From assembly GCF_000299335.2 (NCBI RefSeq), contig NZ_CP004387.1, forward strand, positions 4,046,994 through 4,110,993: 64,000 bases of DNA, written 5' to 3'. Positions within the stretch are counted from its first letter, which is position 1; every line of letters starts with the position of its first letter. The position numbers and the translations under genes were made by a program. This document shows, piece after piece, positions 1 to 64,000 of the stretch. The DNA comes from Isoalcanivorax pacificus W11-5 (GTDB taxonomy: Bacteria > Pseudomonadota > Gammaproteobacteria > Pseudomonadales > Alcanivoracaceae). The notes beneath the pieces were generated by a model. That model saw nothing but the letters and a program-made list of their open reading frames with translations. It searched no databases and was not told where the DNA came from.

Positions 1-355
1 ACTGGCTGCGTGCGGCATTGATGGCTGCCTGCACATCGCGCGCGGCATCGTTGAGATTGCGGCCGAGTTCGAACTGCAACACGATCTGCGTCGACCCCTG
101 ATTGCTGGATGAGGTGATCGCCGTAATGCCTGCGATACTGCCCAGCGCACGTTCCAGCGGCGTCGCCACCGTCGCGGCCATGCTCTCCGGGCTGGCACCG
201 GGCAGGCTCGCGGTCACCGTGATAATCGGGAAATCGATCTGCGGCAGCGGTGCCACCGGCAACAACCGCCAGGCCAGCAGGCCGGACAACACCACCGCCA
301 CCGCCATCAAGGCGGTGGCAATGGGCCGCTGGATAAACAGCCGCGCCGGATTCAT
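1..355 (-). CDS. RND efflux permease, second subunit (partial, N-terminus)
   Basis: Inner-membrane RND drug/proton antiporter of the MdtC/MuxC group. Only the first 118 codons are in the window; the gene runs off the left edge. The visible part has the RND start: a short cytoplasmic N-terminus ([11 protein letters not shown]), TM1 at about residues 12-30, and the start of the porter domain with the ERALG segment near residue 69. Its ATG overlaps the stop codon of the upstream permease (ATGA at 352-355), so translation is probably coupled. Two consecutive RND permeases behind one adaptor are typical of the heteromultimeric MdtABC/MuxABC pumps. An outer-membrane factor may follow beyond the window. 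Substrates cannot be read from sequence. Confidence 0.93.
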
Positions 356-3300
356 GAGGGGGCCACGGCCTCTTCGGTGCCGGCCCCGCGACGGCGGGTC
401 AGGCGATCAAAAAACAGATACACCACAGGGGTCGTGAACAGCGTCAGCACCTGGCTCACCAGCAGGCCGCCGACCATCACCAGCCCCAGCGGCTGGCGCA
501 GCTCTGCACCGGAACCGCTGGCGAGCATCAGCGGCACGGCGCCGAACAGCGCGGCAAGTGTGGTCATCAGGATCGGCCGGAAACGCAGCATGGCGGCGCG
601 GTGAATGGCCTCGCGCGGCGCCATGCCCAGGTTGCGCTGCGCATCCAGGGCGAAATCCACCATCATGATGCCGTTCTTTTTCACCAGGCCAATCAACAGC
701 ACCACACCGATCACCGCAATCAGGTCCAGCGAGCGGCCGGTCAGCAACAGCGCCAGCAGCGCGCCGACAGTGGCCGACGGCAGCGTGGACAGAATCGTGA
801 TCGGGTGGATGGTGCTCTCGTACAGCACGCCGAGCACGATATACATGGTCAGGATCGCGGCCAGGATCAGCCACAGCGTGTTCGACAGTGAGGCGCGGAA
901 AGCCTCCGCCGCACCCTGGAAACGGCTTTCGACTTCCGCCGGCAGCTCGATCTCTGCCTGCACCCGTTCGATGGCTTTTACCGCACTGCCGAGCGATGCA
1001 TCCGGCCCGAGATTGAACGAGATCGTCGCCGCCGGAAATTGCCCCTGATGGTTGATCAGCAACGCCGCGGGCCGTTGCGTCACCCGCGCCACACTGGCGA
1101 GCGGTACCGGCCTGCCGGCGGCGGTCGGCACGTAGGTGGTCTGCAATGCCGCCAGCCCCTGCGCATGTGCCGGGTCCACTTCCAGGATCACGCGGTACTG
1201 GTTGGCCTGGGTGAACAGCGTGGCGATCTGGCGTTGGCCAAAGGCATTCTGCAACGCGCTGGCAATCGCCGACACGCTCACACCCAGGCGCGCCGCCGCA
1301 TCGCGGTCGATATCCACGTACGCCTGCCGGCCACCGTATTGCAGGTCGGACGCCACATCGACCAACTCCGGCTGCTGTTGCAGTGCTTCGATCAGGATCG
1401 GCACCCATTCTTCCAGCGTGGCGCTTTCCGGGGTGGTCAGCGTGAACTGGTATTGCGTGCGGCTGACACGGTCTTCGATGCTCAGTTCCTGCACCGGCTG
1501 GAACCAGGCACTGATGCCGTCCACGGTCGCCGCCCGTTCACGCAGGCGGTCCATCACCGTGAACGCGGTTTCACTGCGCTCCGCGTGTGGCGGCAGGTTG
1601 ATCAGCATGCGGCCGCTGTTGAGCGTGGTGTTGGTGCCGTCGACGCCGATAAACGACGACAGGCTGGTCACGCCGGGGTCTTCCAGCAGCGCCGCCGCCA
1701 GCGCCTGCTGCCGCTCGGCCATGCGGGTGAAGGACGTCGTCTGCGCGCTTTCGGTCACCACCTGGATGACGCCGCTGTCCTGCACCGGGAAGAAATCCTT
1801 GTGCACCAGCAGATACAGCACGGCGGTCAGCACGATGGTGCCGAGCATCACCGCCATCGCCAGCGGTTGCCGCGCCAGCACCCAGTCCAGTGCTTCACCA
1901 TAGCGACGGATGATGCGGTTCATCAGGCCGGGGTCGTCGTCATCATGGCGCGGCGGCTCATCCAGCATGCGCGCGCTCATCATCGGTGTCAGCGTCAGTG
2001 ACACCACCAGCGAGATGCCGATCGCCACCGCCAGCGTCACCGCAAATTCGTGGAACAGCCGGCCCACCACATCGCCCATGAACAGCAGCGGGATCAGCAC
2101 TGCCACCAGTGACACCGTCAGCGAGATCAGGGTAAAGCCGATTTCGCTGGCGCCTTTCAGGGCAGCGTCCATTTTCGAGGCGCCCTGCTCGCGATGGCGG
2201 GCGATGTTCTCCAGCATCACGATGGCGTCATCGACCACGAAGCCGGTGGCGATGGTCAGCGCCATCAGTGACAGGTTGTTGATCGAGAAACCGGCCAGGT
2301 ACATGAAGGCGAACGTACCCACCAGCGACAGCGGCACGGCCACGCTGGGAATGATGGTAGCGGGGATATTGCGCAGGAACACGAACGTCACCAGCACCAC
2401 CAGCGCGATGGCAAACACCAGTTCTTTCTGCACATCACGCACTGAAGCGCGGATGCTTTGTGTGCGGTCGGTGAGGATCGCCACATCCACTGATGCCGGC
2501 AGCGTGCTGATCAATTGCGGCAGCAGTGCGCGCACACTGTCGGCCACCTCGATCACATTGGCGCCGGGCTGGCGCTGCACGTTCAGCAGCACGGCCGGTT
2601 GCGTGTCGGCCCAGGCGGCGAGGAAGCGGTTTTCGGCACCATCGTTGATGGTCGCGACATCGCCCAGCCGCAGCGGCGCGCCGCCTGTCCACGCCAGGAT
2701 CAGCTGGCGGTAATCCTCCACCGAGCGAATCTGGTCGTTGGCATCCAGCATGGTCGAGCGCATGGGGCCGTCGAAGCTGCCCTTGGGCTGGTTCACGTTA
2801 GTGGCGGCGATGGTGCTGCGCACGTCTTCCAGGTCCAGGCCGTAGGCAGCCAGCGCCGTCGGGTTCACCTGCACGCGCAATGCCGGGCGCTGGCCGCCGG
2901 CGAGGCTGACCATGCCGACGCCGCCCAGTTGGGCGAGTTTCTGCGCCATGCGCGTATCCACCAGATCGTGCACGGCCGGCAGCGGCAAGGTGTCGGAGGT
3001 GATCGCCAGGGTCAGGATCGGTGCGTCCGCCGGGTTCACCTTGCGGTAGATCGGGGGGGTCGGCAGGTCACCCGGCAGCAGGTTGTCGGCGGTGTTCAGC
3101 GCCGCCTGCACTTCCTGCTCGGCCACGCCCAGGTCCACCTCCAGCGAAAACTGCAGCGTGATCACCGAGGCGCCGCCGGAGCTGGTGGAGGACATCTGTT
3201 TCAGGCCGGGAATCTGGCCCAGGCTGCGTTCCAGTGGTGCGGTGATGGTGCGTGCCGTGACGTCCGGCCCGGCGCCCGGATGGAAGGTGAAGACCTGGAT

Positions 3301-3432
3301 GATCGGGTAATCCACCTGCGGCAGCGCCGCCACCGGCAGCAACCGCCAGGCCAGCAGCCCGGCGGCCAGCAGTGCCAGCATCAACAGCGATGTGGCGACC
3401 GGGCGAAGAATGAACGGCCGGGACAGGTTCAT
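352..3432 (-). CDS. RND efflux permease, first subunit (MdtB/MuxB-like)
   Basis: A full-length (1026 aa) inner-membrane resistance-nodulation-division transporter that exports compounds across both membranes using the proton gradient. It shows the family plan: TM1 at the N-terminus, a large periplasmic porter loop, a TM2-TM6 bundle from about residue 335 with the acidic TM4 motif ([13 protein letters not shown], about residues 398-410), a second periplasmic loop, and a final TM bundle. The length fits the family. The start overlaps the adaptor stop by 4 nt and the stop overlaps the next permease by 4 nt, giving a tight adaptor-permease-permease operon like mdtABC of enterobacteria and muxABC of Pseudomonas. 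Which of the two permeases corresponds to B or C is inferred from gene order. Confidence 0.95.
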
Positions 3433-4652
3433 GGCCGCGCGCCGCCACCCGGCCTGCCGCCGGGACGGGGCGTTGGTGCGGCAGCCTCCGGCGGTGCGCT
3501 GTCGCCTTCGATGACCACAACATCGCGGCCGTCACGCAACCGTTCCATGCCTTCCAGCACCACCGGCTCGCCATCGGCCAGCCCTTCGCTGACGGCGATG
3601 CGCTCGCCATCCACCGGGCCGAGCATGATCGGACGCAGGTACGCCTTGTTGTCGCGCAGCACATAGACATACGTGCCCCGTGAACCGTACTGCACGGCAT
3701 CGGCGGGAATGGTGACGGCATCCGGCAGCGTACGCAGTTGCAGGCGCACGTTGACGAACTGGTTCGGGAACAGGCTGTTGTCGTCGTTCTCGAATTCGGC
3801 CCGCAGGCGCAGGGTGCCGGTGGCCGTGTCGATCTGGTTGTCCAGCGTGGTCAACCGGCCGCTGGCAAGCACCGTTTCACCGTTACGGTCCAGCGCCTCC
3901 ACCGGCATCGGCTTGCCGGCAGCCACGGCACTGCGTACGGCATTGAGCTGCCCTTCGGGAATGGTGAACACCACCGAGATCGGACGCATCTGGGTGATCG
4001 TCACCAACCCTTCGGTGTCGCCGGTGCTGACCAGGTTGCCCGGGTCCACATTGCGCAGGCCGAGCCGGCCGGTGATCGGTGCCTCGATGCGGGTCCAGGC
4101 CAGTTGCAGCCGGGCACTGTCGATCTGTGCCTGGTTGGCCTTCATGGCGCCGCGCAACTGGTTCACCAGTGCTTCCTGCTGGGTGAGCTGCTGGCGGGCG
4201 ATGGAATCCTGTTCGTAGAGGTCCCTGTACAGCGCCAGGTCCTGCTCGGCGCCGGCCAGTTCGGCCTGGTTCTGCTGGTACTGGCCTTCGGCCTGGGCCA
4301 GTTGCACGCGATAGGAGGACGGGTCGATTTCCGCCAGCAGCGTGCCTTTTTCCACTTCCTGGCCTTCTTCGAACAGCACCCGCGCCAGTTCACCTTCCAC
4401 CCGGCTGCGCACCGTGACGGTGTTCAGCGGCGTCACGGTGCCGATGGCCTTGATCTGTACACTCAGTTCGCCGGCTTCGGCGTTCGCGGTGCGCACGGCC
4501 ACCGGGCCGTCCCAGGCACTGCGCGACATCATGCCGACCGGGGCCGACGGGGAACGCGACAGCAGATACCAGAGCCCGCCAAGCACGACGACGAGCACCA
4601 CCACCCAGATCAGGCGGGCACGGGAAAACAGGGCGGAACGTGTTTCAGACAT
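3429..4652 (-). CDS. RND efflux periplasmic adaptor (MdtA/MuxA-like)
   Basis: Membrane fusion protein (407 aa) that links the RND permeases to an outer-membrane channel. One N-terminal membrane anchor lies at about residues 11-29. It is followed by a barrel-sandwich (lipoyl) half-motif near residues 75-110 ([18 protein letters not shown]), an alpha-hairpin rich in Q, E and A at about 110-175, the returning lipoyl half ([16 protein letters not shown]), and the beta-barrel and membrane-proximal domains. The C-terminus is a Pro/Gly-rich tail. It is first in the operon and overlaps the next gene by 4 nt. The 233-nt upstream gap (4653-4885) holds no recognisable operator and no regulatory gene lies beside it. 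Confidence 0.94.
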
Positions 4653-4885
4653 GGGCTCGCTACCGGCGCTGGGTCGGTGGCCCGCGATACGCCACCGCCT
4701 GCGCAGGCAGCAACACGCTCTCGCGCGCGCCTGCCCGCAGGCCGGGCCGGACTACCGGTTGATGATAATGACAGAGGATTCTAGGAAGCTGCCTGTTGAC
4801 GGCGCAACCGCAACCGGGAGGAATTCACATTTACTGCACAGTCTCAGGCAACAGCCTTTGTTTCAGCATGGTTATTGCCGTCCGC

Positions 4886-5371
4886 TTATCCTGGCCACCG
4901 GATTGCGCCGGCAATCGTCAGCAGCGATGAAATCAAGCCGACCAGCGCATACAGCGGATGCCGCTTCATCCAGTCCCACAGTTTCTGCAGATTGGCCACG
5001 AGGTCCGGGTGCTCGCGTGCCATATGGCGCTCGCCGAGCGCGCCCAGTGAATACACCGGATCAGGGCCGCCCGGTGTCAGGGTGAGATAGCCCTTCTTCA
5101 CCAGTGACGCCAGAGGCAAGACCAGATCCGCCGCCAGCGCGCTGCGTGCACCCGGCGGCTTCATTGCTTCACGCTCGAGAAACACGATTTCTGCCCGCGT
5201 CAGCCCATCACGCGTATCCTTCCAACGGCGATGCCAGAAATGCGCCAGCACCTTCTGCTCCCGTTTGCTGAGCGCCGTTGCGTTCAGTTTATGGACCATA
5301 TCGGTTCCGGCCATCAACTGCTGACGCAGCTCCCTGAGCTTGTCGGTCAGGTTAACCATTCCCTTGAACAC
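4886..5371 (-). CDS. Hypothetical membrane-anchored protein
   Basis: I do not recognise this 161-aa protein. The first half is charged and probably helical. The middle (about residues 55-110, including REAMKPPGARSALAADLVLPLASLVKKGYL) could form a winged-helix-like fold. The last 20 residues (YALVGLISSLLTIAGAI) form one hydrophobic helix, which suggests a C-tail anchor in the inner membrane with a cytoplasmic body. A GTG start is chosen because AAGGAG lies 8 nt upstream; the internal ATG at 5359 has only a poorly placed site. It is a single gene between the efflux operon and the ligase gene. Confidence 0.7.
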   Translation of the reverse strand: MFKGMVNLTDKLRELRQQLMAGTDMVHKLNATALSKREQKVLAHFWHRRWKDTRDGLTRAEIVFLEREAMKPPGARSALAADLVLPLASLVKKGYLTLTPGGPDPVYSLGALGERHMAREHPDLVANLQKLWDWMKRHPLYALVGLISSLLTIAGAIRWPG

Positions 5372-5449
5372 CTCGCATCTCCTTTGCGGCCCTGGAGCTG
5401 CTCACACTGAGTTCATCCGTGCTACCGGGTCCAGTGTGAAACAGGCCCT

Positions 5450-6304
5450 CTATTCATACTCCTCCGCCATTGCGGCCGGCAAGTGGCGCAGCCGCAGAAA
5501 ACTGGCAAAGCGCGGCACGCCGTCCCGCGTGACGCCGTGGTACCGGTACGTGACCACGCTGCCCAGCGGCGGTGGCACATCGCGTTCATGATCGGAAAAC
5601 CCTGTGCCCAGACGAAAACGTATCCCCTCCGCTGTCTCCACCTGCAAGGCACCCAGCCTGCCGGCATGGCGGCCCTTGCCCGGCAGGTGACCGATCACGA
5701 CGGCCTCGGCATCCTGATAAGGCTTGAGCTTCAACAGCGCGTCGGAGCGGCCCGGCTGATAGCGGGCACTGCCGTGATGCAGCATCAGCCCCTCACCGCC
5801 ACGCGCGACCACGGTGTCCAGCCGCGCCAGCAGTGCAGCGCGATCCGCCACGCGAAACTGTTCGATCAATGCAATGTAGGGCGACGGGGAAGGCTGCAAC
5901 CGGGCACGCAGTGCCGCGAGCCGGGCGTCAAACGTGCCCGGGTGATCAGGCAGGTCGAACACCATGAAACGGATGTCGCGCCATTGCGCTGTGTCGGGTT
6001 GCTGCCGGCGCACGGCACCGGACACCTCGGCAAAACGGCCGCGTCCCAGCCACAGCTCGCCATCGAGCGGCACGTCGGGAAAATCGTGTGTAAACCAGGC
6101 CGGCGCATTGAAGACGTTGCCCTGCCGGGAAACCAGTTGCGCGCCGTCCCAGCGGGCACGTACGCCGTCGAGTTTTTCGCTGACCCAGAACGCCTCCAGG
6201 GCGGTTTCGCCCGCGTAGTCGGTGGCCAGCAGCAGCGCCGGCGGCTCAGCGTGTGCGGCGCCCGCGCCGCAGAGTAAAAGACCGATCAGTATCATTGTTC
6301 TCAT
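5450..6304 (-). CDS. Periplasmic ATP-dependent DNA ligase (LigE type)
   Basis: A minimal ATP-dependent DNA ligase (284 aa) with a cleavable signal peptide (residues 1-19, AHA|E), so it acts outside the cytoplasm. Motif I is EKLDGVRA with the AMP-accepting Lys at residue 44. An RQG segment follows (motif Ia region), later GGEGLMLH (motif IV region) and LKLKPYQDAEAVV (motif V region), then a short OB domain; extra DNA-binding domains are absent. This is the LigE family of Gram-negative bacteria, which is separate from the replicative NAD-dependent LigA. Periplasmic ligases are thought to help with extracellular or incoming DNA, as in competence; that role is inferred here. AGGGAG upstream supports the start. 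Confidence 0.9.
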   Translation of the reverse strand: MRTMILIGLLLCGAGAAHAEPPALLLATDYAGETALEAFWVSEKLDGVRARWDGAQLVSRQGNVFNAPAWFTHDFPDVPLDGELWLGRGRFAEVSGAVRRQQPDTAQWRDIRFMVFDLPDHPGTFDARLAALRARLQPSPSPYIALIEQFRVADRAALLARLDTVVARGGEGLMLHHGSARYQPGRSDALLKLKPYQDAEAVVIGHLPGKGRHAGRLGALQVETAEGIRFRLGTGFSDHERDVPPPLGSVVTYRYHGVTRDGVPRFASFLRLRHLPAAMAEEYE

Positions 6305-6404
6305 GGCAAGCTCCCTTTGCGATGAGACAGAGCATGCCGCGCCGGGGGAGGCCTGGCTGTCAGCACATGCCGACGACGCCTGTCAGCGTTTGCCGCCGCC
6401 GGCG

Positions 6405-7367
6405 TTAATCCATCAGCCACTCACGCCTGTCGGCGAATGCCTGCACCAGCATATTGACCACGGCATTTACTTCGACACGATTACTGATGTCCCGGCGCAC
6501 CAGCAGATGCACGTCCAGCGCGGGGGTGCCTGCCAGCAGCGTATCCAGCGGCAGCAGATTGCGGTCCAGCCGGTGGCTGTAGTGCGGCAGCAGGCCGACG
6601 GCCGCGCTCCAGATCAGGCAGTCGCGCAGCAGGTCGCTGGTGTCCACTTCCAGCACGCCGACCTTGCGCTGGCCAACCAGCGCGTTCCATTCCTCAAACG
6701 CCGGCAGCGCACCAAACCCCCGGTATTGCACCAGCAGGCACTCTTCCAGTGGCAACGCGTTGCGCGTCTGATGCCGGCGCGCGGTAAAGGGCGCAAAACG
6801 CAGGCAGCCCAGCCGCCGCACCAGCAACGCATCATCCTGCGGGGGCGTTTCCGGTTCGCGCAGCACGACCCGCACATCGGCCTCCTGCTCAAGCACCTGG
6901 CCAAGGGCCGCCGGCAACAGATTGATGCGCGCACGGGGCTGATTGCGCAAATACGTCATCAGCCCGCGCCGCAACAGGTCATGGGCCAGCGGTTCATCCA
7001 GCGCCAGGGTGACAGGCCGCGACAACGATTGCGCCAGCATGTCCGTGCGCGTGGCACCGGGAATCAATCGCGCCACGGCATACAGCCGGCGGCCAGCGCC
7101 GGTCAGGCGGACGGCATCACCCTCACGGCGAAACAGGCGCTCGCCCTGCTGCCGTTCCAGTTTGCCGATCTGGCGCCGCAGCGAGACCACACCGATGCCG
7201 AGATGCGTGGCGGCACGCCGGAAGCTGGCCAGCTCGGCCACCTGCACGAATGCGTCCAGTTGTGCGCGGCTGTCGAAAAATTCCAGCCAGGGCGCGCGTG
7301 CCCGCGCGGACGCGCGCGAATCATCCTGTTCTGTCATATGGCGCGGATCATCATCGGCGGAGAACAT
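6405..7367 (-). CDS. LysR-type transcriptional regulator
   Basis: A 320-aa LysR-family DNA-binding regulator. The winged HTH is at about residues 35-95 (AFVQVAELASFRRAATHLGIGVVSLRRQIGKLE), followed by a long linker helix and a co-inducer-binding domain. The start at 7367 is supported by AGGAGGTG just upstream. It carries about 30 residues before the HTH, more than is usual in the family. It lies 147 nt downstream of the PpiC-type gene, at the distal end of the secretion/signalling cluster. From memory a regulator gene also closes the comparable PUMA3 locus of P. aeruginosa (PA0701), so it may belong to the system. Its targets and ligand are unknown. Confidence 0.88.
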   Translation of the reverse strand: MFSADDDPRHMTEQDDSRASARARAPWLEFFDSRAQLDAFVQVAELASFRRAATHLGIGVVSLRRQIGKLERQQGERLFRREGDAVRLTGAGRRLYAVARLIPGATRTDMLAQSLSRPVTLALDEPLAHDLLRRGLMTYLRNQPRARINLLPAALGQVLEQEADVRVVLREPETPPQDDALLVRRLGCLRFAPFTARRHQTRNALPLEECLLVQYRGFGALPAFEEWNALVGQRKVGVLEVDTSDLLRDCLIWSAAVGLLPHYSHRLDRNLLPLDTLLAGTPALDVHLLVRRDISNRVEVNAVVNMLVQAFADRREWLMD

Positions 7368-7514
7368 CTGCGCACCTCCTGTACTGTGGAAAGCCTGTTA
7401 TCGGACAGCGTCATGCCTGCCTGGCCTGCAACGCCAATCCGTATCTCCCTGGCCCTTCGTCCACCCTGCCGACTGATCAGACCCTGCGCGGCCAGTGGTG
7501 CCACTGGCACGCCG

Positions 7515-8441
7515 TCAACGCAGCGAATCCACGACCTGCGTCAACGCCGCGCCATCGATATTCAGTGACGTGCGCGCAAGAAGGGTGTCCACGTAGCCGG
7601 TGATCTGGTCGCGGCGGTATTGCTGGCGCAGTGCTTCGCGCAACTGCGGCGATACGTCTTCCAGGCTGAGCTGGCGCGCCGGTTCCCGTGCCACCAGCTT
7701 GAGCACATGCAGGCCAGCCTCGGAACGTATCGGCCCGGCGATCTCGCCGGGTGACAGGGCCGCCACCTGCTCGCGCACCGCAGGCAGCAATCGCGACAGC
7801 GGCACCAGGCCGGTATCAATGTCGGGGTTGTCCGACGCCGACTGCGCCAGATCCGCAAACGCCGCCGGCGTGCGCCGCGCGCGCTCGGCCAGGGCGCTCG
7901 CCCGCTGCTGCGCCGCCTGCCGCCCTGTCTCGCCGGTGACGGCGACAAAAATCTGCTGCAGATGGTACAGATCGGGTGCCACCAGCTCCGGTGCAGCCCG
8001 GTCGTAGGCCTGTTGCAACATCGTTGCGGGGGGATAATCCGTCGGGGGTTCGCTCAGCGTGGCGAGGTAATCCTGCAACACCAGCTGTTCGGTCGCCTGG
8101 CGCAGGGCTGCCGCCACGGTGTCACGTTGCGGCCAGTCTCTGGCCAGCGCTTCGTTCACCAGCGCGCGCTCTACCAGCCGTTCTTTCAGCCACTGTTCCA
8201 GCAATGCCCGATCACTCACCACCGCAGACAGGCTGTCGGCCGGCAATGACTGCAATCGCTGGCGCAGTTCGCTGCTGTGCAGGAGCGCATTGTTACCCAG
8301 CTGTGCGACGACCGCGCCGGCAGCCTTCGACACCGGCACAGCGCTCTCCTGCCGGGCCAGTCCGGCCACCAGTGAACCGGACACCAGCGCCGACAGTGCG
8401 CCCACGCCAATCAGCCAACCCAGCGTCTTGCCACGGGACAT
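7515..8441 (-). CDS. PpiC-type periplasmic peptidyl-prolyl isomerase
   Basis: A 308-aa parvulin-family foldase. It has an uncleaved or cleavable N-terminal hydrophobic segment (residues 8-28), a helical SurA/PrsA-like chaperone region (about 45-150), and a rotamase domain (about 155-265) with the QIFVAVTG, DLAQSASDNPDIDTG and GPIRSEAGLHVLKL elements typical of PpiC. The body should face the periplasm. It is the last gene of a tightly spaced series that begins with the TpsB pore gene (19-nt gap to the preceding gene; AAGGAGG ribosome-binding site). The most likely client is the giant TpsA, the porin or TpsB. From memory, a PpiC-type isomerase is also part of the P. aeruginosa PUMA3 region. Confidence 0.88.
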   Translation of the reverse strand: MSRGKTLGWLIGVGALSALVSGSLVAGLARQESAVPVSKAAGAVVAQLGNNALLHSSELRQRLQSLPADSLSAVVSDRALLEQWLKERLVERALVNEALARDWPQRDTVAAALRQATEQLVLQDYLATLSEPPTDYPPATMLQQAYDRAAPELVAPDLYHLQQIFVAVTGETGRQAAQQRASALAERARRTPAAFADLAQSASDNPDIDTGLVPLSRLLPAVREQVAALSPGEIAGPIRSEAGLHVLKLVAREPARQLSLEDVSPQLREALRQQYRRDQITGYVDTLLARTSLNIDGAALTQVVDSLR

Positions 8442-8460
8442 GCTCGCCTCCTTTTGCGGA

Positions 8461-8928
8461 TCAGGCGGTTTCGGTTTCGTCGACGTCCATCGGCGCAGCG
8501 GCCTCGACCGGCTGTGCGATGTACTGTTTCAGAAACAGGATGAATTCCTGCAACAGCCGGTCCCAGATTTCCGCGTTGGCGCGCAGGCAGCCCTCGCTCA
8601 CGCCGCCAGCCACGATCACGTCCTGCTCCAGCAACAGAAAGCCGGCCTGATGGGACAGCCGCGCAAACCGCTTCTGGCGGTTCCAGTCGTTCACCAGCGC
8701 CGGCGGCAGCTCGCCCTGCACGCGCAATGCACAGCTCAGGGTGTAGTCCAGGTATTCGGTGTCGTTGCGGCGGTTGCCAAAGCGCAGCGCGAAGCCGATG
8801 CCCTGGGAGGCACTGAGCAGCTGCACCACGTCGCCCTGTTCGGACGGGGTCACGCGGTAGCCGGCGGACTGCAACAGGGTGGTCATGCTCTCGACGGAAA
8901 CGGCGTCGATCATTGCTGTGTCACTCAT
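8461..8928 (-). CDS. YbjN-domain protein
   Basis: A 155-aa soluble protein with the YbjN fold signature (about residues 10-135: LLQSAGYRVTP, then a strand-rich stretch and NRQKRFARL, LEQDVIVAGGVSEGCL and LLQEFILFLKQYI). YbjN proteins resemble type III secretion chaperones in fold and are loosely called sensory transduction regulators; their biochemical role is unclear. There is no signal peptide, so it should be cytoplasmic. The C-terminal tail is acidic. Gaps are 15 nt upstream and 19 nt downstream, so it is co-transcribed with the coiled-coil and PpiC genes. A chaperone-like role towards an exported partner is only a hypothesis from context. Confidence 0.8.
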   Translation of the reverse strand: MSDTAMIDAVSVESMTTLLQSAGYRVTPSEQGDVVQLLSASQGIGFALRFGNRRNDTEYLDYTLSCALRVQGELPPALVNDWNRQKRFARLSHQAGFLLLEQDVIVAGGVSEGCLRANAEIWDRLLQEFILFLKQYIAQPVEAAAPMDVDETETA

Positions 8929-8943
8929 GGAACGGTTCCTGTC

Positions 8944-9618
8944 TCAATGGATGGGGGTAGCAGAGGCCTGATCGGCGCCAGCGGCTGGCAGCGGCATCTG
9001 CGGATCGAAGCGGCCCTGGTAAAGCTCATCGCCGTAGCGTTGTGCGATGTCGTCAAAGCGCACGCGCGCAGCGGCGGCAAAAGGCTGCCGGGTACGCAGC
9101 ACATCACCCAGGCTGATGTCCTCGTACGCCTTCAGCACGCGCTGGCCGGTCTCGTAAAGCTGGTCGTTCTTTTCCATGCACAACGTCAACTGCCCATCGC
9201 GCTGGCCCAGCGCGGTTTCCAGCGACACGCGCTGCGCTTCCTTTGCACGGGCAATCTCCAGCAGTTCGTCATAGGCGCCCCGGAACTGCGCCAGTTGGTC
9301 GTTGCGCGCTTCCAGTTGTGCGCTGGCGTTGCGACGCAGGTTTTCCGTGTTCTGGCTGGCACGCTCAAGTTGCGCACGCAGGCGCGCGGTTTCCTGTTGC
9401 GCAGCATCGCGCTCGGCTTCTGCCGTGCGCAGCGCAGCCTCGGTGCGGGCCTGCTGGCTTTGCAGGGTCTGCAGTGACTGCACGGTGGAGCGCAGCTCAG
9501 CGCGCAGGCGTTCTTCCATGGTGTTGGCACTGGCGGACAGGGCCGGCAACAGGCCTGCGATAATGAGGCCGCAGAACATTGCCCTGGGGCCGAAGGTGCG
9601 AGAACGAATCGTGATCAT
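8944..9618 (-). CDS. Exported coiled-coil protein of unknown function
   Basis: A 224-aa protein with a signal peptide (about residues 1-31, ending SASA) followed by a long coiled coil (about 35-165, rich in Q, E, A, R and L; LQTLQSQQARTEAALRTAEAER is typical of the heptad pattern) and a short C-terminal region (FDDIAQRYGDELYQGRF). It should be periplasmic. The frame stays open further upstream, but ATG at 9618 has AGGGAG at the right distance and begins the signal peptide, while the longer version would overlap the porin gene. It sits 35 nt after the porin gene and 15 nt before the ybjN-like gene. A spacer or scaffold function between the membranes fits its shape but is inferred. Confidence 0.82.
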   Translation of the reverse strand: MITIRSRTFGPRAMFCGLIIAGLLPALSASANTMEERLRAELRSTVQSLQTLQSQQARTEAALRTAEAERDAAQQETARLRAQLERASQNTENLRRNASAQLEARNDQLAQFRGAYDELLEIARAKEAQRVSLETALGQRDGQLTLCMEKNDQLYETGQRVLKAYEDISLGDVLRTRQPFAAAARVRFDDIAQRYGDELYQGRFDPQMPLPAAGADQASATPIH

Positions 9619-9653
9619 GACGGTACTCCCTTTCTGGTTTGCATCACGCCGGC

Positions 9654-11366
9654 TCAGAAGCGTGCATTGACTTCCAGTTGCAGGATGTCCACCCGCAGCG
9701 GTGCGCCATACACTTCCTCGCTGCTCATCCAGCGCATCTGGCCGTACACACGTTTGTGGAAACCGTAGGCGCCACCCAGGTAATACCCCTTGGCGTTGGT
9801 GCCACCACGGTGGAAGGTGGAATCGTTGTAGGCATCCGGCAGGGCGTCCGGCTCGATGTATTTGTAGCCCAGTTGCACGTTCCACTGGCCGGCGTCGCGG
9901 ATCTCCACTGCCGTGCCCAGGGCCAGGTCCAGCATCCAGGCATCACCGCCGCTGCGGATGTTGCCTTGCTGGTCCAGGTTGTTGATCACCCGCCCGTCGG
10001 TAGAACCCTGCTGCGTGCTGCCGGAGCGCGTGAGCATGTCGTCTTCATCGTAGGCGAGGTTGTGCACATAGTGGCCGGTGACCTGCAGTGTCATGTCGTT
10101 GAACAGCGCGGTTTGCCATCTCAGGTTGAGATCCACAAGCTGGAATTCCGACGCCAGGCCCACGTACTGCTCCATCGGTGTGGCCGCCGGATTGAGCGGG
10201 TCCAGTGTGATGTCGCGCAGCACGAACAGCGTATTGCCCTTCTGCAAGAACGCCGGCCGCGACCAGTCGGTGTTACAGCCATAGCCTGCCTCCCGGTCAC
10301 TGAACCAGGGCTGGCATGGATCGGAGCGTTCACCACTGATGTTGTCGAAGTGGTAGTAACCTGCCGCTGCGCGCAACTGGTTGTCACTGTCCATTTTCCA
10401 CAGCGAACCAAGCTGCGCGCCGAACAGCCACTTGTCCTGGTTTTTGGTCTTGAATTCGCTGCGCGACGGGGAATCATCACTGGTAAATTCCAGCGGGAAG
10501 GCGCCCAGTGTGCCGAACAGCGACAGCTCACTGTCCTCTGCGGCGGCGTAGGTGGCAGCGATGCCGTCAAAGTTCAGGTCGCTGGCGTACAGCATGTCGG
10601 TGGTGACGAACGGGTTGGCAAAGCGGCCGGCGGTGAACGCCAGGTGTTGCGTCGGCAGCCAGCTGATGAAGCCGCGGTCCAGCCACAGGTCTTTTTTCTC
10701 CAGCCCGCCGCCCAGGGTCTGGTTGGTGGACACCGGATTATCGTCACTGCCGGTGGCGACGCGCAGCCCGGCGCGCCAGTGTTCGGAGATATCCGCCGTG
10801 AACCCGAACCGCGCCCGCAGGCGCAGCAGGTTGATGCGGTCTTCGCGCGTGTTGTAGAACGGCGGCCAGGCACCGGTGGCCAGTGCCTGCTGTGAAATGT
10901 CCTGTGGGCCTTCCTCATTGAAACGCTGGAAGTCGATCAGGTAGGGGTCGTTGTAGTCATCGAAAAAACGCGATTCGCTGCGCACACGCACGTCGGCATC
11001 CAGCCGGATACGCGAAGCCCAGTCCGGGAAGGTGTTCGGTTGTGCCCAGTTTTCCGCAATGGCCTGGCTGATGACCTGATCGCGGACTTCCCCGGTGATT
11101 TCTTCGCGCACATTTTCCGGGATGTACGGCACGCGGACATCCCCTTCCTGCAACACCGGCTCGGCGGCCTGCGCCGCGTCACGCGTCGCCTGCTCGAGCA
11201 GTGCCGCCGCCTGCGCTTCGGTGAGCACGCCATTCTGCACCAGCAGATTGATCAGGTTGCGCGTGGTGCTGCTGTCGGTGGCCGCGCTCTGCTGGGCCAC
11301 GGCCTGGCCAGACACGGCACAGGCCAGGGCGATCATGGCAGCCAGTCGGCGAAGTCGGAAATTCAT
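9654..11366 (-). CDS. Putative outer-membrane porin (Porin_5 type)
   Basis: A 570-aa outer-membrane beta-barrel. The signal peptide is residues 1-24 (SGQAVA|QQ). Next comes a short helix (NLINLLVQNGVLTEAQAAALLEQA) seen in the putative porin family PF16930, then many amphipathic strands with W/Y/F girdles, ending in VNARF with a terminal Phe. ATG at 11366 is preferred over an upstream GTG because GGAG is 8 nt before it. The gene follows tonB by 36 nt. Porins of this type are often encoded beside ExbB/ExbD/TonB genes with DUF2341, yet no plug domain is visible, so direct TonB gating is not evident. Its cargo may be phosphate or an organic phosphate by context; this is inference. Confidence 0.87.
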   Translation of the reverse strand: MNFRLRRLAAMIALACAVSGQAVAQQSAATDSSTTRNLINLLVQNGVLTEAQAAALLEQATRDAAQAAEPVLQEGDVRVPYIPENVREEITGEVRDQVISQAIAENWAQPNTFPDWASRIRLDADVRVRSESRFFDDYNDPYLIDFQRFNEEGPQDISQQALATGAWPPFYNTREDRINLLRLRARFGFTADISEHWRAGLRVATGSDDNPVSTNQTLGGGLEKKDLWLDRGFISWLPTQHLAFTAGRFANPFVTTDMLYASDLNFDGIAATYAAAEDSELSLFGTLGAFPLEFTSDDSPSRSEFKTKNQDKWLFGAQLGSLWKMDSDNQLRAAAGYYHFDNISGERSDPCQPWFSDREAGYGCNTDWSRPAFLQKGNTLFVLRDITLDPLNPAATPMEQYVGLASEFQLVDLNLRWQTALFNDMTLQVTGHYVHNLAYDEDDMLTRSGSTQQGSTDGRVINNLDQQGNIRSGGDAWMLDLALGTAVEIRDAGQWNVQLGYKYIEPDALPDAYNDSTFHRGGTNAKGYYLGGAYGFHKRVYGQMRWMSSEEVYGAPLRVDILQLEVNARF

Positions 11367-11402
11367 GGGCACTGCTCCTGAACGAGTCTGTATTCGGTGA
11401 GG

Positions 11403-12107
11403 TTAAGTAGGCCGGCGTCCCTGCAGGGACACCCGCACCGGCAAAGACAATGAGGCTGGCGGCCGTTCCGACAGCGACGGCACCGCACGCAGCGCCGCGA
11501 TCACCCGCGCGTCCACGTCGGCGTCACCGCTGGAACGCACCAGCTCGACGCGGGTGATCTGGCCGGCGTCGTTGAGCCAGACGTTGGCCTGCAAGCGGAA
11601 ACTCAGATGCCGGGTTTCTTCGGCGTCACGCAAAATGCGCTGGAACTGATACGCCAGGTACTGCCCATAGGTGGCGTTGCCGACGCGACCCGCGCCGGCA
11701 CCCGCCATGCCACCACCGGAACCGGCCGCGATATTGAACGCGTCCGCACCGGCCTGGGCCTCGCCGTCGATCTGCATGGCTTCCGCCAGGTCGTCTGCAG
11801 GTGTGGGGGCCTCGTCTTCCGGCAGCGGCTCTTCCACTGGCGTTGGCTCCGGATCGGGCTCGGGCACCTCTTCCTCAATGTCCTGCGGCTCCGGCGGCGG
11901 CGGGGGTTCTTCCGGCGGCGGCGGTGGCGGCGGCAGCGGGATGATGGTCTGCATCTTCGGTGCCTCGCGCCGTACGCCGCCCATGTCGTTGGCCCATAAC
12001 CAGATCAGCCAGGCCAGCCCCGCCACGACCACGGCTGCGACAATGGCCACCACCAGGGTGGGCAGGGCCTGGCCACGGGCACGCAGAACGGTTACGCGAT
12101 CAAACAT
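11403..12107 (-). CDS. TonB-family energy transducer
   Basis: A 234-aa TonB-like protein. It has one N-terminal TM helix (about 17-38), a Pro/Glu-rich periplasmic spacer (about 52-110, PPPPPPPEEP and PEPDPEPTPVEEP), a small Gly-rich stretch, and a C-terminal TonB-like domain (about 145-230) with YLAYQFQRIL and VELVRSSGDADVDARVIAALRAV. It should sit in the inner membrane and deliver proton-motive force from ExbB/ExbD to an outer-membrane partner. It follows exbD by 12 nt. No TonB-dependent receptor with a plug and barrel is encoded in the cluster, so the partner is open: the porin, the TpsB pore or the STN protein are candidates. Confidence 0.9.
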   Translation of the reverse strand: MFDRVTVLRARGQALPTLVVAIVAAVVVAGLAWLIWLWANDMGGVRREAPKMQTIIPLPPPPPPPEEPPPPPEPQDIEEEVPEPDPEPTPVEEPLPEDEAPTPADDLAEAMQIDGEAQAGADAFNIAAGSGGGMAGAGAGRVGNATYGQYLAYQFQRILRDAEETRHLSFRLQANVWLNDAGQITRVELVRSSGDADVDARVIAALRAVPSLSERPPASLSLPVRVSLQGRRPT

Positions 12108-12119
12108 GTTCGGTCCTGT

Positions 12120-12533
12120 TTATTTGGGCCGGCCTGTTACCAGGCCCACCTGGGTCAACTCGAGCCGGCGCAGCAGGTCCAGCACTTCAATGACTTTCTG
12201 GTACTGCACTACGGCGTCGCCACGTATCACCACGGGGAAATCCGGGTTCAGCGCCTTTTCCGTGCGCAGCCGGTCTTCCAGCTCCGGCAGGGTGACCGGG
12301 TAGGCGTCGAGGAATACCTGGCCCACGTCGTTGATGGAAATCGCCTTGGTCTTTGATTCCGACAGCGACGTCGACGAGCTGGCCTTGGGCAGGTCCACAC
12401 GGATACCGGCGACCTGCGCGGTGGCGGTGAGGATGAACATCACCAGCACCACCATCAGCACATCCACCAGCGGCGTGATGTTGATGCCGTCAACGGCGCT
12501 GTCTTCGTCTTCCGGGCTGTTCACGGAGGCCAT
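12120..12533 (-). CDS. ExbD-type proton channel subunit
   Basis: A 137-aa ExbD/TolR-family protein. After a short acidic N-terminus it has the single TM helix (about 17-42) with the conserved proton-carrying Asp24 in ITPLVDVLMVVL, then a periplasmic domain (VRIDGDAVVQYQKVIEVLDLLRR-like pattern). The start at 12533 has AAGGAGA at the right spacing; a longer frame upstream would run into the ExbB gene. It is packed between the ExbB-fusion gene (10-nt gap) and tonB (12-nt gap). It should form the stator and ion pathway of the TonB motor encoded here. P. aeruginosa PUMA3 has an analogous exbB2-exbD2 pair. Confidence 0.93.
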   Translation of the reverse strand: MASVNSPEDEDSAVDGINITPLVDVLMVVLVMFILTATAQVAGIRVDLPKASSSTSLSESKTKAISINDVGQVFLDAYPVTLPELEDRLRTEKALNPDFPVVIRGDAVVQYQKVIEVLDLLRRLELTQVGLVTGRPK

Positions 12534-12543
12534 GCTGTTCTCC

Positions 12544-14370
12544 TTACGCGTGGATGGCGGTGCCGTGTGGTGTGTCGTCGAAGCGGTGTTCGGCTTCGTA
12601 CACTTCCGCCAGGCGCGTGACGAATTCATCCAGGAACACGCGCATGTCGGCGTTCACATCCTTGTTGCGGCTGACCAGGCGGTTGTAGCCAAACAGGGCC
12701 GGAATGGCGACGAACAGCCCCATTGCGGTGGCCAGCAATGCGGCAGCCATGCCGGGTGCGATGGCGTTGATGTTGACGTCGCCGGCCATGGCCGTGCCCA
12801 GGAACACCACCATGATGCCGAGCACAGTGCCGAGCAGGCCGATATAGGGGCCGCCCGCGATGGCGTTGGACAGCGTGCCGAGCTTTGCGCCGAGGATTTT
12901 CTGTTGCTGGGTGCGCACCACGTCCATGGAGGACCGGATCGCTTCAATGGAGGCCGCTGAAATATGCTGGATACCCTGGCTGCGCCGGGTACGGATTTCA
13001 TTGACTGCCGCCTGGTAGATTTTCCACAGGGACGAGTCAGCAAATTCTTTTTCCGCGCCGGGCTTGTCCGCCAGCATTTCCAGGCGCATGCCGACCTGTG
13101 AAAATTTCTCGCGGAAGTGCTCGTTGGCACGCTCCATGCGCACCACCGCGCTGTTCTTGCGGATCATGATGATCCACGACTGGATCATCATGAACACCAG
13201 CACGGCGATGATGATCCAGGCATCCAGCGGCACCGCACTGAACAGGAAGCCGAGGCCGCCAAAGCCGAAACCGGACTGTTCTTCGTCCACCCCGAACACC
13301 AGCAGGCGCGATTCCGCGCCCTGCGACAGGGCGTCGGCCATGATCAGTGCATCCGCGCGGGCCACCTTGGAGATACGCAATTCATCAATGGCACCAATGA
13401 ACGGGGTGTAGGCGGCAGGCACCGGCGCTGCGCCGTCGCCCTCTGCCACCGCCGGCGCGGCCGCGCCGGGGACATCACCGCCGATTGCAGCCACGGTCGC
13501 CAGCGGCGGCAGCATGGCCTGCAACGTGGTGCTGACGCGACCATTGACGAACAGTTTCAGCGCCGTGCCATCGGCAGTGACGGCCAGATGCTGCCAGGTG
13601 CCCGGCGCCAGCGGCTGGCCCGGTTCGGAGCGGGCGCCGTTCACTTCCACGAACGGCACGCCGTCGCTGATACCGATCAGCAAGGCGTTGCCGGCGTCAC
13701 GGCGGCTGAACAGCAGTTGCTGGCCCTGCATCTGGTCGGCACGCACCCAGGCACTCAGGGTGTAGAGCGAGCCGGCCGGCACCGCCAGCGACGGGCTCTC
13801 CGGCAGCAGCAGCGGCTCGATGCCGTTGAACTGCGCCGCGCTGCCGATCACCCCTTCCGCCACATCCGACAGGGTGCTCAGGGCATGGTTGCTGAACGCG
13901 GTGGTGTCACGCGGGGGCGCACCGGCGGCACCATCGAAGTGGTACACCAGCGTGTAGTTGGGGTCGAAGGCGAGCTGGCCGTTGCTGGTGGAGGGTGCGG
14001 CGTCATTGCCGTAGTACATCCAGATATCCTGGCGGCTGCCACCGTCGACCTGCGGCACGTCCACCCAGATATAGGCGATCCCCATCAGCGCATCGAAGCG
14101 TTCAATCTGGTGGTGCAGCACGGTCTGGTCATCACTGGCGACAAAGCGGATGTCGGCACCGTTTTCCTGCACACCGTCAAAGGTGAAATTGCCGGTGTGC
14201 AGGCGCACCAGCAACGGCGCACGACCCAGCGGAGCGCTGATCGACGCCCCTTCGGTGGTGGTGTCGATGGAGATCTGTTTACGATAGCTCCATTCCGTCT
14301 GCCACCAGGCCTGCGCCGCCAGCGGCAGCGCACACAGGCAGGCAAGTATCAGGGTTATCAAGCGTTGCAT
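12544..14370 (-). CDS. ExbB/MotA/TolQ channel protein with DUF2341 and LamG-like periplasmic domains
   Basis: A 608-aa fusion. A signal peptide (1-21) is followed by a DUF2341 domain (about 22-120; WSYRKQISI, IYVWVDVPQ-like and QDIWMYYGN) and a LamG/concanavalin-like beta-sandwich (about 135-345; LSAWVRADQ, WQHLAVTADG, LKLFVNGR, FIGAIDELRI). Next comes a TM helix (about 382-402) and the ExbB/TolQ domain with two further TMs (about 495-590; GGPYIGLLGTVLGIMVVFLG and AALLATAMGLFVAIPALFGYN). Ordinary ExbB is about 240 aa, so more than half of this protein is an extracytoplasmic extension of lectin-like fold. The known DUF2341-ExbB architecture occurs in TonB clusters of several proteobacteria. 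The extension may tether the motor to glycan or to a partner; that is inference. Confidence 0.92.
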   Translation of the reverse strand: MQRLITLILACLCALPLAAQAWWQTEWSYRKQISIDTTTEGASISAPLGRAPLLVRLHTGNFTFDGVQENGADIRFVASDDQTVLHHQIERFDALMGIAYIWVDVPQVDGGSRQDIWMYYGNDAAPSTSNGQLAFDPNYTLVYHFDGAAGAPPRDTTAFSNHALSTLSDVAEGVIGSAAQFNGIEPLLLPESPSLAVPAGSLYTLSAWVRADQMQGQQLLFSRRDAGNALLIGISDGVPFVEVNGARSEPGQPLAPGTWQHLAVTADGTALKLFVNGRVSTTLQAMLPPLATVAAIGGDVPGAAAPAVAEGDGAAPVPAAYTPFIGAIDELRISKVARADALIMADALSQGAESRLLVFGVDEEQSGFGFGGLGFLFSAVPLDAWIIIAVLVFMMIQSWIIMIRKNSAVVRMERANEHFREKFSQVGMRLEMLADKPGAEKEFADSSLWKIYQAAVNEIRTRRSQGIQHISAASIEAIRSSMDVVRTQQQKILGAKLGTLSNAIAGGPYIGLLGTVLGIMVVFLGTAMAGDVNINAIAPGMAAALLATAMGLFVAIPALFGYNRLVSRNKDVNADMRVFLDEFVTRLAEVYEAEHRFDDTPHGTAIHA

Positions 14371-14449
14371 GGTCAGCGTACTCCAGGTCGTTCCCTTGAA
14401 TTAGGTATGAACCGTCCGGCCATCCGGTGCAGTTCTTTGTCGCGATCAA

Positions 14450-16078
14450 TCAGAAACTGGCACGCACGTTGAAATGCACGTGCGGGTCGTACTCTTCGGT
14501 GTTCGGCCCTCTGCGCAGCGGCCAGGCCATATCCACGCCCCACGACAACCCGTCGAAGAACTGCGCACGGGTCCCTATGCCGGCACTGGCCAGACGAAAT
14601 ACCCGCCGGTTTTCCTCCAGCACTTCCAGCACCTCCAGCCGGGCACCTTCGGCGAACAGATAAAAGCGCCATTCGTTCAGGTCCGGGCCGTACCAGTTGC
14701 TCAGTGACGGGGTGCGCAGTTCGAGGGAGCCCAGGCCGCCGTTGTCGCCGGTCGCTTCTGCGGAGAGGTAGCCCCGCACACTGCTGGCGCCCCCGGCGGA
14801 AAGCTGTTCATTGGCCACCAGCGGGCCACTGGCGAATTGCAGCGAGCTGTTCAGCGCCGCCTGCCAGTCGCCGGGGAAGGTACGGGTGTAGCCGCCGCCC
14901 AGTTTCAGCACGGAAAAGCTGGCTGATGCGCGGAAGCGTTTTTCGTTGAACTCGAAATCGCTGCTGCCGTAGCCGAGTACGGAACGAAAGCCACTGAGCA
15001 ACGTCAGGTTTACATCCGCCTGCGATACATCGCTGAATCGGTAACCGGTATAGGAGAGCGATAGCGGCGCATATTTCAGCGGCACCTTGCTCATCTCGTT
15101 ACCCAGCCCGATCTGTTCGTCGAAATCCTTGAAATCGATCCCCGCCGACACCGAGTGCACCCAGTTGTTGGCGAACGGCCAGGTGTGGATCAGCGATACA
15201 CCGTAGGTGCTGCCCTTGCCGATCACCGTGGTGCCACCGACGGTGGCCACATCACTGTCGGAGGTGTAGCCGGACACACGCAGGTTCCAGCGCTCGCTCA
15301 GCGGCGCGGTGTAGTTAGCGGACCAGACCATGGCGTCATCGGGCTCTTCCGGCGCCGTGAACAGCGTCAGCGAGACCTGGTGATGTTTCTGCCAGAGGTT
15401 ATCGTGACCGACGGTGGCCACGGCGCGCAGCTGCGAGGTATCGGCACTGTAATCGTTGTTCAGCGACAGGCTGCCATACCAGGGGCTGCTGTCTTCGACG
15501 TTGAGATCCACGTCCATGGTGCCGGGCACAACGCCTTCGCGGACCACCGGCACCACCTGCCGCTTGCCACTGCTCGACAGCGCGGTCAGCTGGCGCTGCA
15601 CCAGTTCGAAATTGGGCACGCTGCCTTCTTCCAGTGCCGGCACGGCCTTGCGGATCTCCAGCGGCGAGGTGTACTCCGCCTCCATTACCCGCACGCGGCC
15701 AATGCGCGTTTCCCCCACGATCAGGAATACAATGCCGCCACTGACCTGCTGTTCGGGCAGGTCCACGAATACGGACTGGTAGCCTTTCTGCTGGTAGGCC
15801 TGTTGCAGTGCATCACGCGCGGCCTCGATGTCTTCCAGCGTGCGGCCTTCGCCGAGGAACGGGTAGACGGCGCGCTGGATATCCAGCGTCGACAGTACGG
15901 AATTGCCACGCACGATGTATTCACGAATCGTCACGGTCGGTATCCGCGCCTCGTGCTCCGGCGCGGGCGCGACGCTTTCATCATGTGCGGTCTGTGCCTG
16001 GGCCACGTTTCCCGCCAGCACCAGCAGGCAAAGCAACACAGCGCCTGACAGCAGGTGCAACTTGTTCAATGACAGCAT
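14450..16078 (-). CDS. Two-partner secretion outer-membrane transporter, TpsB (FhaC/ShlB/PdtB-like)
   Basis: A 542-aa Omp85-superfamily pore that exports its TpsA partner. The signal peptide is about residues 1-28 (NVAQA). Two POTRA domains follow (about 47-125 and 126-200; YIVRGNSVLSTLDIQRAVYPF begins the first), then a 16-strand-type barrel. The L6 loop signature VRGY is at residues 434-437 and the chain ends in VRASF with a terminal Phe. It is separated from the fecR gene by a 298-nt gap with repeated operator-like sites, and leads a downstream series (exbB, exbD, tonB, porin and others). The obvious substrate is the TpsA encoded at 19367-31975, although tpsA is not adjacent. Confidence 0.94.
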   Translation of the reverse strand: MLSLNKLHLLSGAVLLCLLVLAGNVAQAQTAHDESVAPAPEHEARIPTVTIREYIVRGNSVLSTLDIQRAVYPFLGEGRTLEDIEAARDALQQAYQQKGYQSVFVDLPEQQVSGGIVFLIVGETRIGRVRVMEAEYTSPLEIRKAVPALEEGSVPNFELVQRQLTALSSSGKRQVVPVVREGVVPGTMDVDLNVEDSSPWYGSLSLNNDYSADTSQLRAVATVGHDNLWQKHHQVSLTLFTAPEEPDDAMVWSANYTAPLSERWNLRVSGYTSDSDVATVGGTTVIGKGSTYGVSLIHTWPFANNWVHSVSAGIDFKDFDEQIGLGNEMSKVPLKYAPLSLSYTGYRFSDVSQADVNLTLLSGFRSVLGYGSSDFEFNEKRFRASASFSVLKLGGGYTRTFPGDWQAALNSSLQFASGPLVANEQLSAGGASSVRGYLSAEATGDNGGLGSLELRTPSLSNWYGPDLNEWRFYLFAEGARLEVLEVLEENRRVFRLASAGIGTRAQFFDGLSWGVDMAWPLRRGPNTEEYDPHVHFNVRASF

Positions 16079-16151
16079 GAATTCGTTTCCGCTTGTTTGC
16101 GTTCCGGCACCAGGCCGCGTTCGGGAGCCGCCGTACGTCTCCCCGGCGGTT

Positions 16152-16230
16152 CTGATGTCAGACGAAGGCCGGCGCTGTTTTCCGCAGACAGGGTGTGGTC
16201 ACGGAGGCGAGCCATCAGGCTGATGTCAGA
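16152..16230. promoter_or_regulatory. Pair of 11-bp direct repeats in the tpsB upstream region
   Basis: CTGATGTCAGA occurs at 16152-16162 and again, identically, at 16220-16230 in the 298-nt gap between fecR and tpsB. Each copy contains a small dyad (CTGA-TG-TCAG). The spacing is 68 bp, about 6.5 helical turns. Position and repetition suggest operator sites controlling the tpsB-exbBD-tonB operon, but no binding protein is identified. I see no convincing FecI-type promoter in the gap by eye. Confidence 0.4.
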
Positions 16231-16376
16231 ACTGTCCCTCATAGACGATGGGGCACAGCGCCAACCGAACATTTGTCACGAAAACTTCATCAATCTCTTT
16301 GCGGGAAATGCGGGCTGTGCCACAGCAGGCCGGCATGAGCAGCTGAGCACATCGGGATGACGGAAATGTGGCGGGA

Positions 16377-17327
16377 TCAGCCGAGCAGGACGACACCACC
16401 GGGCATGCGGGTGAGCGTGGCGCCGTAGGCATCGCTGATCAGCTGCGCCACATCCGGGAGCTGGTCCAGGGTGAAGCGCGCCTGCACGCGGCGGCGACCC
16501 AGTGCTTCGTTCATCAGGATCAATCGCCCCGGCCGGTAGCGGTTGATTTCAGCGATCACCTGCGACAGCGGCTCGTCATCGAAGATCAGCAACTGGCGCT
16601 GCCAGGCGGTAACCCGTTCCGGGTCGGCGTGGTGCACCCGGCCAAGACGGTCGGCACCGAAGGTCAGTTGCTGGTTGGCCGCCAGCGTGCGGTTCTCGCC
16701 CTGGTAATCGACCACGACGCTGCCTTGCAGGCAGGTGACGCACACGGCGCCGGTGTCGGCCCGGACATTGAAGTCGGACGCCGCCGCCAGCACGCTGCCA
16801 CCCTGCACGCGCAACAGCACCTGCCGGGCCGCACCGCTGGCACGGATTTCCGCTTCGCCACTGAGCAGTTCCAGCATCGCCAGTTCTGCGCCGCTGACGT
16901 GGGCGTTCAGGCGCGTGCCGGTATTCATTTCCACCGCCACATCCGCCAGTTGTACCCGACGCTGTTCGCCAATCGCCGTTTCAAAATCCGCCGCCCCCGG
17001 CCACCAGGCCGTTTGCCGGCTGATCATGACGCCGCCGGCGCAGGCCGCCACGCCGCCAAGCAGTGCACGCTGGAGGAAGGCGCGGCGGTCGTAGCGTGGC
17101 GCGGTCTCCGCGTGGATATTCTCCGCACGCCCGGCCTCGCCGATCCGCTGCCACAGGCGGCGACTTTCGGCGAAGGCACGACGATGCGCCTGGCTGCGCG
17201 CGCACCAGTCGGCAAAGGCGCGCGCATCCTCACTGGTCGCCTCACCGGAGGTCAGGCGGACCAGCCAGTGCTGCGCTTCGCGGCGAATGCGCTGCTGTTG
17301 TCCCTGGTCAATCTCTATCACGTTCAT
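16377..17327 (-). CDS. FecR-family anti-sigma/sigma regulator (VreR-like)
   Basis: About 316 aa from the chosen ATG. The cytoplasmic N-terminal DUF4880-like part (about 12-55; AQHWLVRLTSGEATSEDARAF) binds the sigma factor. A single membrane segment near residues 85-105 is preceded by a twin-arginine motif (DRRAFLQRALLGG), a Tat-like feature also described for some FecR proteins. The periplasmic FecR domain and a C-terminal DUF4974/STN-like domain (LSQVIAEINRYRPGRLIL) follow. The start overlaps the sigma gene by 20 nt; upstream ATGs at 17339 and 17342 are also possible. Its role is to hold the neighbouring ECF sigma factor until the periplasmic STN protein signals. Confidence 0.9.
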   Translation of the reverse strand: MNVIEIDQGQQQRIRREAQHWLVRLTSGEATSEDARAFADWCARSQAHRRAFAESRRLWQRIGEAGRAENIHAETAPRYDRRAFLQRALLGGVAACAGGVMISRQTAWWPGAADFETAIGEQRRVQLADVAVEMNTGTRLNAHVSGAELAMLELLSGEAEIRASGAARQVLLRVQGGSVLAAASDFNVRADTGAVCVTCLQGSVVVDYQGENRTLAANQQLTFGADRLGRVHHADPERVTAWQRQLLIFDDEPLSQVIAEINRYRPGRLILMNEALGRRRVQARFTLDQLPDVAQLISDAYGATLTRMPGGVVLLG

Positions 17328-17928
17328 CGTGCGCGTCATCATCCGTAGGGGCATGCGTCGGGGCAGGTGCTGCCGTAGCCTGGCTCTCCCATGTAGACGG
17401 TTTTCCGGCACCGGGACCGAACCGTTGCGTCACTTCCCGGTCGAGCCAGTCGCCACAGTAGAGCAGCGCCACCTTGAGTTCTTTTTCCACCGTGCGGGTG
17501 GAAACGCCAAAGCGCGCGGCAATGTCACGGTGCGGCACACCCTCGACCCGCGACGCCAGCAGAATGGCGCGCCGGCGCGCCGGCAACTTGTACAGGGCAC
17601 GCTGCAGTTGCTCGACTTCCTGCAAGGCCCCGGCGGCACTGGCGGGGTCCAGTGCGTCATCGGTGCTCTGCATCAGTTCTTCGATCTCGGTGTAATACAG
17701 CAGGCGCGACTGTGCCTTGCGCTGGTCGGCGGCCACGTTGAGTGCCATGCGGAACAGATAGGCGAGCGGATTCTGCACGCCATGGATGTCGGCCATCTGG
17801 TCCACCCGCAGCCAGGTTTCCTGCAACACATCATCGGCCAGATCGTCACTGCCGAGCCGGTAGCTCAGGCGGCTGCGCAGTTCCGCGTAACGCTGGATGA
17901 ACAGGGCCTTGATGGTCTGCCTCGACAT
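17308..17928 (-). CDS. ECF sigma factor, FecI/VreI-like
   Basis: A 206-aa extracytoplasmic-function sigma factor. Sigma-2 is at about residues 8-75 (LFIQRYAELRSRLSYRLG, DDVLQETWLRV, NPLAYLFRMALNVAADQRK) and sigma-4 at about 108-165 (LPARRRAILLASRVEGVPHRDIAARFGVSTRTVEKEL). It has an unusual Pro/Ala/Asp-rich C-terminal tail (about 176-206). The ATG at 17928 has GGGAG 7 nt upstream, so the 83-bp overlap with the 3' end of the STN gene appears real. It also overlaps fecR. The STN-sigma-FecR order is the same as vreA-vreI-vreR in P. aeruginosa, where the sigma factor drives the two-partner secretion and exb genes; I infer the same target set here. Confidence 0.93.
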   Translation of the reverse strand: MSRQTIKALFIQRYAELRSRLSYRLGSDDLADDVLQETWLRVDQMADIHGVQNPLAYLFRMALNVAADQRKAQSRLLYYTEIEELMQSTDDALDPASAAGALQEVEQLQRALYKLPARRRAILLASRVEGVPHRDIAARFGVSTRTVEKELKVALLYCGDWLDREVTQRFGPGAGKPSTWESQATAAPAPTHAPTDDDAHDERDRD

Positions 17929-18607
17929 CTGTTACTCCCGGGCATGCCCGACTGTCGTCCAATCCTTCGGTGTCTGCCGCGCGCAACAGCAAGGTCAGCG
18001 GTTGTGCCATGGTGGGCGGCGGCGCCAGTGCAATGTGTAGCGAGGCCAGCACCTCGCGCAAGGCGGCGTCGCGCACCGCATGGCCCGTGGAGGCCAGCAG
18101 GCGCGATGTCGCGACCCGGCCATCGGCGGCGATATGCAACTGGACCGCCGCGCGGTATGACCCCGGCCGGGTGAGCGCGCTGGCGCACAGCGCCTGCCAC
18201 AGGCTGTGCTGCACCAACGTGGCGTAACGGTGTGCGGCCACCGTGTGTGGCCCGGCCGCGCCAGCGGCGGGCTGCGCCGCCGCGTGGTGACGCCGCAACG
18301 TCAATCCCTGTGCGCCGCTGTAATGCGCTTCCAGCCCGGTGCCGACCAGCAATTGCGTCAGCGCCGCGCTGTCGCTGAAGTGCCCGGCCAGCGCCGTGCT
18401 CCGCCGGCCACTCACCAGGGCGCTGTCGAACAGCACCGCCATGCCGGTCAGCGCACTGTACTGTGCCAGCGCTTCATTCAGCGGCTGCGCCGCGATATCG
18501 AAACGGCGCGCCGCCTCTGCGGCAGCGCCCGACACGAGCAACGCGCACCACACCAGCAGCAACACACCGCCGCGGCGGACCGCGAGGTTCCGACCCGCAT
18601 CCGACAT
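17846..18607 (-). CDS. STN-domain periplasmic signalling protein with TonB-like C-terminus (VreA-like, no barrel)
   Basis: A 253-aa exported protein. A signal peptide or anchor (about 12-32) is followed by an STN domain (about 35-105; RRFDIAAQPLNEALAQYSALTGMAVLFDSALV), the module by which TonB-dependent transducers contact FecR. There is no plug or beta-barrel. Instead the C-terminal half (about 125-215; YRAAVQLHIAADGRVATSRLLASTGHAVRDAALREVL) resembles the TonB C-terminal domain. The final 27 residues are encoded in DNA that also starts the sigma gene. P. aeruginosa VreA is a known receptor-less example. A Pho box lies 123-140 bp upstream, so expression is probably PhoB-dependent. Confidence 0.88.
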   Translation of the reverse strand: MSDAGRNLAVRRGGVLLLVWCALLVSGAAAEAARRFDIAAQPLNEALAQYSALTGMAVLFDSALVSGRRSTALAGHFSDSAALTQLLVGTGLEAHYSGAQGLTLRRHHAAAQPAAGAAGPHTVAAHRYATLVQHSLWQALCASALTRPGSYRAAVQLHIAADGRVATSRLLASTGHAVRDAALREVLASLHIALAPPPTMAQPLTLLLRAADTEGLDDSRACPGVTDVEADHQGPVHPALRGTAQPPELPARQ

Positions 18608-18729
18608 GCACTACACCGGCACTGATCCCGGGCAACGCCCGGCTGGAGGCACCCCGTGACGCGGCCGGACCGCGCCGGCACGTCATTGTTCGGGGATGAA
18701 AGCAAAGACCCTCATCGTGCAGGGCGCAG

Positions 18730-18747
18730 ATGACATTTCGATGACAT
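18730..18747 (-). promoter_or_regulatory. Pho box (PhoB-binding site) upstream of the STN-sigma-FecR genes
   Basis: Read on the minus strand the site is ATGTCAT-CGAA-ATGTCAT. These are two identical heptamers with a 4-nt spacer and an 11-bp period, which is the PhoB site architecture (consensus CTGTCAT, 4 nt, CTGTCAT). Each heptamer differs from consensus only at its first base. The orientation points towards the STN gene, whose ATG is 123 bp away. PhoB control of the comparable vreAIR genes in P. aeruginosa is established; for this organism it is inferred. Confidence 0.8.
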
Positions 18748-18843
18748 GACTCGCGAGCGGCCTGGTCCTGAGCGCATTACACAGAACACGCTTCCTTCTT
18801 CAATACCGGCGATATGGCGCTCCAGGATCGAGACATTTATTTG

Positions 18844-18858
18844 AAACATGGCATGTTT
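18844..18858. promoter_or_regulatory. 15-bp palindrome, possible operator
   Basis: AAACATG-G-CATGTTT is a perfect dyad with 7-bp arms around one base in the divergent intergenic region. It lies upstream of the small secreted-protein gene and about 100 bp from the Pho box. No regulator can be assigned. Confidence 0.3.
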
Positions 18859-18971
18859 GTTACCTGAACTTTTCAGACTTTTTCAATATGCCCTTTGTTC
18901 ATTTCATATGCATAGTCAATGCATCGATACGCTATACTTTCTCTCACTGTTTCCGTACCGGAATTCTGGCT

Positions 18972-19316
18972 GTGAATAAAATAGTTTTCTGGATAATTCC
19001 ACCGTTAATGACCTTGTGCGGTATTTCTCCGGCCAGCGAGAGTGAGGAGATGCCCAGTTGCATTTCGGTCGAGGTCAATGGCAGCCGCAGCCCCAGCTAC
19101 GATTGCCTGAGCAGGATGATGGCGCCGCAGGGAGATACCGCATCCGGTTCGCTTCCCCAGTTTGATTCCGCAGCAGTGATCAACCGGGGCGGCAACCAGC
19201 TCGGTCTGTTCAATCGCGCTGCCACGCAAATCCGCATGGGCAGCAACTTCGGCCACAGTATCTATCCCAATACCCCTGCACGCACATCGCCACCCAATCC
19301 ACTGGTGCCCAGATAA
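18972..19316 (+). CDS. Small secreted protein of unknown function
   Basis: The only plus-strand gene in the signalling/secretion region. From the GTG at 18972 it encodes 114 aa: a signal peptide (KIVFWIIPPLMTLCGISPASES, about residues 3-24) and a mature part of about 90 aa with two Cys (in PSCISVEVNG and YDCLSRMM), no long hydrophobic segment, and a polar Asn/Pro-rich end. The frame is open further upstream (ATG at 18888), but those codons do not resemble an export signal. No strong ribosome-binding site is visible. It converges on tpsA, with 50 nt between the stop codons. I recognise no family; it may be a secreted or periplasmic partner of the system. Confidence 0.6.
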   Translation: MNKIVFWIIPPLMTLCGISPASESEEMPSCISVEVNGSRSPSYDCLSRMMAPQGDTASGSLPQFDSAAVINRGGNQLGLFNRAATQIRMGSNFGHSIYPNTPARTSPPNPLVPR

Positions 19317-19345
19317 AAAAAACGGCAGCTCCGGGGAGCTGCCGT
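19315..19345 (-). terminator. Rho-independent terminator of tpsA
   Basis: On the minus strand, 21 nt after the tpsA stop codon, ACGGCAGCT pairs perfectly with AGCTGCCGT around a 6-nt GC loop. Eight T residues follow (19315-19322 as A on plus). On the plus strand the hairpin lacks a T tract, so it should not end the convergent gene efficiently. Confidence 0.85.
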
Positions 19346-19366
19346 GGGTGTAGCGTGGTGTATCTG

Positions 19367-22300
19367 TTACATCAGGTTCGCACGTTCTTCTTCCGTCAAT
19401 CGGGCTTTCGCTTCTTCTGAAAGCGGGCCGCTCCCCAGCACATCCAAAGGCAGTGACCCACCACTCATGGGCGCCCCTGCGCCCGGCGCCAATGATTCAT
19501 CACCAAAGCCAAGAATCTCCACGGTAATGATGGAAGGCTGCGTGCTGTTGTTGCGCCGGGAGACGGTTTCCGCCGCTTGCGATGCTGCCGTGCTGGCAGA
19601 GCTTGCTGCCGTCAGTGCGCCGGTGTTGACGGCGGCCACCACCGGAATACCCTGCGATTCACCCTGCACCTGTATGTTGTCGGCATTGAGCACCTGCAAG
19701 GCAGCGATGTTGACGTTACCGGACACACGAATCCCTGCTTCGCCCGCATCAACGGTGCCCAGCGGTGCGATCAGGTCGATGTCGCCCGGCTCGACACCGG
19801 CGATCGGGTTGAGCGTGGCGATACCGGCGCCGGAGCTCGGTGCGTTCGGTGACAGCGCAACGTTGCCCCACTGGTCGTACACGCGCAGCGGCGGCGTATA
19901 GACCTGTGTGGTCTGCGAACCACGCCCGGCGTTGATGTCGCCCTCTTCGGACCAGGCCTGGATGTCACCGCCGAACACCGTCATCACCCGGCTCTGGCCA
20001 AGCAGAATGCTGTCGCGGGATAACTGGCGGATACTGCCTTCGCCCAGTGTCACGACACCGGCAGTGCCAGCCGGGTCGGTTCCCTCGACACCGAGCGTCT
20101 GGGCACCGGACGGTGTCAGCAGATGAATGTCTCCGCCGCGCAGCGTCTGGATACCCGCATCACCGAACATCACCAGATCACCACCGGCGCTGTCTTCTTC
20201 CGCGCGCTCCGGGAACGCCGCTTCGATCACGCGGCGGCCGCGCAGATAACTGCCCGGCCGCGGGCCGTCGGCATCGTTGAATTCACGACCGCTGGCGAGC
20301 AATTCCGCGAACAGCACCTGCCGCGCAAAGATTTGCTGCGCACTGTCGTTGAGGCCGGCAAATACCGCCAGTGCGCTCTCCAGATTGTCACCCTGGAAGC
20401 CGTAGCGCGCCGCCAGCCACTCGATCAGTTCGTCGGTGTACAGCGCGGCGACGCGATCCGGTTGATCTGCCAGTGGCATGTCCTGATCTGCCAGCTTGGC
20501 CGGGTCCAGGTAACGTGACAGCAGGCCGTCCACATCCAGCGGCGAGTCCGCCAGGCCGGCCATGACGGCGATGTCCGCGCCACGGCGGCTGTCACCCTGC
20601 ACCACCGGACCGAGCGATACGATGCTGGCCTGGTCCTGCATCAGGATGGAGCCGCCGGCGGAGACTTCCAGCAGGCCGGGGCCGGCGACGCTGAAATTGC
20701 TGGTGAGGATGCGGCCGCCGGCGTGGACGCGGGAGATGTCGTTGTCGTTGTGGTGGAGGAAGAGGTTGCCTCGGCTGGTGGCGCCCTGGTACAGGTTGGT
20801 GATGCTCACTGATTCCCCAATGGCACGCCCTGAACTGATGATATCGCCGCCTGCGGATAGCCATGTCGGGCCGCCAGAGACGTACCAGGTATCACCGCCA
20901 TACTGAGGCCCGAAGGTCACCATCTCGCCCAGGTTGATGTCTACGATGTCACCTTCCGATGCATAGACGTAGGAGATGTTATTGGAGCGCGTCTGAGCCA
21001 GGGATTCCGGTGTCGCCGTATTGGGCCCAAACGCAAACAAGGCCCCCTTTCCGTCCCTTCCGCCTTGTCCATCCAGCGCTACTCGCTCGTAAACATTGTC
21101 AACCCGTTGTTCATTCTGCGCGCCTTGATTCAAGGTGCCCACAAAGGCCGGGTTGAATGGCGTTGCTATCGCATCCTCGGAGGCAGAGGATTCACTTATA
21201 TTTATATCACCACCATAAATGCTGTGCTTCGCGAGCAGATTAAGCACGCCGCTCTCGGAAGGCGCCATCCAGATGCCGTAGATCTCACTGATCTGATATT
21301 CGTTCAGGCCACCACCAGTTGCTGCAGCGCCAAAGAAGATATTCTCGCCCGATGCAATGCTGAACTTGGCCGGGTAAATGAAACGTTCTCCATCAGAAGA
21401 GGCGTTCATGACTTCGTTCAAGCGGCCATACTGGTTCCTCTCAACGTACTGTGTGCCGGCAGCAACACTGGCTCCGGACGATGCAAGCGTCAGCGCAGTG
21501 CTATCTGTCCAGAGAGAAAACCAGGTTTCCCCTCCTGCCACCTTGTTGCCTGCGTGTTCGAAGGGCAACGCCGTGATGCCGGCCACCCTGCCCGGATCAC
21601 TCACGCCCGCCAGCACCAGATCACCCAGCGCATTCAGCGTGAACTGGCTGTCGCCTGGCGCCAGGACCAGGCCACCCGCAGCATTAACGATGCTGCTTTC
21701 ATAGGCCGACTGGTACTGCCACTGGTTGTTGATTCCTGCGCTGTCTCGACCACCATAGAAGCGCTGCATGCCGCCAACTGCCCGCGTCGACACCGATGTC
21801 TGGCCGCGGAGATTCACTATCAGCCCCGACAGATCCTGCATTCCTGTCTGAGTTTTCATCACCTGGGCTGAGTACAAAGGATTCAGGGCGCCGCCCACAT
21901 GAATCGAAATGTCTCCTCCCCCCGTGAGGGAAATCCGGTCTTCCTCAACCCTGCCGGTACCACCCACAATGACCGAGAGCCCTTCGCTCTTTGGGGCACC
22001 CGCTGCATTAAGCATTTGCCCATTGGTCTTGCCCGCATTGATGATGCCCGCATCACCCCCAACGGTCAGTGCAACATTCCCTCCGCCCAACGTGCCCAGG
22101 CCTGTAAAGCCGACAAGGTAGGGCGTATTGCTGACGGAAAGCAGTTCCTCGGGTGAATATTCAGACTGCGTTGCATTTGAACCCGTGTAAATATCCGGCA
22201 CGCTGCTCTGGTCGACGTAAGTGCCGAAGTTGATCCACCAGGCCGTGTTGACGGAAGAAACATCTGATATATCACCAGTCCCCTGTCGCCAGAGCCAGTT

Positions 22301-25300
22301 ACCTATTGCCGACATCGACGCGGCACGTCTTACTGCCAGGTTTGAGGCCGTATTGCTCAGCAAGGCACTTGACATTGTCCCGGTAAGATCCCCACCTGCG
22401 GTCAGGCTGAGATTGCCGCCCGCTGTCGGGAACCAGGCCTGGTACAGGCCGGTATCCGGCTGCACCAATGCCTCGTAGTCTTCTATACCGTGTGCGTCAC
22501 TCAATACATTGCCGTTACCCAGTGCCCGGTCGCGGTTGAAACCCGCATCCACTGAAAGCGGTGTTCCGGCAGTGTAAACGCCGTACATGGATTCAATCGC
22601 CACATCACCGGCGGCGACGATGTCGAGATCTCCCGTGCCGGTTCGGACAACGCTGAAATGTACCCCGGAGTAAACTTCATCGACTTTAACTGGCGTTGGT
22701 GGTTCTTCAGGTTCGAGTATTTCCGTACAGAACCGCGCGAATGCAGCCAGCCTACATAAGGATGGATTTGCCGCAGTACCTTCTTTCCAAGTCGGATTAC
22801 GCTCTTCACCGGCAGCATTCCAGTAATATCCCGGTTCGAGCTCCAAACACATCCCCTCGGTCTCGCACGACTCAATCTCATCGCTCGAAACAAGTTCCAG
22901 GGATGGCTTCCCGTCTGGATTCCCAGGGGCCCACACCATAGTACCGGGCACAGCAAATACAGCCGCAAATTGATAATGATGATCTGATAGCGTCAAGTTT
23001 CCTGTTGTCGCCAATGGCCGGGCCATCCGGGTATCGGACGCTGCAATGTCTGCTCCTGCAACCAATCGCATATCCCACGATTGAGATCCTGATGACAGCA
23101 TAGCTGCTACCGCCCAATTCTCGCCTTGTCGACTACCTGTACTCGACCGAAGCGGGATTTCTTCCATGCCGTCCGGCAAAACCAGATCGGTTTCTTTTGG
23201 GAGAACGGCGCCAACCTTCAAAGCCAGATTCTCTGCCAGCACGACCGGGTCCATCAATGTGCCGGTTGCCGTACGCATTCGCACCGGCAGCGGTACGCCC
23301 GCCGGCCAGATAACGTTATTGATCGGCGTATGTTGTGCCAGCATAAAGCCGACACCCAGCATTGAGCCTGCCCCCAAAACCAGGGGTTCATGCAGCAACG
23401 TGCCCGCAGCGTATACATTGCCTGCGGCATCGGTGACATCGCCACGCAATATTGTGTTGGCAGGCAATGTGGTGTCCTGGCCAAGCATCACCGGCACAGG
23501 AAGCTCGGTACCGGCCTGCATGATGAAACCCTGCAACGGCACGTCGTAGTTCAGCACACGCCCCGCAGGGAATGTCGTACCCTGAGCCAGGGTCACACCG
23601 GCTCCCGGCACGATCACATCGACGCCGTACGGGTTCACACCCGGCAACAGTACCCAGCCGTTGTCGTCCGGCGTTTCCGGCGGCGGCGCGAAACCGTCGT
23701 TGATACTGCCGTAGATATTCAGATCGCCACCGGCGCGAATGGCCAACGCACCTGCTTCGCCGGAACCATGGACTGCGGTTTTTTGTGTGTTCGGATTGAG
23801 ACTGGCGTAACGATGACCGGACAGGTCCAGATCCCCCTGCACCACCAGATCGCCATCCGCGGTGGCGCTGACGATTTCCACCGAAGGCCGCAGGTGGAAT
23901 ACCTCTCCGTTGCCGTCGCGCAATCCCGCCAGGCGGGCAAGCAAGTCGTTGTTCTGCAATGCTGCGTCGATAAAGTCCTCGCTGTCTTCGTGCTTGGCAT
24001 CCAGGTAATCCTGGTCAATGACCTGATAGGGCCGGCCGCTGGCCGCCTCATCGGTGCCATAACGCGCATCGTCGTAACGCCAGTTGCCCTGCACGGCGAT
24101 ACTGCGTGCGCCGCTGACGGAGACCGGACCCTGAACATTGATGTCCATATCCCCGCTGGTCGCGCTGTCTAGGCGCGGTGCGGTCAGCGTCACAGTGCCC
24201 AGCGCACGGCCATCGTGTTGCCCGGCGCCGGTGCCGGCGGGTGCTTCGGTGCCGAAGCGCAGATCCATGCGCGCACCGTTCGCCAGCGTCAGGGTGCCGT
24301 CACCCGAGTTCAGCTCAATGATGGCGCGATTCGGTGCCTCGATGATCTGGCCGTAGCTGTCCACGCGCAGGATTTCGCCATGGGCGTCAAGCACGGCGTT
24401 GTCGGTTAGGGTCAGGCCCTGTTTGCCGGCCAGACGAATACTGCCCACCTGTGCGCCGGAAGCATCAATGCGGCCGTTGACCGTCAGCAGACCGTTATCC
24501 AGCGAAATGCTCACGTCGCGCGCGCGCACTTCGTTGCCGACCGTCAGGTCGCCCTGTTTTATCTGGAAGTGGCGGGCACCGAACACTTCACCCTCGGTCA
24601 GGCGTGCGTTCAGTGAGGCGAAGTCACCGAGGCTCTGCGCCCGGATATCCACGCGACCGGACTCATAAGGCACCCAAGTGCCGCCGGCGTCGTATTCACC
24701 GCTGCTCTGGCCCAGGATGTCGCCCAGCAGCATCACTTCGCCCGCGTCTTCATCGACCGCCACGGCGGTGAGGCTGCCGGCGTGGTTGTTCTCTGCGGAA
24801 AGATCTATCTCGCTGCCGGCGCTCTGGTGGATATTGCCGCTGGCGCTTTCCAGCGTGACGTTGCCGCCCCAGCTATAACGGCTGACATCGTCGAAAAGGA
24901 TTTCGCGGCCCGCCATATCGATCTGCGCGGCGTCTGTCAGGATCACGTCATCTTCGGCGGCCAGGGTCAGTTTGCCGCTGGGCAGCATCACCTGCGTATC
25001 CAGCGTGACCTGTTGCCCCTGGAACACCAGGGTGGCGCCGAGCGCGTCATCCCGATCAGGCAATTCGGTGCTGGCGCCATCCGGGGTCGTCAGCAACAGG
25101 TTACCACCGGCACGCACACTGCTTACCGCGCCGGCTTCGCCGGTGATCACGGGGGTTTCGATACGCAGGTTGCCACCGTGGTATTGCCAGCCTTCACCGG
25201 TGACGTAATCGCCACGGGACTGATACACCGACAGTGCGCCCTGGTTGTTGGCGGTGAACACTTCAGTCGCACGCAGGACCACATCGGAGAAGCCCAGGAT

Positions 25301-28300
25301 CATGCGCTCCACGGTTTCCGTGCCGCCTGGGCGGCTGTCCGGGCCGTAACCGAGCTCGATCACGTCGGCATGGATGTTGAGACGCCCGCTGCCGGTACCC
25401 GGGCCGATCTGGTCAGCGTTACCTACTGGTGCCGGCGGCGTGCCGGTCGTGCCGTTCCAGACCAGGTGGCCGGTTTCGATAGTGACGGTATTGTCGGCAT
25501 CACCGGCCCCCATGATGGCCGGCGTGGTCAGCACGAAGGTTTCCAGTGTCGAAGCACCATTGTCGTCCAGGGTGGAGAGTGTGATGTCGCCGAACACGTT
25601 CAGACCCTGGGAAGCACTCAGGCTGAAGCGCTCCATGGCCGGTGCGCCGGTGGCCGTGTCGCCAGTGAGCAGGCGTTCGAGCACGCTCTGGTTGAAGGAG
25701 AAGCCGTCCGGCAGGACGCCTGCTGCTGCAGCCGCTGCCAGTGACGCGGTGTCGCCCAGATTGACGGCGCCCAGTGCCAGTGCCAGATCCCGGGTGCCGT
25801 AGAGCGTCGAATCGTCCAGCAGCAAGTCGCTGCCCGTGGCGAACGCCAGCGTCCCTTCGGAATACAAGGTGGTTGCAGGGGCCTCAGCCTGACCTGATGC
25901 ACCAATGCTGATGGCCGCGGGACGTGTGGTGCTGGAATCCTGAAATAACACCTGGTGCGCGCCATTGGAGGCAATGACTGCCGCCCCCTGGACATTGAGG
26001 GTGTAGCCGCTTCCAGCATCCAGCGATACCTCACCCTGGCCAAGCGTGTCGACGCCCGCGCCACGCTCAATGGTCAGTGCGTTGTTCATGCCTGCAGCGC
26101 CCAGAATGACTTCCGATGCCCGCAACATGGTGCCTTCTCGCAAGGTCAGGCTACCGCCGCCCTGGATGATCAGCATGCCGGGGTTGTTGGCAGGGTCTTC
26201 ACGCACCTGCGCGCCAATCACCAGCCGCTCGGCATTCTCCGCCAGTGCATTGAGCGTGACGTCGTCCAGGGAAACACCGGTGAAGCCGATCGTCCGGCCC
26301 TCTTCAGCAGACACAACTTCCAGCACCGGACTCGCGCCACTCCCTTCTATCTGGACCGTTGCGCCATAGCCACCGTCCGCAGCCTCCGCCTTCAACTGAC
26401 CGGCAAAGGTCAGCGCAGAATGGTCCGGGTCAAGGGACGCCAGCCGCAAGGCCAATGTCTTGGCATCTTCGGGTAGCGCGGCCCGCAACGCGCCGGAAAC
26501 CGCCGCCGTCGAGGCGACAAACTCCGAATAGGTGGTTTCGTTGTATTGGGAATAGCGGCGCACCAGGTCCGAGGCAGTCAGAAACACCTGGCGCGCCAGT
26601 GGGTCGCGGACGGTGGTGCCGGCAATGCCGAAGTGCGCGGGTGCACTCCAGGAGCCGTTTCGCATTGGTGCCGTACCCGTCGCCAGCACGCCACCATTGA
26701 CCTCGACCCTGAAGGCGCCAGGCAACAACGCATAGGTGGACGGCATCAAGGTATAGGTCCCCGCCGGCAGGCCGGGAACACCTTCACCCAGGGTGATCTG
26801 CTGACCGATCAGCGGGTCACTCGCCCCGCGCGCCGGGTCTATGGGGGCATAGCCGGACACGGCGCCCGGCACGATGGCATAGACCGGATTGGTGGCAAGC
26901 TCCGGGAACACGACACCCTCTGGCGTCACCCGAATCAGCGGGGCGAAACGGACGTCACTGGAACCGCCACGCCCGGCCACGAAGCCGGCGCCGAGCAGCT
27001 CACCTCCGCCAGACAGGTCCAGCACTGCGTTCTCTTCTACCAGCAGGCTGCCAGTGTTGATGTCTACCTTTGAGGCGTTGTTGCCTGCCGTCAGCCAGGC
27101 ACTGACATCCACTTCCTCGCCACCATACAGCCAGGTGATGTCGTCCACCGTGCCGCCATAGGGCACGACCAGACCGGCACCGCTTACCGAGGTGAGGCTG
27201 CCCGGCATCAGGACCACACGGCTGACAGGGTCCACCACGTTACCCGCGCCCAGGCGGATGATTCCGAGTGGCGCACGCAACACGCCGGCCTGCTCAATGG
27301 TGCCAGCCCGCAATTCCAGCGTGCCAAAAACCGAGTAGGGCTGGTCCGGCAGATCGCCGTCGGTAGAGCGGGATATACGCAGTGTGCGTTCAGTATCCAG
27401 CGTTGTGCTGGTGAGATAGCCCGCCGTGACGGTCGCTGAAGCCCCGGTCGCGGGATAGACCTGTGCCGCAGAAATGCTGAGATCACCGGGCAGCGTCAGT
27501 GCCGTCGCGCTGTCTGAAGCATGGTTGAGGAACCGCAGGTCCCCCGTGCTGGTCAGGCTGACCTGATCAAAGCCGACGCGATCCATCGCCTCACCACCGG
27601 CCACCGCTGGCGCACCGATGCTGGTACGCACCTGGTCGCGCACATCAATGTGATCTGCCTCCACAGCGAGATGTGCCGCAGACATCGCCTGCATGGCGGA
27701 CAAGGCGCCTGTGCCGTTGGGATTGAGCTCCGACCTGACCCGGCCAGGCGACAGCGTGTTCTGACCATTGGCTCCCGCCAGCAGCACATAGGGGGCTTCG
27801 AGGTGTACCCGGGCATCATCGGCGGCCCCTTCCGCGAGGCCGATAACCTGCGCATACACGGAGAGGCTGCGCCCCAGTTGAAGCGAGACATCCCCGTCGA
27901 AACTGAGCGCCCCTTCACTCAGCAGACTCAACTGGTCAAAACCACCCTGCGTGACCTGATCCACGCTTAACACCGCCTGGCCAAATGTCGGCAGTTGGTC
28001 TGATATCTCGACGGCGTTTTCGCTGACAATCAGCTCACGGTAGGCGCGCGTTTCCGCCGGGGCCGCATTGAGATACGCCGGCGATCCAAGCACCAGACTG
28101 AGCAGCCCGCCAGAGGCACCCTCACCACCCGACCGGGCCTGCATTTCACCGTTCAGCAGCAGACCGTTGTTGGATGCCAGCTGAATCTCGCCACCGTGGG
28201 ACGCCAGCTCGGTCGGTACCGCCAGACCTGTCGGCGTCAGCCTGGCGCTTGCCCCCGACGCATCCAGCACAGCGCCCTCCCGGATCACCACAAAGGCATC

Positions 28301-31300
28301 CGCTGCCCCACTGGCGGTACCGCTGGCCGGATCAACATCGCCACCGATGCGGATGCGCCCGCCGTCCCGGACCACGCCGAATGCCTGCCCATCAACGGTA
28401 TTCTGCATATAGGCACGGCCAGCCACATCCAGCCGTGCGCCGGCGCCGATCTCGATCACTCGCTCCAGCACCGCCGAGTTCGAGCGCCCCGCTTCGATCG
28501 CTGTATCGCTCAAGGAGGGATCGCCAATAAAGATGCTGCCACCCGGGGCGATCAACGCCCCTTCCACCTGGACATCTCCGGTGCCAAGCAATGAGATTGT
28601 CTGCCCTGAGTCCACGCGAAGCGTAGCCCCCGCACCGATGCGGGCATCGGCAATGACCGCTGCCGTACCCTGCAGGCCGCCGGCCGTCAGGGTAATACTG
28701 CCTCCCTCACGCTGCTGTAGCGTCGTGCTCCCTGGCACTGCCTGCCAGTATTCGGGGGGCAGCCAGGTTTCCAGTGCCTCGCTGGCCGCGACACCATTCG
28801 CCTGATAACGGCTGCTCTGTGTGGGGCGGTAGACCGGCACCGTGACCTCGACCTGCGTCCCGTCCGCAATAGCCAGCCCGCCACGCCCGGCGATGTCGTA
28901 ATGGGAAAAACCGCTGGTAAACAGCGACGGCAATAACCAGGCCGCCTGTTCGTCCGCCGGCCTGTCGTTGGCAATTACCACGGCCTGGCCCGTATCAATA
29001 CGGAGAGTGCCTCCTCCTTCGGCACCGATCGCATTGAGCCGGCCGTCCAGCACCAGCTCACCTGCGCTGGTACCCGAACCGGCGATAACTGTCACGTCAC
29101 CACCACGGCCACCAACAAACTGGCCCTCGCGGGTATAGGCCGCGCCAGAAGAGACATCCACCTCACTGCCCGCCAGCAATCGCACATCACCGGAACTGCG
29201 CAGTGAGACCCTGCCGCCATCCAGCCAGGCGCGGTCCCGGGTATCGCCGCCAGTCAGCTCATTGGTCCACAGCCCGGTCGTATCCAGCCGGGCATTTTCC
29301 GCCACGGTGACACCGGCCTGCAGGCCGGTCGGAACGCCCAGCACACGATCCTGCTCCACCGGCACACCGGCCTGCAGCACTACCTGACGTGCCACGTTAC
29401 CTAACTGGATATCGCCACTGTGCGCCGTGATATCGGCGTTCACATCAACCAGCGTGCTGTAGAGTTGCAAGGCGCCGCCGGTGGCCAGTTGCAGTGCTTC
29501 CTGCACGACGATCTGTTCACGCGCCGCTACCTTTAACCCACCCAGTTGCTGGCTGTTGAGCCAGTCCGCATTGAGCATCAAGGCGCCGTCTGTGGCGGTA
29601 CCACCGATCTGGATATTGTCCACGGTCGGATTGAACTGATAGCCGAGCCGGCCTTCGTCTTCCAGGTAATAAGGGACGTACTGCCCGACCACCAGTTGCG
29701 CACGCCGGGCAATGGCTTTCTGGGATTGGTCGTAACCGTCCAGCCCGGCCTGCGGCGCCTGATCCTGACGTTCGCCCTGGTACACCTCGCCCACCAGATC
29801 GCCTTCCAGCGTCGCCTGGCTGGTGGACACCACCAGGGTGCCGGCATCACGTCCCACCGTGTAGCCGTTTTCGAGACGACGCTGCGCCACCACCAGCGGG
29901 TTCCAGTAATACTCCGTCACACCCCAGCGCTCGCTGTTGCGCTCAAAACCCTTGTAGACGCCGGTGTAATGTATGTCGCCCGGCGCCGAGGACAATTCGT
30001 ACAAACGCCCGTCAGCACCTTTCAGCCAGGTCTGGTTGATATAGCCGGTTTGCACATCCAGCGTGCCGCCGGACAAGTTAATCTGTGAGCCCTGCTGTGT
30101 GACCAGATCGTTGCCGGTGAAGGTGGCCTTGCCACCCTGCGCCATCCACTCGCCCACGGTACGGCCACGGCTGGCCAGGTAACCGCCCACTTCCAGCAGC
30201 CCGCCCGCCGTGTACCAGCGGTCGGTGTCGTAGCCATTGGTGCCGGCCGGCACAAAAATCAGATCGCGCACGTCGATCCAGACGCGCTCGCTGTTCAGAT
30301 CGCCTTCTTCGCGGTTGACCGGCGAATCACGCTGCTCGTTGCCCTGGATGTTGACCTGGATGCTGTTGCTGTCCATGGCGACGCTGACACCCACCGCGCC
30401 GGATACATCAATGACCGCCTTGTCTGCCACGGTCGCCTGACCAGCCGCCGACACCACCACTTCGCCGCCTGTGGCCAGCGTCATCGAATCGCCTTCGAAG
30501 TCCACGTTGCCGCCGCTGACGATTTCCACGCGGGACAGGTCGCTGCGGTCCACCACACCACTGAGGTTGTTGAAGTCGCCGCCGTTGTTGGGCGCCAGAT
30601 TATCCAGACCTTCCAGTCCGCTGTTTCTGCGCGAATCCTCGGCAGTAGCATCACTGTCTTCCAGCAAAATCGCCGTGGTGCTGTTGGCCACCAGCGTCAC
30701 ACTGCCTTCGCTGTCACTGGCCGCATTGAGCAGGTGTATGGTGCCGCGCTGGTCCACCGACGTGGTGGCCACTGCCACACCGGCCTGTTGCACAGTGTGG
30801 CCGGTGAGTGTGATATCGCCTGTACTGGCCTGGAGCAGGCCAGTGTTACGCACCAGGCCCGCCTCGCTGCCGTTGAGACGACGCGTGGCGACTTCGTTGC
30901 CCCGGGTGGTAGAGGTCTGGTTACCGTCCGTGCTGACGCCCTTGCGAATAATGAAGCTGTCGCCCGCCGCCAGTGTGACCTGGCCACGCGGGGTGGAGAT
31001 GGCCCCGTCGTTGTGCACTTCGCGCCCGAGCAGCAGCACATAGCCGCCGCCCTGCGTCACTGACGCCGGTTTATGGGTATTGATCTGCGCGCCGGCTTCG
31101 ACGATGACGTCGCCGGTGGCCGCCGACGAGGTCGCACCGGCCCCGGTGCCGCTCAGGTCATTGCCGAAACTCGGGGTGTAACGGTTGCTGCCCGCTTCCG
31201 CGCTGTAAATTCCCCGCTCACGGAACTGCTCATCGGTCATGCCCACCGCCGCGACCGCGAGATTGCGCACGTTGACCTGACTACTGCCGCTGAACACCAC

Positions 31301-31975
31301 CCCGTTGCGGTTGATCAGCATCACCGTGCCGTCACCCTTGATCTGTCCCTGGATCTGCGACGGCCGCGCGTTCGGATCATTGACCCGGTTCAGCACCGCC
31401 CAGTCGGCCTGCTGGTCGAACGCCACCGTGGTGTCGCGGCCCACATTGAAGGTTTCCCAGTTCAGTACGGCCTTGTCGGCGGTCTGTTTGATGTCCACCG
31501 TGATGTGGCCATCCTTGATCGTTTGCGTGGGCGCTTCGGCGTTCTGCCAGGCCTGCTCGAACGGCAGACTGCTGTCGATCTTCAGGCCGCCTTCGGCCAG
31601 ACCGTTGGGGACAAGCGAGGGGTTGCTGAACGCCAGGTCACGCTGCGCGGCCTGCCGGGCCTGTGCGGCAGCGATGGCGGACAGGGTGGTGCTCATGTTG
31701 CTGAGCGACTGCTGCAGGACCTGATCCACCTGCGGCCGGGGTGGCCGGTTCAGGCCAGTGCCGGGCAGGCCCAGGCCGGGGCGGTTGCCGCTGAGTGCGG
31801 CGCCACCGGGCTGGGTCGCCACCGGTGCACCGCCCTGCATCCAGCCCGGCAGGGCGGCGTGAGCGCTCTGGGTCAGCAGGGCCAGGGCGACCGCATGAGC
31901 CACAGGACAGAGGTTAAAAAAAAAGCTCTTCTGCAAGCCAGCTTCCGGCACTGACGAGGCCTCTAGTAACGGCAT
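19367..31975 (-). CDS. Giant two-partner secretion exoprotein, TpsA (filamentous haemagglutinin family, PdtA-like)
   Basis: A 4202-aa (over 400 kDa) secreted beta-helical protein. A long N-terminal signal region (1-40) has hydrophobic core LCPVAHAVALALL and site AHA|A. The TPS secretion domain (about 105-330) includes VLNWETFNVGRDTTVAFDQ and LINRNGVVFSGSSQV, a variant of the usual NPNG motif. The rest is a long series of short beta-strand repeats rich in G, N, D, T and A. The C-terminal part (about 3925-4100; FGDAGIQTLRGGDIHLLTPSGAQ, EEGDINAGRGSQTT) matches the DUF3739 type seen in large haemagglutinin-like proteins. The start is supported by GAGGGAAG upstream. The transporter is the TpsB at 14450-16078. 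From memory PdtA of P. aeruginosa is of similar size. Adhesin or phosphate-stress roles are inferred. Confidence 0.94.
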   Translation of the reverse strand: MPLLEASSVPEAGLQKSFFFNLCPVAHAVALALLTQSAHAALPGWMQGGAPVATQPGGAALSGNRPGLGLPGTGLNRPPRPQVDQVLQQSLSNMSTTLSAIAAAQARQAAQRDLAFSNPSLVPNGLAEGGLKIDSSLPFEQAWQNAEAPTQTIKDGHITVDIKQTADKAVLNWETFNVGRDTTVAFDQQADWAVLNRVNDPNARPSQIQGQIKGDGTVMLINRNGVVFSGSSQVNVRNLAVAAVGMTDEQFRERGIYSAEAGSNRYTPSFGNDLSGTGAGATSSAATGDVIVEAGAQINTHKPASVTQGGGYVLLLGREVHNDGAISTPRGQVTLAAGDSFIIRKGVSTDGNQTSTTRGNEVATRRLNGSEAGLVRNTGLLQASTGDITLTGHTVQQAGVAVATTSVDQRGTIHLLNAASDSEGSVTLVANSTTAILLEDSDATAEDSRRNSGLEGLDNLAPNNGGDFNNLSGVVDRSDLSRVEIVSGGNVDFEGDSMTLATGGEVVVSAAGQATVADKAVIDVSGAVGVSVAMDSNSIQVNIQGNEQRDSPVNREEGDLNSERVWIDVRDLIFVPAGTNGYDTDRWYTAGGLLEVGGYLASRGRTVGEWMAQGGKATFTGNDLVTQQGSQINLSGGTLDVQTGYINQTWLKGADGRLYELSSAPGDIHYTGVYKGFERNSERWGVTEYYWNPLVVAQRRLENGYTVGRDAGTLVVSTSQATLEGDLVGEVYQGERQDQAPQAGLDGYDQSQKAIARRAQLVVGQYVPYYLEDEGRLGYQFNPTVDNIQIGGTATDGALMLNADWLNSQQLGGLKVAAREQIVVQEALQLATGGALQLYSTLVDVNADITAHSGDIQLGNVARQVVLQAGVPVEQDRVLGVPTGLQAGVTVAENARLDTTGLWTNELTGGDTRDRAWLDGGRVSLRSSGDVRLLAGSEVDVSSGAAYTREGQFVGGRGGDVTVIAGSGTSAGELVLDGRLNAIGAEGGGTLRIDTGQAVVIANDRPADEQAAWLLPSLFTSGFSHYDIAGRGGLAIADGTQVEVTVPVYRPTQSSRYQANGVAASEALETWLPPEYWQAVPGSTTLQQREGGSITLTAGGLQGTAAVIADARIGAGATLRVDSGQTISLLGTGDVQVEGALIAPGGSIFIGDPSLSDTAIEAGRSNSAVLERVIEIGAGARLDVAGRAYMQNTVDGQAFGVVRDGGRIRIGGDVDPASGTASGAADAFVVIREGAVLDASGASARLTPTGLAVPTELASHGGEIQLASNNGLLLNGEMQARSGGEGASGGLLSLVLGSPAYLNAAPAETRAYRELIVSENAVEISDQLPTFGQAVLSVDQVTQGGFDQLSLLSEGALSFDGDVSLQLGRSLSVYAQVIGLAEGAADDARVHLEAPYVLLAGANGQNTLSPGRVRSELNPNGTGALSAMQAMSAAHLAVEADHIDVRDQVRTSIGAPAVAGGEAMDRVGFDQVSLTSTGDLRFLNHASDSATALTLPGDLSISAAQVYPATGASATVTAGYLTSTTLDTERTLRISRSTDGDLPDQPYSVFGTLELRAGTIEQAGVLRAPLGIIRLGAGNVVDPVSRVVLMPGSLTSVSGAGLVVPYGGTVDDITWLYGGEEVDVSAWLTAGNNASKVDINTGSLLVEENAVLDLSGGGELLGAGFVAGRGGSSDVRFAPLIRVTPEGVVFPELATNPVYAIVPGAVSGYAPIDPARGASDPLIGQQITLGEGVPGLPAGTYTLMPSTYALLPGAFRVEVNGGVLATGTAPMRNGSWSAPAHFGIAGTTVRDPLARQVFLTASDLVRRYSQYNETTYSEFVASTAAVSGALRAALPEDAKTLALRLASLDPDHSALTFAGQLKAEAADGGYGATVQIEGSGASPVLEVVSAEEGRTIGFTGVSLDDVTLNALAENAERLVIGAQVREDPANNPGMLIIQGGGSLTLREGTMLRASEVILGAAGMNNALTIERGAGVDTLGQGEVSLDAGSGYTLNVQGAAVIASNGAHQVLFQDSSTTRPAAISIGASGQAEAPATTLYSEGTLAFATGSDLLLDDSTLYGTRDLALALGAVNLGDTASLAAAAAAGVLPDGFSFNQSVLERLLTGDTATGAPAMERFSLSASQGLNVFGDITLSTLDDNGASTLETFVLTTPAIMGAGDADNTVTIETGHLVWNGTTGTPPAPVGNADQIGPGTGSGRLNIHADVIELGYGPDSRPGGTETVERMILGFSDVVLRATEVFTANNQGALSVYQSRGDYVTGEGWQYHGGNLRIETPVITGEAGAVSSVRAGGNLLLTTPDGASTELPDRDDALGATLVFQGQQVTLDTQVMLPSGKLTLAAEDDVILTDAAQIDMAGREILFDDVSRYSWGGNVTLESASGNIHQSAGSEIDLSAENNHAGSLTAVAVDEDAGEVMLLGDILGQSSGEYDAGGTWVPYESGRVDIRAQSLGDFASLNARLTEGEVFGARHFQIKQGDLTVGNEVRARDVSISLDNGLLTVNGRIDASGAQVGSIRLAGKQGLTLTDNAVLDAHGEILRVDSYGQIIEAPNRAIIELNSGDGTLTLANGARMDLRFGTEAPAGTGAGQHDGRALGTVTLTAPRLDSATSGDMDINVQGPVSVSGARSIAVQGNWRYDDARYGTDEAASGRPYQVIDQDYLDAKHEDSEDFIDAALQNNDLLARLAGLRDGNGEVFHLRPSVEIVSATADGDLVVQGDLDLSGHRYASLNPNTQKTAVHGSGEAGALAIRAGGDLNIYGSINDGFAPPPETPDDNGWVLLPGVNPYGVDVIVPGAGVTLAQGTTFPAGRVLNYDVPLQGFIMQAGTELPVPVMLGQDTTLPANTILRGDVTDAAGNVYAAGTLLHEPLVLGAGSMLGVGFMLAQHTPINNVIWPAGVPLPVRMRTATGTLMDPVVLAENLALKVGAVLPKETDLVLPDGMEEIPLRSSTGSRQGENWAVAAMLSSGSQSWDMRLVAGADIAASDTRMARPLATTGNLTLSDHHYQFAAVFAVPGTMVWAPGNPDGKPSLELVSSDEIESCETEGMCLELEPGYYWNAAGEERNPTWKEGTAANPSLCRLAAFARFCTEILEPEEPPTPVKVDEVYSGVHFSVVRTGTGDLDIVAAGDVAIESMYGVYTAGTPLSVDAGFNRDRALGNGNVLSDAHGIEDYEALVQPDTGLYQAWFPTAGGNLSLTAGGDLTGTMSSALLSNTASNLAVRRAASMSAIGNWLWRQGTGDISDVSSVNTAWWINFGTYVDQSSVPDIYTGSNATQSEYSPEELLSVSNTPYLVGFTGLGTLGGGNVALTVGGDAGIINAGKTNGQMLNAAGAPKSEGLSVIVGGTGRVEEDRISLTGGGDISIHVGGALNPLYSAQVMKTQTGMQDLSGLIVNLRGQTSVSTRAVGGMQRFYGGRDSAGINNQWQYQSAYESSIVNAAGGLVLAPGDSQFTLNALGDLVLAGVSDPGRVAGITALPFEHAGNKVAGGETWFSLWTDSTALTLASSGASVAAGTQYVERNQYGRLNEVMNASSDGERFIYPAKFSIASGENIFFGAAATGGGLNEYQISEIYGIWMAPSESGVLNLLAKHSIYGGDINISESSASEDAIATPFNPAFVGTLNQGAQNEQRVDNVYERVALDGQGGRDGKGALFAFGPNTATPESLAQTRSNNISYVYASEGDIVDINLGEMVTFGPQYGGDTWYVSGGPTWLSAGGDIISSGRAIGESVSITNLYQGATSRGNLFLHHNDNDISRVHAGGRILTSNFSVAGPGLLEVSAGGSILMQDQASIVSLGPVVQGDSRRGADIAVMAGLADSPLDVDGLLSRYLDPAKLADQDMPLADQPDRVAALYTDELIEWLAARYGFQGDNLESALAVFAGLNDSAQQIFARQVLFAELLASGREFNDADGPRPGSYLRGRRVIEAAFPERAEEDSAGGDLVMFGDAGIQTLRGGDIHLLTPSGAQTLGVEGTDPAGTAGVVTLGEGSIRQLSRDSILLGQSRVMTVFGGDIQAWSEEGDINAGRGSQTTQVYTPPLRVYDQWGNVALSPNAPSSGAGIATLNPIAGVEPGDIDLIAPLGTVDAGEAGIRVSGNVNIAALQVLNADNIQVQGESQGIPVVAAVNTGALTAASSASTAASQAAETVSRRNNSTQPSIITVEILGFGDESLAPGAGAPMSGGSLPLDVLGSGPLSEEAKARLTEEERANLM

Positions 31976-31991
31976 AGACTACTTCCCTCAA

Positions 31992-32026
31992 GAATAGAGT
32001 TGGCTGAAGCGCAGCCTTCTCTATTC
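31992..32026 (-). promoter_or_regulatory. Strong stem-loop in the tpsA leader next to the ribosome-binding site
   Basis: An outer 8-bp stem (GAATAGAG/CTCTATTC) and an inner 5-bp stem (GGCTG/CAGCC), separated by a 2-nt internal loop, enclose a 5-nt loop. It ends 17 nt before the tpsA start codon, directly ahead of the GAGGGAAG ribosome-binding site. There is no T tract, so it is not an ordinary terminator. A role in translation control or mRNA stability is plausible. Confidence 0.55.
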
Positions 32027-32137
32027 AGGCTGTCGGCTTAATATGCCCTGCAGACCACATCCGAATAGGAAAACCGAACTGGCGTAATAAAATATTCATA
32101 ATTCGGCCGCCTCCTGCCATCCCCCAGCGCAATAAAC

Positions 32138-32225
32138 AAGCAAGAGATAGCCCCCAGCCCAAAACTTGCTTCAAACCGGAATCAGGCCACATTAAACATA
32201 GAAGATATGTGACTTAACAATATCT
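32138..32225. promoter_or_regulatory. Two dyads and a candidate promoter in the tpsA upstream region
   Basis: AAGCAAG at 32138-32144 pairs with CTTGCTT at 32165-32171 (20-nt loop). AGATAT at 32203-32208 pairs with ATATCT at 32220-32225 (11-nt spacer). On the minus strand TTGTTA and TTTAAT, 18 nt apart, overlap the second dyad and could be the tpsA promoter. The segment is AT-rich relative to flanking coding DNA. Confidence 0.35.
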
Positions 32226-32271
32226 TTCAGATTCTTACGTCAGGCTTTTACCATTGAGGCAATTCAGGGCC

Positions 32272-33381
32272 TTATCTGCCCAGCCCTTGGCAGATGTCAG
32301 GATCATTTATATGAAAGGAAAATTCATACAAAGCCCCTAATGCCCAATCCTGCGTTATTGGAATCATATTATTCTGAGAAACTATACCGTCGTAGTCGCC
32401 AAGGCCTATTACGAACAAAAGGTCCTGAACTTCCAATCCAACGTCCAGATCTTCGTAGCACTGGCTAGCAAGAATAAACACCAGACCAGCCATGGGATAT
32501 CCTAGGGTGGGATCGGGAAAGATCGGCGACCAATCCTGTATATTGGAGGTCGATGGGACGGAAATACCCTGTATCGTTGCCTCAACTCGCGTCTCTGATG
32601 GTAAGTATCCAATTCCATCATAGTCGTTAATTATTCGTGCCACTTTAGTTTGATCATTAAAACCAGGATAGTTCGGCCCAACAAACGCAATCGCCCCATC
32701 AATATTATTCATTACCGAAATCACTGACTGATCGCCATTCACCGGGAGAAACAGAGCACTGCCAGAAGGCGTTCCAATCCTAGCCAACATAAAGTCTTCG
32801 TTTTCTTGAAATAGATGGGGCGCCTTGTAGGCCAGGTGTCTTGTTGCTATCTTTGTCATCCCACTATCAACATTGCTGTAAACAACCATAATTTGCTTGG
32901 AGGGGTAGTTACCCAGTTGATTCCAGTTCGTTATCTGGCCAGAAAAAATATTGGCCACGTCATCAGCCGTTACCGTCAACGGATTCTGAGCCGAAACATC
33001 ACCATTATTAAAACCCACGCCAACACCACTTACCGCCAAGGGAACTTGTATAAGTTTCCCGAAGTTCGGCTCATACTGATCCGCGTAATCCAATATTTCA
33101 CTGTACTCAAGCCCCAATGCAGTTACAGCGAAATGTACAGATTGATAGCCTTCGACTAAACCGATGGCGCCAGGGCTGTTGCTTAAGAATGAATATCGAA
33201 TGTTTACTTCATCACCAGGCACATACTCAAACTCATAACCACGAGAGTTTAGGTCTCCGGTTATAGAGCTCATTATAGGATCCGCCACGCCACTAACGGC
33301 TCCGATCACATCAGCAGCAACGGAGCTTGTCCCAGCCATCATGGTTAATACAATCAGAGAAACACTAGATCGAGAATGCAT
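32272..33381 (-). CDS. PstS-like protein with degenerate phosphate site
   Basis: A 369-aa exported protein of the PstS/DING phosphate-binding fold, with a signal peptide (about 1-25, SSVAA|D). It aligns along its whole length with the next upstream gene product, also 369 aa (shared stretches such as IFSGQITNWNQLG and ARIGTPSGSA), so the two are a tandem duplication. The ligand-binding positions have changed: the paralogue's GGGASL is GAVSGV here, AGSDS is AVTAL (the Asp is lost), and HRADGSGT is YSNVDSGMT (the Arg is lost). Phosphate binding is therefore doubtful. The ATG at 33381 has GGAGG at good spacing. DNA is AT-richer than neighbours. P. aeruginosa carries PstS/DING-like LapA-type genes beside pdtA; the parallel is from memory. 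Confidence 0.88.
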   Translation of the reverse strand: MHSRSSVSLIVLTMMAGTSSVAADVIGAVSGVADPIMSSITGDLNSRGYEFEYVPGDEVNIRYSFLSNSPGAIGLVEGYQSVHFAVTALGLEYSEILDYADQYEPNFGKLIQVPLAVSGVGVGFNNGDVSAQNPLTVTADDVANIFSGQITNWNQLGNYPSKQIMVVYSNVDSGMTKIATRHLAYKAPHLFQENEDFMLARIGTPSGSALFLPVNGDQSVISVMNNIDGAIAFVGPNYPGFNDQTKVARIINDYDGIGYLPSETRVEATIQGISVPSTSNIQDWSPIFPDPTLGYPMAGLVFILASQCYEDLDVGLEVQDLLFVIGLGDYDGIVSQNNMIPITQDWALGALYEFSFHINDPDICQGLGR

Positions 33382-33415
33382 GGATCCCTCCATGAGCAAA
33401 TGATGGATTAGCGAA

Positions 33416-33443
33416 GGTGGCGAACCATTCCTGGTTCGCCACC
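33416..33443 (-). promoter_or_regulatory. 11-bp perfect hairpin between the two PstS-like genes
   Basis: GGTGGCGAACC pairs perfectly with GGTTCGCCACC around the loop ATTCCT. It lies about 30 nt after the stop of the intact paralogue and about 35 nt before the start of the degenerate one. No T tract follows, so it may act as a stabilising 3' end or attenuator giving unequal expression of the two genes. Confidence 0.6.
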
Positions 33444-33473
33444 GGTGTTTATGTATTTGAAAAACAGCCGATG

Positions 33474-34583
33474 TTATCGACCGGTAACTGAAGCGCAGCC
33501 AGAACCATTTATATTCAAAGCATACGTATTAAGCACGGCATTCTGCCAGCTGCTTGGCAGCGGAATCAGGCTAGCGCTGGAAATGTAGGAGTCGTGCAGA
33601 CCAGCATAATGATTGATCGCGAAGTTGCTAATTGCAGCACCAATCGCCGGATCGTTGTAGCACTCACTCAGCAGCATGTAAGTAAAGCCAGCGATCGGAT
33701 ATCCAGCGCTTGGGTTAGGGAAAATCGGCGCCCAATCGGCCGGATTAGTGGTGGACGGAGGGGTTACCGAGTCAAAGGTGACCTGCACGTTAACCTGCGT
33801 TGGCATATACGCAGTGCTATTGGTAGGGTTGATGATAGCGGCCACTTCCGACGGGTCGGACGGGTCAACATAATCCGGGCTAACGAAGGTAATAGCGCCA
33901 TCAATGCTGTTCATCAGGGACACTACACCGCTTGATCCATTGGCTGACTGAAAAACAGCGCTCCCGGACGGCGTGCCAATCCGAGCTGTCAGGAAGTTGG
34001 TGCTGGTCTGGAACAAAGTCGGCTCAACAGCAGCCAGGTGGCGCGTGAATATCTCCACAGTACCAGAACCATCAGCGCGATGAACAACGGTTATTTGCTT
34101 CGATGAAAAGGCACCCAGCTGGTTCCAGTTAGTGATTTGGCCGGAAAAAATCTTGGCCACATCGCTGCTGCTCAGAACCAGAGGATTCATTGCAGTTACT
34201 TCGCTGTTGTTGAATGGGACAGTAACGGAGGTGCCCGCGAACGGAACTTGAATCAGGTCGCCAAAGGTGCTTTGATCGTTAGCCGCATAGTTGCTGATCT
34301 CCGCACTCGTAGCAATGGAATCGCTACCAGCATAGTGTACGGTCGGCACCAGAGCCGGATCATAACCAAACTCGCTTGAATCGTTACCGAAGAAAGCACG
34401 CTTGCCCGCGCTCGAGCCAACGGAGACATAGCTTTCGTAGTTGTAGTTTTCGCCGGTGATAATGTCATTGAACACGCCGGCAGACAGGGAAGCACCACCA
34501 CCAACGACATCAGCAGACGCCTGACCAGCAAACGCTGCCAGACCCAGGCTGAGTGACACAGCCAGAACATTACGCTTGAACAT
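33474..34583 (-). CDS. PstS/DING-like phosphate-binding protein
   Basis: A 369-aa exported phosphate-binding-type protein. Signal peptide 1-25 (FAGQASA|D). The expected ligand loops are all present: GGGASL near the mature N-terminus (PstS GAGASF), VGSSAGKRAFF, YAGSDSIATSAEI (the Asp of the PstS ASD loop) and VHRADGSGTVEIFTRHL (the Arg and SGT loop). ATG at 34583 has GGAG 8 nt upstream and starts the signal peptide; a longer TTG-started frame would overlap a terminator and is rejected. No pstCAB genes follow, so it probably works as a free periplasmic or secreted scavenger rather than an ABC-transporter subunit. A single Pho-like heptamer lies upstream at 34708-34714. Confidence 0.9.
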   Translation of the reverse strand: MFKRNVLAVSLSLGLAAFAGQASADVVGGGASLSAGVFNDIITGENYNYESYVSVGSSAGKRAFFGNDSSEFGYDPALVPTVHYAGSDSIATSAEISNYAANDQSTFGDLIQVPFAGTSVTVPFNNSEVTAMNPLVLSSSDVAKIFSGQITNWNQLGAFSSKQITVVHRADGSGTVEIFTRHLAAVEPTLFQTSTNFLTARIGTPSGSAVFQSANGSSGVVSLMNSIDGAITFVSPDYVDPSDPSEVAAIINPTNSTAYMPTQVNVQVTFDSVTPPSTTNPADWAPIFPNPSAGYPIAGFTYMLLSECYNDPAIGAAISNFAINHYAGLHDSYISSASLIPLPSSWQNAVLNTYALNINGSGCASVTGR

Positions 34584-34758
34584 CTTGAAATCTCCATTTA
34601 AGGGTTTGTTTGTTTCGTCCGGAAAATCGTGCAGCGCCGTTGATATCACCCTCTGCATTGGAGTATTGGTGATCAGGTCGCTACAGAATTTACTTTCAGG
34701 GGTGGCGATGACAGCGCGGGGAAAATTGCTCGGGAGATTCCAGACTTTTCCATTCTTC

Positions 34759-34791
34759 AAAAAAAAGCACCATGCCAACGCAGCATAGTGC
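34759..34791 (-). terminator. Rho-independent terminator of the Phd-DUF772 gene
   Basis: On the minus strand GCACTATGC pairs with GCATGGTGC (9 bp with one G-U pair, 7-nt loop) and is followed by eight T residues (34759-34766 as A on plus). It lies 30 nt after the stop of the gene at 34822, and separates it from the PstS-like genes. Confidence 0.85.
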
Positions 34792-34821
34792 CATCATTTC
34801 TGTTTTGTTATCGTGGTCTTG

Positions 34822-35343
34822 TTACGCGCCGCAGCGGCCAAAACCCCGTTTATCCAGAAACCCCTTGATCACGGCAACCAGTTCAAGCCGGTCACCAAAT
34901 GCCCCCACATCCCGAATAAAATCATCGCGCGACCACATGCGCCGGTTTACATCCAGGCCCACAAACCAGCGATACAATATGTTGTAGTTGATCTGGTGAT
35001 AGATGTCCGCTTCGTTACCGGTATGGGTAATGGCCAGACGCAGCAACATGATGTGCGTTAACGCAGTCATGTTCAGGCGAAAAAGGCCTTCGCCCGCCAT
35101 CGCCGTGACCTGCTCCACCAGACCAGACTCCGATACGGCGTCGCGCAACGTGATCAGCGGGTGCTCCATCGGAAGGTAATCCCGGATATCCGTCAGGGTT
35201 TTCTGCCATTCCTCCTGCGACACGATCCAGACCCAGGGTGAACCATAACGGAACACTGATACCGGGCTGACGCGCGCTGATTCCACAATCCTTGATAATT
35301 TCTGATCCAGTTCCTGCATGCCTACACGTGAATATCGCGTCAT
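34822..35343 (-). CDS. Phd-like/DUF772 fusion protein (PhdA-like)
   Basis: A 173-aa protein with two recognisable parts. Residues about 1-50 (RVGMQELDQKLSRIVESARVSPVSVFRYGSPWVWIVSQEEW) resemble the Phd/YefM antitoxin fold. Residues about 75-160 (ALTHIMLLRLAITHTGNEADIYHQINYNILYRWFVGLDV) resemble DUF772, the N-terminal DNA-binding domain of IS5-family transposases, with no catalytic domain. The start is uncertain: ATG at 35343 is used, and TTG at 35373 is possible; neither has a strong ribosome-binding site. No toxin gene is adjacent. P. aeruginosa phdA (PA0691), named for similarity to prevent-host-death proteins, sits between pdtA and pdtB, so this is probably its counterpart. Confidence 0.75.
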   Translation of the reverse strand: MTRYSRVGMQELDQKLSRIVESARVSPVSVFRYGSPWVWIVSQEEWQKTLTDIRDYLPMEHPLITLRDAVSESGLVEQVTAMAGEGLFRLNMTALTHIMLLRLAITHTGNEADIYHQINYNILYRWFVGLDVNRRMWSRDDFIRDVGAFGDRLELVAVIKGFLDKRGFGRCGA

Positions 35344-35654
35344 AAACGTGAACCTGCGTACAGAGTTTGACAATGAGCATCGTCATGGCCGGTATCATTA
35401 TGCAATCGGCCTGTTACGCTTATCTTTAATGGATGCTCTCCCACTTGCGCAGACACGCCGACGCCAGAGGCACCGAACTTTCGTCAATAAAAGTTCACGG
35501 GGCGCTCGTGCACTGAGCATGGACGAGTGTTCGCTATGGGAAATCGGTCACGGCGCTGCTGAAAATTGATTTCAGCGTGATATCGGAACAGGGTGAGGGC
35601 GTGTGCAGGGTGAATAAGGCTGGCGCGCCCGGTAACGGACGCGCCAGGAGGGGA
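35344..35654. other. Intergenic region between glmS and the Phd-DUF772 gene
   Basis: This 311-nt gap holds a dyad GAACTTT/AAAGTTC with an 8-nt loop at 35475-35496, a small hairpin GCTGAAA/TTTCAGC at 35558-35576, and the putative glmS terminator at 35620-35647. A CATAAT hexamer on the minus strand near 35400 might be a -10 for the Phd-DUF772 gene. No further gene is seen. Confidence 0.5.
35620..35647 (-). terminator. Putative glmS terminator
   Basis: CTGGCGCG and CGCGCCAG form an 8-bp GC-rich stem with a 12-nt loop, starting 8 nt after the glmS stop codon on the minus strand. The following tract (CCTTATT) is only weakly T-rich, so efficiency is uncertain. Confidence 0.55.
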
Positions 35655-37481
35655 TCATTCCACGGTCACGGATTTTGCCAGGTTACGCGGCTGGTCCACG
35701 TCGGTGCCCCGCATGACGGCCACGTGATAACTGAGCAGTTGCAGCGGCACGGTGTACACGATCGGGATCAGGCACTCCGGCACCGGCGGCATGTTCAGTA
35801 CGGTGACGCCGTCTTCGTTCTGCAGTGCCGCGTCACGATCGGCGAAGATATACAGCTCACCGCCACGGGCGCGCACTTCCTGGAGGTTGGATTTGAGTTT
35901 TTCCAGCAACTCATCGTTCGGTGCGACCGCCACCACCGGCATGTCTTTGTCCACCAGTGCCAGCGGACCATGTTTCAGCTCGCCGGCCGGGTAGGCTTCG
36001 GCGTGGATGTAGGAAATTTCTTTCAGCTTCAGTGCGCCTTCCATGGCCACCGGATACTGAGTGCCTCGGCCCAGGAACAGCGTGTGGTGTTTTTCGACAA
36101 AATCTTCGGCGAGTTTTTCAATATCGCCATCCAGTTGCAGTACTTGCTGGATCAGGCCCGGCAACTGTCGCATTTCATCCAGCACTGTCTGAATGCGCGC
36201 CTGTTCCAGACCGCGCACGCGGCCCAGGGCCAGTACCAGCATCATCAATGCCGCGAGCTGGGTAGTGAACGCCTTGGTCGATGCCACGCCAATTTCCGGG
36301 CCGGCGCGGGTCAGCAGCACCAGTTCGGATTCGCGCACCAGTGAGGAGCTATCCACATTGCACACGGCAAGCCGGCCAACATAATTCGGGCTGCTGGTGG
36401 CGCGCAATGCGGCGAGCGTATCGGCTGTTTCGCCGCTCTGCGAAATAGTGACAAACAGGGTGCCCTCGGGCACCACGTGGCTGCGGTAGCGGAATTCGCT
36501 CGCCACTTCCACCTGGCAGGGCACACCGGCCAGGGCTTCGAGCCAGTAACGGGCGATCATGCCGGCGTGGTAGCTGGTGCCACAGGCGATGATCTGGATA
36601 TTGCGCACTTTGTGCAGCAGGTCGGCATTCTCGCTGAACAGGCCGTCAAGATCGGCGACGCTGCCCAGGCGTCCTTCCAGTGTGCGCTGCAATGCAACGG
36701 GCTGCTCGAAGATTTCCTTGAGCATGTAGTGGCGGTACTCGCCTTTTTCGGCGTCTTCGTGGGTGCCGTCGAATTCGTGGATGTCGCGCTCGACCTGTGT
36801 GCCGTCGCGGTCAAAGATACGCACGCTGTCACGGCAGACTTCGGCCACGTCGCCTTCCTGCAGGAAGATGAAGCGCGTGGTCACCGGCAACAGGGCGAGC
36901 TGGTCGGACGCCACATAGTTTTCACCAATGCCCAGCCCCACGACCAGCGGGCTGCCGGAGCGCACGGCGATGAAACGGTCCGGGTCGCTGGTGCTCACCA
37001 CGCCCAGTGCGTAGGCACCACGCAGACGACGCACCGTGCTTTGCACGGCGGCCAGCAGATCCTCGCCACGCGCCTGCGCCTGGTGGATCAGATGCACGAT
37101 CACTTCGGTGTCGGTATCGGACGTGAAGGTATAGCCTTCGCCCTGCAGTGCGTCGCGCAGCGCCTGGTAATTTTCGATGATGCCGTTGTGCACCAGCGCC
37201 AGGTCATCCCCCGACATGTGCGGGTGGGCATTGCGTTCCGACGGCACGCCGTGGGTCGCCCAGCGGGTATGGGCGATGCCGATCTGGCCGCTGGTGTGGC
37301 TGGCCTGCACGGCGTCTTCCAGGCCCTGCACCTTGCCTTCGCGGCGCACGCGTTGCAGGCCGTCCTGGCCGATGATGGCCACACCGGCGGAATCATAGCC
37401 ACGGTATTCCAGCCGCTTCAGGCCGGTGAGCAGAATGCCGGCGACGTTACGTTCGCCGATTGCACCAACAATGCCGCACAT
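35655..37481 (-). CDS. glmS: Glutamine-fructose-6-phosphate aminotransferase
   Basis: A cytoplasmic enzyme (608 aa) making glucosamine-6-phosphate from fructose-6-phosphate and glutamine, the first step of UDP-GlcNAc synthesis. The N-terminal Ntn amidotransferase has the catalytic Cys exposed after Met removal (MCGIVGAIG) and [12 protein letters not shown]-type motifs near residue 25. Two SIS sugar-isomerase domains occupy about 285-430 and 455-600 ([18 protein letters not shown]), ending LAKSVTVE as in the family. It lies 6 nt after glmU in the same direction, and both follow the ATP synthase operon, a widespread gammaproteobacterial order. No glmS ribozyme-like leader is possible in such a short gap. 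Confidence 0.98.
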
Positions 37482-37487
37482 AGAGGT

Positions 37488-38849
37488 TCAGTCCTTTTTT
37501 TGCGGCCGGGGCCAGCCGCTGATGTTTCGCTGTTTGCCACGCGCCACCGCCAGTTCGCCCGCTTCGACATCGCGGGTGATGACACTGCCGGCGCCGACGG
37601 TGGCGTCCTTGCCGATGGTCACCGGGGCCACCAGTGACGAATTCGAGCCGATGAAGGCGTTGTCGCCGATCTCGGTGCGTGCCTTGTTGACGCCATCATA
37701 GTTGCAGGTAATGGTGCCCGCACCCACGTTGACACCGCTGCCCAGCTCGGTGTCACCCAGGTAGGTCAGGTGATTCACTTTGCTGCCCGGGCCGATGCGG
37801 GTTTTCTTCGTCTCGACGAAGTTGCCCACTTTGCCTCGTGCGGCCATTTCGGTGCCGGGGCGCAGCCGTGCGAACGGGCCGATCTGGCAGGCTTCACCGA
37901 CGTCGGCGCCGTCGATGATGGAGTTCGCCTCGACCACGGTGCCGGCGCCGATGCAGCTGTTGCGGATCAGGCAGTTCGGGCCGACGCGCACACCGGCGGC
38001 CAGGCTCACGTCGCCTTCCAGCACGGTGTTCACATCCAGTACCACGTCTTCGCCGCACTGCACGGTGCCACGAATGTCCAGCCGCGCCGGGTCCAGCACA
38101 GTGACCCCGGCGCGCATCAGTTGTTCCGCCTGGACCTGCTGGTAGATGCGTTCCAGGCGCGCGAGCTGCACCCGGTCGTTGACGCCGTCGACTTCCCAGG
38201 CGAACTGCGGCTGTACGGCTTCCACGGTCAGGCCGGCCTTGACCGCCATGGCAATCACGTCGGTGAGGTAGTACTCACCCTGGGCGTTATTGCTGGAGAG
38301 TTTGGGCAGGGCGTCCGCCAGGAAGGCGCGCGGGCAGGCGAGGATGCCGGTGTTGATTTCGCGGATCGCGCGCTGGGTGTCGTCGGCGTCCTTGAACTCG
38401 ACGATCGCCTGCACTTCGCCGGCGGCGTTGCGGACGATGCGGCCGTAGGCGCCAGGCTCGTCCATTTCCAGGGTCATCAGGGCCAGCCGGTCGGGAGCGA
38501 CGCGACCGACGAAGTCGCGCAGGGTGTCCGGGCGGATCAGGGGCACGTCACCGTACAGGATCAGCACCACATCTTCGCTGACGTGAGGCATGGCCTGGGC
38601 CACCGCATGGCCGGTGCCGAGTTGCTCGGCCTGTTCGGCCCAGACCGCGTCCGGGGCCGGGACCTGTTCGCGCACCAGCTCGCCGCCGTGGCCGTAGACG
38701 ACGCAGATACGCCGCGCGTCCAGTGCCCGGGCACTGTCGATGACGTGCGAGAGCATCGGCCGGCCGGCAATCGGGTGCGCCACCTTTGGCAGTTGCGAGC
38801 GCATCCGGGTGCCCTTGCCGGCGGCAAGGATGACCACTGCAAGTTCCAT
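37488..38849 (-). CDS. glmU: Bifunctional UDP-GlcNAc pyrophosphorylase / GlcN-1-P acetyltransferase
   Basis: A cytoplasmic two-domain enzyme (453 aa) that acetylates glucosamine-1-phosphate and then couples it to UTP. The N-terminal uridyltransferase domain (about 1-228) starts with the nucleotide-binding loop LAAGKGTRMRSQLPK and contains YGDVPLI and EGVND-type motifs. The C-terminal left-handed beta-helix (about 250-445) shows hexapeptide repeats (IGAGTVVEANSIIDGADVG) and the active-site region YDGVNK. The length matches the family. It is cotranscribed with glmS. A tandem terminator region separates it from atpC, so a promoter of its own within 38850-38915 is expected, but I cannot pick one with confidence. 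Confidence 0.98.
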   Translation of the reverse strand: MELAVVILAAGKGTRMRSQLPKVAHPIAGRPMLSHVIDSARALDARRICVVYGHGGELVREQVPAPDAVWAEQAEQLGTGHAVAQAMPHVSEDVVLILYGDVPLIRPDTLRDFVGRVAPDRLALMTLEMDEPGAYGRIVRNAAGEVQAIVEFKDADDTQRAIREINTGILACPRAFLADALPKLSSNNAQGEYYLTDVIAMAVKAGLTVEAVQPQFAWEVDGVNDRVQLARLERIYQQVQAEQLMRAGVTVLDPARLDIRGTVQCGEDVVLDVNTVLEGDVSLAAGVRVGPNCLIRNSCIGAGTVVEANSIIDGADVGEACQIGPFARLRPGTEMAARGKVGNFVETKKTRIGPGSKVNHLTYLGDTELGSGVNVGAGTITCNYDGVNKARTEIGDNAFIGSNSSLVAPVTIGKDATVGAGSVITRDVEAGELAVARGKQRNISGWPRPQKKD

Positions 38850-38919
38850 CTTTTACCTCGTCTGCTGACGTCCGTTCCGCACCACCCGCGGGGAACCGGG
38901 CTGGCGAAAGCCTAAAACA

Positions 38920-38942
38920 AAAAATGGCCGGGAGCCATTTTT
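38920..38942 (-). terminator. Second terminator after the atp operon
   Basis: AAAAATGGC and GCCATTTTT form a 9-bp stem with loop CGGGA. The minus-strand transcript continues in T-rich sequence, making a strong rho-independent terminator; the A/T symmetry would let it work on both strands. A further perfect GC hairpin CGTCGC-GTTA-GCGACG sits at 38945-38960. Confidence 0.8.
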
Positions 38943-38994
38943 GACGTCGCGTTAGCGACGGCCCGAAGGGTGGCGGCCATGGACGGCACGCCAC

Positions 38995-39024
38995 AAAAAA
39001 GGGCAGCCTGGCAGCTACCCTTTT
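38995..39024 (-). terminator. First terminator after atpC
   Basis: On the minus strand AAAAGGGTAGC and GCTGCCCTTTT pair (one G-U) around a 6-nt loop and are followed by a six-T run at 38995-39000. It starts 28 nt after the atpC stop codon. Confidence 0.85.
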
Positions 39025-39051
39025 GTAAAAGCCCGACAAACCCGGCGGATG

Positions 39052-39486
39052 TTACTTGCCGGAGCCGCCGAACTTCTTCTTCATCTGCTGAATGGCCCGC
39101 AACTGCGCCACGGATTCCGCCAGCTGCGCGGAGGCAGCGGAGTAGTCCATGTCGGTGTGCTTGCCTTCCAGGGCTTCCTTCGCGCGCTGCCGGGCTTCTT
39201 CGGCGGCGGCTTCGTCCATGTCGTGGGCACGCGCTGCGGAGTCGGCCAGCACGGTCACCACTTTCGGCTGCACTTCCAGGAAGCCGCCGTTCACATAGAA
39301 CACTTCTTCTTCGCCGCCCTGCTTGATGATCCGCACCGGGCCGGGTTTCAGGCCGGTCAGCAGCGGCGCGTGGCCCGGCAGGATGCCGAGGTCACCCTCG
39401 CTGCCGGCGGCCACGACCATTTCCACCTCGCCTGAGAACAGCTGCTTTTCAGCGCTGACGATGTCGCAATGCACTGTCATCGGCAT
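39052..39486 (-). CDS. atpC: F1Fo ATP synthase epsilon subunit
   Basis: Rotor subunit (144 aa) of the F1 sector that couples gamma to the c-ring and can inhibit ATP hydrolysis. The N-terminal beta-sandwich (about 1-88; [37 protein letters not shown]) is clear. The C-terminal helical hairpin (about 90-140) is Ala/Glu-rich. ATG at 39486 has AGGAGAG 7 nt upstream. It is the last gene of the operon, 35 nt after atpD and followed by tandem terminators. Confidence 0.97.
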
Positions 39487-39521
39487 GTGACTCTCCTGAA
39501 CAACCTGCCTGCTTTAGACGA

Positions 39522-40919
<1,398 letters not shown>

Positions 40920-40940
40920 TCAGCTTCTCTGCCCGCCCGG

Positions 40941-41813
40941 TCAGACCGCGGCGGCACCACTAACAATTTCGGAGATTTCCTGTGTAATGGCCGCCTGACG
41001 GGCCTTGTTATACAGGAGCTCCAGATCACGGATCAGGTCGCCGGCGTTATCGGTTGCTGCCTTCATGGCAACCATCCGCGCGGCCTGTTCGCAGGCGTTG
41101 TTTTCCACCACACCCTGGTATACCTGGGTTTCGATGAAACGCTTCAGCAGACCGTTGATCAGTTCTTTGGCCGACGGCTCGTAGATGTAGTCCCAACGCT
41201 GGCCGGTGGTGTTCTTGAATTCCGATTCGTCACCGGATTTCAGCGGCAGCAGTTGCTGCACCACCGGGCTTTGCGTCATGGTGTTGACGAATTCGTTGTA
41301 CACCAGATAGACGCGATCCACCTCGCCTTTCTCGAACGCATCCGCCATGACCTTGATGGAACCCACCAGGTCACCCATGTGCGGCGCATCGCCCAGGCCG
41401 GTCACCGACGACACTACTTCACCGCCGAAGCTGCGGAAGAAACTCATCGCCTTGTTGCCGATGGCGCAGTATTGCACCTGCACACCCTGCTCGGACCACT
41501 GGCGCGCTTCGCGCACCATCTGCTTGAGCAGGTTGACGTTGAGGCCACCACACAGGCCGCGGTCACTGCTGACCACGATGTAGGCCACCTTTTTTACGTC
41601 GCGCTCGGCGAGGTAAGGATGGCGGTATTCCACATCGGCGTTTGCCAGGTGCGCAATCACGCCCCGGATACGCGTGGCATACGGCTTGGAGGCCGCCATG
41701 CGTTCCTGTGCGCGACGCATCTTGCTGGCGGCAACCATCTCCATGGCACGGGTAATTTTCCGCGTGCTCTGGACACTTGCGATTTTGGTACGTACCTCTT
41801 TCGCGCCGGCCAT
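40941..41813 (-). CDS. atpG: F1Fo ATP synthase gamma subunit
   Basis: Central rotor shaft of F1 (290 aa). The N-terminal coiled coil ([31 protein letters not shown]-type start) and C-terminal coiled coil ([41 protein letters not shown]) that fill the alpha3beta3 hexamer are both clear, with the Rossmann-like middle domain ([15 protein letters not shown]). It sits in the standard position between atpA (31 nt) and atpD (33 nt). Confidence 0.98.
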
Positions 41814-41844
41814 AGGACTATCCTTTTAAGCGTTTACCAAGCGA

Positions 41845-43389
41845 TTACCAGGTCTGGGTAGCCTTGAACTTCTCGATCGCGTCCTTGATGCCGGACTCGA
41901 TGTCGCCGTTGAAGTCGCCCTTCTCGTTGATTTTTTCCATCAACGCCTTCTGTTCGCTGTTCATGTAGTCCAGCAGAGCGGCTTCGAACTTGCCGATCTT
42001 GTCCAGCGCCACATCTTTCAGGAAGCCTTCGTTGATCGCGTACAGCACCACGCCCATTTCAGCAACGGACTGCGGGCTGAACTGCTTCTGCTTCATCAGC
42101 TCGGTGGCGCGCTGACCATGCTCCAGCTGGGCACGGGTCGCCTCATCCAGGTCGGAAGCAAACTGGGCAAACGCCGCCAGTTCACGGTACTGCGCCAGCG
42201 CCAGACGGATACCACCACCGAGTTTCTTGATGATCTTGGTCTGCGCGGCACCGCCTACACGGGATACCGAGATACCGGCGTTCATCGCCGGGCGGATGCC
42301 GGAGTTGAACAGGTCGGTTTCAACGAAGATCTGACCGTCGGTAATGGAGATCACGTTGGTCGGTACGAACGCGGACACGTCACCGGCCTGGGTTTCGATG
42401 ATCGGCAGCGCGGTCAGGGAACCGGTCTTGCCTTTCACTGCACCGTTGGTGAACTGCTCAACGTACTCTTCGTTGACACGGGCAGCGCGTTCCAGCAGAC
42501 GGGAGTGCAGATAGAACACGTCACCCGGGTACGCTTCGCGGCCCGGCGGACGACGCAGCAGCAGGGAGATCTGGCGATAAGCCCAGGCCTGCTTGGTCAG
42601 GTCATCGTAAACCACCAGCGCGTCTTCACCGCGGTCGCGGAAGTATTCACCCATGGAGCAACCGGCGAACGGCGCCAGGTACTGCATGGCGGCCGGGTCG
42701 GAGGCCGACGCGGCAACGATGATGGTGTTTTCCAGCGCACCGTGCTCTTCCAGCTTGCGCACCACGTTGGCAATGGTCGACTGCTTCTGACCGATCGCGA
42801 CGTAGATACACTTAATGCCGGAATTTTTCTGGTTGATGATGGTGTCGATGGCGATCGCGGTCTTACCGATCTGACGGTCACCGATGATCAGCTCACGCTG
42901 GCCACGGCCAACCGGGGTCATGGCGTCGATGGCTTTCAGGCCGGTCTGCACCGGCTGGTCTACCGACTTACGCCAGATCACGCCCGGCGCAACCTTTTCG
43001 ACCGGCTCGGTGATCTTGGTGTTCAGCGGACCTTTGCCATCAATCGGGTTACCCAGCGCGTCAACAACGCGGCCGAGCAGCTCCGGGCCGACCGGCACTT
43101 CCAGAATGCGGCCGGTACATTTGACTTTCTGGCCTTCGGCAACGCCCAGGTAATCACCCAGCACCACCGCACCAACGGAGTCACGCTCAAGGTTGAGGGC
43201 CATGCCGTAAACGCCGCCTTCAAACTCGATCATTTCGCCGTACATCACGTCGGCCAGACCATGAATGCGCACAATACCGTCGGATACCGATACCACGGTC
43301 CCTTCGTTGCGCGCCTGGGTGGAGACATCAAGCTTGGCAATACGCTGCTTGATGATCTCGCTGATTTCGGACGGGTTGAGTTGCTGCAT
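41845..43389 (-). CDS. atpA: F1Fo ATP synthase alpha subunit
   Basis: Non-catalytic nucleotide-binding subunit of F1 (514 aa). It starts [17 protein letters not shown] as in other gammaproteobacteria. The Walker A loop is GDRQIGKT (about residues 169-176), [34 protein letters not shown]-type segments surround Walker B, and the arginine-finger region is SISRVGG-like (about 370). It lies 17 nt after atpH and 31 nt before atpG. Confidence 0.99.
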
Positions 43390-43406
43390 GCTTCAATCCC
43401 TCAAAC

Positions 43407-43943
43407 TCAAGAGTTCAGTTGCTCGGCCAGGCGGGCCAATCTGCCGCGCACACTGCCATCAATCACGGTATCGCCAGCACGGATCAGGACGCCGCCAATC
43501 AGCGCTTCGTCCACACGCGTGGAGACATGTACTTCCCGGCCCAGGCGTTTTTTCAAACTGCCGACCAGACGCTCGACTTCCGCATCCTCGAGGCTTTGCG
43601 CGGAGACCAGCTCCACATCCACAAAGGCTTCCTGTGCCGCCACGAAGGCATGGAACAGTTCGAAGACCGCCGGCAGCAGGGGCAGGCGCCCGTGCTCTGC
43701 CAGCTGTGCGATGAAGTTGCGGCCGCTCTCGTTCAGCGCGTCGCCACAGACCTCAGCGAAAGCGTCGGCTTTCTGTCCGGCACTCAGTTGGGGCTGCTGA
43801 AGCCAGGCGCGCATGGCGGGGTCTTCCGCCACTGCCGCGGCCACGCCCAGCATCTTTTCCCATTCCGCCAGGGCACTGTTGTCCCGCGCGAACAGGAAAG
43901 CTGCCTTGGCGTAAGGACGAGCGATGGTGGTCAATTCAGCCAT
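43407..43943 (-). CDS. atpH: F1Fo ATP synthase delta subunit
   Basis: Peripheral-stalk subunit (178 aa) that joins the top of F1 to the b-subunit dimer. The N-terminal helical bundle (TIARPYAKAAFLFARD) and C-terminal region (VHVSTRVDEALIGGVLIRAGDTVIDGSVRGRLARL) match the family end to end. It lies 15 nt after atpF and 17 nt before atpA. Confidence 0.97.
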   Translation of the reverse strand: MAELTTIARPYAKAAFLFARDNSALAEWEKMLGVAAAVAEDPAMRAWLQQPQLSAGQKADAFAEVCGDALNESGRNFIAQLAEHGRLPLLPAVFELFHAFVAAQEAFVDVELVSAQSLEDAEVERLVGSLKKRLGREVHVSTRVDEALIGGVLIRAGDTVIDGSVRGRLARLAEQLNS

Positions 43944-43958
43944 GGGTTACCCGTTTAG

Positions 43959-44429
43959 TCAGAGTTCGGCCGCCAGCTGCGCGAGCAGCTGCTTGTGTGC
44001 GTCCTGGTTCACTTCCGCGCCCAGAACCTGCTCAGCGCCTTTCAGTGCCAGAGCGGACACTTCCTTGCGAAGCTGTTCGCGTGCCTGGTTCACTTCCTGT
44101 TCGATCTCCGCCTGGGCTTTCGCTACCAGACGATCGCCTTCGGCCTTCGCATTGACCTTGGCTTCTTCCAGGATCTGATTGGCACGGCGGTTAGCCGCTT
44201 CGATGATCTCGGCCGCCTTCTCCTTCGCCTCATGGAGGTTGGAGCTGGCCTTGGCTTGCGCCAGTTCCAGATCACGCGCTGCCCGATCGGCGGCACTCAG
44301 GCCGTCGGCGATCTTCTGCTTGCGCTCGGTCAGCGCGCCCATGATCGGCGGCCACACGAACTTCATGCAGAACCATACGAACAGGGCGAACCAGACTACC
44401 TGGCCAAGCAGTGTTGCATTAATGTTCAT
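43959..44429 (-). CDS. atpF: F1Fo ATP synthase b subunit
   Basis: Membrane-anchored stator stalk (156 aa). It starts [10 protein letters not shown] with one TM helix (about 5-27), then a long charged helical stalk (about 30-156; [29 protein letters not shown]) ending AQLAAEL as is typical. There is one b gene, consistent with a b2 homodimer. It lies 44 nt after atpE. Confidence 0.97.
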
Positions 44430-44473
44430 GCGAACACCTCAAACCGCGTTGCGTGAATTTCCCTGGTCGGGTC

Positions 44474-44731
<258 letters not shown>

Positions 44732-44752
44732 TCAGTACAGTGTTGCGATGAA

Positions 44753-45640
<888 letters not shown>

Positions 45641-45732
45641 TTAACAGTGTGTGAAAAACCCCGCACCCGGGGGCTTTTTCATGCCATGGAATCACCTTCC
45701 CACGGCGGCAGGCGACGCTCAATTACCTGCCA

Positions 45733-46164
45733 TTAACCTTCTTTGTTACCCGGCGGCCCCTGCGGAGGCGGTCCGCCCGTGGCGCGCGCCAGCCAGACCC
45801 AGCCGGCCGCCTGCACCACGAAAAAGCTGATCAGCAGCGCGGCGGCTGCCTGTTTGCCGCGCAAATCCGGCCACTCCCGGAAGGAGAGCCAGAAGAGCAA
45901 CAACATGATTGCAATCTTGCCCAGTTCGGCACGAATAGCCGCGCCAGCCTGATGACGCGGCTCCTGGTTGCGCGGGTGCAACCAGATCTGGAATCCAGCC
46001 CAGGCGTGTGCCAGGAGACAGATGGCACCACCCCAGAGAGCGGCCAATCCAACAGGGCCGCCGGCCATTAATGCAGCCAGTGCAGCGGTCACCAGTAACG
46101 AGGTGATTTGCACCAGCATCAGACCCCGGAAAATGAAGGTTCCGGATATCGCAGTCTTGGTCAC
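45733..46164 (-). CDS. atpI: ATP synthase accessory protein I
   Basis: A 143-aa four-helix membrane protein, first gene of the operon, thought to assist c-ring assembly or magnesium supply. Hydrophobic segments lie at about 12-33, 40-60, 82-97 and 107-126; LGKIAIMLLLFWLSF and LLISFFVVQAAGW are the conserved-looking parts. The Pro/Gly-rich C-terminus is poorly conserved in the family. A clear sigma70 promoter lies 82-110 nt upstream. Confidence 0.9.
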   Translation of the reverse strand: MTKTAISGTFIFRGLMLVQITSLLVTAALAALMAGGPVGLAALWGGAICLLAHAWAGFQIWLHPRNQEPRHQAGAAIRAELGKIAIMLLLFWLSFREWPDLRGKQAAAALLISFFVVQAAGWVWLARATGGPPPQGPPGNKEG

Positions 46165-46476
46165 GGTGACTCCGCCTTGCCAGCGCTGCCTCTCGGCAGT
46201 GGGTTTGGATCCCGCCGTCGGCGAGCCCCGTTCTCAGGCGCGCAGAGTATAGGGACATGCCCCCGTGACTGCAACCGCGACCAGCGGCTTAATACGACGG
46301 GAGGGCGCGGATTTTCAGGCCGGATGGCGGGTCATTAATTGAACCCGCGTCAGATTCCGATCCGCATCGCAACCCGCGCCTCACCCGGCACCGATCCAGG
46401 GTGACAGCGGCCTGGGTGGCGTGGCGCCGGGCCATCTCCCGCCGCCACGCGCCCGCCCCGGTCCTGCATCAACGCC
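46165..46476. other. Intergenic region with the atp operon promoter
   Basis: This 312-nt gap between the MFS gene and atpI contains the atp promoter at 46246-46274. It also has a GCGGGT/ACCCGC dyad with a 10-nt AT-rich loop at 46327-46348, which could end MFS transcription although no T tract follows. No gene is seen. Confidence 0.6.
46246..46274 (-). promoter_or_regulatory. Sigma70 promoter of the atp operon
   Basis: On the minus strand TTGCAG (46269-46274) and TATACT (46246-46251) are separated by exactly 17 nt, close to the -35 and -10 consensus. The -10 is 82 nt upstream of the atpI start. Confidence 0.78.
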
Positions 46477-47796
46477 TCAGTCGCTGTCTTCAAGCCGGCG
46501 GTTCACACGCAGCGCCAGCAGCGTGCAGATCACGCCGGAGAGCAGGTACACGCTCACATAGCCCAGCCCGAAGTGCGCCGACAGACCCAGCGCCACCAGC
46601 GGCGCGAACGCGGCACCGAACAGCCAGGCAAAATCGGAGGTCAGCGCGGCGCCCGTGTAGCGGAAACGCGGCTCGAAATTGGCCGTCACCGTGCCCGAGG
46701 CCTGGCCGTAGGACACCCCCAGCAAGGCAAAGCCGACCAGGATAAAGATGTCCTGCTGGAGCGGGCTGCCGTCCATCAGCATGGGCGTGAACAGGCTGAA
46801 CACCCCGATCAGGCAGGCCAGCAGTGCCACCGTGGTACGCTTGCCGATGCGGTCGGCGATCCAGCCGGAGGCGATGGTGCCCAGCACGGCCAGCACGGCG
46901 CCGATCAGCTGGATGGTCAGTACGTCATTGATACCCTGGCTGCCGTCCAGGGCAATCCAGGACAGCGGGAAGATGGTCACCAGGTGAAACAGCGCATAGC
47001 TGGCCAGCGCTGCAAACGAGCCGATAAAGATGTTGTAGCCCTGCCGGCGCAGCATCTCGAAGGTGCCGATCGGCTCCAGCGCGCTCTCTTCCAGTGCGGC
47101 GGTGTACTCTTCCGTCACCACCAGCCGCAGGCGGGCAAACAGCGCCACCACGTTGATGGCGAAGGCAACAAAGAAGGGATAGCGCCAGCCCCAGCCGGTG
47201 AAATCGGCTTCCGAGAGGCTGGTGTGCAGAAACAGGAACAGCGCGCCGGCCACCAGAAAGCCGATCGGGGCGCCCAGCTGGCCAAGCATGGCGTACCAGC
47301 TGCGCCGGTCGCGCGGGGCATTCAGCGCCAGCAGGGAGGGCAGGCCGTCCCAGGAGCCCCCGAAGGCGATGCCTTGCAGCACCCGGAAAAAGGCCAGCAA
47401 CCCGATGGCCGCGCCCCCCAGCACCTGATAGCCCGGCAGGAAGGCGATCCCCACCGTGGCCGTGCCGAGCAGGAACAGCGCCACCGTCAGTTTCACGCTG
47501 CGCCCCCAGTGACGCTGGATGGCCATGAACAGCGCGGTGCCGAACGGGCGGGCCATAAAGGCAAAGGCAAAGATGATGAAGGCGTACAGCGTGCCCTCGA
47601 GTCGCTCGGCGAACGGGAAAAACACCGCCGGGAAGACCAGCACCGAGGCAATGCCATAGACGAAGAAGTCGAAATACTCTGATGCACGGCCTACCACCAC
47701 GCCCACGGCGATCTCGCCGGGGGCCACCGATGAATGGCCGGCGCCGGTGTGCGCCGGCGTATGCAGAGGGGGCTGGACCTGATCTGTACTGGACAT
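46477..47796 (-). CDS. MFS transporter, metabolite:H+ symporter (MHS) type
   Basis: A 439-aa inner-membrane transporter with about 12 TM helices. The first helix region VVGRASEYFDFFVYGIASVLVFPAVFFP is the MHS-family hallmark seen in citrate, ketoglutarate, shikimate and proline/betaine symporters. The loop 2-3 motif is degenerate and GWRYPFFVAF and IADRIGKRTTV are typical. The N-terminus has an extra His/Pro-rich stretch (about 1-25). It is a monocistronic gene divergent from cyoA; the shared 153-nt region contains repeated GGACA elements. The substrate cannot be inferred. Confidence 0.88.
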   Translation of the reverse strand: MSSTDQVQPPLHTPAHTGAGHSSVAPGEIAVGVVVGRASEYFDFFVYGIASVLVFPAVFFPFAERLEGTLYAFIIFAFAFMARPFGTALFMAIQRHWGRSVKLTVALFLLGTATVGIAFLPGYQVLGGAAIGLLAFFRVLQGIAFGGSWDGLPSLLALNAPRDRRSWYAMLGQLGAPIGFLVAGALFLFLHTSLSEADFTGWGWRYPFFVAFAINVVALFARLRLVVTEEYTAALEESALEPIGTFEMLRRQGYNIFIGSFAALASYALFHLVTIFPLSWIALDGSQGINDVLTIQLIGAVLAVLGTIASGWIADRIGKRTTVALLACLIGVFSLFTPMLMDGSPLQQDIFILVGFALLGVSYGQASGTVTANFEPRFRYTGAALTSDFAWLFGAAFAPLVALGLSAHFGLGYVSVYLLSGVICTLLALRVNRRLEDSD

Positions 47797-47853
47797 CGCA
47801 AGGGCTCGTTGTGCGTAAAGATAGCGTCGACAAGCCTACAGCATCCCCGGTTT

Positions 47854-47883
47854 GGACACGCCGGGCCATAGGACAAAATGTCC
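47854..47883. promoter_or_regulatory. Repeated GGACA sites with a GGACA-AAA-TGTCC palindrome
   Basis: In the divergent region between the MFS gene and cyoA, GGACA occurs at 47854-47858 and again at 47871-47875, where it pairs with TGTCC at 47879-47883. The 17-bp period and the dyad suggest an operator for one or both genes. No regulator is assigned; it does not match the FNR/ANR box. Confidence 0.4.
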
Positions 47884-47949
47884 AATGCCCCACCGGCCCG
47901 TCCGGGCGTAGGGTTGGCGCCACCTGGGCCACATTGATGCTGACCGGTG

Positions 47950-48954
47950 ATGTCTTTCTCTAAATCTCTGCGCGGACTGCTTCTGCTACTCCCCCTCGCC
48001 CTGCTCGCCGGGTGCGACATGGTGGTGATGTCGCCCTCCGGCGACGTGGCCCTGCAGCAACGCGACCTGATTGTCTGGTCGACCATCCTGATGCTGCTGG
48101 TGATCGTGCCGGTGATCGTGCTGACGCTCTGGTTTGCCTGGCGCTACCGCGCCGGCAATGCCGAGGCCACCTACGCGCCGGACTGGGACCATTCCACCGT
48201 GCTGGAACTGGTGATCTGGTCGGTACCACTGTTGATCATCATCGCGCTCGGCGCCATGACCTGGGTCAGTACCCATCAACTTGATCCGTACCGCCCACTG
48301 GAGCGCATCGATGCGCAACGGCCGGTACCGGAAGGTGTGGAGCCGCTGGTGATCGAAGTGGTGGCGATGGACTGGAAATGGCTGTTCCTGTACCCGGAAC
48401 AGGGCATCGCCACCATCAATGAAGTCGCCGCCCCGGTGGACCGGCCGATCCGTTTCAAGATCACCTCTTCCACCATGATGAACTCGTTCTTCATTCCGGC
48501 ATTGGCGGGGCAGATTTACGCCATGGCCGGCATGGAAACCAAGCTGCACGCGGTGATCAATAAGGAAGGTGTCTACGAAGGCTTTTCTGCCAACTACAGT
48601 GGCGCCGGCTTCTCCGACATGCGGTTCCGCTTCCACGGCCTGAGCGAGCAGGGCTTCGACGCCTGGGTAGCGAAAAACCGCGCGCAAGGCGAGCCGCTCG
48701 ACCGCGAGCACTACCTGGCACTGGAACAGCCCAGCCACGACGAGCCGGTGCACCGTTTCGCCAGTGTCGAGCCGGACCTGTATGAGGCGATTCTCAATCG
48801 CTGCGTGCAGCCGGGCAGCCTGTGCATGAAAGACATGATGGCCATCGACATGCTGCGCGCGCGCAACCTGTGCGGCATTGATGACGCCCTGCGCTTTCTC
48901 GGCAAGACCTCGCTGGATGACATCGTCGGCCTGCGGCCGGCAGTCAGTTATTGA
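47950..48954 (+). CDS. cyoA: bo3-type ubiquinol oxidase subunit II
   Basis: A membrane lipoprotein (334 aa) of the terminal quinol oxidase. The lipobox LLAGC is near residue 20. Two TM helices (about 38-63 and 85-105) precede a periplasmic cupredoxin fold. The CuA ligands of cytochrome c oxidases are absent: the loop reads NYSGAGFSDMRFRFHG, as in quinol oxidases. VVAMDWKWLFLYPEQGIATINE is conserved. The ATG at 47950 is used; GTG at 47947 is equally possible and neither has a strong ribosome-binding site. It heads the oxidase operon. Confidence 0.95.
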   Translation: MSFSKSLRGLLLLLPLALLAGCDMVVMSPSGDVALQQRDLIVWSTILMLLVIVPVIVLTLWFAWRYRAGNAEATYAPDWDHSTVLELVIWSVPLLIIIALGAMTWVSTHQLDPYRPLERIDAQRPVPEGVEPLVIEVVAMDWKWLFLYPEQGIATINEVAAPVDRPIRFKITSSTMMNSFFIPALAGQIYAMAGMETKLHAVINKEGVYEGFSANYSGAGFSDMRFRFHGLSEQGFDAWVAKNRAQGEPLDREHYLALEQPSHDEPVHRFASVEPDLYEAILNRCVQPGSLCMKDMMAIDMLRARNLCGIDDALRFLGKTSLDDIVGLRPAVSY

Positions 48955-48963
48955 CGTGTTCGG

Positions 48964-48986
48964 GTCAGGCGCTGCACGCGCCTGAC
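48964..48986 (+). promoter_or_regulatory. Hairpin between cyoA and cyoB
   Basis: GTCAGGCGC and GCGCCTGAC form a perfect 9-bp stem with loop TGCAC, starting 10 nt after the cyoA stop codon; a short CTTTTCG follows. A second small hairpin (ACGCC/GGCGT) lies at 49001-49013. They could attenuate or set mRNA stability within the operon. Confidence 0.55.
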
Positions 48987-49024
48987 ACACTTTTCGTTAA
49001 ACGCCTTCGGCGTCGGTACCCAAG

Positions 49025-51028
49025 ATGTTCGATCAACTTGACCTGACAACGCTTCTCTTCGGCCGCCTCACCTGGGAGTCGTTTCCCTATCACGACCCCA
49101 TTATCGTGGCGACGTTCGCCGTGGTCGCCATCGGCGGCCTGGCCATGCTGGCGCTGGTGACGCGCTACCGGCTGTGGGGCTATCTGTGGAACGAGTGGTT
49201 CACCACCATCGACCACAAGAAAATCGGCATCATGTACATGATCCTCGGCATCATCATGCTGCTGCGCGGCTTTGCCGACGCCATCATGATGCGTATCCAG
49301 CAGGCCATCGCGTTCGATGGCTCCATGGGTTACCTGCCGCCGGAGCATTACGACCAGATCTTTACCGCCCACGGCGTGATCATGATTTTCTTCGTCGCCA
49401 TGCCGATGGTGACCGGCCTGATGAACTATGTGGTGCCGTTGCAGATCGGCGCCCGCGATGTCGCCTTCCCGTTCCTGAACAATTTCAGCTTCTGGATGAC
49501 CACCAGCGGCGCGGTGCTGTTGATGGTGTCGCTGTTCGTCGGTGAATTCGCCAAGACCGGCTGGCTCGCCTACCCGCCATTATCGGGGATATTACAGAGC
49601 CCCGGAGTCGGGGTGGATTACTATATATGGTCGCTACAGATCGCGGGGGTGGGCACGCTGCTGTCTGGCATCAACCTGCTGGTCACGATCGTGAAAATGC
49701 GCGCACCCGGCATGACGATGATGAAAATGCCGGTGTTCACCTGGACCTCGCTGTGCACCAACGTGCTGATCGTCGCCGCCTTCCCGGTGCTGACCGCCGT
49801 GCTGGGCATGCTGACGCTGGACCGTTACCTGGGTACGGCGTTCTTTACCAATGATCTCGGCGGCAACGCCATGATGTACATCAACCTGATCTGGATCTGG
49901 GGCCACCCGGAAGTGTACATCCTGATCCTGCCGCTGTTCGGCGTGTTCTCGGAAGTGGTGTCCACCTACAGCGGCAAGCGCCTGTTCGGCTATGCGTCGA
50001 TGGTGTATGCCACCGTGGTGATCACCGTGCTGTCCTATCTGGTCTGGCTGCATCACTTTTTCACCATGGGCTCCGGCGCCAGTGTGAACTCGTTTTTCGG
50101 CATCACGACGATGATCATCTCGATCCCCACCGGGGCCAAGATCTTCAACTGGCTGTTCACCATGTACCGGGGCCGCATCCAGTTTGAGGTGCCGATGCTG
50201 TGGACCATGGGCTTTATCATCACCTTTGTGATCGGCGGCATGACCGGTGTACTGCTGGCGGTACCGCCGGCGGATTTTGTGCTGCACAACAGCCTGTTCC
50301 TGGTCGCGCACTTTCATAACGTGATCATCGGCGGCGTGTTGTTCGGCCTGTTCGCAGGCATCACCTACTGGTTCCCGAAAGCGTTCGGCTACAAGCTGGA
50401 CCCGTTCTGGGGCAAGGTGTCGTTCTGGTGCTGGCTGGTGGGTTTCTGGCTGGCGTTCATGCCGCTGTACGTGCTCGGCCTGATGGGCGTGACACGCCGC
50501 ATGAGCCATTTTGATGATTCATCGTTGCAGATCTGGTTCCAGATCGCTGCCTTCGGCGCCTTCCTGATCGCCATCGGCATCGCCGCGTTCCTGTTCCAGT
50601 TCGTGGTCAGCTATCGCCGCCGCGAGTCCCTGCGCGATACCACCGGCGATCCGTGGAATGGCCGCACGCTGGAGTGGTCCACCTCCTCGCCGCCGCCGGC
50701 CTATAACTTCGCCTTTACGCCGCAGGTACACGATATCGACGCCTGGTGGCAGATGAAGCAGCACGGCTTCCAGCGTCCGCAGTCGGGTTTCCTGCCGGTA
50801 CACATGCCGAAGAATACCGGCGCGGGGATCATTCTCGCCGGCATCAGCACCCTGCTGGGTTTTGCGCTGATCTGGCACATGTGGCTGCTGGCCGGTGCTT
50901 CGTTCGTGGCGCTGTTGGCGGTGACGATCGGCCACACTTTCAACTACAAGCGCGATTACTACATCCCGGCGGAAGAAGTAACCCGCGTCGAATCTGAACG
51001 AACCCGGATGCTTGCAGAACATGTCTGA
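49025..51028 (+). CDS. cyoB: bo3-type ubiquinol oxidase subunit I
   Basis: Catalytic haem-copper subunit (667 aa) that reduces oxygen to water and pumps protons. Haem/CuB ligands are visible: TAHGVIM (low-spin haem His), WGHPEVYI (about residue 294, with the cross-linked Tyr), VWLHHFF (about 344) and VAHFHNV (about 429 and 431). The quinol-site Arg and Asp of E. coli CyoB are matched by RGFADA, and the D-channel by [15 protein letters not shown]. Extra N- and C-terminal TM helices give the long CyoB form. It ends 8 nt into cyoC. Confidence 0.97.
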
Positions 51029-51659
51029 CACGCACGCACTCTCACACGCCTCGCCGGGCGGACACCGGCCACCGTTGCAGTTTCTGGTACGCGGCGAACA
51101 TCACCCGCAGAACGCCACCTTGCTGGGGTTCTGGATTTACCTGATGAGCGACTGCCTGATCTTCGCCTGCCTGTTTGCCACCTACGGCGTGCTCGGCCGC
51201 AATTACGCGGCCGGCCCCACCGGCGCGGACCTGTTCGACCTACCGCTGGTGGCCATCAACACGGCGCTGTTGCTGCTGTCGTCGATCACGTTTGGCTTTG
51301 CCATGCTGGAGATGCAGCAGAAGCGGCTCAAGGGCACGCTGCTGTGGCTGGGCATCACCGGGCTGTTCGGTGTCGCCTTTCTGGGTGTGGAGCTGTATGA
51401 ATTCGCGCACCTGATCCATGTCGGCGCCGGCCCGCAGCGCAGCGGTTTTCTCACCGCATTCTTTGCGCTGGTCGGCACCCACGGCCTGCACGTGCTGTTC
51501 GGCATTATCTGGCTGGTCACGCTGATGGTGCAGTTGCGCAGGCATGGTCTGATTCCGGCCAACACACGACGCCTGTTCTGTCTGTCCATGTTCTGGCACT
51601 TCCTGGACGTGGTCTGGATCGGCGTGTTCACCTTTGTCTACCTGATGGGAGTGCTGTAA
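51021..51659 (+). CDS. cyoC: bo3-type ubiquinol oxidase subunit III
   Basis: A 212-aa five-helix membrane subunit that stabilises the oxidase. It contains [43 protein letters not shown] and [22 protein letters not shown], all typical of CyoC. ATG at 51021 overlaps the cyoB stop by 8 nt; the TTG-started longer form is less likely. The stop overlaps the cyoD start in TAATG. Confidence 0.95.
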
Positions 51660-52036
51660 TGAGCGAGCATCATCACGACACCCACGACCATCACCACGAA
51701 GATGGCCCGCACAGTTCCTTCAAGGGCTACATGACCGGCTTTCTGCTGTCGGTGGTGCTGACCGCGATTCCGTTCTGGCTGGTGATGGCCGACGTGTTTG
51801 AAAACCGCAACATCACCGCACTGGTCATTCTCGGTTTCGCCCTGATCCAGATCTGCGTGCACATGGTGTTTTTCCTGCACATGAACTTCCACTCCGAAGG
51901 CGGCTGGAACATGCTGGCGCTGATCTTCACACTGGTGCTGGTGTTCATCACGCTAGCCGGTTCGCTGTGGGTAATGTACCACCTCAACCACAACATGATG
52001 CCGGGCATGATGCACGAGCATAACCTGTCGCCGTGA
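51659..52036 (+). CDS. cyoD: bo3-type ubiquinol oxidase subunit IV
   Basis: A small 125-aa membrane subunit with three TM helices (about 22-42, 50-70, 82-104) and motifs SFKGYMTGFLLSVVLTAIPFW and ICVHMVFFLHMNF. The N-terminus is strikingly His-rich (HHHDTHDHHHED), more so than E. coli CyoD. The start overlaps cyoC by 1 nt, and the stop overlaps the SURF1 gene (GTGA). Confidence 0.93.
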   Translation: MSEHHHDTHDHHHEDGPHSSFKGYMTGFLLSVVLTAIPFWLVMADVFENRNITALVILGFALIQICVHMVFFLHMNFHSEGGWNMLALIFTLVLVFITLAGSLWVMYHLNHNMMPGMMHEHNLSP

Positions 52037-52773
52037 CGACGCACCGCACACCGGCACGCCGGCCCTGGGGGCTGGTGCTCTGGCTGGTGTTCCTGCTCGC
52101 CGCGTGCGGCAGTTTTATCGCCCTCGGGACCTGGCAGATCGAACGCCGCGCCTGGAAACTCGACCTGATCGAACGTGTCGAGGCGCGCGTGCACGCCGCA
52201 CCGGTGGCGGCCCCCGGCGAAGCCGACTGGCCCGCCGTGAACGCCGACCGGCACGCGTACCGGCCTGTGCAACTCAGCGGCACCTGGCTCCCCGGACACG
52301 ATACGCTGGTGCAGGCCAGCACAACGCTCGGCAGTGGCTACTGGGTACTGACGCCGCTGCAGCGCGATGACGGCTCAGTGGTGCTGGTCAACCGTGGCTT
52401 CGCGCCGCCCGCACAACGCGCCGCCGGCAGCATTCCCCTGCCGTCCGGCCAGGTCACGGTCACCGGCCTGCTGCGCCTGACCGAACCGGACGGCGGCTTT
52501 CTGCGCGCCAACGATCCGGCCGCCGGCCGCTGGTATTCCCGCGATGTGGACGCCATCGCACACACGCACGCGCTGGCGCGTGTGGCGCCCTATTTTGTGG
52601 ATGCCGGTGCCGACGACGCGCCCCGTGCCACCGGCGCGCCGGTGCCCGGGCTGACGGTAGTGCGCTTCCACAACAGCCACCTGGTCTATACGATCACCTG
52701 GTACGCGCTGGCGCTGATGAGCGCCGGCGCCGCGCTGTTCCTGATCCGGGACGCCCGCCGCCGGCGCGGCTGA
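52033..52773 (+). CDS. SURF1-family oxidase assembly protein
   Basis: A 246-aa membrane protein with two TM helices at the ends (about 12-32 and 215-235) flanking a periplasmic domain, the SURF1/Shy1 plan. The signature FIALGTWQIERRAWKLDLIERVE follows TM1; GYWVLTPLQRDDGSVVLVNRGFAP and VVRFHNSHLVYTITWYALALM are conserved. SURF1 proteins help insert haem into haem-copper oxidases. GTG start, 4-nt overlap with cyoD, so it is part of the oxidase operon. The haem O synthase gene cyoE that often follows cyoD is not in the window. Confidence 0.93.
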   Translation: MTTHRTPARRPWGLVLWLVFLLAACGSFIALGTWQIERRAWKLDLIERVEARVHAAPVAAPGEADWPAVNADRHAYRPVQLSGTWLPGHDTLVQASTTLGSGYWVLTPLQRDDGSVVLVNRGFAPPAQRAAGSIPLPSGQVTVTGLLRLTEPDGGFLRANDPAAGRWYSRDVDAIAHTHALARVAPYFVDAGADDAPRATGAPVPGLTVVRFHNSHLVYTITWYALALMSAGAALFLIRDARRRRG

Positions 52774-52824
52774 ACCCTCCCGCCACGGGCCTCCGCCGCC
52801 CGTGTCGCCAGAACGAGACGACCG

Positions 52825-54132
52825 ATGCCGATTGCCTCACTCCGCTGGGGACTGCGACCTGCCGCCAGCGATGACGGAACAGGCCGCAAGAACATGCACC
52901 TGCTGATCCAGCTTCGCTGGATCGCCGTGCTGGGCCAGGTCGCCACCATCGCCGTGACCCATTTCGGCTTTGGCGTCGCCTTGCCGCTGAACTATATGGT
53001 GGCGGTGCTGCTCGGGCTGGTGGCGTTCAACGGCATCAGTCTGCTGCGCTTGCGCCTGAAACAGGATGTGACCAACACCGAGCTGATGGTGTCGCTGCTG
53101 GTGGATGTCTTCACCCTGACCATCCAGCTTTACCTCAGCGGCGGCACCGCCAACCCGTTTATCTTTCTGTTTCTGCTGCAGGTGGTGCTCGGTGCCGTGT
53201 TGCTGGAAACCTGGTCCACGCTGACCATCCTGGTGGCGACCACACTCTGTTTCGTCTGGCTGGCACTCGCCGACCGGCCACTGCTGTTGCCGGCAGACTA
53301 TGAACGTGGCCACCACAGTTATTACGTCAAGGGCATGATGATCTGCTTCGTGCTCAACGCCGCGCTGCTGGTGATCTTTATCAGCCGCATCACGCGCAAC
53401 CGGCGCGCCCGTGACGCGCGGCTGGCGGAGTTGCGCCAGCGCGCTGCCGAGGAAGAGCATATCGTGCGCATGGGCCTGCTCGCCTCCGGCGCGGCCCACG
53501 AGCTGGGCACGCCGCTGTCCACGCTGTCGGTGATTCTGGGTGACTGGCGCCGCATGCCGGCCTTTAACGCGGACCCGGACGTGCGGCAGGAGCTGGACGA
53601 AATGCAGGCCCAGGTATTGCGCTGCAAATCCATTGTCAGCGGCATTCTGTTGTCCGCCGGTGAGGCACGCGGCGAAGCGGCGGAAGAAACCACCTTGCAC
53701 CGTTTTCTGGATGACCTGGTGGCCGACTGGCAGGCGACACGGTCAGTGCACGGCTTCCGCTACCAGAATCACTTTGGCGAGGACCTGGATATCGTGTCCG
53801 ACTCGGCCATCAAACAGAGCATCGCCAACGTGCTCGATAATGCGCTGGAAGCATCACCGGAATGGGTCGGTCTGGACGTAACACGCGAGGAGGCCATGCT
53901 GGTCATCACGGTCCGTGACCGGGGCCCCGGCTTTCCGCCAGCCATTCTCGAACAGCTCGGCCGCCCCTACCATTCCACCAAAGGCCGGCCAGGCAGCGGG
54001 CTGGGCCTGTTCCTGGTCATGAACGTGGCGCGCACACTGGGCGGCAATCTCAGCGCCCATAACATGCCCCAGGGTGGCGCCTGCGTCGCGCTGTCGCTGC
54101 CGCTGTCCGCGATCACACTGGAGGAGGAATGA
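52825..54132 (+). CDS. Redox-sensing histidine kinase, RegB/PrrB/RoxS type
   Basis: A 435-aa inner-membrane sensor kinase. Six TM helices occupy about residues 30-190. The quinone-site motif GGTANPF is at 106-112. The H-box ASGAAHELGTPLSTL has the phospho-His at 225, and a redox-type Cys267 (LRCKSIV) follows in the dimerisation helix. The ATPase domain has NVLDNALEAS (N box), DRGPGF (G1) and GSGLGLFLVMN (G2). RegB-family kinases sense the quinone pool or respiratory flux. It lies 51 nt after the SURF1 gene and 3 nt before its response regulator, which implies control of the adjacent bo3 oxidase. Confidence 0.95.
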   Translation: MPIASLRWGLRPAASDDGTGRKNMHLLIQLRWIAVLGQVATIAVTHFGFGVALPLNYMVAVLLGLVAFNGISLLRLRLKQDVTNTELMVSLLVDVFTLTIQLYLSGGTANPFIFLFLLQVVLGAVLLETWSTLTILVATTLCFVWLALADRPLLLPADYERGHHSYYVKGMMICFVLNAALLVIFISRITRNRRARDARLAELRQRAAEEEHIVRMGLLASGAAHELGTPLSTLSVILGDWRRMPAFNADPDVRQELDEMQAQVLRCKSIVSGILLSAGEARGEAAEETTLHRFLDDLVADWQATRSVHGFRYQNHFGEDLDIVSDSAIKQSIANVLDNALEASPEWVGLDVTREEAMLVITVRDRGPGFPPAILEQLGRPYHSTKGRPGSGLGLFLVMNVARTLGGNLSAHNMPQGGACVALSLPLSAITLEEE

Positions 54133-54135
54133 GCC

Positions 54136-54684
54136 ATGACGTCATCGCCCGCCGACATCCGGACCCTGCTGATCGTCGAAGACGACGCCGCCTTCGCCCG
54201 CACACTGGTGCGCTCGTTTGAACGGCGCGGTTATCAGGTGCTGCATGCCGCAGGCATCGACGACATGGCGGCGCTGCTGGAAACACACCGCCCCGGTTAT
54301 GCGGTGGTCGATCTCAAGCTGAAAGGCGACGCCACCGGCCTCACCTGCGTGCAGGCGCTGCACCAGCACAACCCGGACATGCTGATCGTGGTGCTGACCG
54401 GCTACGCCAGCATTGCCACCGCCGTGGAAGCCATCAAGCTCGGCGCTTGCCATTACCTGGCCAAGCCCTCCAATACCGATGATATTGAAGCCGCCTTTGA
54501 ACGCGCTGAAGGCAGCACCGATGTGGCACTGACCCAGCGCGCCGCGTCGATCAAGACGCTGGAGTGGGAGCGTATTCACGAAACACTGGCGGAAACCGGG
54601 TTCAATATTTCCGAAACCGCGCGCAGGCTGGGGATGCACCGGCGCACGCTGGCACGCAAGCTGGGCAAACAACAAGTGAAGTAA
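54136..54684 (+). CDS. Response regulator, RegA/PrrA/RoxR type
   Basis: A 182-aa response regulator partner of the RegB-like kinase. The receiver domain (about 9-125) has acidic pocket EDD, phospho-acceptor Asp59 (VVDLKLKG), VLTGYAS and a Lys in LAKPS. A Pro-rich linker is replaced by a short helix, and a Fis-type HTH follows (about 140-180; NISETARRLGMHRRTLARKL). RegA-type regulators control terminal oxidases and other energy genes. It is coupled to the kinase gene (3-nt gap) and converges on the gene at 54723. Confidence 0.95.
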   Translation: MTSSPADIRTLLIVEDDAAFARTLVRSFERRGYQVLHAAGIDDMAALLETHRPGYAVVDLKLKGDATGLTCVQALHQHNPDMLIVVLTGYASIATAVEAIKLGACHYLAKPSNTDDIEAAFERAEGSTDVALTQRAASIKTLEWERIHETLAETGFNISETARRLGMHRRTLARKLGKQQVK

Positions 54685-54685
54685 A

Positions 54686-54707
54686 GAGAGGCCGAAAACG
54701 ACCTCTC
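54686..54707. terminator. Hairpin between convergent genes
   Basis: GAGAGGCCG and CGACCTCTC form a 9-bp stem with one mismatch and an AAAA loop, just after the response-regulator stop codon and 16 nt from the end of the convergent gene. T tracts are short on both strands, so it is a modest bidirectional terminator at best. Confidence 0.5.
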
Positions 54708-54722
54708 ACCGGTTACCACAAC

Positions 54723-55241
54723 TCAGAGCGTTCCAGCGAGATAACCCCGGATCAGCGCAATGAATGCCGGTCTGGTCGCCGATTGATTGAAATCCGCACC
54801 GCCGTTTGTCTGCAGATTGCTGCCCGTCTGCCGTACCAGCTCGTCGATGATCGCCTGATCATCCATGCCCGTGTTGAACCGGGTCAGATCAACCGTCACC
54901 AGACGATCCATTTCCTGCTCAGAGGGATTGGCGGCCGGTCCCCAGGGAGTGCCGGTCACCACCCATTGCCCCTCCAGCGCATAGTAGAAAAACATTGCGC
55001 CGCTGTGTATCAACGAATGAGGCGACCCGGACGTCAATTCGAGTGTGCGGCGGGATTCCTGTGTGAGCTCTGCCTCCATGACGACCGCCGGCGGCTGGTC
55101 ATTATCATCTGTGCCGCCGAAGAACTGCGGCATGCCGGCGCAGTACGCCGGCCGGTGGTTGTAAGGATTGAGCGCGGCCTTGACGGGGACGCGCATCTGG
55201 TTATTACCAAGGTCAACGAGTGCTACATAGTATTTTGGCAT
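54723..55241 (-). CDS. Hypothetical protein in the DUF2589 cluster
   Basis: I do not recognise this 172-aa protein. It begins MPKYYVALVDLGNNQMRVPVKAALNPYNHRPAYCAGMPQF, has no signal peptide or TM segment, and mixes strands (about 1-110) with a helical C-terminal part (about 130-172). It is last of four minus-strand genes with gaps of about 70-80 nt. Context suggests it works with the DUF2589 proteins. Confidence 0.7.
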   Translation of the reverse strand: MPKYYVALVDLGNNQMRVPVKAALNPYNHRPAYCAGMPQFFGGTDDNDQPPAVVMEAELTQESRRTLELTSGSPHSLIHSGAMFFYYALEGQWVVTGTPWGPAANPSEQEMDRLVTVDLTRFNTGMDDQAIIDELVRQTGSNLQTNGGADFNQSATRPAFIALIRGYLAGTL

Positions 55242-55317
55242 TGCTGGTTCCTCTCCATGGACAGGCGAACACTGCCCGCCGGGCTGTTCGCCGATGATTG
55301 AATATCGATTGAAATAA

Positions 55318-55548
55318 CTAGATGCGGTTTTTCCTGAAGTACTGGCTGGCCTGTTTGCCCACGTCGTCTTTCATGGCTGCCAGCCTGTCGAAACCCTGCA
55401 CCGCCTGCTGGACCAGGGTATGACTCCCGGCGGACAGTGATACCGACAACCCGCATCCTGTACACATGAAACTCTGGCCCGACAGCAGCAGCTTGGTATC
55501 GAGATGAATGGTGTTACTGCAATCAGGGCAGTGTATCTGGCTTTGCAT
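55318..55548 (-). CDS. Small zinc-ribbon protein
   Basis: A 76-aa protein with a likely zinc ribbon formed by CPDC (Cys7, Cys10) and CTGC (Cys29, Cys32), then a charged helical tail (about 40-76). ATG at 55548 is preferred over upstream starts because it directly precedes the ribbon and has GGGGAT at suitable distance. No function is known; it lies between the two DUF2589 genes and the hypothetical gene and probably shares their transcript. Confidence 0.7.
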   Translation of the reverse strand: MQSQIHCPDCSNTIHLDTKLLLSGQSFMCTGCGLSVSLSAGSHTLVQQAVQGFDRLAAMKDDVGKQASQYFRKNRI

Positions 55549-55630
55549 GATTATCCCCATGCCGTCATGGTTGCCCGGCACACAGGTGCCGGGCCTGTTT
55601 CATTGGCTATCCACCTTCGCTACAACGCCA

Positions 55631-56311
55631 TCAGGACGCTGCAGCCTGCGCGGTGCCCAGTGTGATCGGGCTGATGCTGTTGGTGTACGCCTGAATGATG
55701 GTTGTCACACCTTGCGGCAACGGCAGTTGGCCTGCCTTCACCGACACGGTGTATTTGGCGCTGTTGCTTTTCTGGTAGCTGCTGGTGTTGGAGGCACTCT
55801 GCGAACTGTCATGGCTGACGCTGCCCTTCACTTCTACCGACCACCACCCACCACCAAGTTTCGCCGCGAAGCTGGCCTCCGCGTGCGTGGAGCTGGAGCT
55901 TTGCTGGGTGGATTCATCCGAGTAACTGGATTTGACTTCCATATCGAACCCTACCTCGACATCGGTCACACCCAGGGTATTGAGCGGGATCAGTGTCAGC
56001 AGTGGAATATCGAACGACGTGGTGACATTGGTGATGTTGGTCGGCGGCGGGTTGCCGTCGGTGGCCTCACCTGCCGCGATCACCCCACGGGTAATCTGCA
56101 TGGTCACCATGATCGGCTGCAGCGAGGTGGCGTTGTCGGTCTCTACTTTATTGAAACAGGTATCGAGCATGAAATTAGTCTGGGTGACCGCCATCATGCT
56201 GTTGGCCTGAGCGGCCGCTGTCAGCGGCCCGCCAATCAGTGAGCGCATGGGCAAGCCGGAAAACTGCTGCGCCATGGAGACCAGAGCAGGTCCCGTATTT
56301 ACGTCTGGCAT
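55631..56311 (-). CDS. DUF2589-family protein (long form)
   Basis: A 226-aa protein of the DUF2589 family, recognised from its start (GPALVSMAQQFSGLPMRSLIGGPLTAAAQANSMMA) and the beta-rich body with VEVGFDMEVKSSYS. It is Ser/Gln/Thr-rich at about 130-185, lacks a signal peptide, and ends in a hydrophobic Ala-rich stretch. DUF2589 proteins have no established function that I can name. The start is clear, since it begins with the conserved segment. It follows the other DUF2589 gene by 77 nt. Confidence 0.82.
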   Translation of the reverse strand: MPDVNTGPALVSMAQQFSGLPMRSLIGGPLTAAAQANSMMAVTQTNFMLDTCFNKVETDNATSLQPIMVTMQITRGVIAAGEATDGNPPPTNITNVTTSFDIPLLTLIPLNTLGVTDVEVGFDMEVKSSYSDESTQQSSSSTHAEASFAAKLGGGWWSVEVKGSVSHDSSQSASNTSSYQKSNSAKYTVSVKAGQLPLPQGVTTIIQAYTNSISPITLGTAQAAAS

Positions 56312-56388
56312 ACTTTCTCTCCTTGAAGGTTATTAGGGTGATGCAAGGCGGGCACCCCTCCCTTCACAGGGTGTTTTTCAACAGCCCA

Positions 56389-56895
56389 TCAACCCGGAAT
56401 TTGCGCCCGCAATGCTCTGGTATAGCCCTCGACAATCTTGCGAAGACCTTCCGGCGATTCATCGCCGCGAATGCGTATTTCTATTTCTGTGGTGGTGGGT
56501 GCGCCGGCCGCTGCATCACGCTTGAAGAAGCCACTTTTTGGCGCCGGGGGCACGAAGGCCACGGTGACATCGCCGTTGTCCTGCTGCTGCACATCCAGCA
56601 CGGAGCGGAACACCACTTCCTCAATACGGGAATGCACGATGGGCACCATGGCGATAAGCGGCACATTGACGCTGAGCGTCTTCAGGCCGTCGGGTGTTTC
56701 GCTGGGGTATTCCATTGTGACGCAGCGCGGACGCAAGGTTTCTGCCGGCGGGCCGGATGCCTCACCCTCCGCCACCGGGTGCTGGACCGTTTCAAAGAAG
56801 CGGTCCAGGAATGCGCCGGCCTGACCCTGCAGGGCATCGTTGGCGCCTGTCACGGCCGCCTGAATGGCATGAACGAGATCTTCGATTTTTATCAT
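56389..56895 (-). CDS. DUF2589-family protein (short form)
   Basis: A 168-aa protein of a second DUF2589 type: helical N-terminus (MIKIEDLVHAIQAAVTGANDALQGQAGAFLDRFFE), a central strand region (KTLSVNVPLIAMVPIVHSRIEEVVFRSVLDVQ) and a C-terminal part (TEIEIRIRGDESPEGLRKIVEGYTRALRAQI). No export signal. It heads the four-gene cluster; two dyads at 57075-57116 lie upstream. Long and short DUF2589 genes are commonly paired, which suggests a hetero-complex; this is inference. Confidence 0.8.
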   Translation of the reverse strand: MIKIEDLVHAIQAAVTGANDALQGQAGAFLDRFFETVQHPVAEGEASGPPAETLRPRCVTMEYPSETPDGLKTLSVNVPLIAMVPIVHSRIEEVVFRSVLDVQQQDNGDVTVAFVPPAPKSGFFKRDAAAGAPTTTEIEIRIRGDESPEGLRKIVEGYTRALRAQIPG

Positions 56896-57074
56896 TGCCC
56901 GATACTCCCGGCTCGGCAGTCCGGTGCGAACCCGGTGTCAGCGTGATGCACAATGGCATCCCGCCAGCACCTGTCCGGACCGTACACTCCATGTGACATT
57001 AGTGCGGGGGAAGCGATGCCATCCGCATCCTCCCTCCCGGTGGGTAAGCCGATTTTGTGAAGAGGGGGCCTGCA

Positions 57075-57116
57075 AGACAATTCGGATGCCGAATGTTGTC
57101 TATTCCATGATGGAAT
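57075..57116. promoter_or_regulatory. Two adjacent dyads between the LysR and DUF2589 genes
   Basis: AGACAA-TTCGG-ATG-CCGAA-TG-TTGTCT (57075-57101) is a long near-perfect inverted repeat. It is followed at once by the perfect palindrome ATTCCAT-G-ATGGAAT (57102-57116). They lie 13 nt after the LysR stop codon and about 180 nt upstream of the first DUF2589 gene. They could be the LysR transcript end or operators of the DUF2589 cluster. Confidence 0.5.
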
Positions 57117-57128
57117 TTCCCGGCAGAA

Positions 57129-58037
57129 TCAGCCGCAACCTTCGGCAAACCAGGAGATGAAAAGATCCATGCCACGTGATCTGGAAAGGGTATTCAGCCG
57201 CACCAGGTGAAGGTCATTCAGCAGCAGTGGCTTTCCCGGGCACCTGTATTCCTGCAACGTTCCTTCTCGCAGATAGGCATCGATACAATGGCGGGGAAAC
57301 AGGCTGATGCCGTGCCCCTTCACCACCATCAACAGCGCATCATGGATGCTGTTCGCCCTGCCCACGTACTTCAGTGACACCGCATGGGCATGATGCCATT
57401 CCGGAAAGAAGTGATACCGCCAGCATCGGAAATAGAAACTGAACTCAGGATGGCTGATGAATTTGTATTGCAGCAGGCTGTCTGCATCGAGAGCGGCGAT
57501 GTTCATGCGCGGCGAGCCTGCCGCGACATACTCTTCTTTATCCAGCGGGATGTACTCCAGGCGCGCGTGATCTACCCGATCAATGGAAACCCCGACGTCG
57601 ATGCTGCCATCCATCACTTTCTCGATGATTTTATCGGCGGGGATCAGATGAACATTAATGCATAAGTCAGCATGCGCCTGCTGACGGTGAAACAAGGCGG
57701 CCGCACGGGGCAGCAACAGGCACGACGCCGGCATCGCACAGGACACCCGGCCTTTTGCTTCGACAGCGTGGTCATGCAGGCCGGCAAGGAAATGCGACTG
57801 CAGATTTTCCATATTGCGGATGTAATCGCGTAACCGCACGCCCGCATCAGTAATCACGGCGCCGTGCGGCGTGCGAAGAAAAAGCAGGTTGCCGATCTGT
57901 TCTTCCAGCGCCTTGATGTGTTTGCTGACGTTCGCTTGTGTCATGGCGGCGAGGTCGGCCGCCTCGCTGAAACTGCCGGCTTCATCCACAGCCTTGAAGG
58001 CCCTGAAGTATCTGGGGTCTATTGGTTGCACGCACAT
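57129..58037 (-). CDS. LysR-type transcriptional regulator
   Basis: About 302 aa from the chosen ATG. The winged HTH is near the N-terminus (YFRAFKAVDEAGSFSEAADLAAMTQANVSKHIKALEEQIG), followed by a linker helix and a substrate-binding-like domain (VHLIPADKIIEKVMDGSIDVGVSID, VVKGHGISLFPRHCID). The frame is open up to an ATG at 58082; neither start has a good ribosome-binding site, and 58037 gives the usual distance to the HTH. It lies upstream of, and in the same direction as, the DUF2589 cluster, which it may control. Confidence 0.85.
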   Translation of the reverse strand: MCVQPIDPRYFRAFKAVDEAGSFSEAADLAAMTQANVSKHIKALEEQIGNLLFLRTPHGAVITDAGVRLRDYIRNMENLQSHFLAGLHDHAVEAKGRVSCAMPASCLLLPRAAALFHRQQAHADLCINVHLIPADKIIEKVMDGSIDVGVSIDRVDHARLEYIPLDKEEYVAAGSPRMNIAALDADSLLQYKFISHPEFSFYFRCWRYHFFPEWHHAHAVSLKYVGRANSIHDALLMVVKGHGISLFPRHCIDAYLREGTLQEYRCPGKPLLLNDLHLVRLNTLSRSRGMDLFISWFAEGCG

Positions 58038-58237
58038 CCCTGAATGGTTTCGGTCAACGCCGAATCCGTAGAACCGGGCCATGATGTGTTGTTTTTAGTT
58101 ATTCGCCCCGTGCAGCCCCCGGCCCGATACGCCGGAGTGAACTGTACGACCTTGTTCACATTTTGCAACCAGTGCCAGTATGCCATCACCTGCGCGCCGG
58201 ATTGAGGCATGTGCGTGATGGTTTTTGGTGGGGGGGA

Positions 58238-58266
58238 GGTGGGTAAAGCCAACGGCGAAACCCACC
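58238..58266 (+). repeat. REP-like palindromic element, copy 1
   Basis: A 29-bp element starting GGTGGGTAAAGCC and ending GGCGAAACCCACC, with GGTGGGT/ACCCACC ends. It is the reverse complement of copy 2 except for one base. Elements of this GTGGGT...ACCCAC type are dispersed in many proteobacterial genomes, usually between genes. Confidence 0.7.
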
Positions 58267-58369
58267 GAGACCATGTTGCGTACTGCTCGCACAAAACCAG
58301 CGAAACTGCCCGCTACTCAGGAAAGGTAATTTCGATGGTTTTGCGGGAGTGAATAACCGGCATGGACAT

Positions 58370-58398
58370 GGTGGGTTTCGCCGTTGGCTCTACCCACC
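58370..58398 (-). repeat. REP-like palindromic element, copy 2 (inverted)
   Basis: The 29-bp partner of copy 1 in inverted orientation, 103 bp away and 15 bp from the parB stop codon. Together they could form a large cruciform or a BIME-like stem-loop that protects or ends the parB transcript. Confidence 0.7.
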
Positions 58399-58413
58399 CT
58401 GCCGCAGAGGGAT

Positions 58414-59319
58414 TTATTTGATGTGCGCGAGGATGCCGTCGAGTTCGTCAAGGCTGTTATAGCTGATCACCAGCTTGCCTTTGCCGCCATTGCCCTGTTT
58501 GAGGGCAACCGGCGCGCCGAGTTTGTCGGACAGATCGTTGACCAGTTGCTTCACGTTCGGATCTTCACGCTTCGGTGCTGGTGCGGCGCGTACTTTTTCA
58601 AAATCACGCACCAGTGCTTCGGTCTGGCGCACGTTCAGGCCGCGGGCCACGACCATGCGCGCCGCTTCCACCTGGTTGCCACCCGTCAACGCCAGCAGCG
58701 CGCGGGCATGGCCCATTTCCAGGTCACCGTGTTCCAGCAGCTTGCGCACGTCTTCTTCCAGCGCGATCAGGCGCAGCAGGTTGGTGACCATGGCGCGGGA
58801 CTTGCCCACGGCGTCGGCCACCTGCTGGTGGGTCAGGGTAAATTCGTCTTTCAGGCGCGACAGCGCCATCGCCTCTTCCATCGGGTTGAGGTCTTCACGC
58901 TGAATGTTTTCGATCAGCGCCATGGCGATGGCGGCTTCGTCCGGCACCTCGCGGATCACGGCCGGAATGCTGTGCAGGCCGGCCAGTTGCGCGGCGCGCC
59001 AGCGGCGTTCACCGGCGATGATTTCGTAGCGCTTGTCACCGATCGGGCGCACCACGATGGGCTGCATCACGCCCTGGGCGCGAATCGATTCGGCCAGTTC
59101 TTCCAGGGCTTCCGGTGACATGTCACGGCGCGGCTGGTAACGGCCTCGTTCGAGCAGCTCCACCGGCAGTTTGCGCAGGTCACCGTCACGCGGGGCGCTG
59201 TCGGCCACTGCCGGCACTGTCTCGTCATCGTGAATGCTGACGTCTTCGCGGGGCGCGTTGTTGCGGCTGAGCAGTGCGTCCAGGCCCTTGTTCAATCCCC
59301 CTTTACGCTTGGCTGCCAT
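58414..59319 (-). CDS. parB: Chromosome-partitioning protein ParB
   Basis: A 301-aa DNA-binding CTPase that spreads from parS sites. The N-terminal ParB/Srx domain contains the GERRWRAAQLAG motif (about residues 104-115), an HTH (about 155-185; LTHQQVADAVGKSRAMVTNLLRL) and a C-terminal dimerisation region (LDELDGILAHIK). It lies 3 nt after parA. In many relatives atpI follows parB directly; here a block of about 12 kb intervenes. Confidence 0.97.
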   Translation of the reverse strand: MAAKRKGGLNKGLDALLSRNNAPREDVSIHDDETVPAVADSAPRDGDLRKLPVELLERGRYQPRRDMSPEALEELAESIRAQGVMQPIVVRPIGDKRYEIIAGERRWRAAQLAGLHSIPAVIREVPDEAAIAMALIENIQREDLNPMEEAMALSRLKDEFTLTHQQVADAVGKSRAMVTNLLRLIALEEDVRKLLEHGDLEMGHARALLALTGGNQVEAARMVVARGLNVRQTEALVRDFEKVRAAPAPKREDPNVKQLVNDLSDKLGAPVALKQGNGGKGKLVISYNSLDELDGILAHIK

Positions 59320-59322
59320 GCC

Positions 59323-60132
59323 TTATTCCACCTTTGCCTGCTGTGCCTGTTTCGATTGTTTGATGGCCTGTTCACGGCGCAGAATTTCGCCGGCCAGGGC
59401 CAGGTAACTGATGGCGCCACGGGATTTGGCGTCATAGCTGATCACCGGTGCACCGTGGCTGGGCGCTTCCGCCAGCCGCACGTTGCGCGGAATGATGGTC
59501 CGGTACACTTTGTCGCCGAAGTGGCTGATAAGCTGGTTGGACACATCGTTGGAGAGGCTGTTGCGCGGGTCATACATGGTGCGCAGAAGACCGCCGATAT
59601 GCAGTGACGGGTTCAGCACGCTGCTGATTTTTTCGATGGTATTGAGCAGTGCGGTCAGGCCTTCCAGTGCGTAGTACTCGCACTGGATCGGCACAATCAC
59701 CGAATCGGCGGCGGTCAGCGCGTTCACGGTCAGCATGTTCAGTGACGGCGGGCAGTCGATCAGGATGTAGTCGTAACGGTCACGCACTTTTGCCAGCGCT
59801 TCACGCAGGCGGTATTCCTTCTGCTGCAGATCCAGCAGCTGCACCTCGGCGGCGGTCAGGTCGCCGTTGGCCACCAGCAGGTCAAAGCCGGACACTTCCG
59901 GGGTGCTGACAATCGCCTGTTCCACCGGCACGCCATCAATGAGGACGTCGTAGACGGTGTACTCGGTGTCGTGCTTGTCGATACCGGAGCCGGAGGTGGC
60001 ATTGCCCTGCGGGTCGATATCCACCAGCAGCACTTTCTTGCGGGTCGCGGCCAGCGAGGCGGCCAGGTTGACGCTGGAGGTGGTCTTTCCCACCCCGCCC
60101 TTCTGGTTGGCGATTGCAAACACCGTGGTCAC
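59323..60132 (-). CDS. parA: Chromosome-partitioning ATPase ParA
   Basis: A 269-aa ParA/Soj ATPase that moves ParB-DNA complexes. It has the deviant Walker A KGGVGKTT (about residues 11-18), [15 protein letters not shown] (A' motif), and Walker [15 protein letters not shown] (about 120-133). There is no N-terminal HTH, as expected for a chromosomal ParA. It lies 11 nt after rsmG and 3 nt before parB. Confidence 0.97.
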
Positions 60133-60143
60133 TTCAACTCTCC

Positions 60144-60800
60144 TTAACCCTGCTCGACCGGCTGTTGCGCCGCCGTCCGCTCCAGCATCACCAACTGACG
60201 CGATTCATTCAGCCCCGGCACCGTCAGGGCGATGCACTGTGCGTGCCAGGGCGCCGGCACGGTCGCCGTCTCGGCATCGGCCTGCGCGGCCTTCATCGCC
60301 AACAGCCTGCCGCCATCGGCCAGCAAATGGCCTGTCAGCGACAGCATGTCCGGCAGTGAGGCGAATGCGCGGGTGATCACCTGGGGTGAACCGTTCTGGA
60401 ATGATTCACTACGGTACTGTTCCACGCGGGCCTGCACAACCTCGACATTCGTCACGCCCAGCTCCAGCGCCGCCTGGCGCACGAAGCGGGTCTTCTTGCC
60501 GTTGCTGTCGAGCAGGGTGAAGGTCTGCGCGGGGCGGGTGATCGCCAGCACCATGCCGGGCAGGCCGGCACCGGTGCCCACGTCCAGCGTGTGGCCGGTG
60601 CCCAGGTAGGGCAGCACCGCCAGCGAATCGAGCAGATGCCGGGTGACCATCTCGGCGGGGTCACGCACGGCGGTGAGATTGAACGCCTTGTTCCATTTGT
60701 CGAGCAGGCCGACATAGGCCAGCAATTGCTGTTGCTGGCCGTCATCAATGTCCAGGCCGAGGGCAGCGATGCCGTCGGCGAGCTGGCGGGCGAGCGTCAC
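60144..60800 (-). CDS. rsmG: 16S rRNA (guanine527-N7)-methyltransferase
   Basis: A 218-aa SAM-dependent methyltransferase (GidB) modifying G527 of 16S rRNA. The SAM motif is [15 protein letters not shown] (about residues 74-88); [31 protein letters not shown] precedes it, as in the family. It overlaps the mnmG stop by 4 nt and is followed by parA. Confidence 0.96.
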
Positions 60801-62707
60801 AGCGCCATTCCGGACGTGTCGGTGTGCTGCTGCCGCCGGGCCATGCCCTGTTTCTTGAGGTGGATCAGCAGCAGCGAGATCGCCGCCGGGGTCACACCGG
60901 GAATGCGTCCCGCCTGACCGAGCGTGGCCGGACGGGCGCTGTCCAGCTTCTGCCGCACTTCGTTGGACAGGCCGTTGACCTGACCGTAGTCCATGTCCTC
61001 CGGCAGCAGGGTGTTTTCCGCCGCGCGCAGCTTCGCCACTTCATCGGCCTGGCGATCAATGTAGCCGGCGTACTTGGCGAGGATTTCCACCTGCTCGGCG
61101 ATGGCCGGCATTTCCGGCGCCAGGCCGGCGGCGTCCAGCAGCGGGCCGTAGGTCACTTCCGGGCGCTTGAGCAGGTCCATCAGGGTGTATTCGTGGGTCA
61201 GGTCGGTGTCCAGCAGTGCGTTCACTTCCGCGCTGCGGGCGCTGCCCGGCCGCACCCAGGTGGCGCGCAGGCGTGCGGCTTCGCGTTCGGCACCATCGCG
61301 CTTGGCGCAGTAGGCGGCCCAGCGTTCATCGTCCACCAGGCCCAGTGCGCGGCCTTTTTCGGTCAGGCGCAGGTCGGCGTTGTCCTCGCGCAGCAGCAGC
61401 CGGTATTCGGCGCGGCTGGTGAACATGCGGTACGGCTCGCGGGTGCCGAGGGTGATCAGGTCGTCCACCAGCACGCCGAGGTAGGCCTCGTCGCGCTGCG
61501 GATACCAGGCGTCCTTGTCCTGCGCCAGCAGGGCGGCGTTGATGCCGGCCAGCAGGCCCTGGGCGCCGGCTTCTTCGTAGCCGGTGGTGCCGTTGATCTG
61601 GCCGGCGAAGAACAGGCCCGGCATGTGCTTCGTTTCCAGCGAATGCTTCAGGTCCTGCGGGTTGAAGAAGTCGTACTCGATGGCGTAGCCCGGCCGGGTG
61701 ATGTGCGCCTGCTCAAAGCCGCGAATCGAGCGCACGGCCGCCAGCTGCACGTCGAACGGCAGGCTGGTGGAGATGCCGTTGGGATACAGCTCGTGCGTGG
61801 TCAGCCCTTCCGGTTCGACAAAGATCTGGTGGGTGTTCTTGTCCGGGTAGCGGTTGACCTTGTCTTCGATGCTCGGGCAGTAGCGCGGGCCAACGCCTTC
61901 GATCACGCCGGTGAACATCGGCGAGCGGTCGAAGCCCGAGCGGATGATGTCGTGGGTCTGCTCGTTGGTGTGGGTGATGTAGCAGCAGGTCTGGCGCGGA
62001 TGTTCTTCCACGCGGCCCAGGTAGCTCATCACCGGGGTCGGTGTGTCGCCCCACTGTTCTTCCATCACCGAGAAATCCACCGACTTGCCGTCGATGCGCG
62101 GCGGCGTGCCGGTCTTCAGGCGGTCAACGCGGAACGGCAGCTCGCGCAGGCGCTGGGCCAGCGCAATCGACGGCGGGTCACCGGCGCGGCCGCCGGAATG
62201 GTTTTCCAGGCCGATGTGGATGCGCCCGCCCAGGAAGGTGCCGGCGGTCAGCACGACGGCGTCTGCCTGAAAGCGCAGGCCCATGTGGGTGACGGCGCCC
62301 ACACAGCGGCCCTGTTCGACGATCAGGTCGTCCACCGCCTGCTGGAAGATCGTCAGGTGCGGCTGGTTCTCCAGCATCTCGCGGATGGCGGCCTTATAAA
62401 GGATGCGGTCGGCCTGGGCGCGGGTGGCGCGCACGGCCGGGCCCTTGCGGGCGTTGAGCACACGGAACTGGATGCCGGCACGGTCGGTGGCACGGGCCAT
62501 GGCGCCGCCGAGTGCGTCGATCTCGCGCACCAGATGGCTCTTGCCGATGCCGCCGATGGCCGGGTTGCAGCTCATCTGGCCCAGCGTCTCGATGTTGTGG
62601 GTCAGCAGCAGGGTCTCCACGCCCATGCGCGCGGCGGCCAGCGCGGCTTCGGTACCGGCATGGCCGCCACCGATCACGATCACTGCAAAACGCTTGGGGA
62701 AGTCCAT
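60797..62707 (-). CDS. mnmG: tRNA uridine-5-carboxymethylaminomethyl modification enzyme
   Basis: FAD-dependent GidA (636 aa), which with MnmE modifies U34 of certain tRNAs. It has the FAD site [12 protein letters not shown] near the N-terminus, the conserved [23 protein letters not shown]-type region ([13 protein letters not shown]), [14 protein letters not shown] and [15 protein letters not shown] at 62707 has AGGTGA 5 nt upstream, so it is preferred over the GTG at 62716. mnmE is not adjacent; a divergent antiporter gene lies upstream instead, and no DnaA-box cluster is visible in the 177-nt gap. Confidence 0.98.
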
Positions 62708-62884
62708 GATGCTCACCTGATGTCTGTGTCTGTCGCCGGCAGCTGCGCCACCAGCCTGCTCAAATTATGAACAGAGGGGCGCGTAGTATATAGCTCGGCG
62801 CCTGAATTAAAAGAGGGCGCTCAACCACTTGTGCTACACTTCTGGCGCTTTTGCGCTCAATCAAGCCACTCGGGAAACGACTGC

Positions 62885-64000
62885 GTGGAATCCCTGAACG
62901 TCTTTATCCTGATCGGCGCGTTCATCCTCTTTATCGGCTTGTTGCTGGGTTCGCTCAGCACCCGGGTGGGCGTCCCGACCCTGCTGGTGTTCCTTGGCGT
63001 CGGCATGGCCGCCGGCGAGAACGGTATTGGCGGCATCCAGTTCGAGGATGTCGATTTCGCTTTCCTGATCAGTAATCTGGCGCTGGCCATTATCCTCCTG
63101 GATGGCGGCTTGCGCACCCGCCTGGAAACCTTTCGTGTCGGCCTGAAACCGGCCCTGTCGCTGGCCACGCTGGGTGTGGCGCTGTCGGCCATGTTCACCG
63201 GCGCCTTTGCCACCTGGCTGCTGGGCGTGGACTGGCGCGTGGGCCTGCTGCTCGGCGGCATCATCGGCTCCACCGATGCGGCAGCAGTGTTCAGCATGAT
63301 CCGCAGCGCCGGGGTGCGCATCAATGCGCGCGTGGCCAGCACGCTGGAAATCGAGTCCGGCCTCAACGACCCGATGGCGATCTTCATTACCGTGTTGCTG
63401 ATCGACCTGCTGCTCAAGCCGGACGCCAGCTGGGGCGCGGAAACCCTCACCACCCTGATCCAGCAGTTCGGCGTCGGCGCGCTGCTCGGCGTCGGGCTGG
63501 GCATTCTGCTGGCGGAGCTGTTGCTGCGCGTGCGCAGCAACGAGGGGCTGCACGCGCTGCTGCTGTGCACCGGCGGCCTGTCGCTGTTTGCGATCACCAA
63601 CCTGCTGGGCGGTTCCGGTTTCCTGGCCGCCTATGTGGCGGGGCTGGTGGCCGGCAACTGGCGCAGCGGCACCAGCGACAACGTGCTGCGCTCCATGGAC
63701 TCGATGGCCTGGCTGGCGCAGTCCGGCATGTTCCTGTTGTTGGGCCTCTTGGTGTCGCCGAAGGAAATGCTCGACTCGCTGCTGCCGGGGCTGGCCATCG
63801 CCCTGTTCCTGATGCTGGTGGCGCGGCCACTGGCGGTGTGGCTGTCGCTGCTGCCATTCGGCTTCCCGCGTCGCGAGCAGGGTTTCATCGCCTGGACAGG
63901 CCTGCGCGGCGCGGTGCCGATCGTACTGGCCGTGTTTCCGCTGATGTCCGGACTGGACCAGAGCCGGCTGCTGTTCGATATCGTCTTCGTGGTGGTGATT
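62885..64000 (+). CDS. CPA1-type K+/H+ antiporter (CvrA/NhaP2-like), partial
   Basis: Inner-membrane cation/proton antiporter, cut by the right edge after 372 codons. It begins with GTG at 62885 (VESLNVFILIGAFILFIGLLLG), with GGGAAA upstream. Diagnostic segments are GVPTLLVFLGVGMAAGENGIGG, LALAIILLDGGLRT, GIIGSTDAAAVFSMIR (acidic transport-site region) and LEIESGLNDPMAIF. The missing part should include the last TMs and a TrkA_C-type regulatory domain. It is divergent from mnmG; a TACACT hexamer at 62835-62840 may be its -10. Confidence 0.93.
   Translation, partial: MESLNVFILIGAFILFIGLLLGSLSTRVGVPTLLVFLGVGMAAGENGIGGIQFEDVDFAFLISNLALAIILLDGGLRTRLETFRVGLKPALSLATLGVALSAMFTGAFATWLLGVDWRVGLLLGGIIGSTDAAAVFSMIRSAGVRINARVASTLEIESGLNDPMAIFITVLLIDLLLKPDASWGAETLTTLIQQFGVGALLGVGLGILLAELLLRVRSNEGLHALLLCTGGLSLFAITNLLGGSGFLAAYVAGLVAGNWRSGTSDNVLRSMDSMAWLAQSGMFLLLGLLVSPKEMLDSLLPGLAIALFLMLVARPLAVWLSLLPFGFPRREQGFIAWTGLRGAVPIVLAVFPLMSGLDQSRLLFDIVFVVVI

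Follow-up and report, generated by a model that had tools for sequence, protein, structure and literature searches.

PUMA3 (vreAIR), together with the sigma-VreI regulon of P. aeruginosa (PA0674-PA0701), joins a signalling set made up of VreA (an STN protein with a TonB-like domain), an ECF sigma factor and a FecR-type protein to a giant TpsA exoprotein and its TpsB transporter, the genes exbB2-exbD2-tonB4, relatives of LapA/DING and PhdA, and a link to phosphate. All of these components are shared with the locus described here. Homologues outside P. aeruginosa have been known since 2009, and the portion of that report used here names them by their TPS, exbBD and PA0696 neighbours, with Hxc in some only (PMC2729926), so we do not treat Hxc as defining the PUMA3 type. 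In the sections drawn on, transcription of the sigma-VreI regulon in low phosphate does not need VreA (PMC4971064), nor does virulence of P. aeruginosa (PMC7035377), which makes VreA doubtful as an obligatory activator. The same kind of excerpt gives no known role for VreA or the exbB2-exbD2-tonB4 genes (PMC5422565, PMC7035377), and TPS secretion is described there as motor-free (PMC5422565).

Here we analyse a PUMA3-type locus within a window of 64,000 nucleotides, the whole stretch of DNA examined, from the single-contig genome (4,168,427 bases) of the marine bacterium Isoalcanivorax pacificus W11-5. At the level of sequence we establish its gene content and order, the co-inheritance of TpsA, Porin_5 and Ton motor, its pho boxes, and the grouping of VreA with the TonBs of such modules.

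Results

Open reading frames and Pfam assignments for 16 cluster proteins and three neighbours placed every gene of the original prediction at 6405-35343 on the minus strand. Its signalling genes encode a VreA-like protein of 253 aa (17846..18607), a VreI-like ECF sigma factor (17308..17928; Sigma70_r2 and r4_2) and a VreR-like FecR-type anti-sigma factor (16377..17411; DUF4880 and FecR), the only FecR match in the genome. The three frames overlap in one run, 18607-16377. Next come a PdtB-like TpsB transporter (14450..16078; POTRA_2 and ShlB), an ExbB2-like ExbB with DUF2341 and lectin-like (Laminin_G_3) domains at its N-terminus (12544..14370), ExbD (12120..~12533; Pfam E 1.1e-28), a TonB4-like module TonB (11403..12107) and a full-length Porin_5 (9654..11372; 620.8 bits). 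The series ends with a coiled-coil protein (8944..~9618), YbjN (8461..8928; PA0698-like), a PpiC-type prolyl isomerase (7515..8441; PA0699-like) and a LysR regulator (6405..7367; PA0701-like by position). The coiled-coil protein, PA0697-like by position, had nothing over the Pfam cut-off and no significant match in a PDB profile search (E 0.5).

On the other side of vreA, also on the minus strand, lie a PdtA-like giant TpsA of 4202 aa (19367..31975; TPS domain E 3e-26, DUF3739 E 2e-39), two DING-family proteins (32272..~33381 and 33474..~34583) and a Phd-like protein (34822..~35343). Here and above, ~ marks start codons chosen among alternatives. The DUF3739 domain of TpsA spans residues 4002-4112 (19640..19972; Pfam E 2.2e-39). 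Phd Pfam models gave no match to the Phd-like protein, which is named for where it lies and for its resemblance to the Pseudomonas gene; its C-terminal part resembles transposase DUF772 (E 0.003) and IS1182 (E 8e-4) models, both below the cut-off. Divergent from vreA on the plus strand we found a conserved gene missing from the earlier list (18888..19316), whose small exported product contains an RMGxxxG motif and a pair of conserved cysteines. It has homologues in 12 other loci, belongs to no named family by Pfam and NCBIfam searches, which gave no match, and goes unmentioned in the parts of the PUMA3 descriptions used here.

The predicted lack of a TonB-dependent receptor held, since plug and barrel models matched none of the 16 cluster proteins or three neighbours. 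Kinship with PUMA3, judged against 59 other Pseudomonas loci and the published PAO1 gene list, was likewise borne out: nine genes follow the order PA0692-PA0699, PA0701 in the part of that list used (PMC7035377), and the run of outer-membrane porin, PA0697-like protein, YbjN, PpiC and LysR is the same in both. The rearrangement that had been proposed is also real, with the vre, tpsA, DING and phd genes placed elsewhere in the cluster and two DING genes present. PUMA3 has Hxc genes and this locus, as predicted, has none; the sole GspG match of the genome is about 2 Mb from the window.

Using ExbB as query we retrieved 80 named loci, 76 of them long enough to show colinearity. TpsB, ExbB, ExbD, TonB, Porin_5, coiled-coil protein, YbjN and PpiC were colinear in 74 of these 76, other Pseudomonas loci included, which argues that the association is not chance. 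TpsB was matched in all 80 loci, the coiled-coil protein in 78 and LysR in 62; the Phd-like protein gave tblastn matches in 56, adjoining tpsB in 55 of them.

We surveyed one sample of 369 related genomes for the parts of this arrangement. DUF3739-type TpsA exceeded the cut-off in 23 genomes and full-length Porin_5 in 24, and the two occurred together in 23, spread over 17 family codes. TPS genomes without DUF3739 carried full-length Porin_5 in only 1 of 101 cases, and none of seven barrel-only Porin_5 stretches lay in a module; among the 24 with the porin, G070 and G221 had no TPS-domain match. Around 20 of the 23 full-length porins fetched, ExbB-ExbD-TonB-Porin_5 was contiguous. The core usually adjoins lectin-ExbB, ExbD and TonB, and most core modules lack vre. 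These distributions suggest that an older unit, to which vre was added later, comprises giant DUF3739 TpsA, TpsB, full-length Porin_5 and a dedicated Ton motor of lectin-ExbB, ExbD and TonB, and that exoprotein, porin and motor are inherited together as a single machine. They also dispose of the proposal that the locus is a minimal version useful for finding core parts: it keeps vre, Phd, YbjN, PpiC, LysR and DING genes, and the smaller modules of other families consist of TpsB, DUF3739 TpsA, ExbB, ExbD, TonB and Porin_5.

VreA has an STN domain (18290-18439, minus strand) and a TonB-type C-terminal domain (17990-18226, minus strand). Pfam recognised STN, TonB_2 weakly and one further match below the cut-off, with no plug or barrel in its 253 aa, and an alignment of 10 sequences agrees with this make-up. 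Its C-terminal domain matched two TonB chains in a PDB profile search, at no better than E 0.17-0.25. Against a profile built from the C-termini of 46 module TonBs, 10 of 11 VreAs outscored all 28 other TonB-family proteins; the exception (L081) reached 29.7 bits, below one control at 31.1 (L090). A tree likewise split VreA and module TonBs from these 28 proteins with support 100/100; it drew on only 119 columns, and long-branch attraction was flagged as a concern, as was unusual residue composition of the VreAs of the window and of locus L002. The module TonB family therefore fits better, by profile and tree, than a TolA-like domain or TonB in general. The VreA profile matched FpvA, PupB and FecA in their signalling domains. 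A search of the 369 genomes with a VreA profile found full-length VreA in two, both of them module carriers; the 16 strongest matches to the C-terminal part only were TonBs in module loci.

Two stretches are candidate TonB-box-like strands. In TpsA, the motif VEILGFG (residues 4152-4158; 19502..19522, minus strand) follows a variable linker and sits at or close to the C-terminus; its pattern occurs within the last 110 aa in 39 of 42 relatives of this C-terminus and in none of 14 usable control tails. In Porin_5, the stretch GDVRVPYIPENV (residues 77-88; 11109..11144, minus strand) precedes the barrel and follows the form VRVxYxP, with R80 and P85 invariant and V79, Y83 and V88 nearly so among 34 aligned sequences; it was not seen in five usable barrel-only relatives. 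From these patterns we infer that Porin_5 VRVxYxP, the TpsA tail VEVLGFG, or both, are candidate TonB docking sites.

The predicted phosphate link gained support from a pho box before vreA and from the two DING-family proteins. The box, TGTCATCGAAATGTCAT (18730..18746, minus strand), lies 123-139 bp upstream of the vreA start and is an exact pattern match, one of six in the genome (a reversed control gave none); two of the other five precede phoB and a pstS-family gene. A loose pattern with three mismatches matched five times in the window, where 4.8 matches were expected, so pho counts use the near-exact form only. The vreA box is identical in L002, and such a box precedes vreA in only 4 of 11 vre loci; three modules with no vre nearby have one before exbB. 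In many Pseudomonas loci an exact box of pho type stands 3-5 kb ahead of phd, and we did not assign it to the module because it adjoins a divergent aldehyde dehydrogenase gene; in L032, L034 and L047 the box is at most 450 bp from phd and was counted.

DING protein 1 (33474..~34583), of the DING/LapA family, keeps the phosphate loop and matched DING chains in the PDB at E 1e-45 to 1e-49 (2q9t/4f18, E 9e-49); matches to PstS chains were 5e-10 or weaker, except for two phosphate-binding proteins (2e-16 and 2e-11). Its relatives share a contig with a GspG gene in 8 of 14 genomes. DING protein 2 (32272..~33381; PDB DING E 1e-27) has a changed loop, with DSGMTK aligned to the DING SSGTTE. The products of the locus are probably made under phosphate starvation.

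Discussion

An ordinary TonB-dependent transducer carries its signalling domain, TonB box and barrel on one chain. Here the signalling domain and the putative docking strand lie on separate proteins. In place of one chain there would be two, which would make the locus 'receptor-split', not 'receptor-less'. We put at about even the chance that this PUMA3-type locus stands on an older TpsA/TpsB/Porin_5/Ton unit, with VreA as the detached signalling domain of a split transducer. TonB, as motor, would pull the strand of Porin_5, the TpsA tail, which would stay in the periplasm, or both; VreA, with STN joined to a TonB-type domain, would dock on the same strand and report its state to VreR, which would then free VreI. 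The joint task of TpsA and the porin may be to capture and import a phosphorus source, in the way that HxuA and HxuC handle haem. Only tentatively do we propose the full scheme, in which TpsA and Porin_5 strands are presented to a private, proton-driven ExbB-ExbD-TonB and VreA, an STN domain fused to a TonB copy, reads them and switches on the phosphate-starvation regulon.

The motor could instead serve export or anchoring, holding or releasing the TpsA C-terminal tail in the periplasm, with the porin as an accessory and VreA sensing unexported tails in an export-coupled feedback. That the motor tracks DUF3739-type TpsA and not TPS generally, that a conserved motif sits beyond a variable linker at or near the TpsA C-terminus, and that the named loci consistently have PpiC and coiled-coil genes nearby all suit such a role. 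By itself, however, it leaves the equally strict Porin_5 link unexplained, and type V export is described, in the part of PMC5422565 used, without an external energy source; we consider it rather unlikely. A plain PUMA3 orthologue, in which vre controls the TPS exoprotein and a TonB system serving other receptors and VreA is dispensable, seems improbable to us. It would account for the matching gene content (PMC7035377) and for the loss of vreA without effect in the portions of the reports cited (PMC4971064, PMC7035377), but not for inheritance of the motor with Porin_5 and DUF3739 TpsA across 17 family codes, mostly without vre, or for the retention of a VreA with a C-terminal domain of the kind found in module TonBs.

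If a class of giant exoproteins never travels without its own Ton motor and porin, and VreA contains a copy of that motor's TonB, the role of the Ton system and the signal for VreA become one question. It would also tell an old phosphate-linked core apart from a later vre signalling add-on.

HxuCBA of Haemophilus influenzae likewise joins a TpsA/TpsB pair to TonB-linked uptake, as outlined in the relevant part of PMC5422565. HxuC is a TonB-dependent transporter, whereas the window has a Porin_5 with its own ExbB-ExbD-TonB and is linked to phosphate, not iron. The STN domain, FecR-type anti-sigma factor and ECF sigma factor of FecA-FecR-FecI and FpvA signalling are all present in the window; unlike FecA and FpvA, its STN protein carries a TonB-type C-terminal domain in place of plug and barrel.

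Gene content and likeness to PUMA3

The genome of I. pacificus is a single contig of 4,168,427 bases, in which the window occupies C1:4046994-4110993. ORF and Pfam analysis recovered all genes listed in the original prediction, within 6405-35343 of the minus strand, and the predicted lack of a TonB-dependent receptor was borne out, neither plug nor barrel being matched by Pfam among the 16 cluster proteins scanned. The ExbB is atypical, with 608 aa and, by Pfam, a DUF2341 and a lectin-like domain preceding the channel part. The content was also said to be very similar to that of PUMA3, the vreAIR system of P. aeruginosa, and this holds against the gene list in the available portion of PMC7035377 (PA0692 pdtB, exbB2, exbD2, tonB4, PA0696 putative outer-membrane porin, PA0697, PA0698 YbjN, PA0699 PpiC, PA0701 LysR): the window follows the order of PA0692-PA0699 and PA0701. 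PUMA3 homologues in other genera have been reported previously (PMC2729926, in the part available).

An ExbB search confirmed 123 loci, and the best 80 of these (the named loci) were compared. The closest named relative by ExbB among them is Alcanivorax sp. S71-1-4 (93%). The order TpsB-ExbB-ExbD-TonB-Porin_5-coiled coil-YbjN-PpiC is colinear in 74 of the 76 long enough to judge, the two others (L036, L081) both having no PpiC match; vre genes lie close by in 10 of the 80. Two loci labelled as Halomonas and Gemmatimonadetes MAGs (L005, L051) have match values near-identical to those of Pseudomonas abyssi (L007) and Halopseudomonas (L031), and their labels probably reflect mis-binning.

A constant set of six genes

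We evaluated co-inheritance in a single sample of 369 genomes drawn from the class. Porin_5 is matched in 54, of which 24 carry the full-length kind (at least 466 bits, HMM start 1 to 46; two copies in G200); the next match below scores 118 bits and spans only part of the barrel. DUF3739 exceeds its cut-off in 23 genomes, which are all among these 24 and cover 17 family codes (hypergeometric 1e-35, kinship ignored); G223 has a weak 24th match under the cut-off. The exception, G104, with a full-length porin and no DUF3739 match, is an 85%-complete assembly. It is also the only genome with a full-length porin among the 101 that have a generic TPS domain (122 of 369 overall) without DUF3739. In G070 and G221, porin and DUF3739 are present and the TPS domain gave no match. 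Of the 24 genomes, 23 have DUF2341, in G101 within a different, 1632-aa frame, as do seven others of the 369. Leaving out the window's own genome, ExbB-ExbD-TonB-Porin_5 is contiguous around the porin in 20 of 23; in G010 the porin shares its contig with ExbB and TonB, which are about 25 kb distant, and in G200 and G070 a contig edge ends the stretch, with a TonB match adjoining the porin. The TpsA N-terminus was present in 11 of 14 further stretches fetched, with TpsB in 10 of these 11, and no module was present around seven Porin_5 matches of the barrel-only kind, in stretches of 3.5 to 17 kb. This co-occurrence and contiguity define a constant set of TpsB, DUF3739 TpsA, lectin-ExbB, ExbD, TonB and Porin_5.

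A second DUF2341 protein, similar in size to ExbB, is encoded in three genomes (G136 C1:2983279, G150 C3:171325, G119 C3:154263); in G136 and G150 the C-terminal domain of the VreA/module-TonB type is matched about 2.4 kb away. The open-licence literature yielded no paper on DUF3739 or PF16930, which is weak evidence of novelty; DUF2341 is named only as a domain of unknown function in the available part of one paper that mentions it together with ExbB.

Phosphate-type boxes

The sequence TGTCAYNNNNNTGTCAY occurs six times in the whole genome and its reversed control not at all. One copy spans 123-139 bp before vreA, another precedes a PhoB gene (TIGR02154, over cut-off) and a third a PstS-family gene (TIGR02136, E 9e-40, under cut-off). 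Close to the remaining three copies are a lipoprotein-like ORF, an ORF of 438+ aa and a multicopper oxidase (~680 bp off), for none of which do we know of a phosphate role. Before vreA, L002 has an identical box, Alcaligenes (L011) an exact one and Pollutimonas (L004) one with a single mismatch; none was seen at up to one mismatch in the other 7 of 11 vre loci.

In the 450 bp preceding the starts of TpsB, TpsA, ExbB, VreA or Phd, extrapolated from alignments, 12 boxes were observed in the named loci and window against 1.6 expected, and 4 against 0.3 in distant modules (up to one mismatch, expectation from overall density, related species not being independent events). The reversed control gave none in either group. 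Of the four distant boxes, three lie 62-81 bp before exbB (L125, L134, L143), and no vre was seen near these modules. In many Pseudomonas loci among L013-L068, the region upstream of phd has an exact pho-type box, mostly TGTCACNNGAATGTCAC, next to a divergent aldehyde dehydrogenase gene.

The intergenic region holding the box before vreA is shared with the gene of a small exported protein of an unnamed family (18888-19316, plus strand), whose 13 aligned members share an RMGxxxG motif and two conserved cysteines. Members lie beside vre or divergent from tpsB; none was found in L002.

DING proteins, Hxc and the Phd-like protein

Two genes for PstS-like proteins had been predicted; both are present, and their family is DING instead, the second having a changed phosphate loop. 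The listed ORF of DING protein 1 (33474-34778) begins ~195 bases too early, with a likely start at 34583; in L002's genome, a stop codon lies upstream of that position in the relative. The expected absence of Hxc was upheld, the whole genome having one GspG match, at 2.02 Mb. Across 14 related genomes there are 1 to 4 GspG matches each, with a single one in each of the four Alcanivoracaceae among them (L002, L019, L033, L081) and in Alcaligenes (L011). In 8 of these 14 genomes DING protein 1 relatives share a contig with GspG, about 8 to 33 kb apart, and P. otitidis (L008) has the two on different contigs. Hxc was therefore lost from, or never present in, the window's genome, and a LapA/DING-type gene was retained there and in L002's genome. 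The C-terminal end of the Phd-like protein (34822-35343) resembles a transposase N-domain (DUF772/IS1182, under cut-offs), as though part of a transposase had been co-opted.

Origin of VreA

VreA has been described as an STN domain with a TolA/TonB-like domain (PMC2729926, available part). Scored with a profile built from the C-termini of 46 module TonBs, 10 of 11 VreAs reached 33.8-55.1 bits and the eleventh (L081) 29.7, against at most 31.1 for 28 other proteins of the TonB family, taken from the window's genome and related ones (the usable ones of 34 loci, near-copies included). The reverse profile, built from those 28, gave the VreAs -1.1 to 24.9 bits. In a tree of 72 rows and 119 columns, for which the program warned of few columns, long branches meeting and odd letter make-up in two VreAs, VreAs and module TonBs split from the 28 others (branch 100/100), and the VreAs form one group (95/86). 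A 10-VreA profile run over the 369 genomes, scoring at most 7 candidates per genome, found VreA at full length in G000 and G274 alone, and each of these two has the module. The remaining hits are STN parts, mostly in receptor-size frames, or C-terminal parts; among the hits to the C-terminal part alone, the 16 strongest are TonBs of module loci. These results are independent of control choice because the profile was built from VreA alone. Together, the profile scores, tree and genome scan suggest that VreA probably arose by fusion of an STN domain with a copy of the module's TonB.

Candidate docking strands and a possible mechanism

Full-length Porin_5 has a short strand (VRVxYxP) directly before the barrel. 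In an alignment of 34 proteins R80 and P85 do not vary, and V79, Y83 and V88 hardly do. The pattern matched in 14 of the 24 full-length loci and a variant was seen by eye in four more, the other six being read in the wrong frame and their genomes included among the 34; no such strand was seen in the five usable of six barrel-only loci. In TpsAs whose C-terminus is related to that of the window's TpsA, a VEVLGFG-type strand lies at or near the end: one pattern fits 39 of 42 of them, and nearly fits the other three, with one match in the 4202 residues of the window's TpsA. It fits 0 of 14 usable control tails from genomes without DUF3739 (including L240, from G169). This contrast is supportive, not a blind test, since the pattern was written after viewing the alignment and the control frames were the longest open ones. 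Both candidate strands may resemble TonB boxes.

Beside the directly observed content, order, co-inheritance, pho boxes and grouping of the VreA C-terminal domain, we propose a mechanism in which TonB would act on Porin_5 and/or the TpsA tail, and VreA would dock on the same proteins and then signal through VreR. Counting against this proposed signalling, in the available parts of the reports VreA was not required for the regulon in low phosphate (PMC4971064) or for virulence (PMC7035377). Either the docking signal could have been absent in those tests, or VreA could be dispensable. Type V export uses no energy source according to the available text of a TPS review (PMC5422565). In the open-licence literature nothing beyond that review was found to join TPS, phosphate starvation, TonB and hemagglutinin, and no paper was found to join filamentous hemagglutinin, TonB box and TPS, both being weak evidence of novelty. 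The precedent for TPS combined with TonB is HxuCBA, as presented in the available part of PMC5422565.
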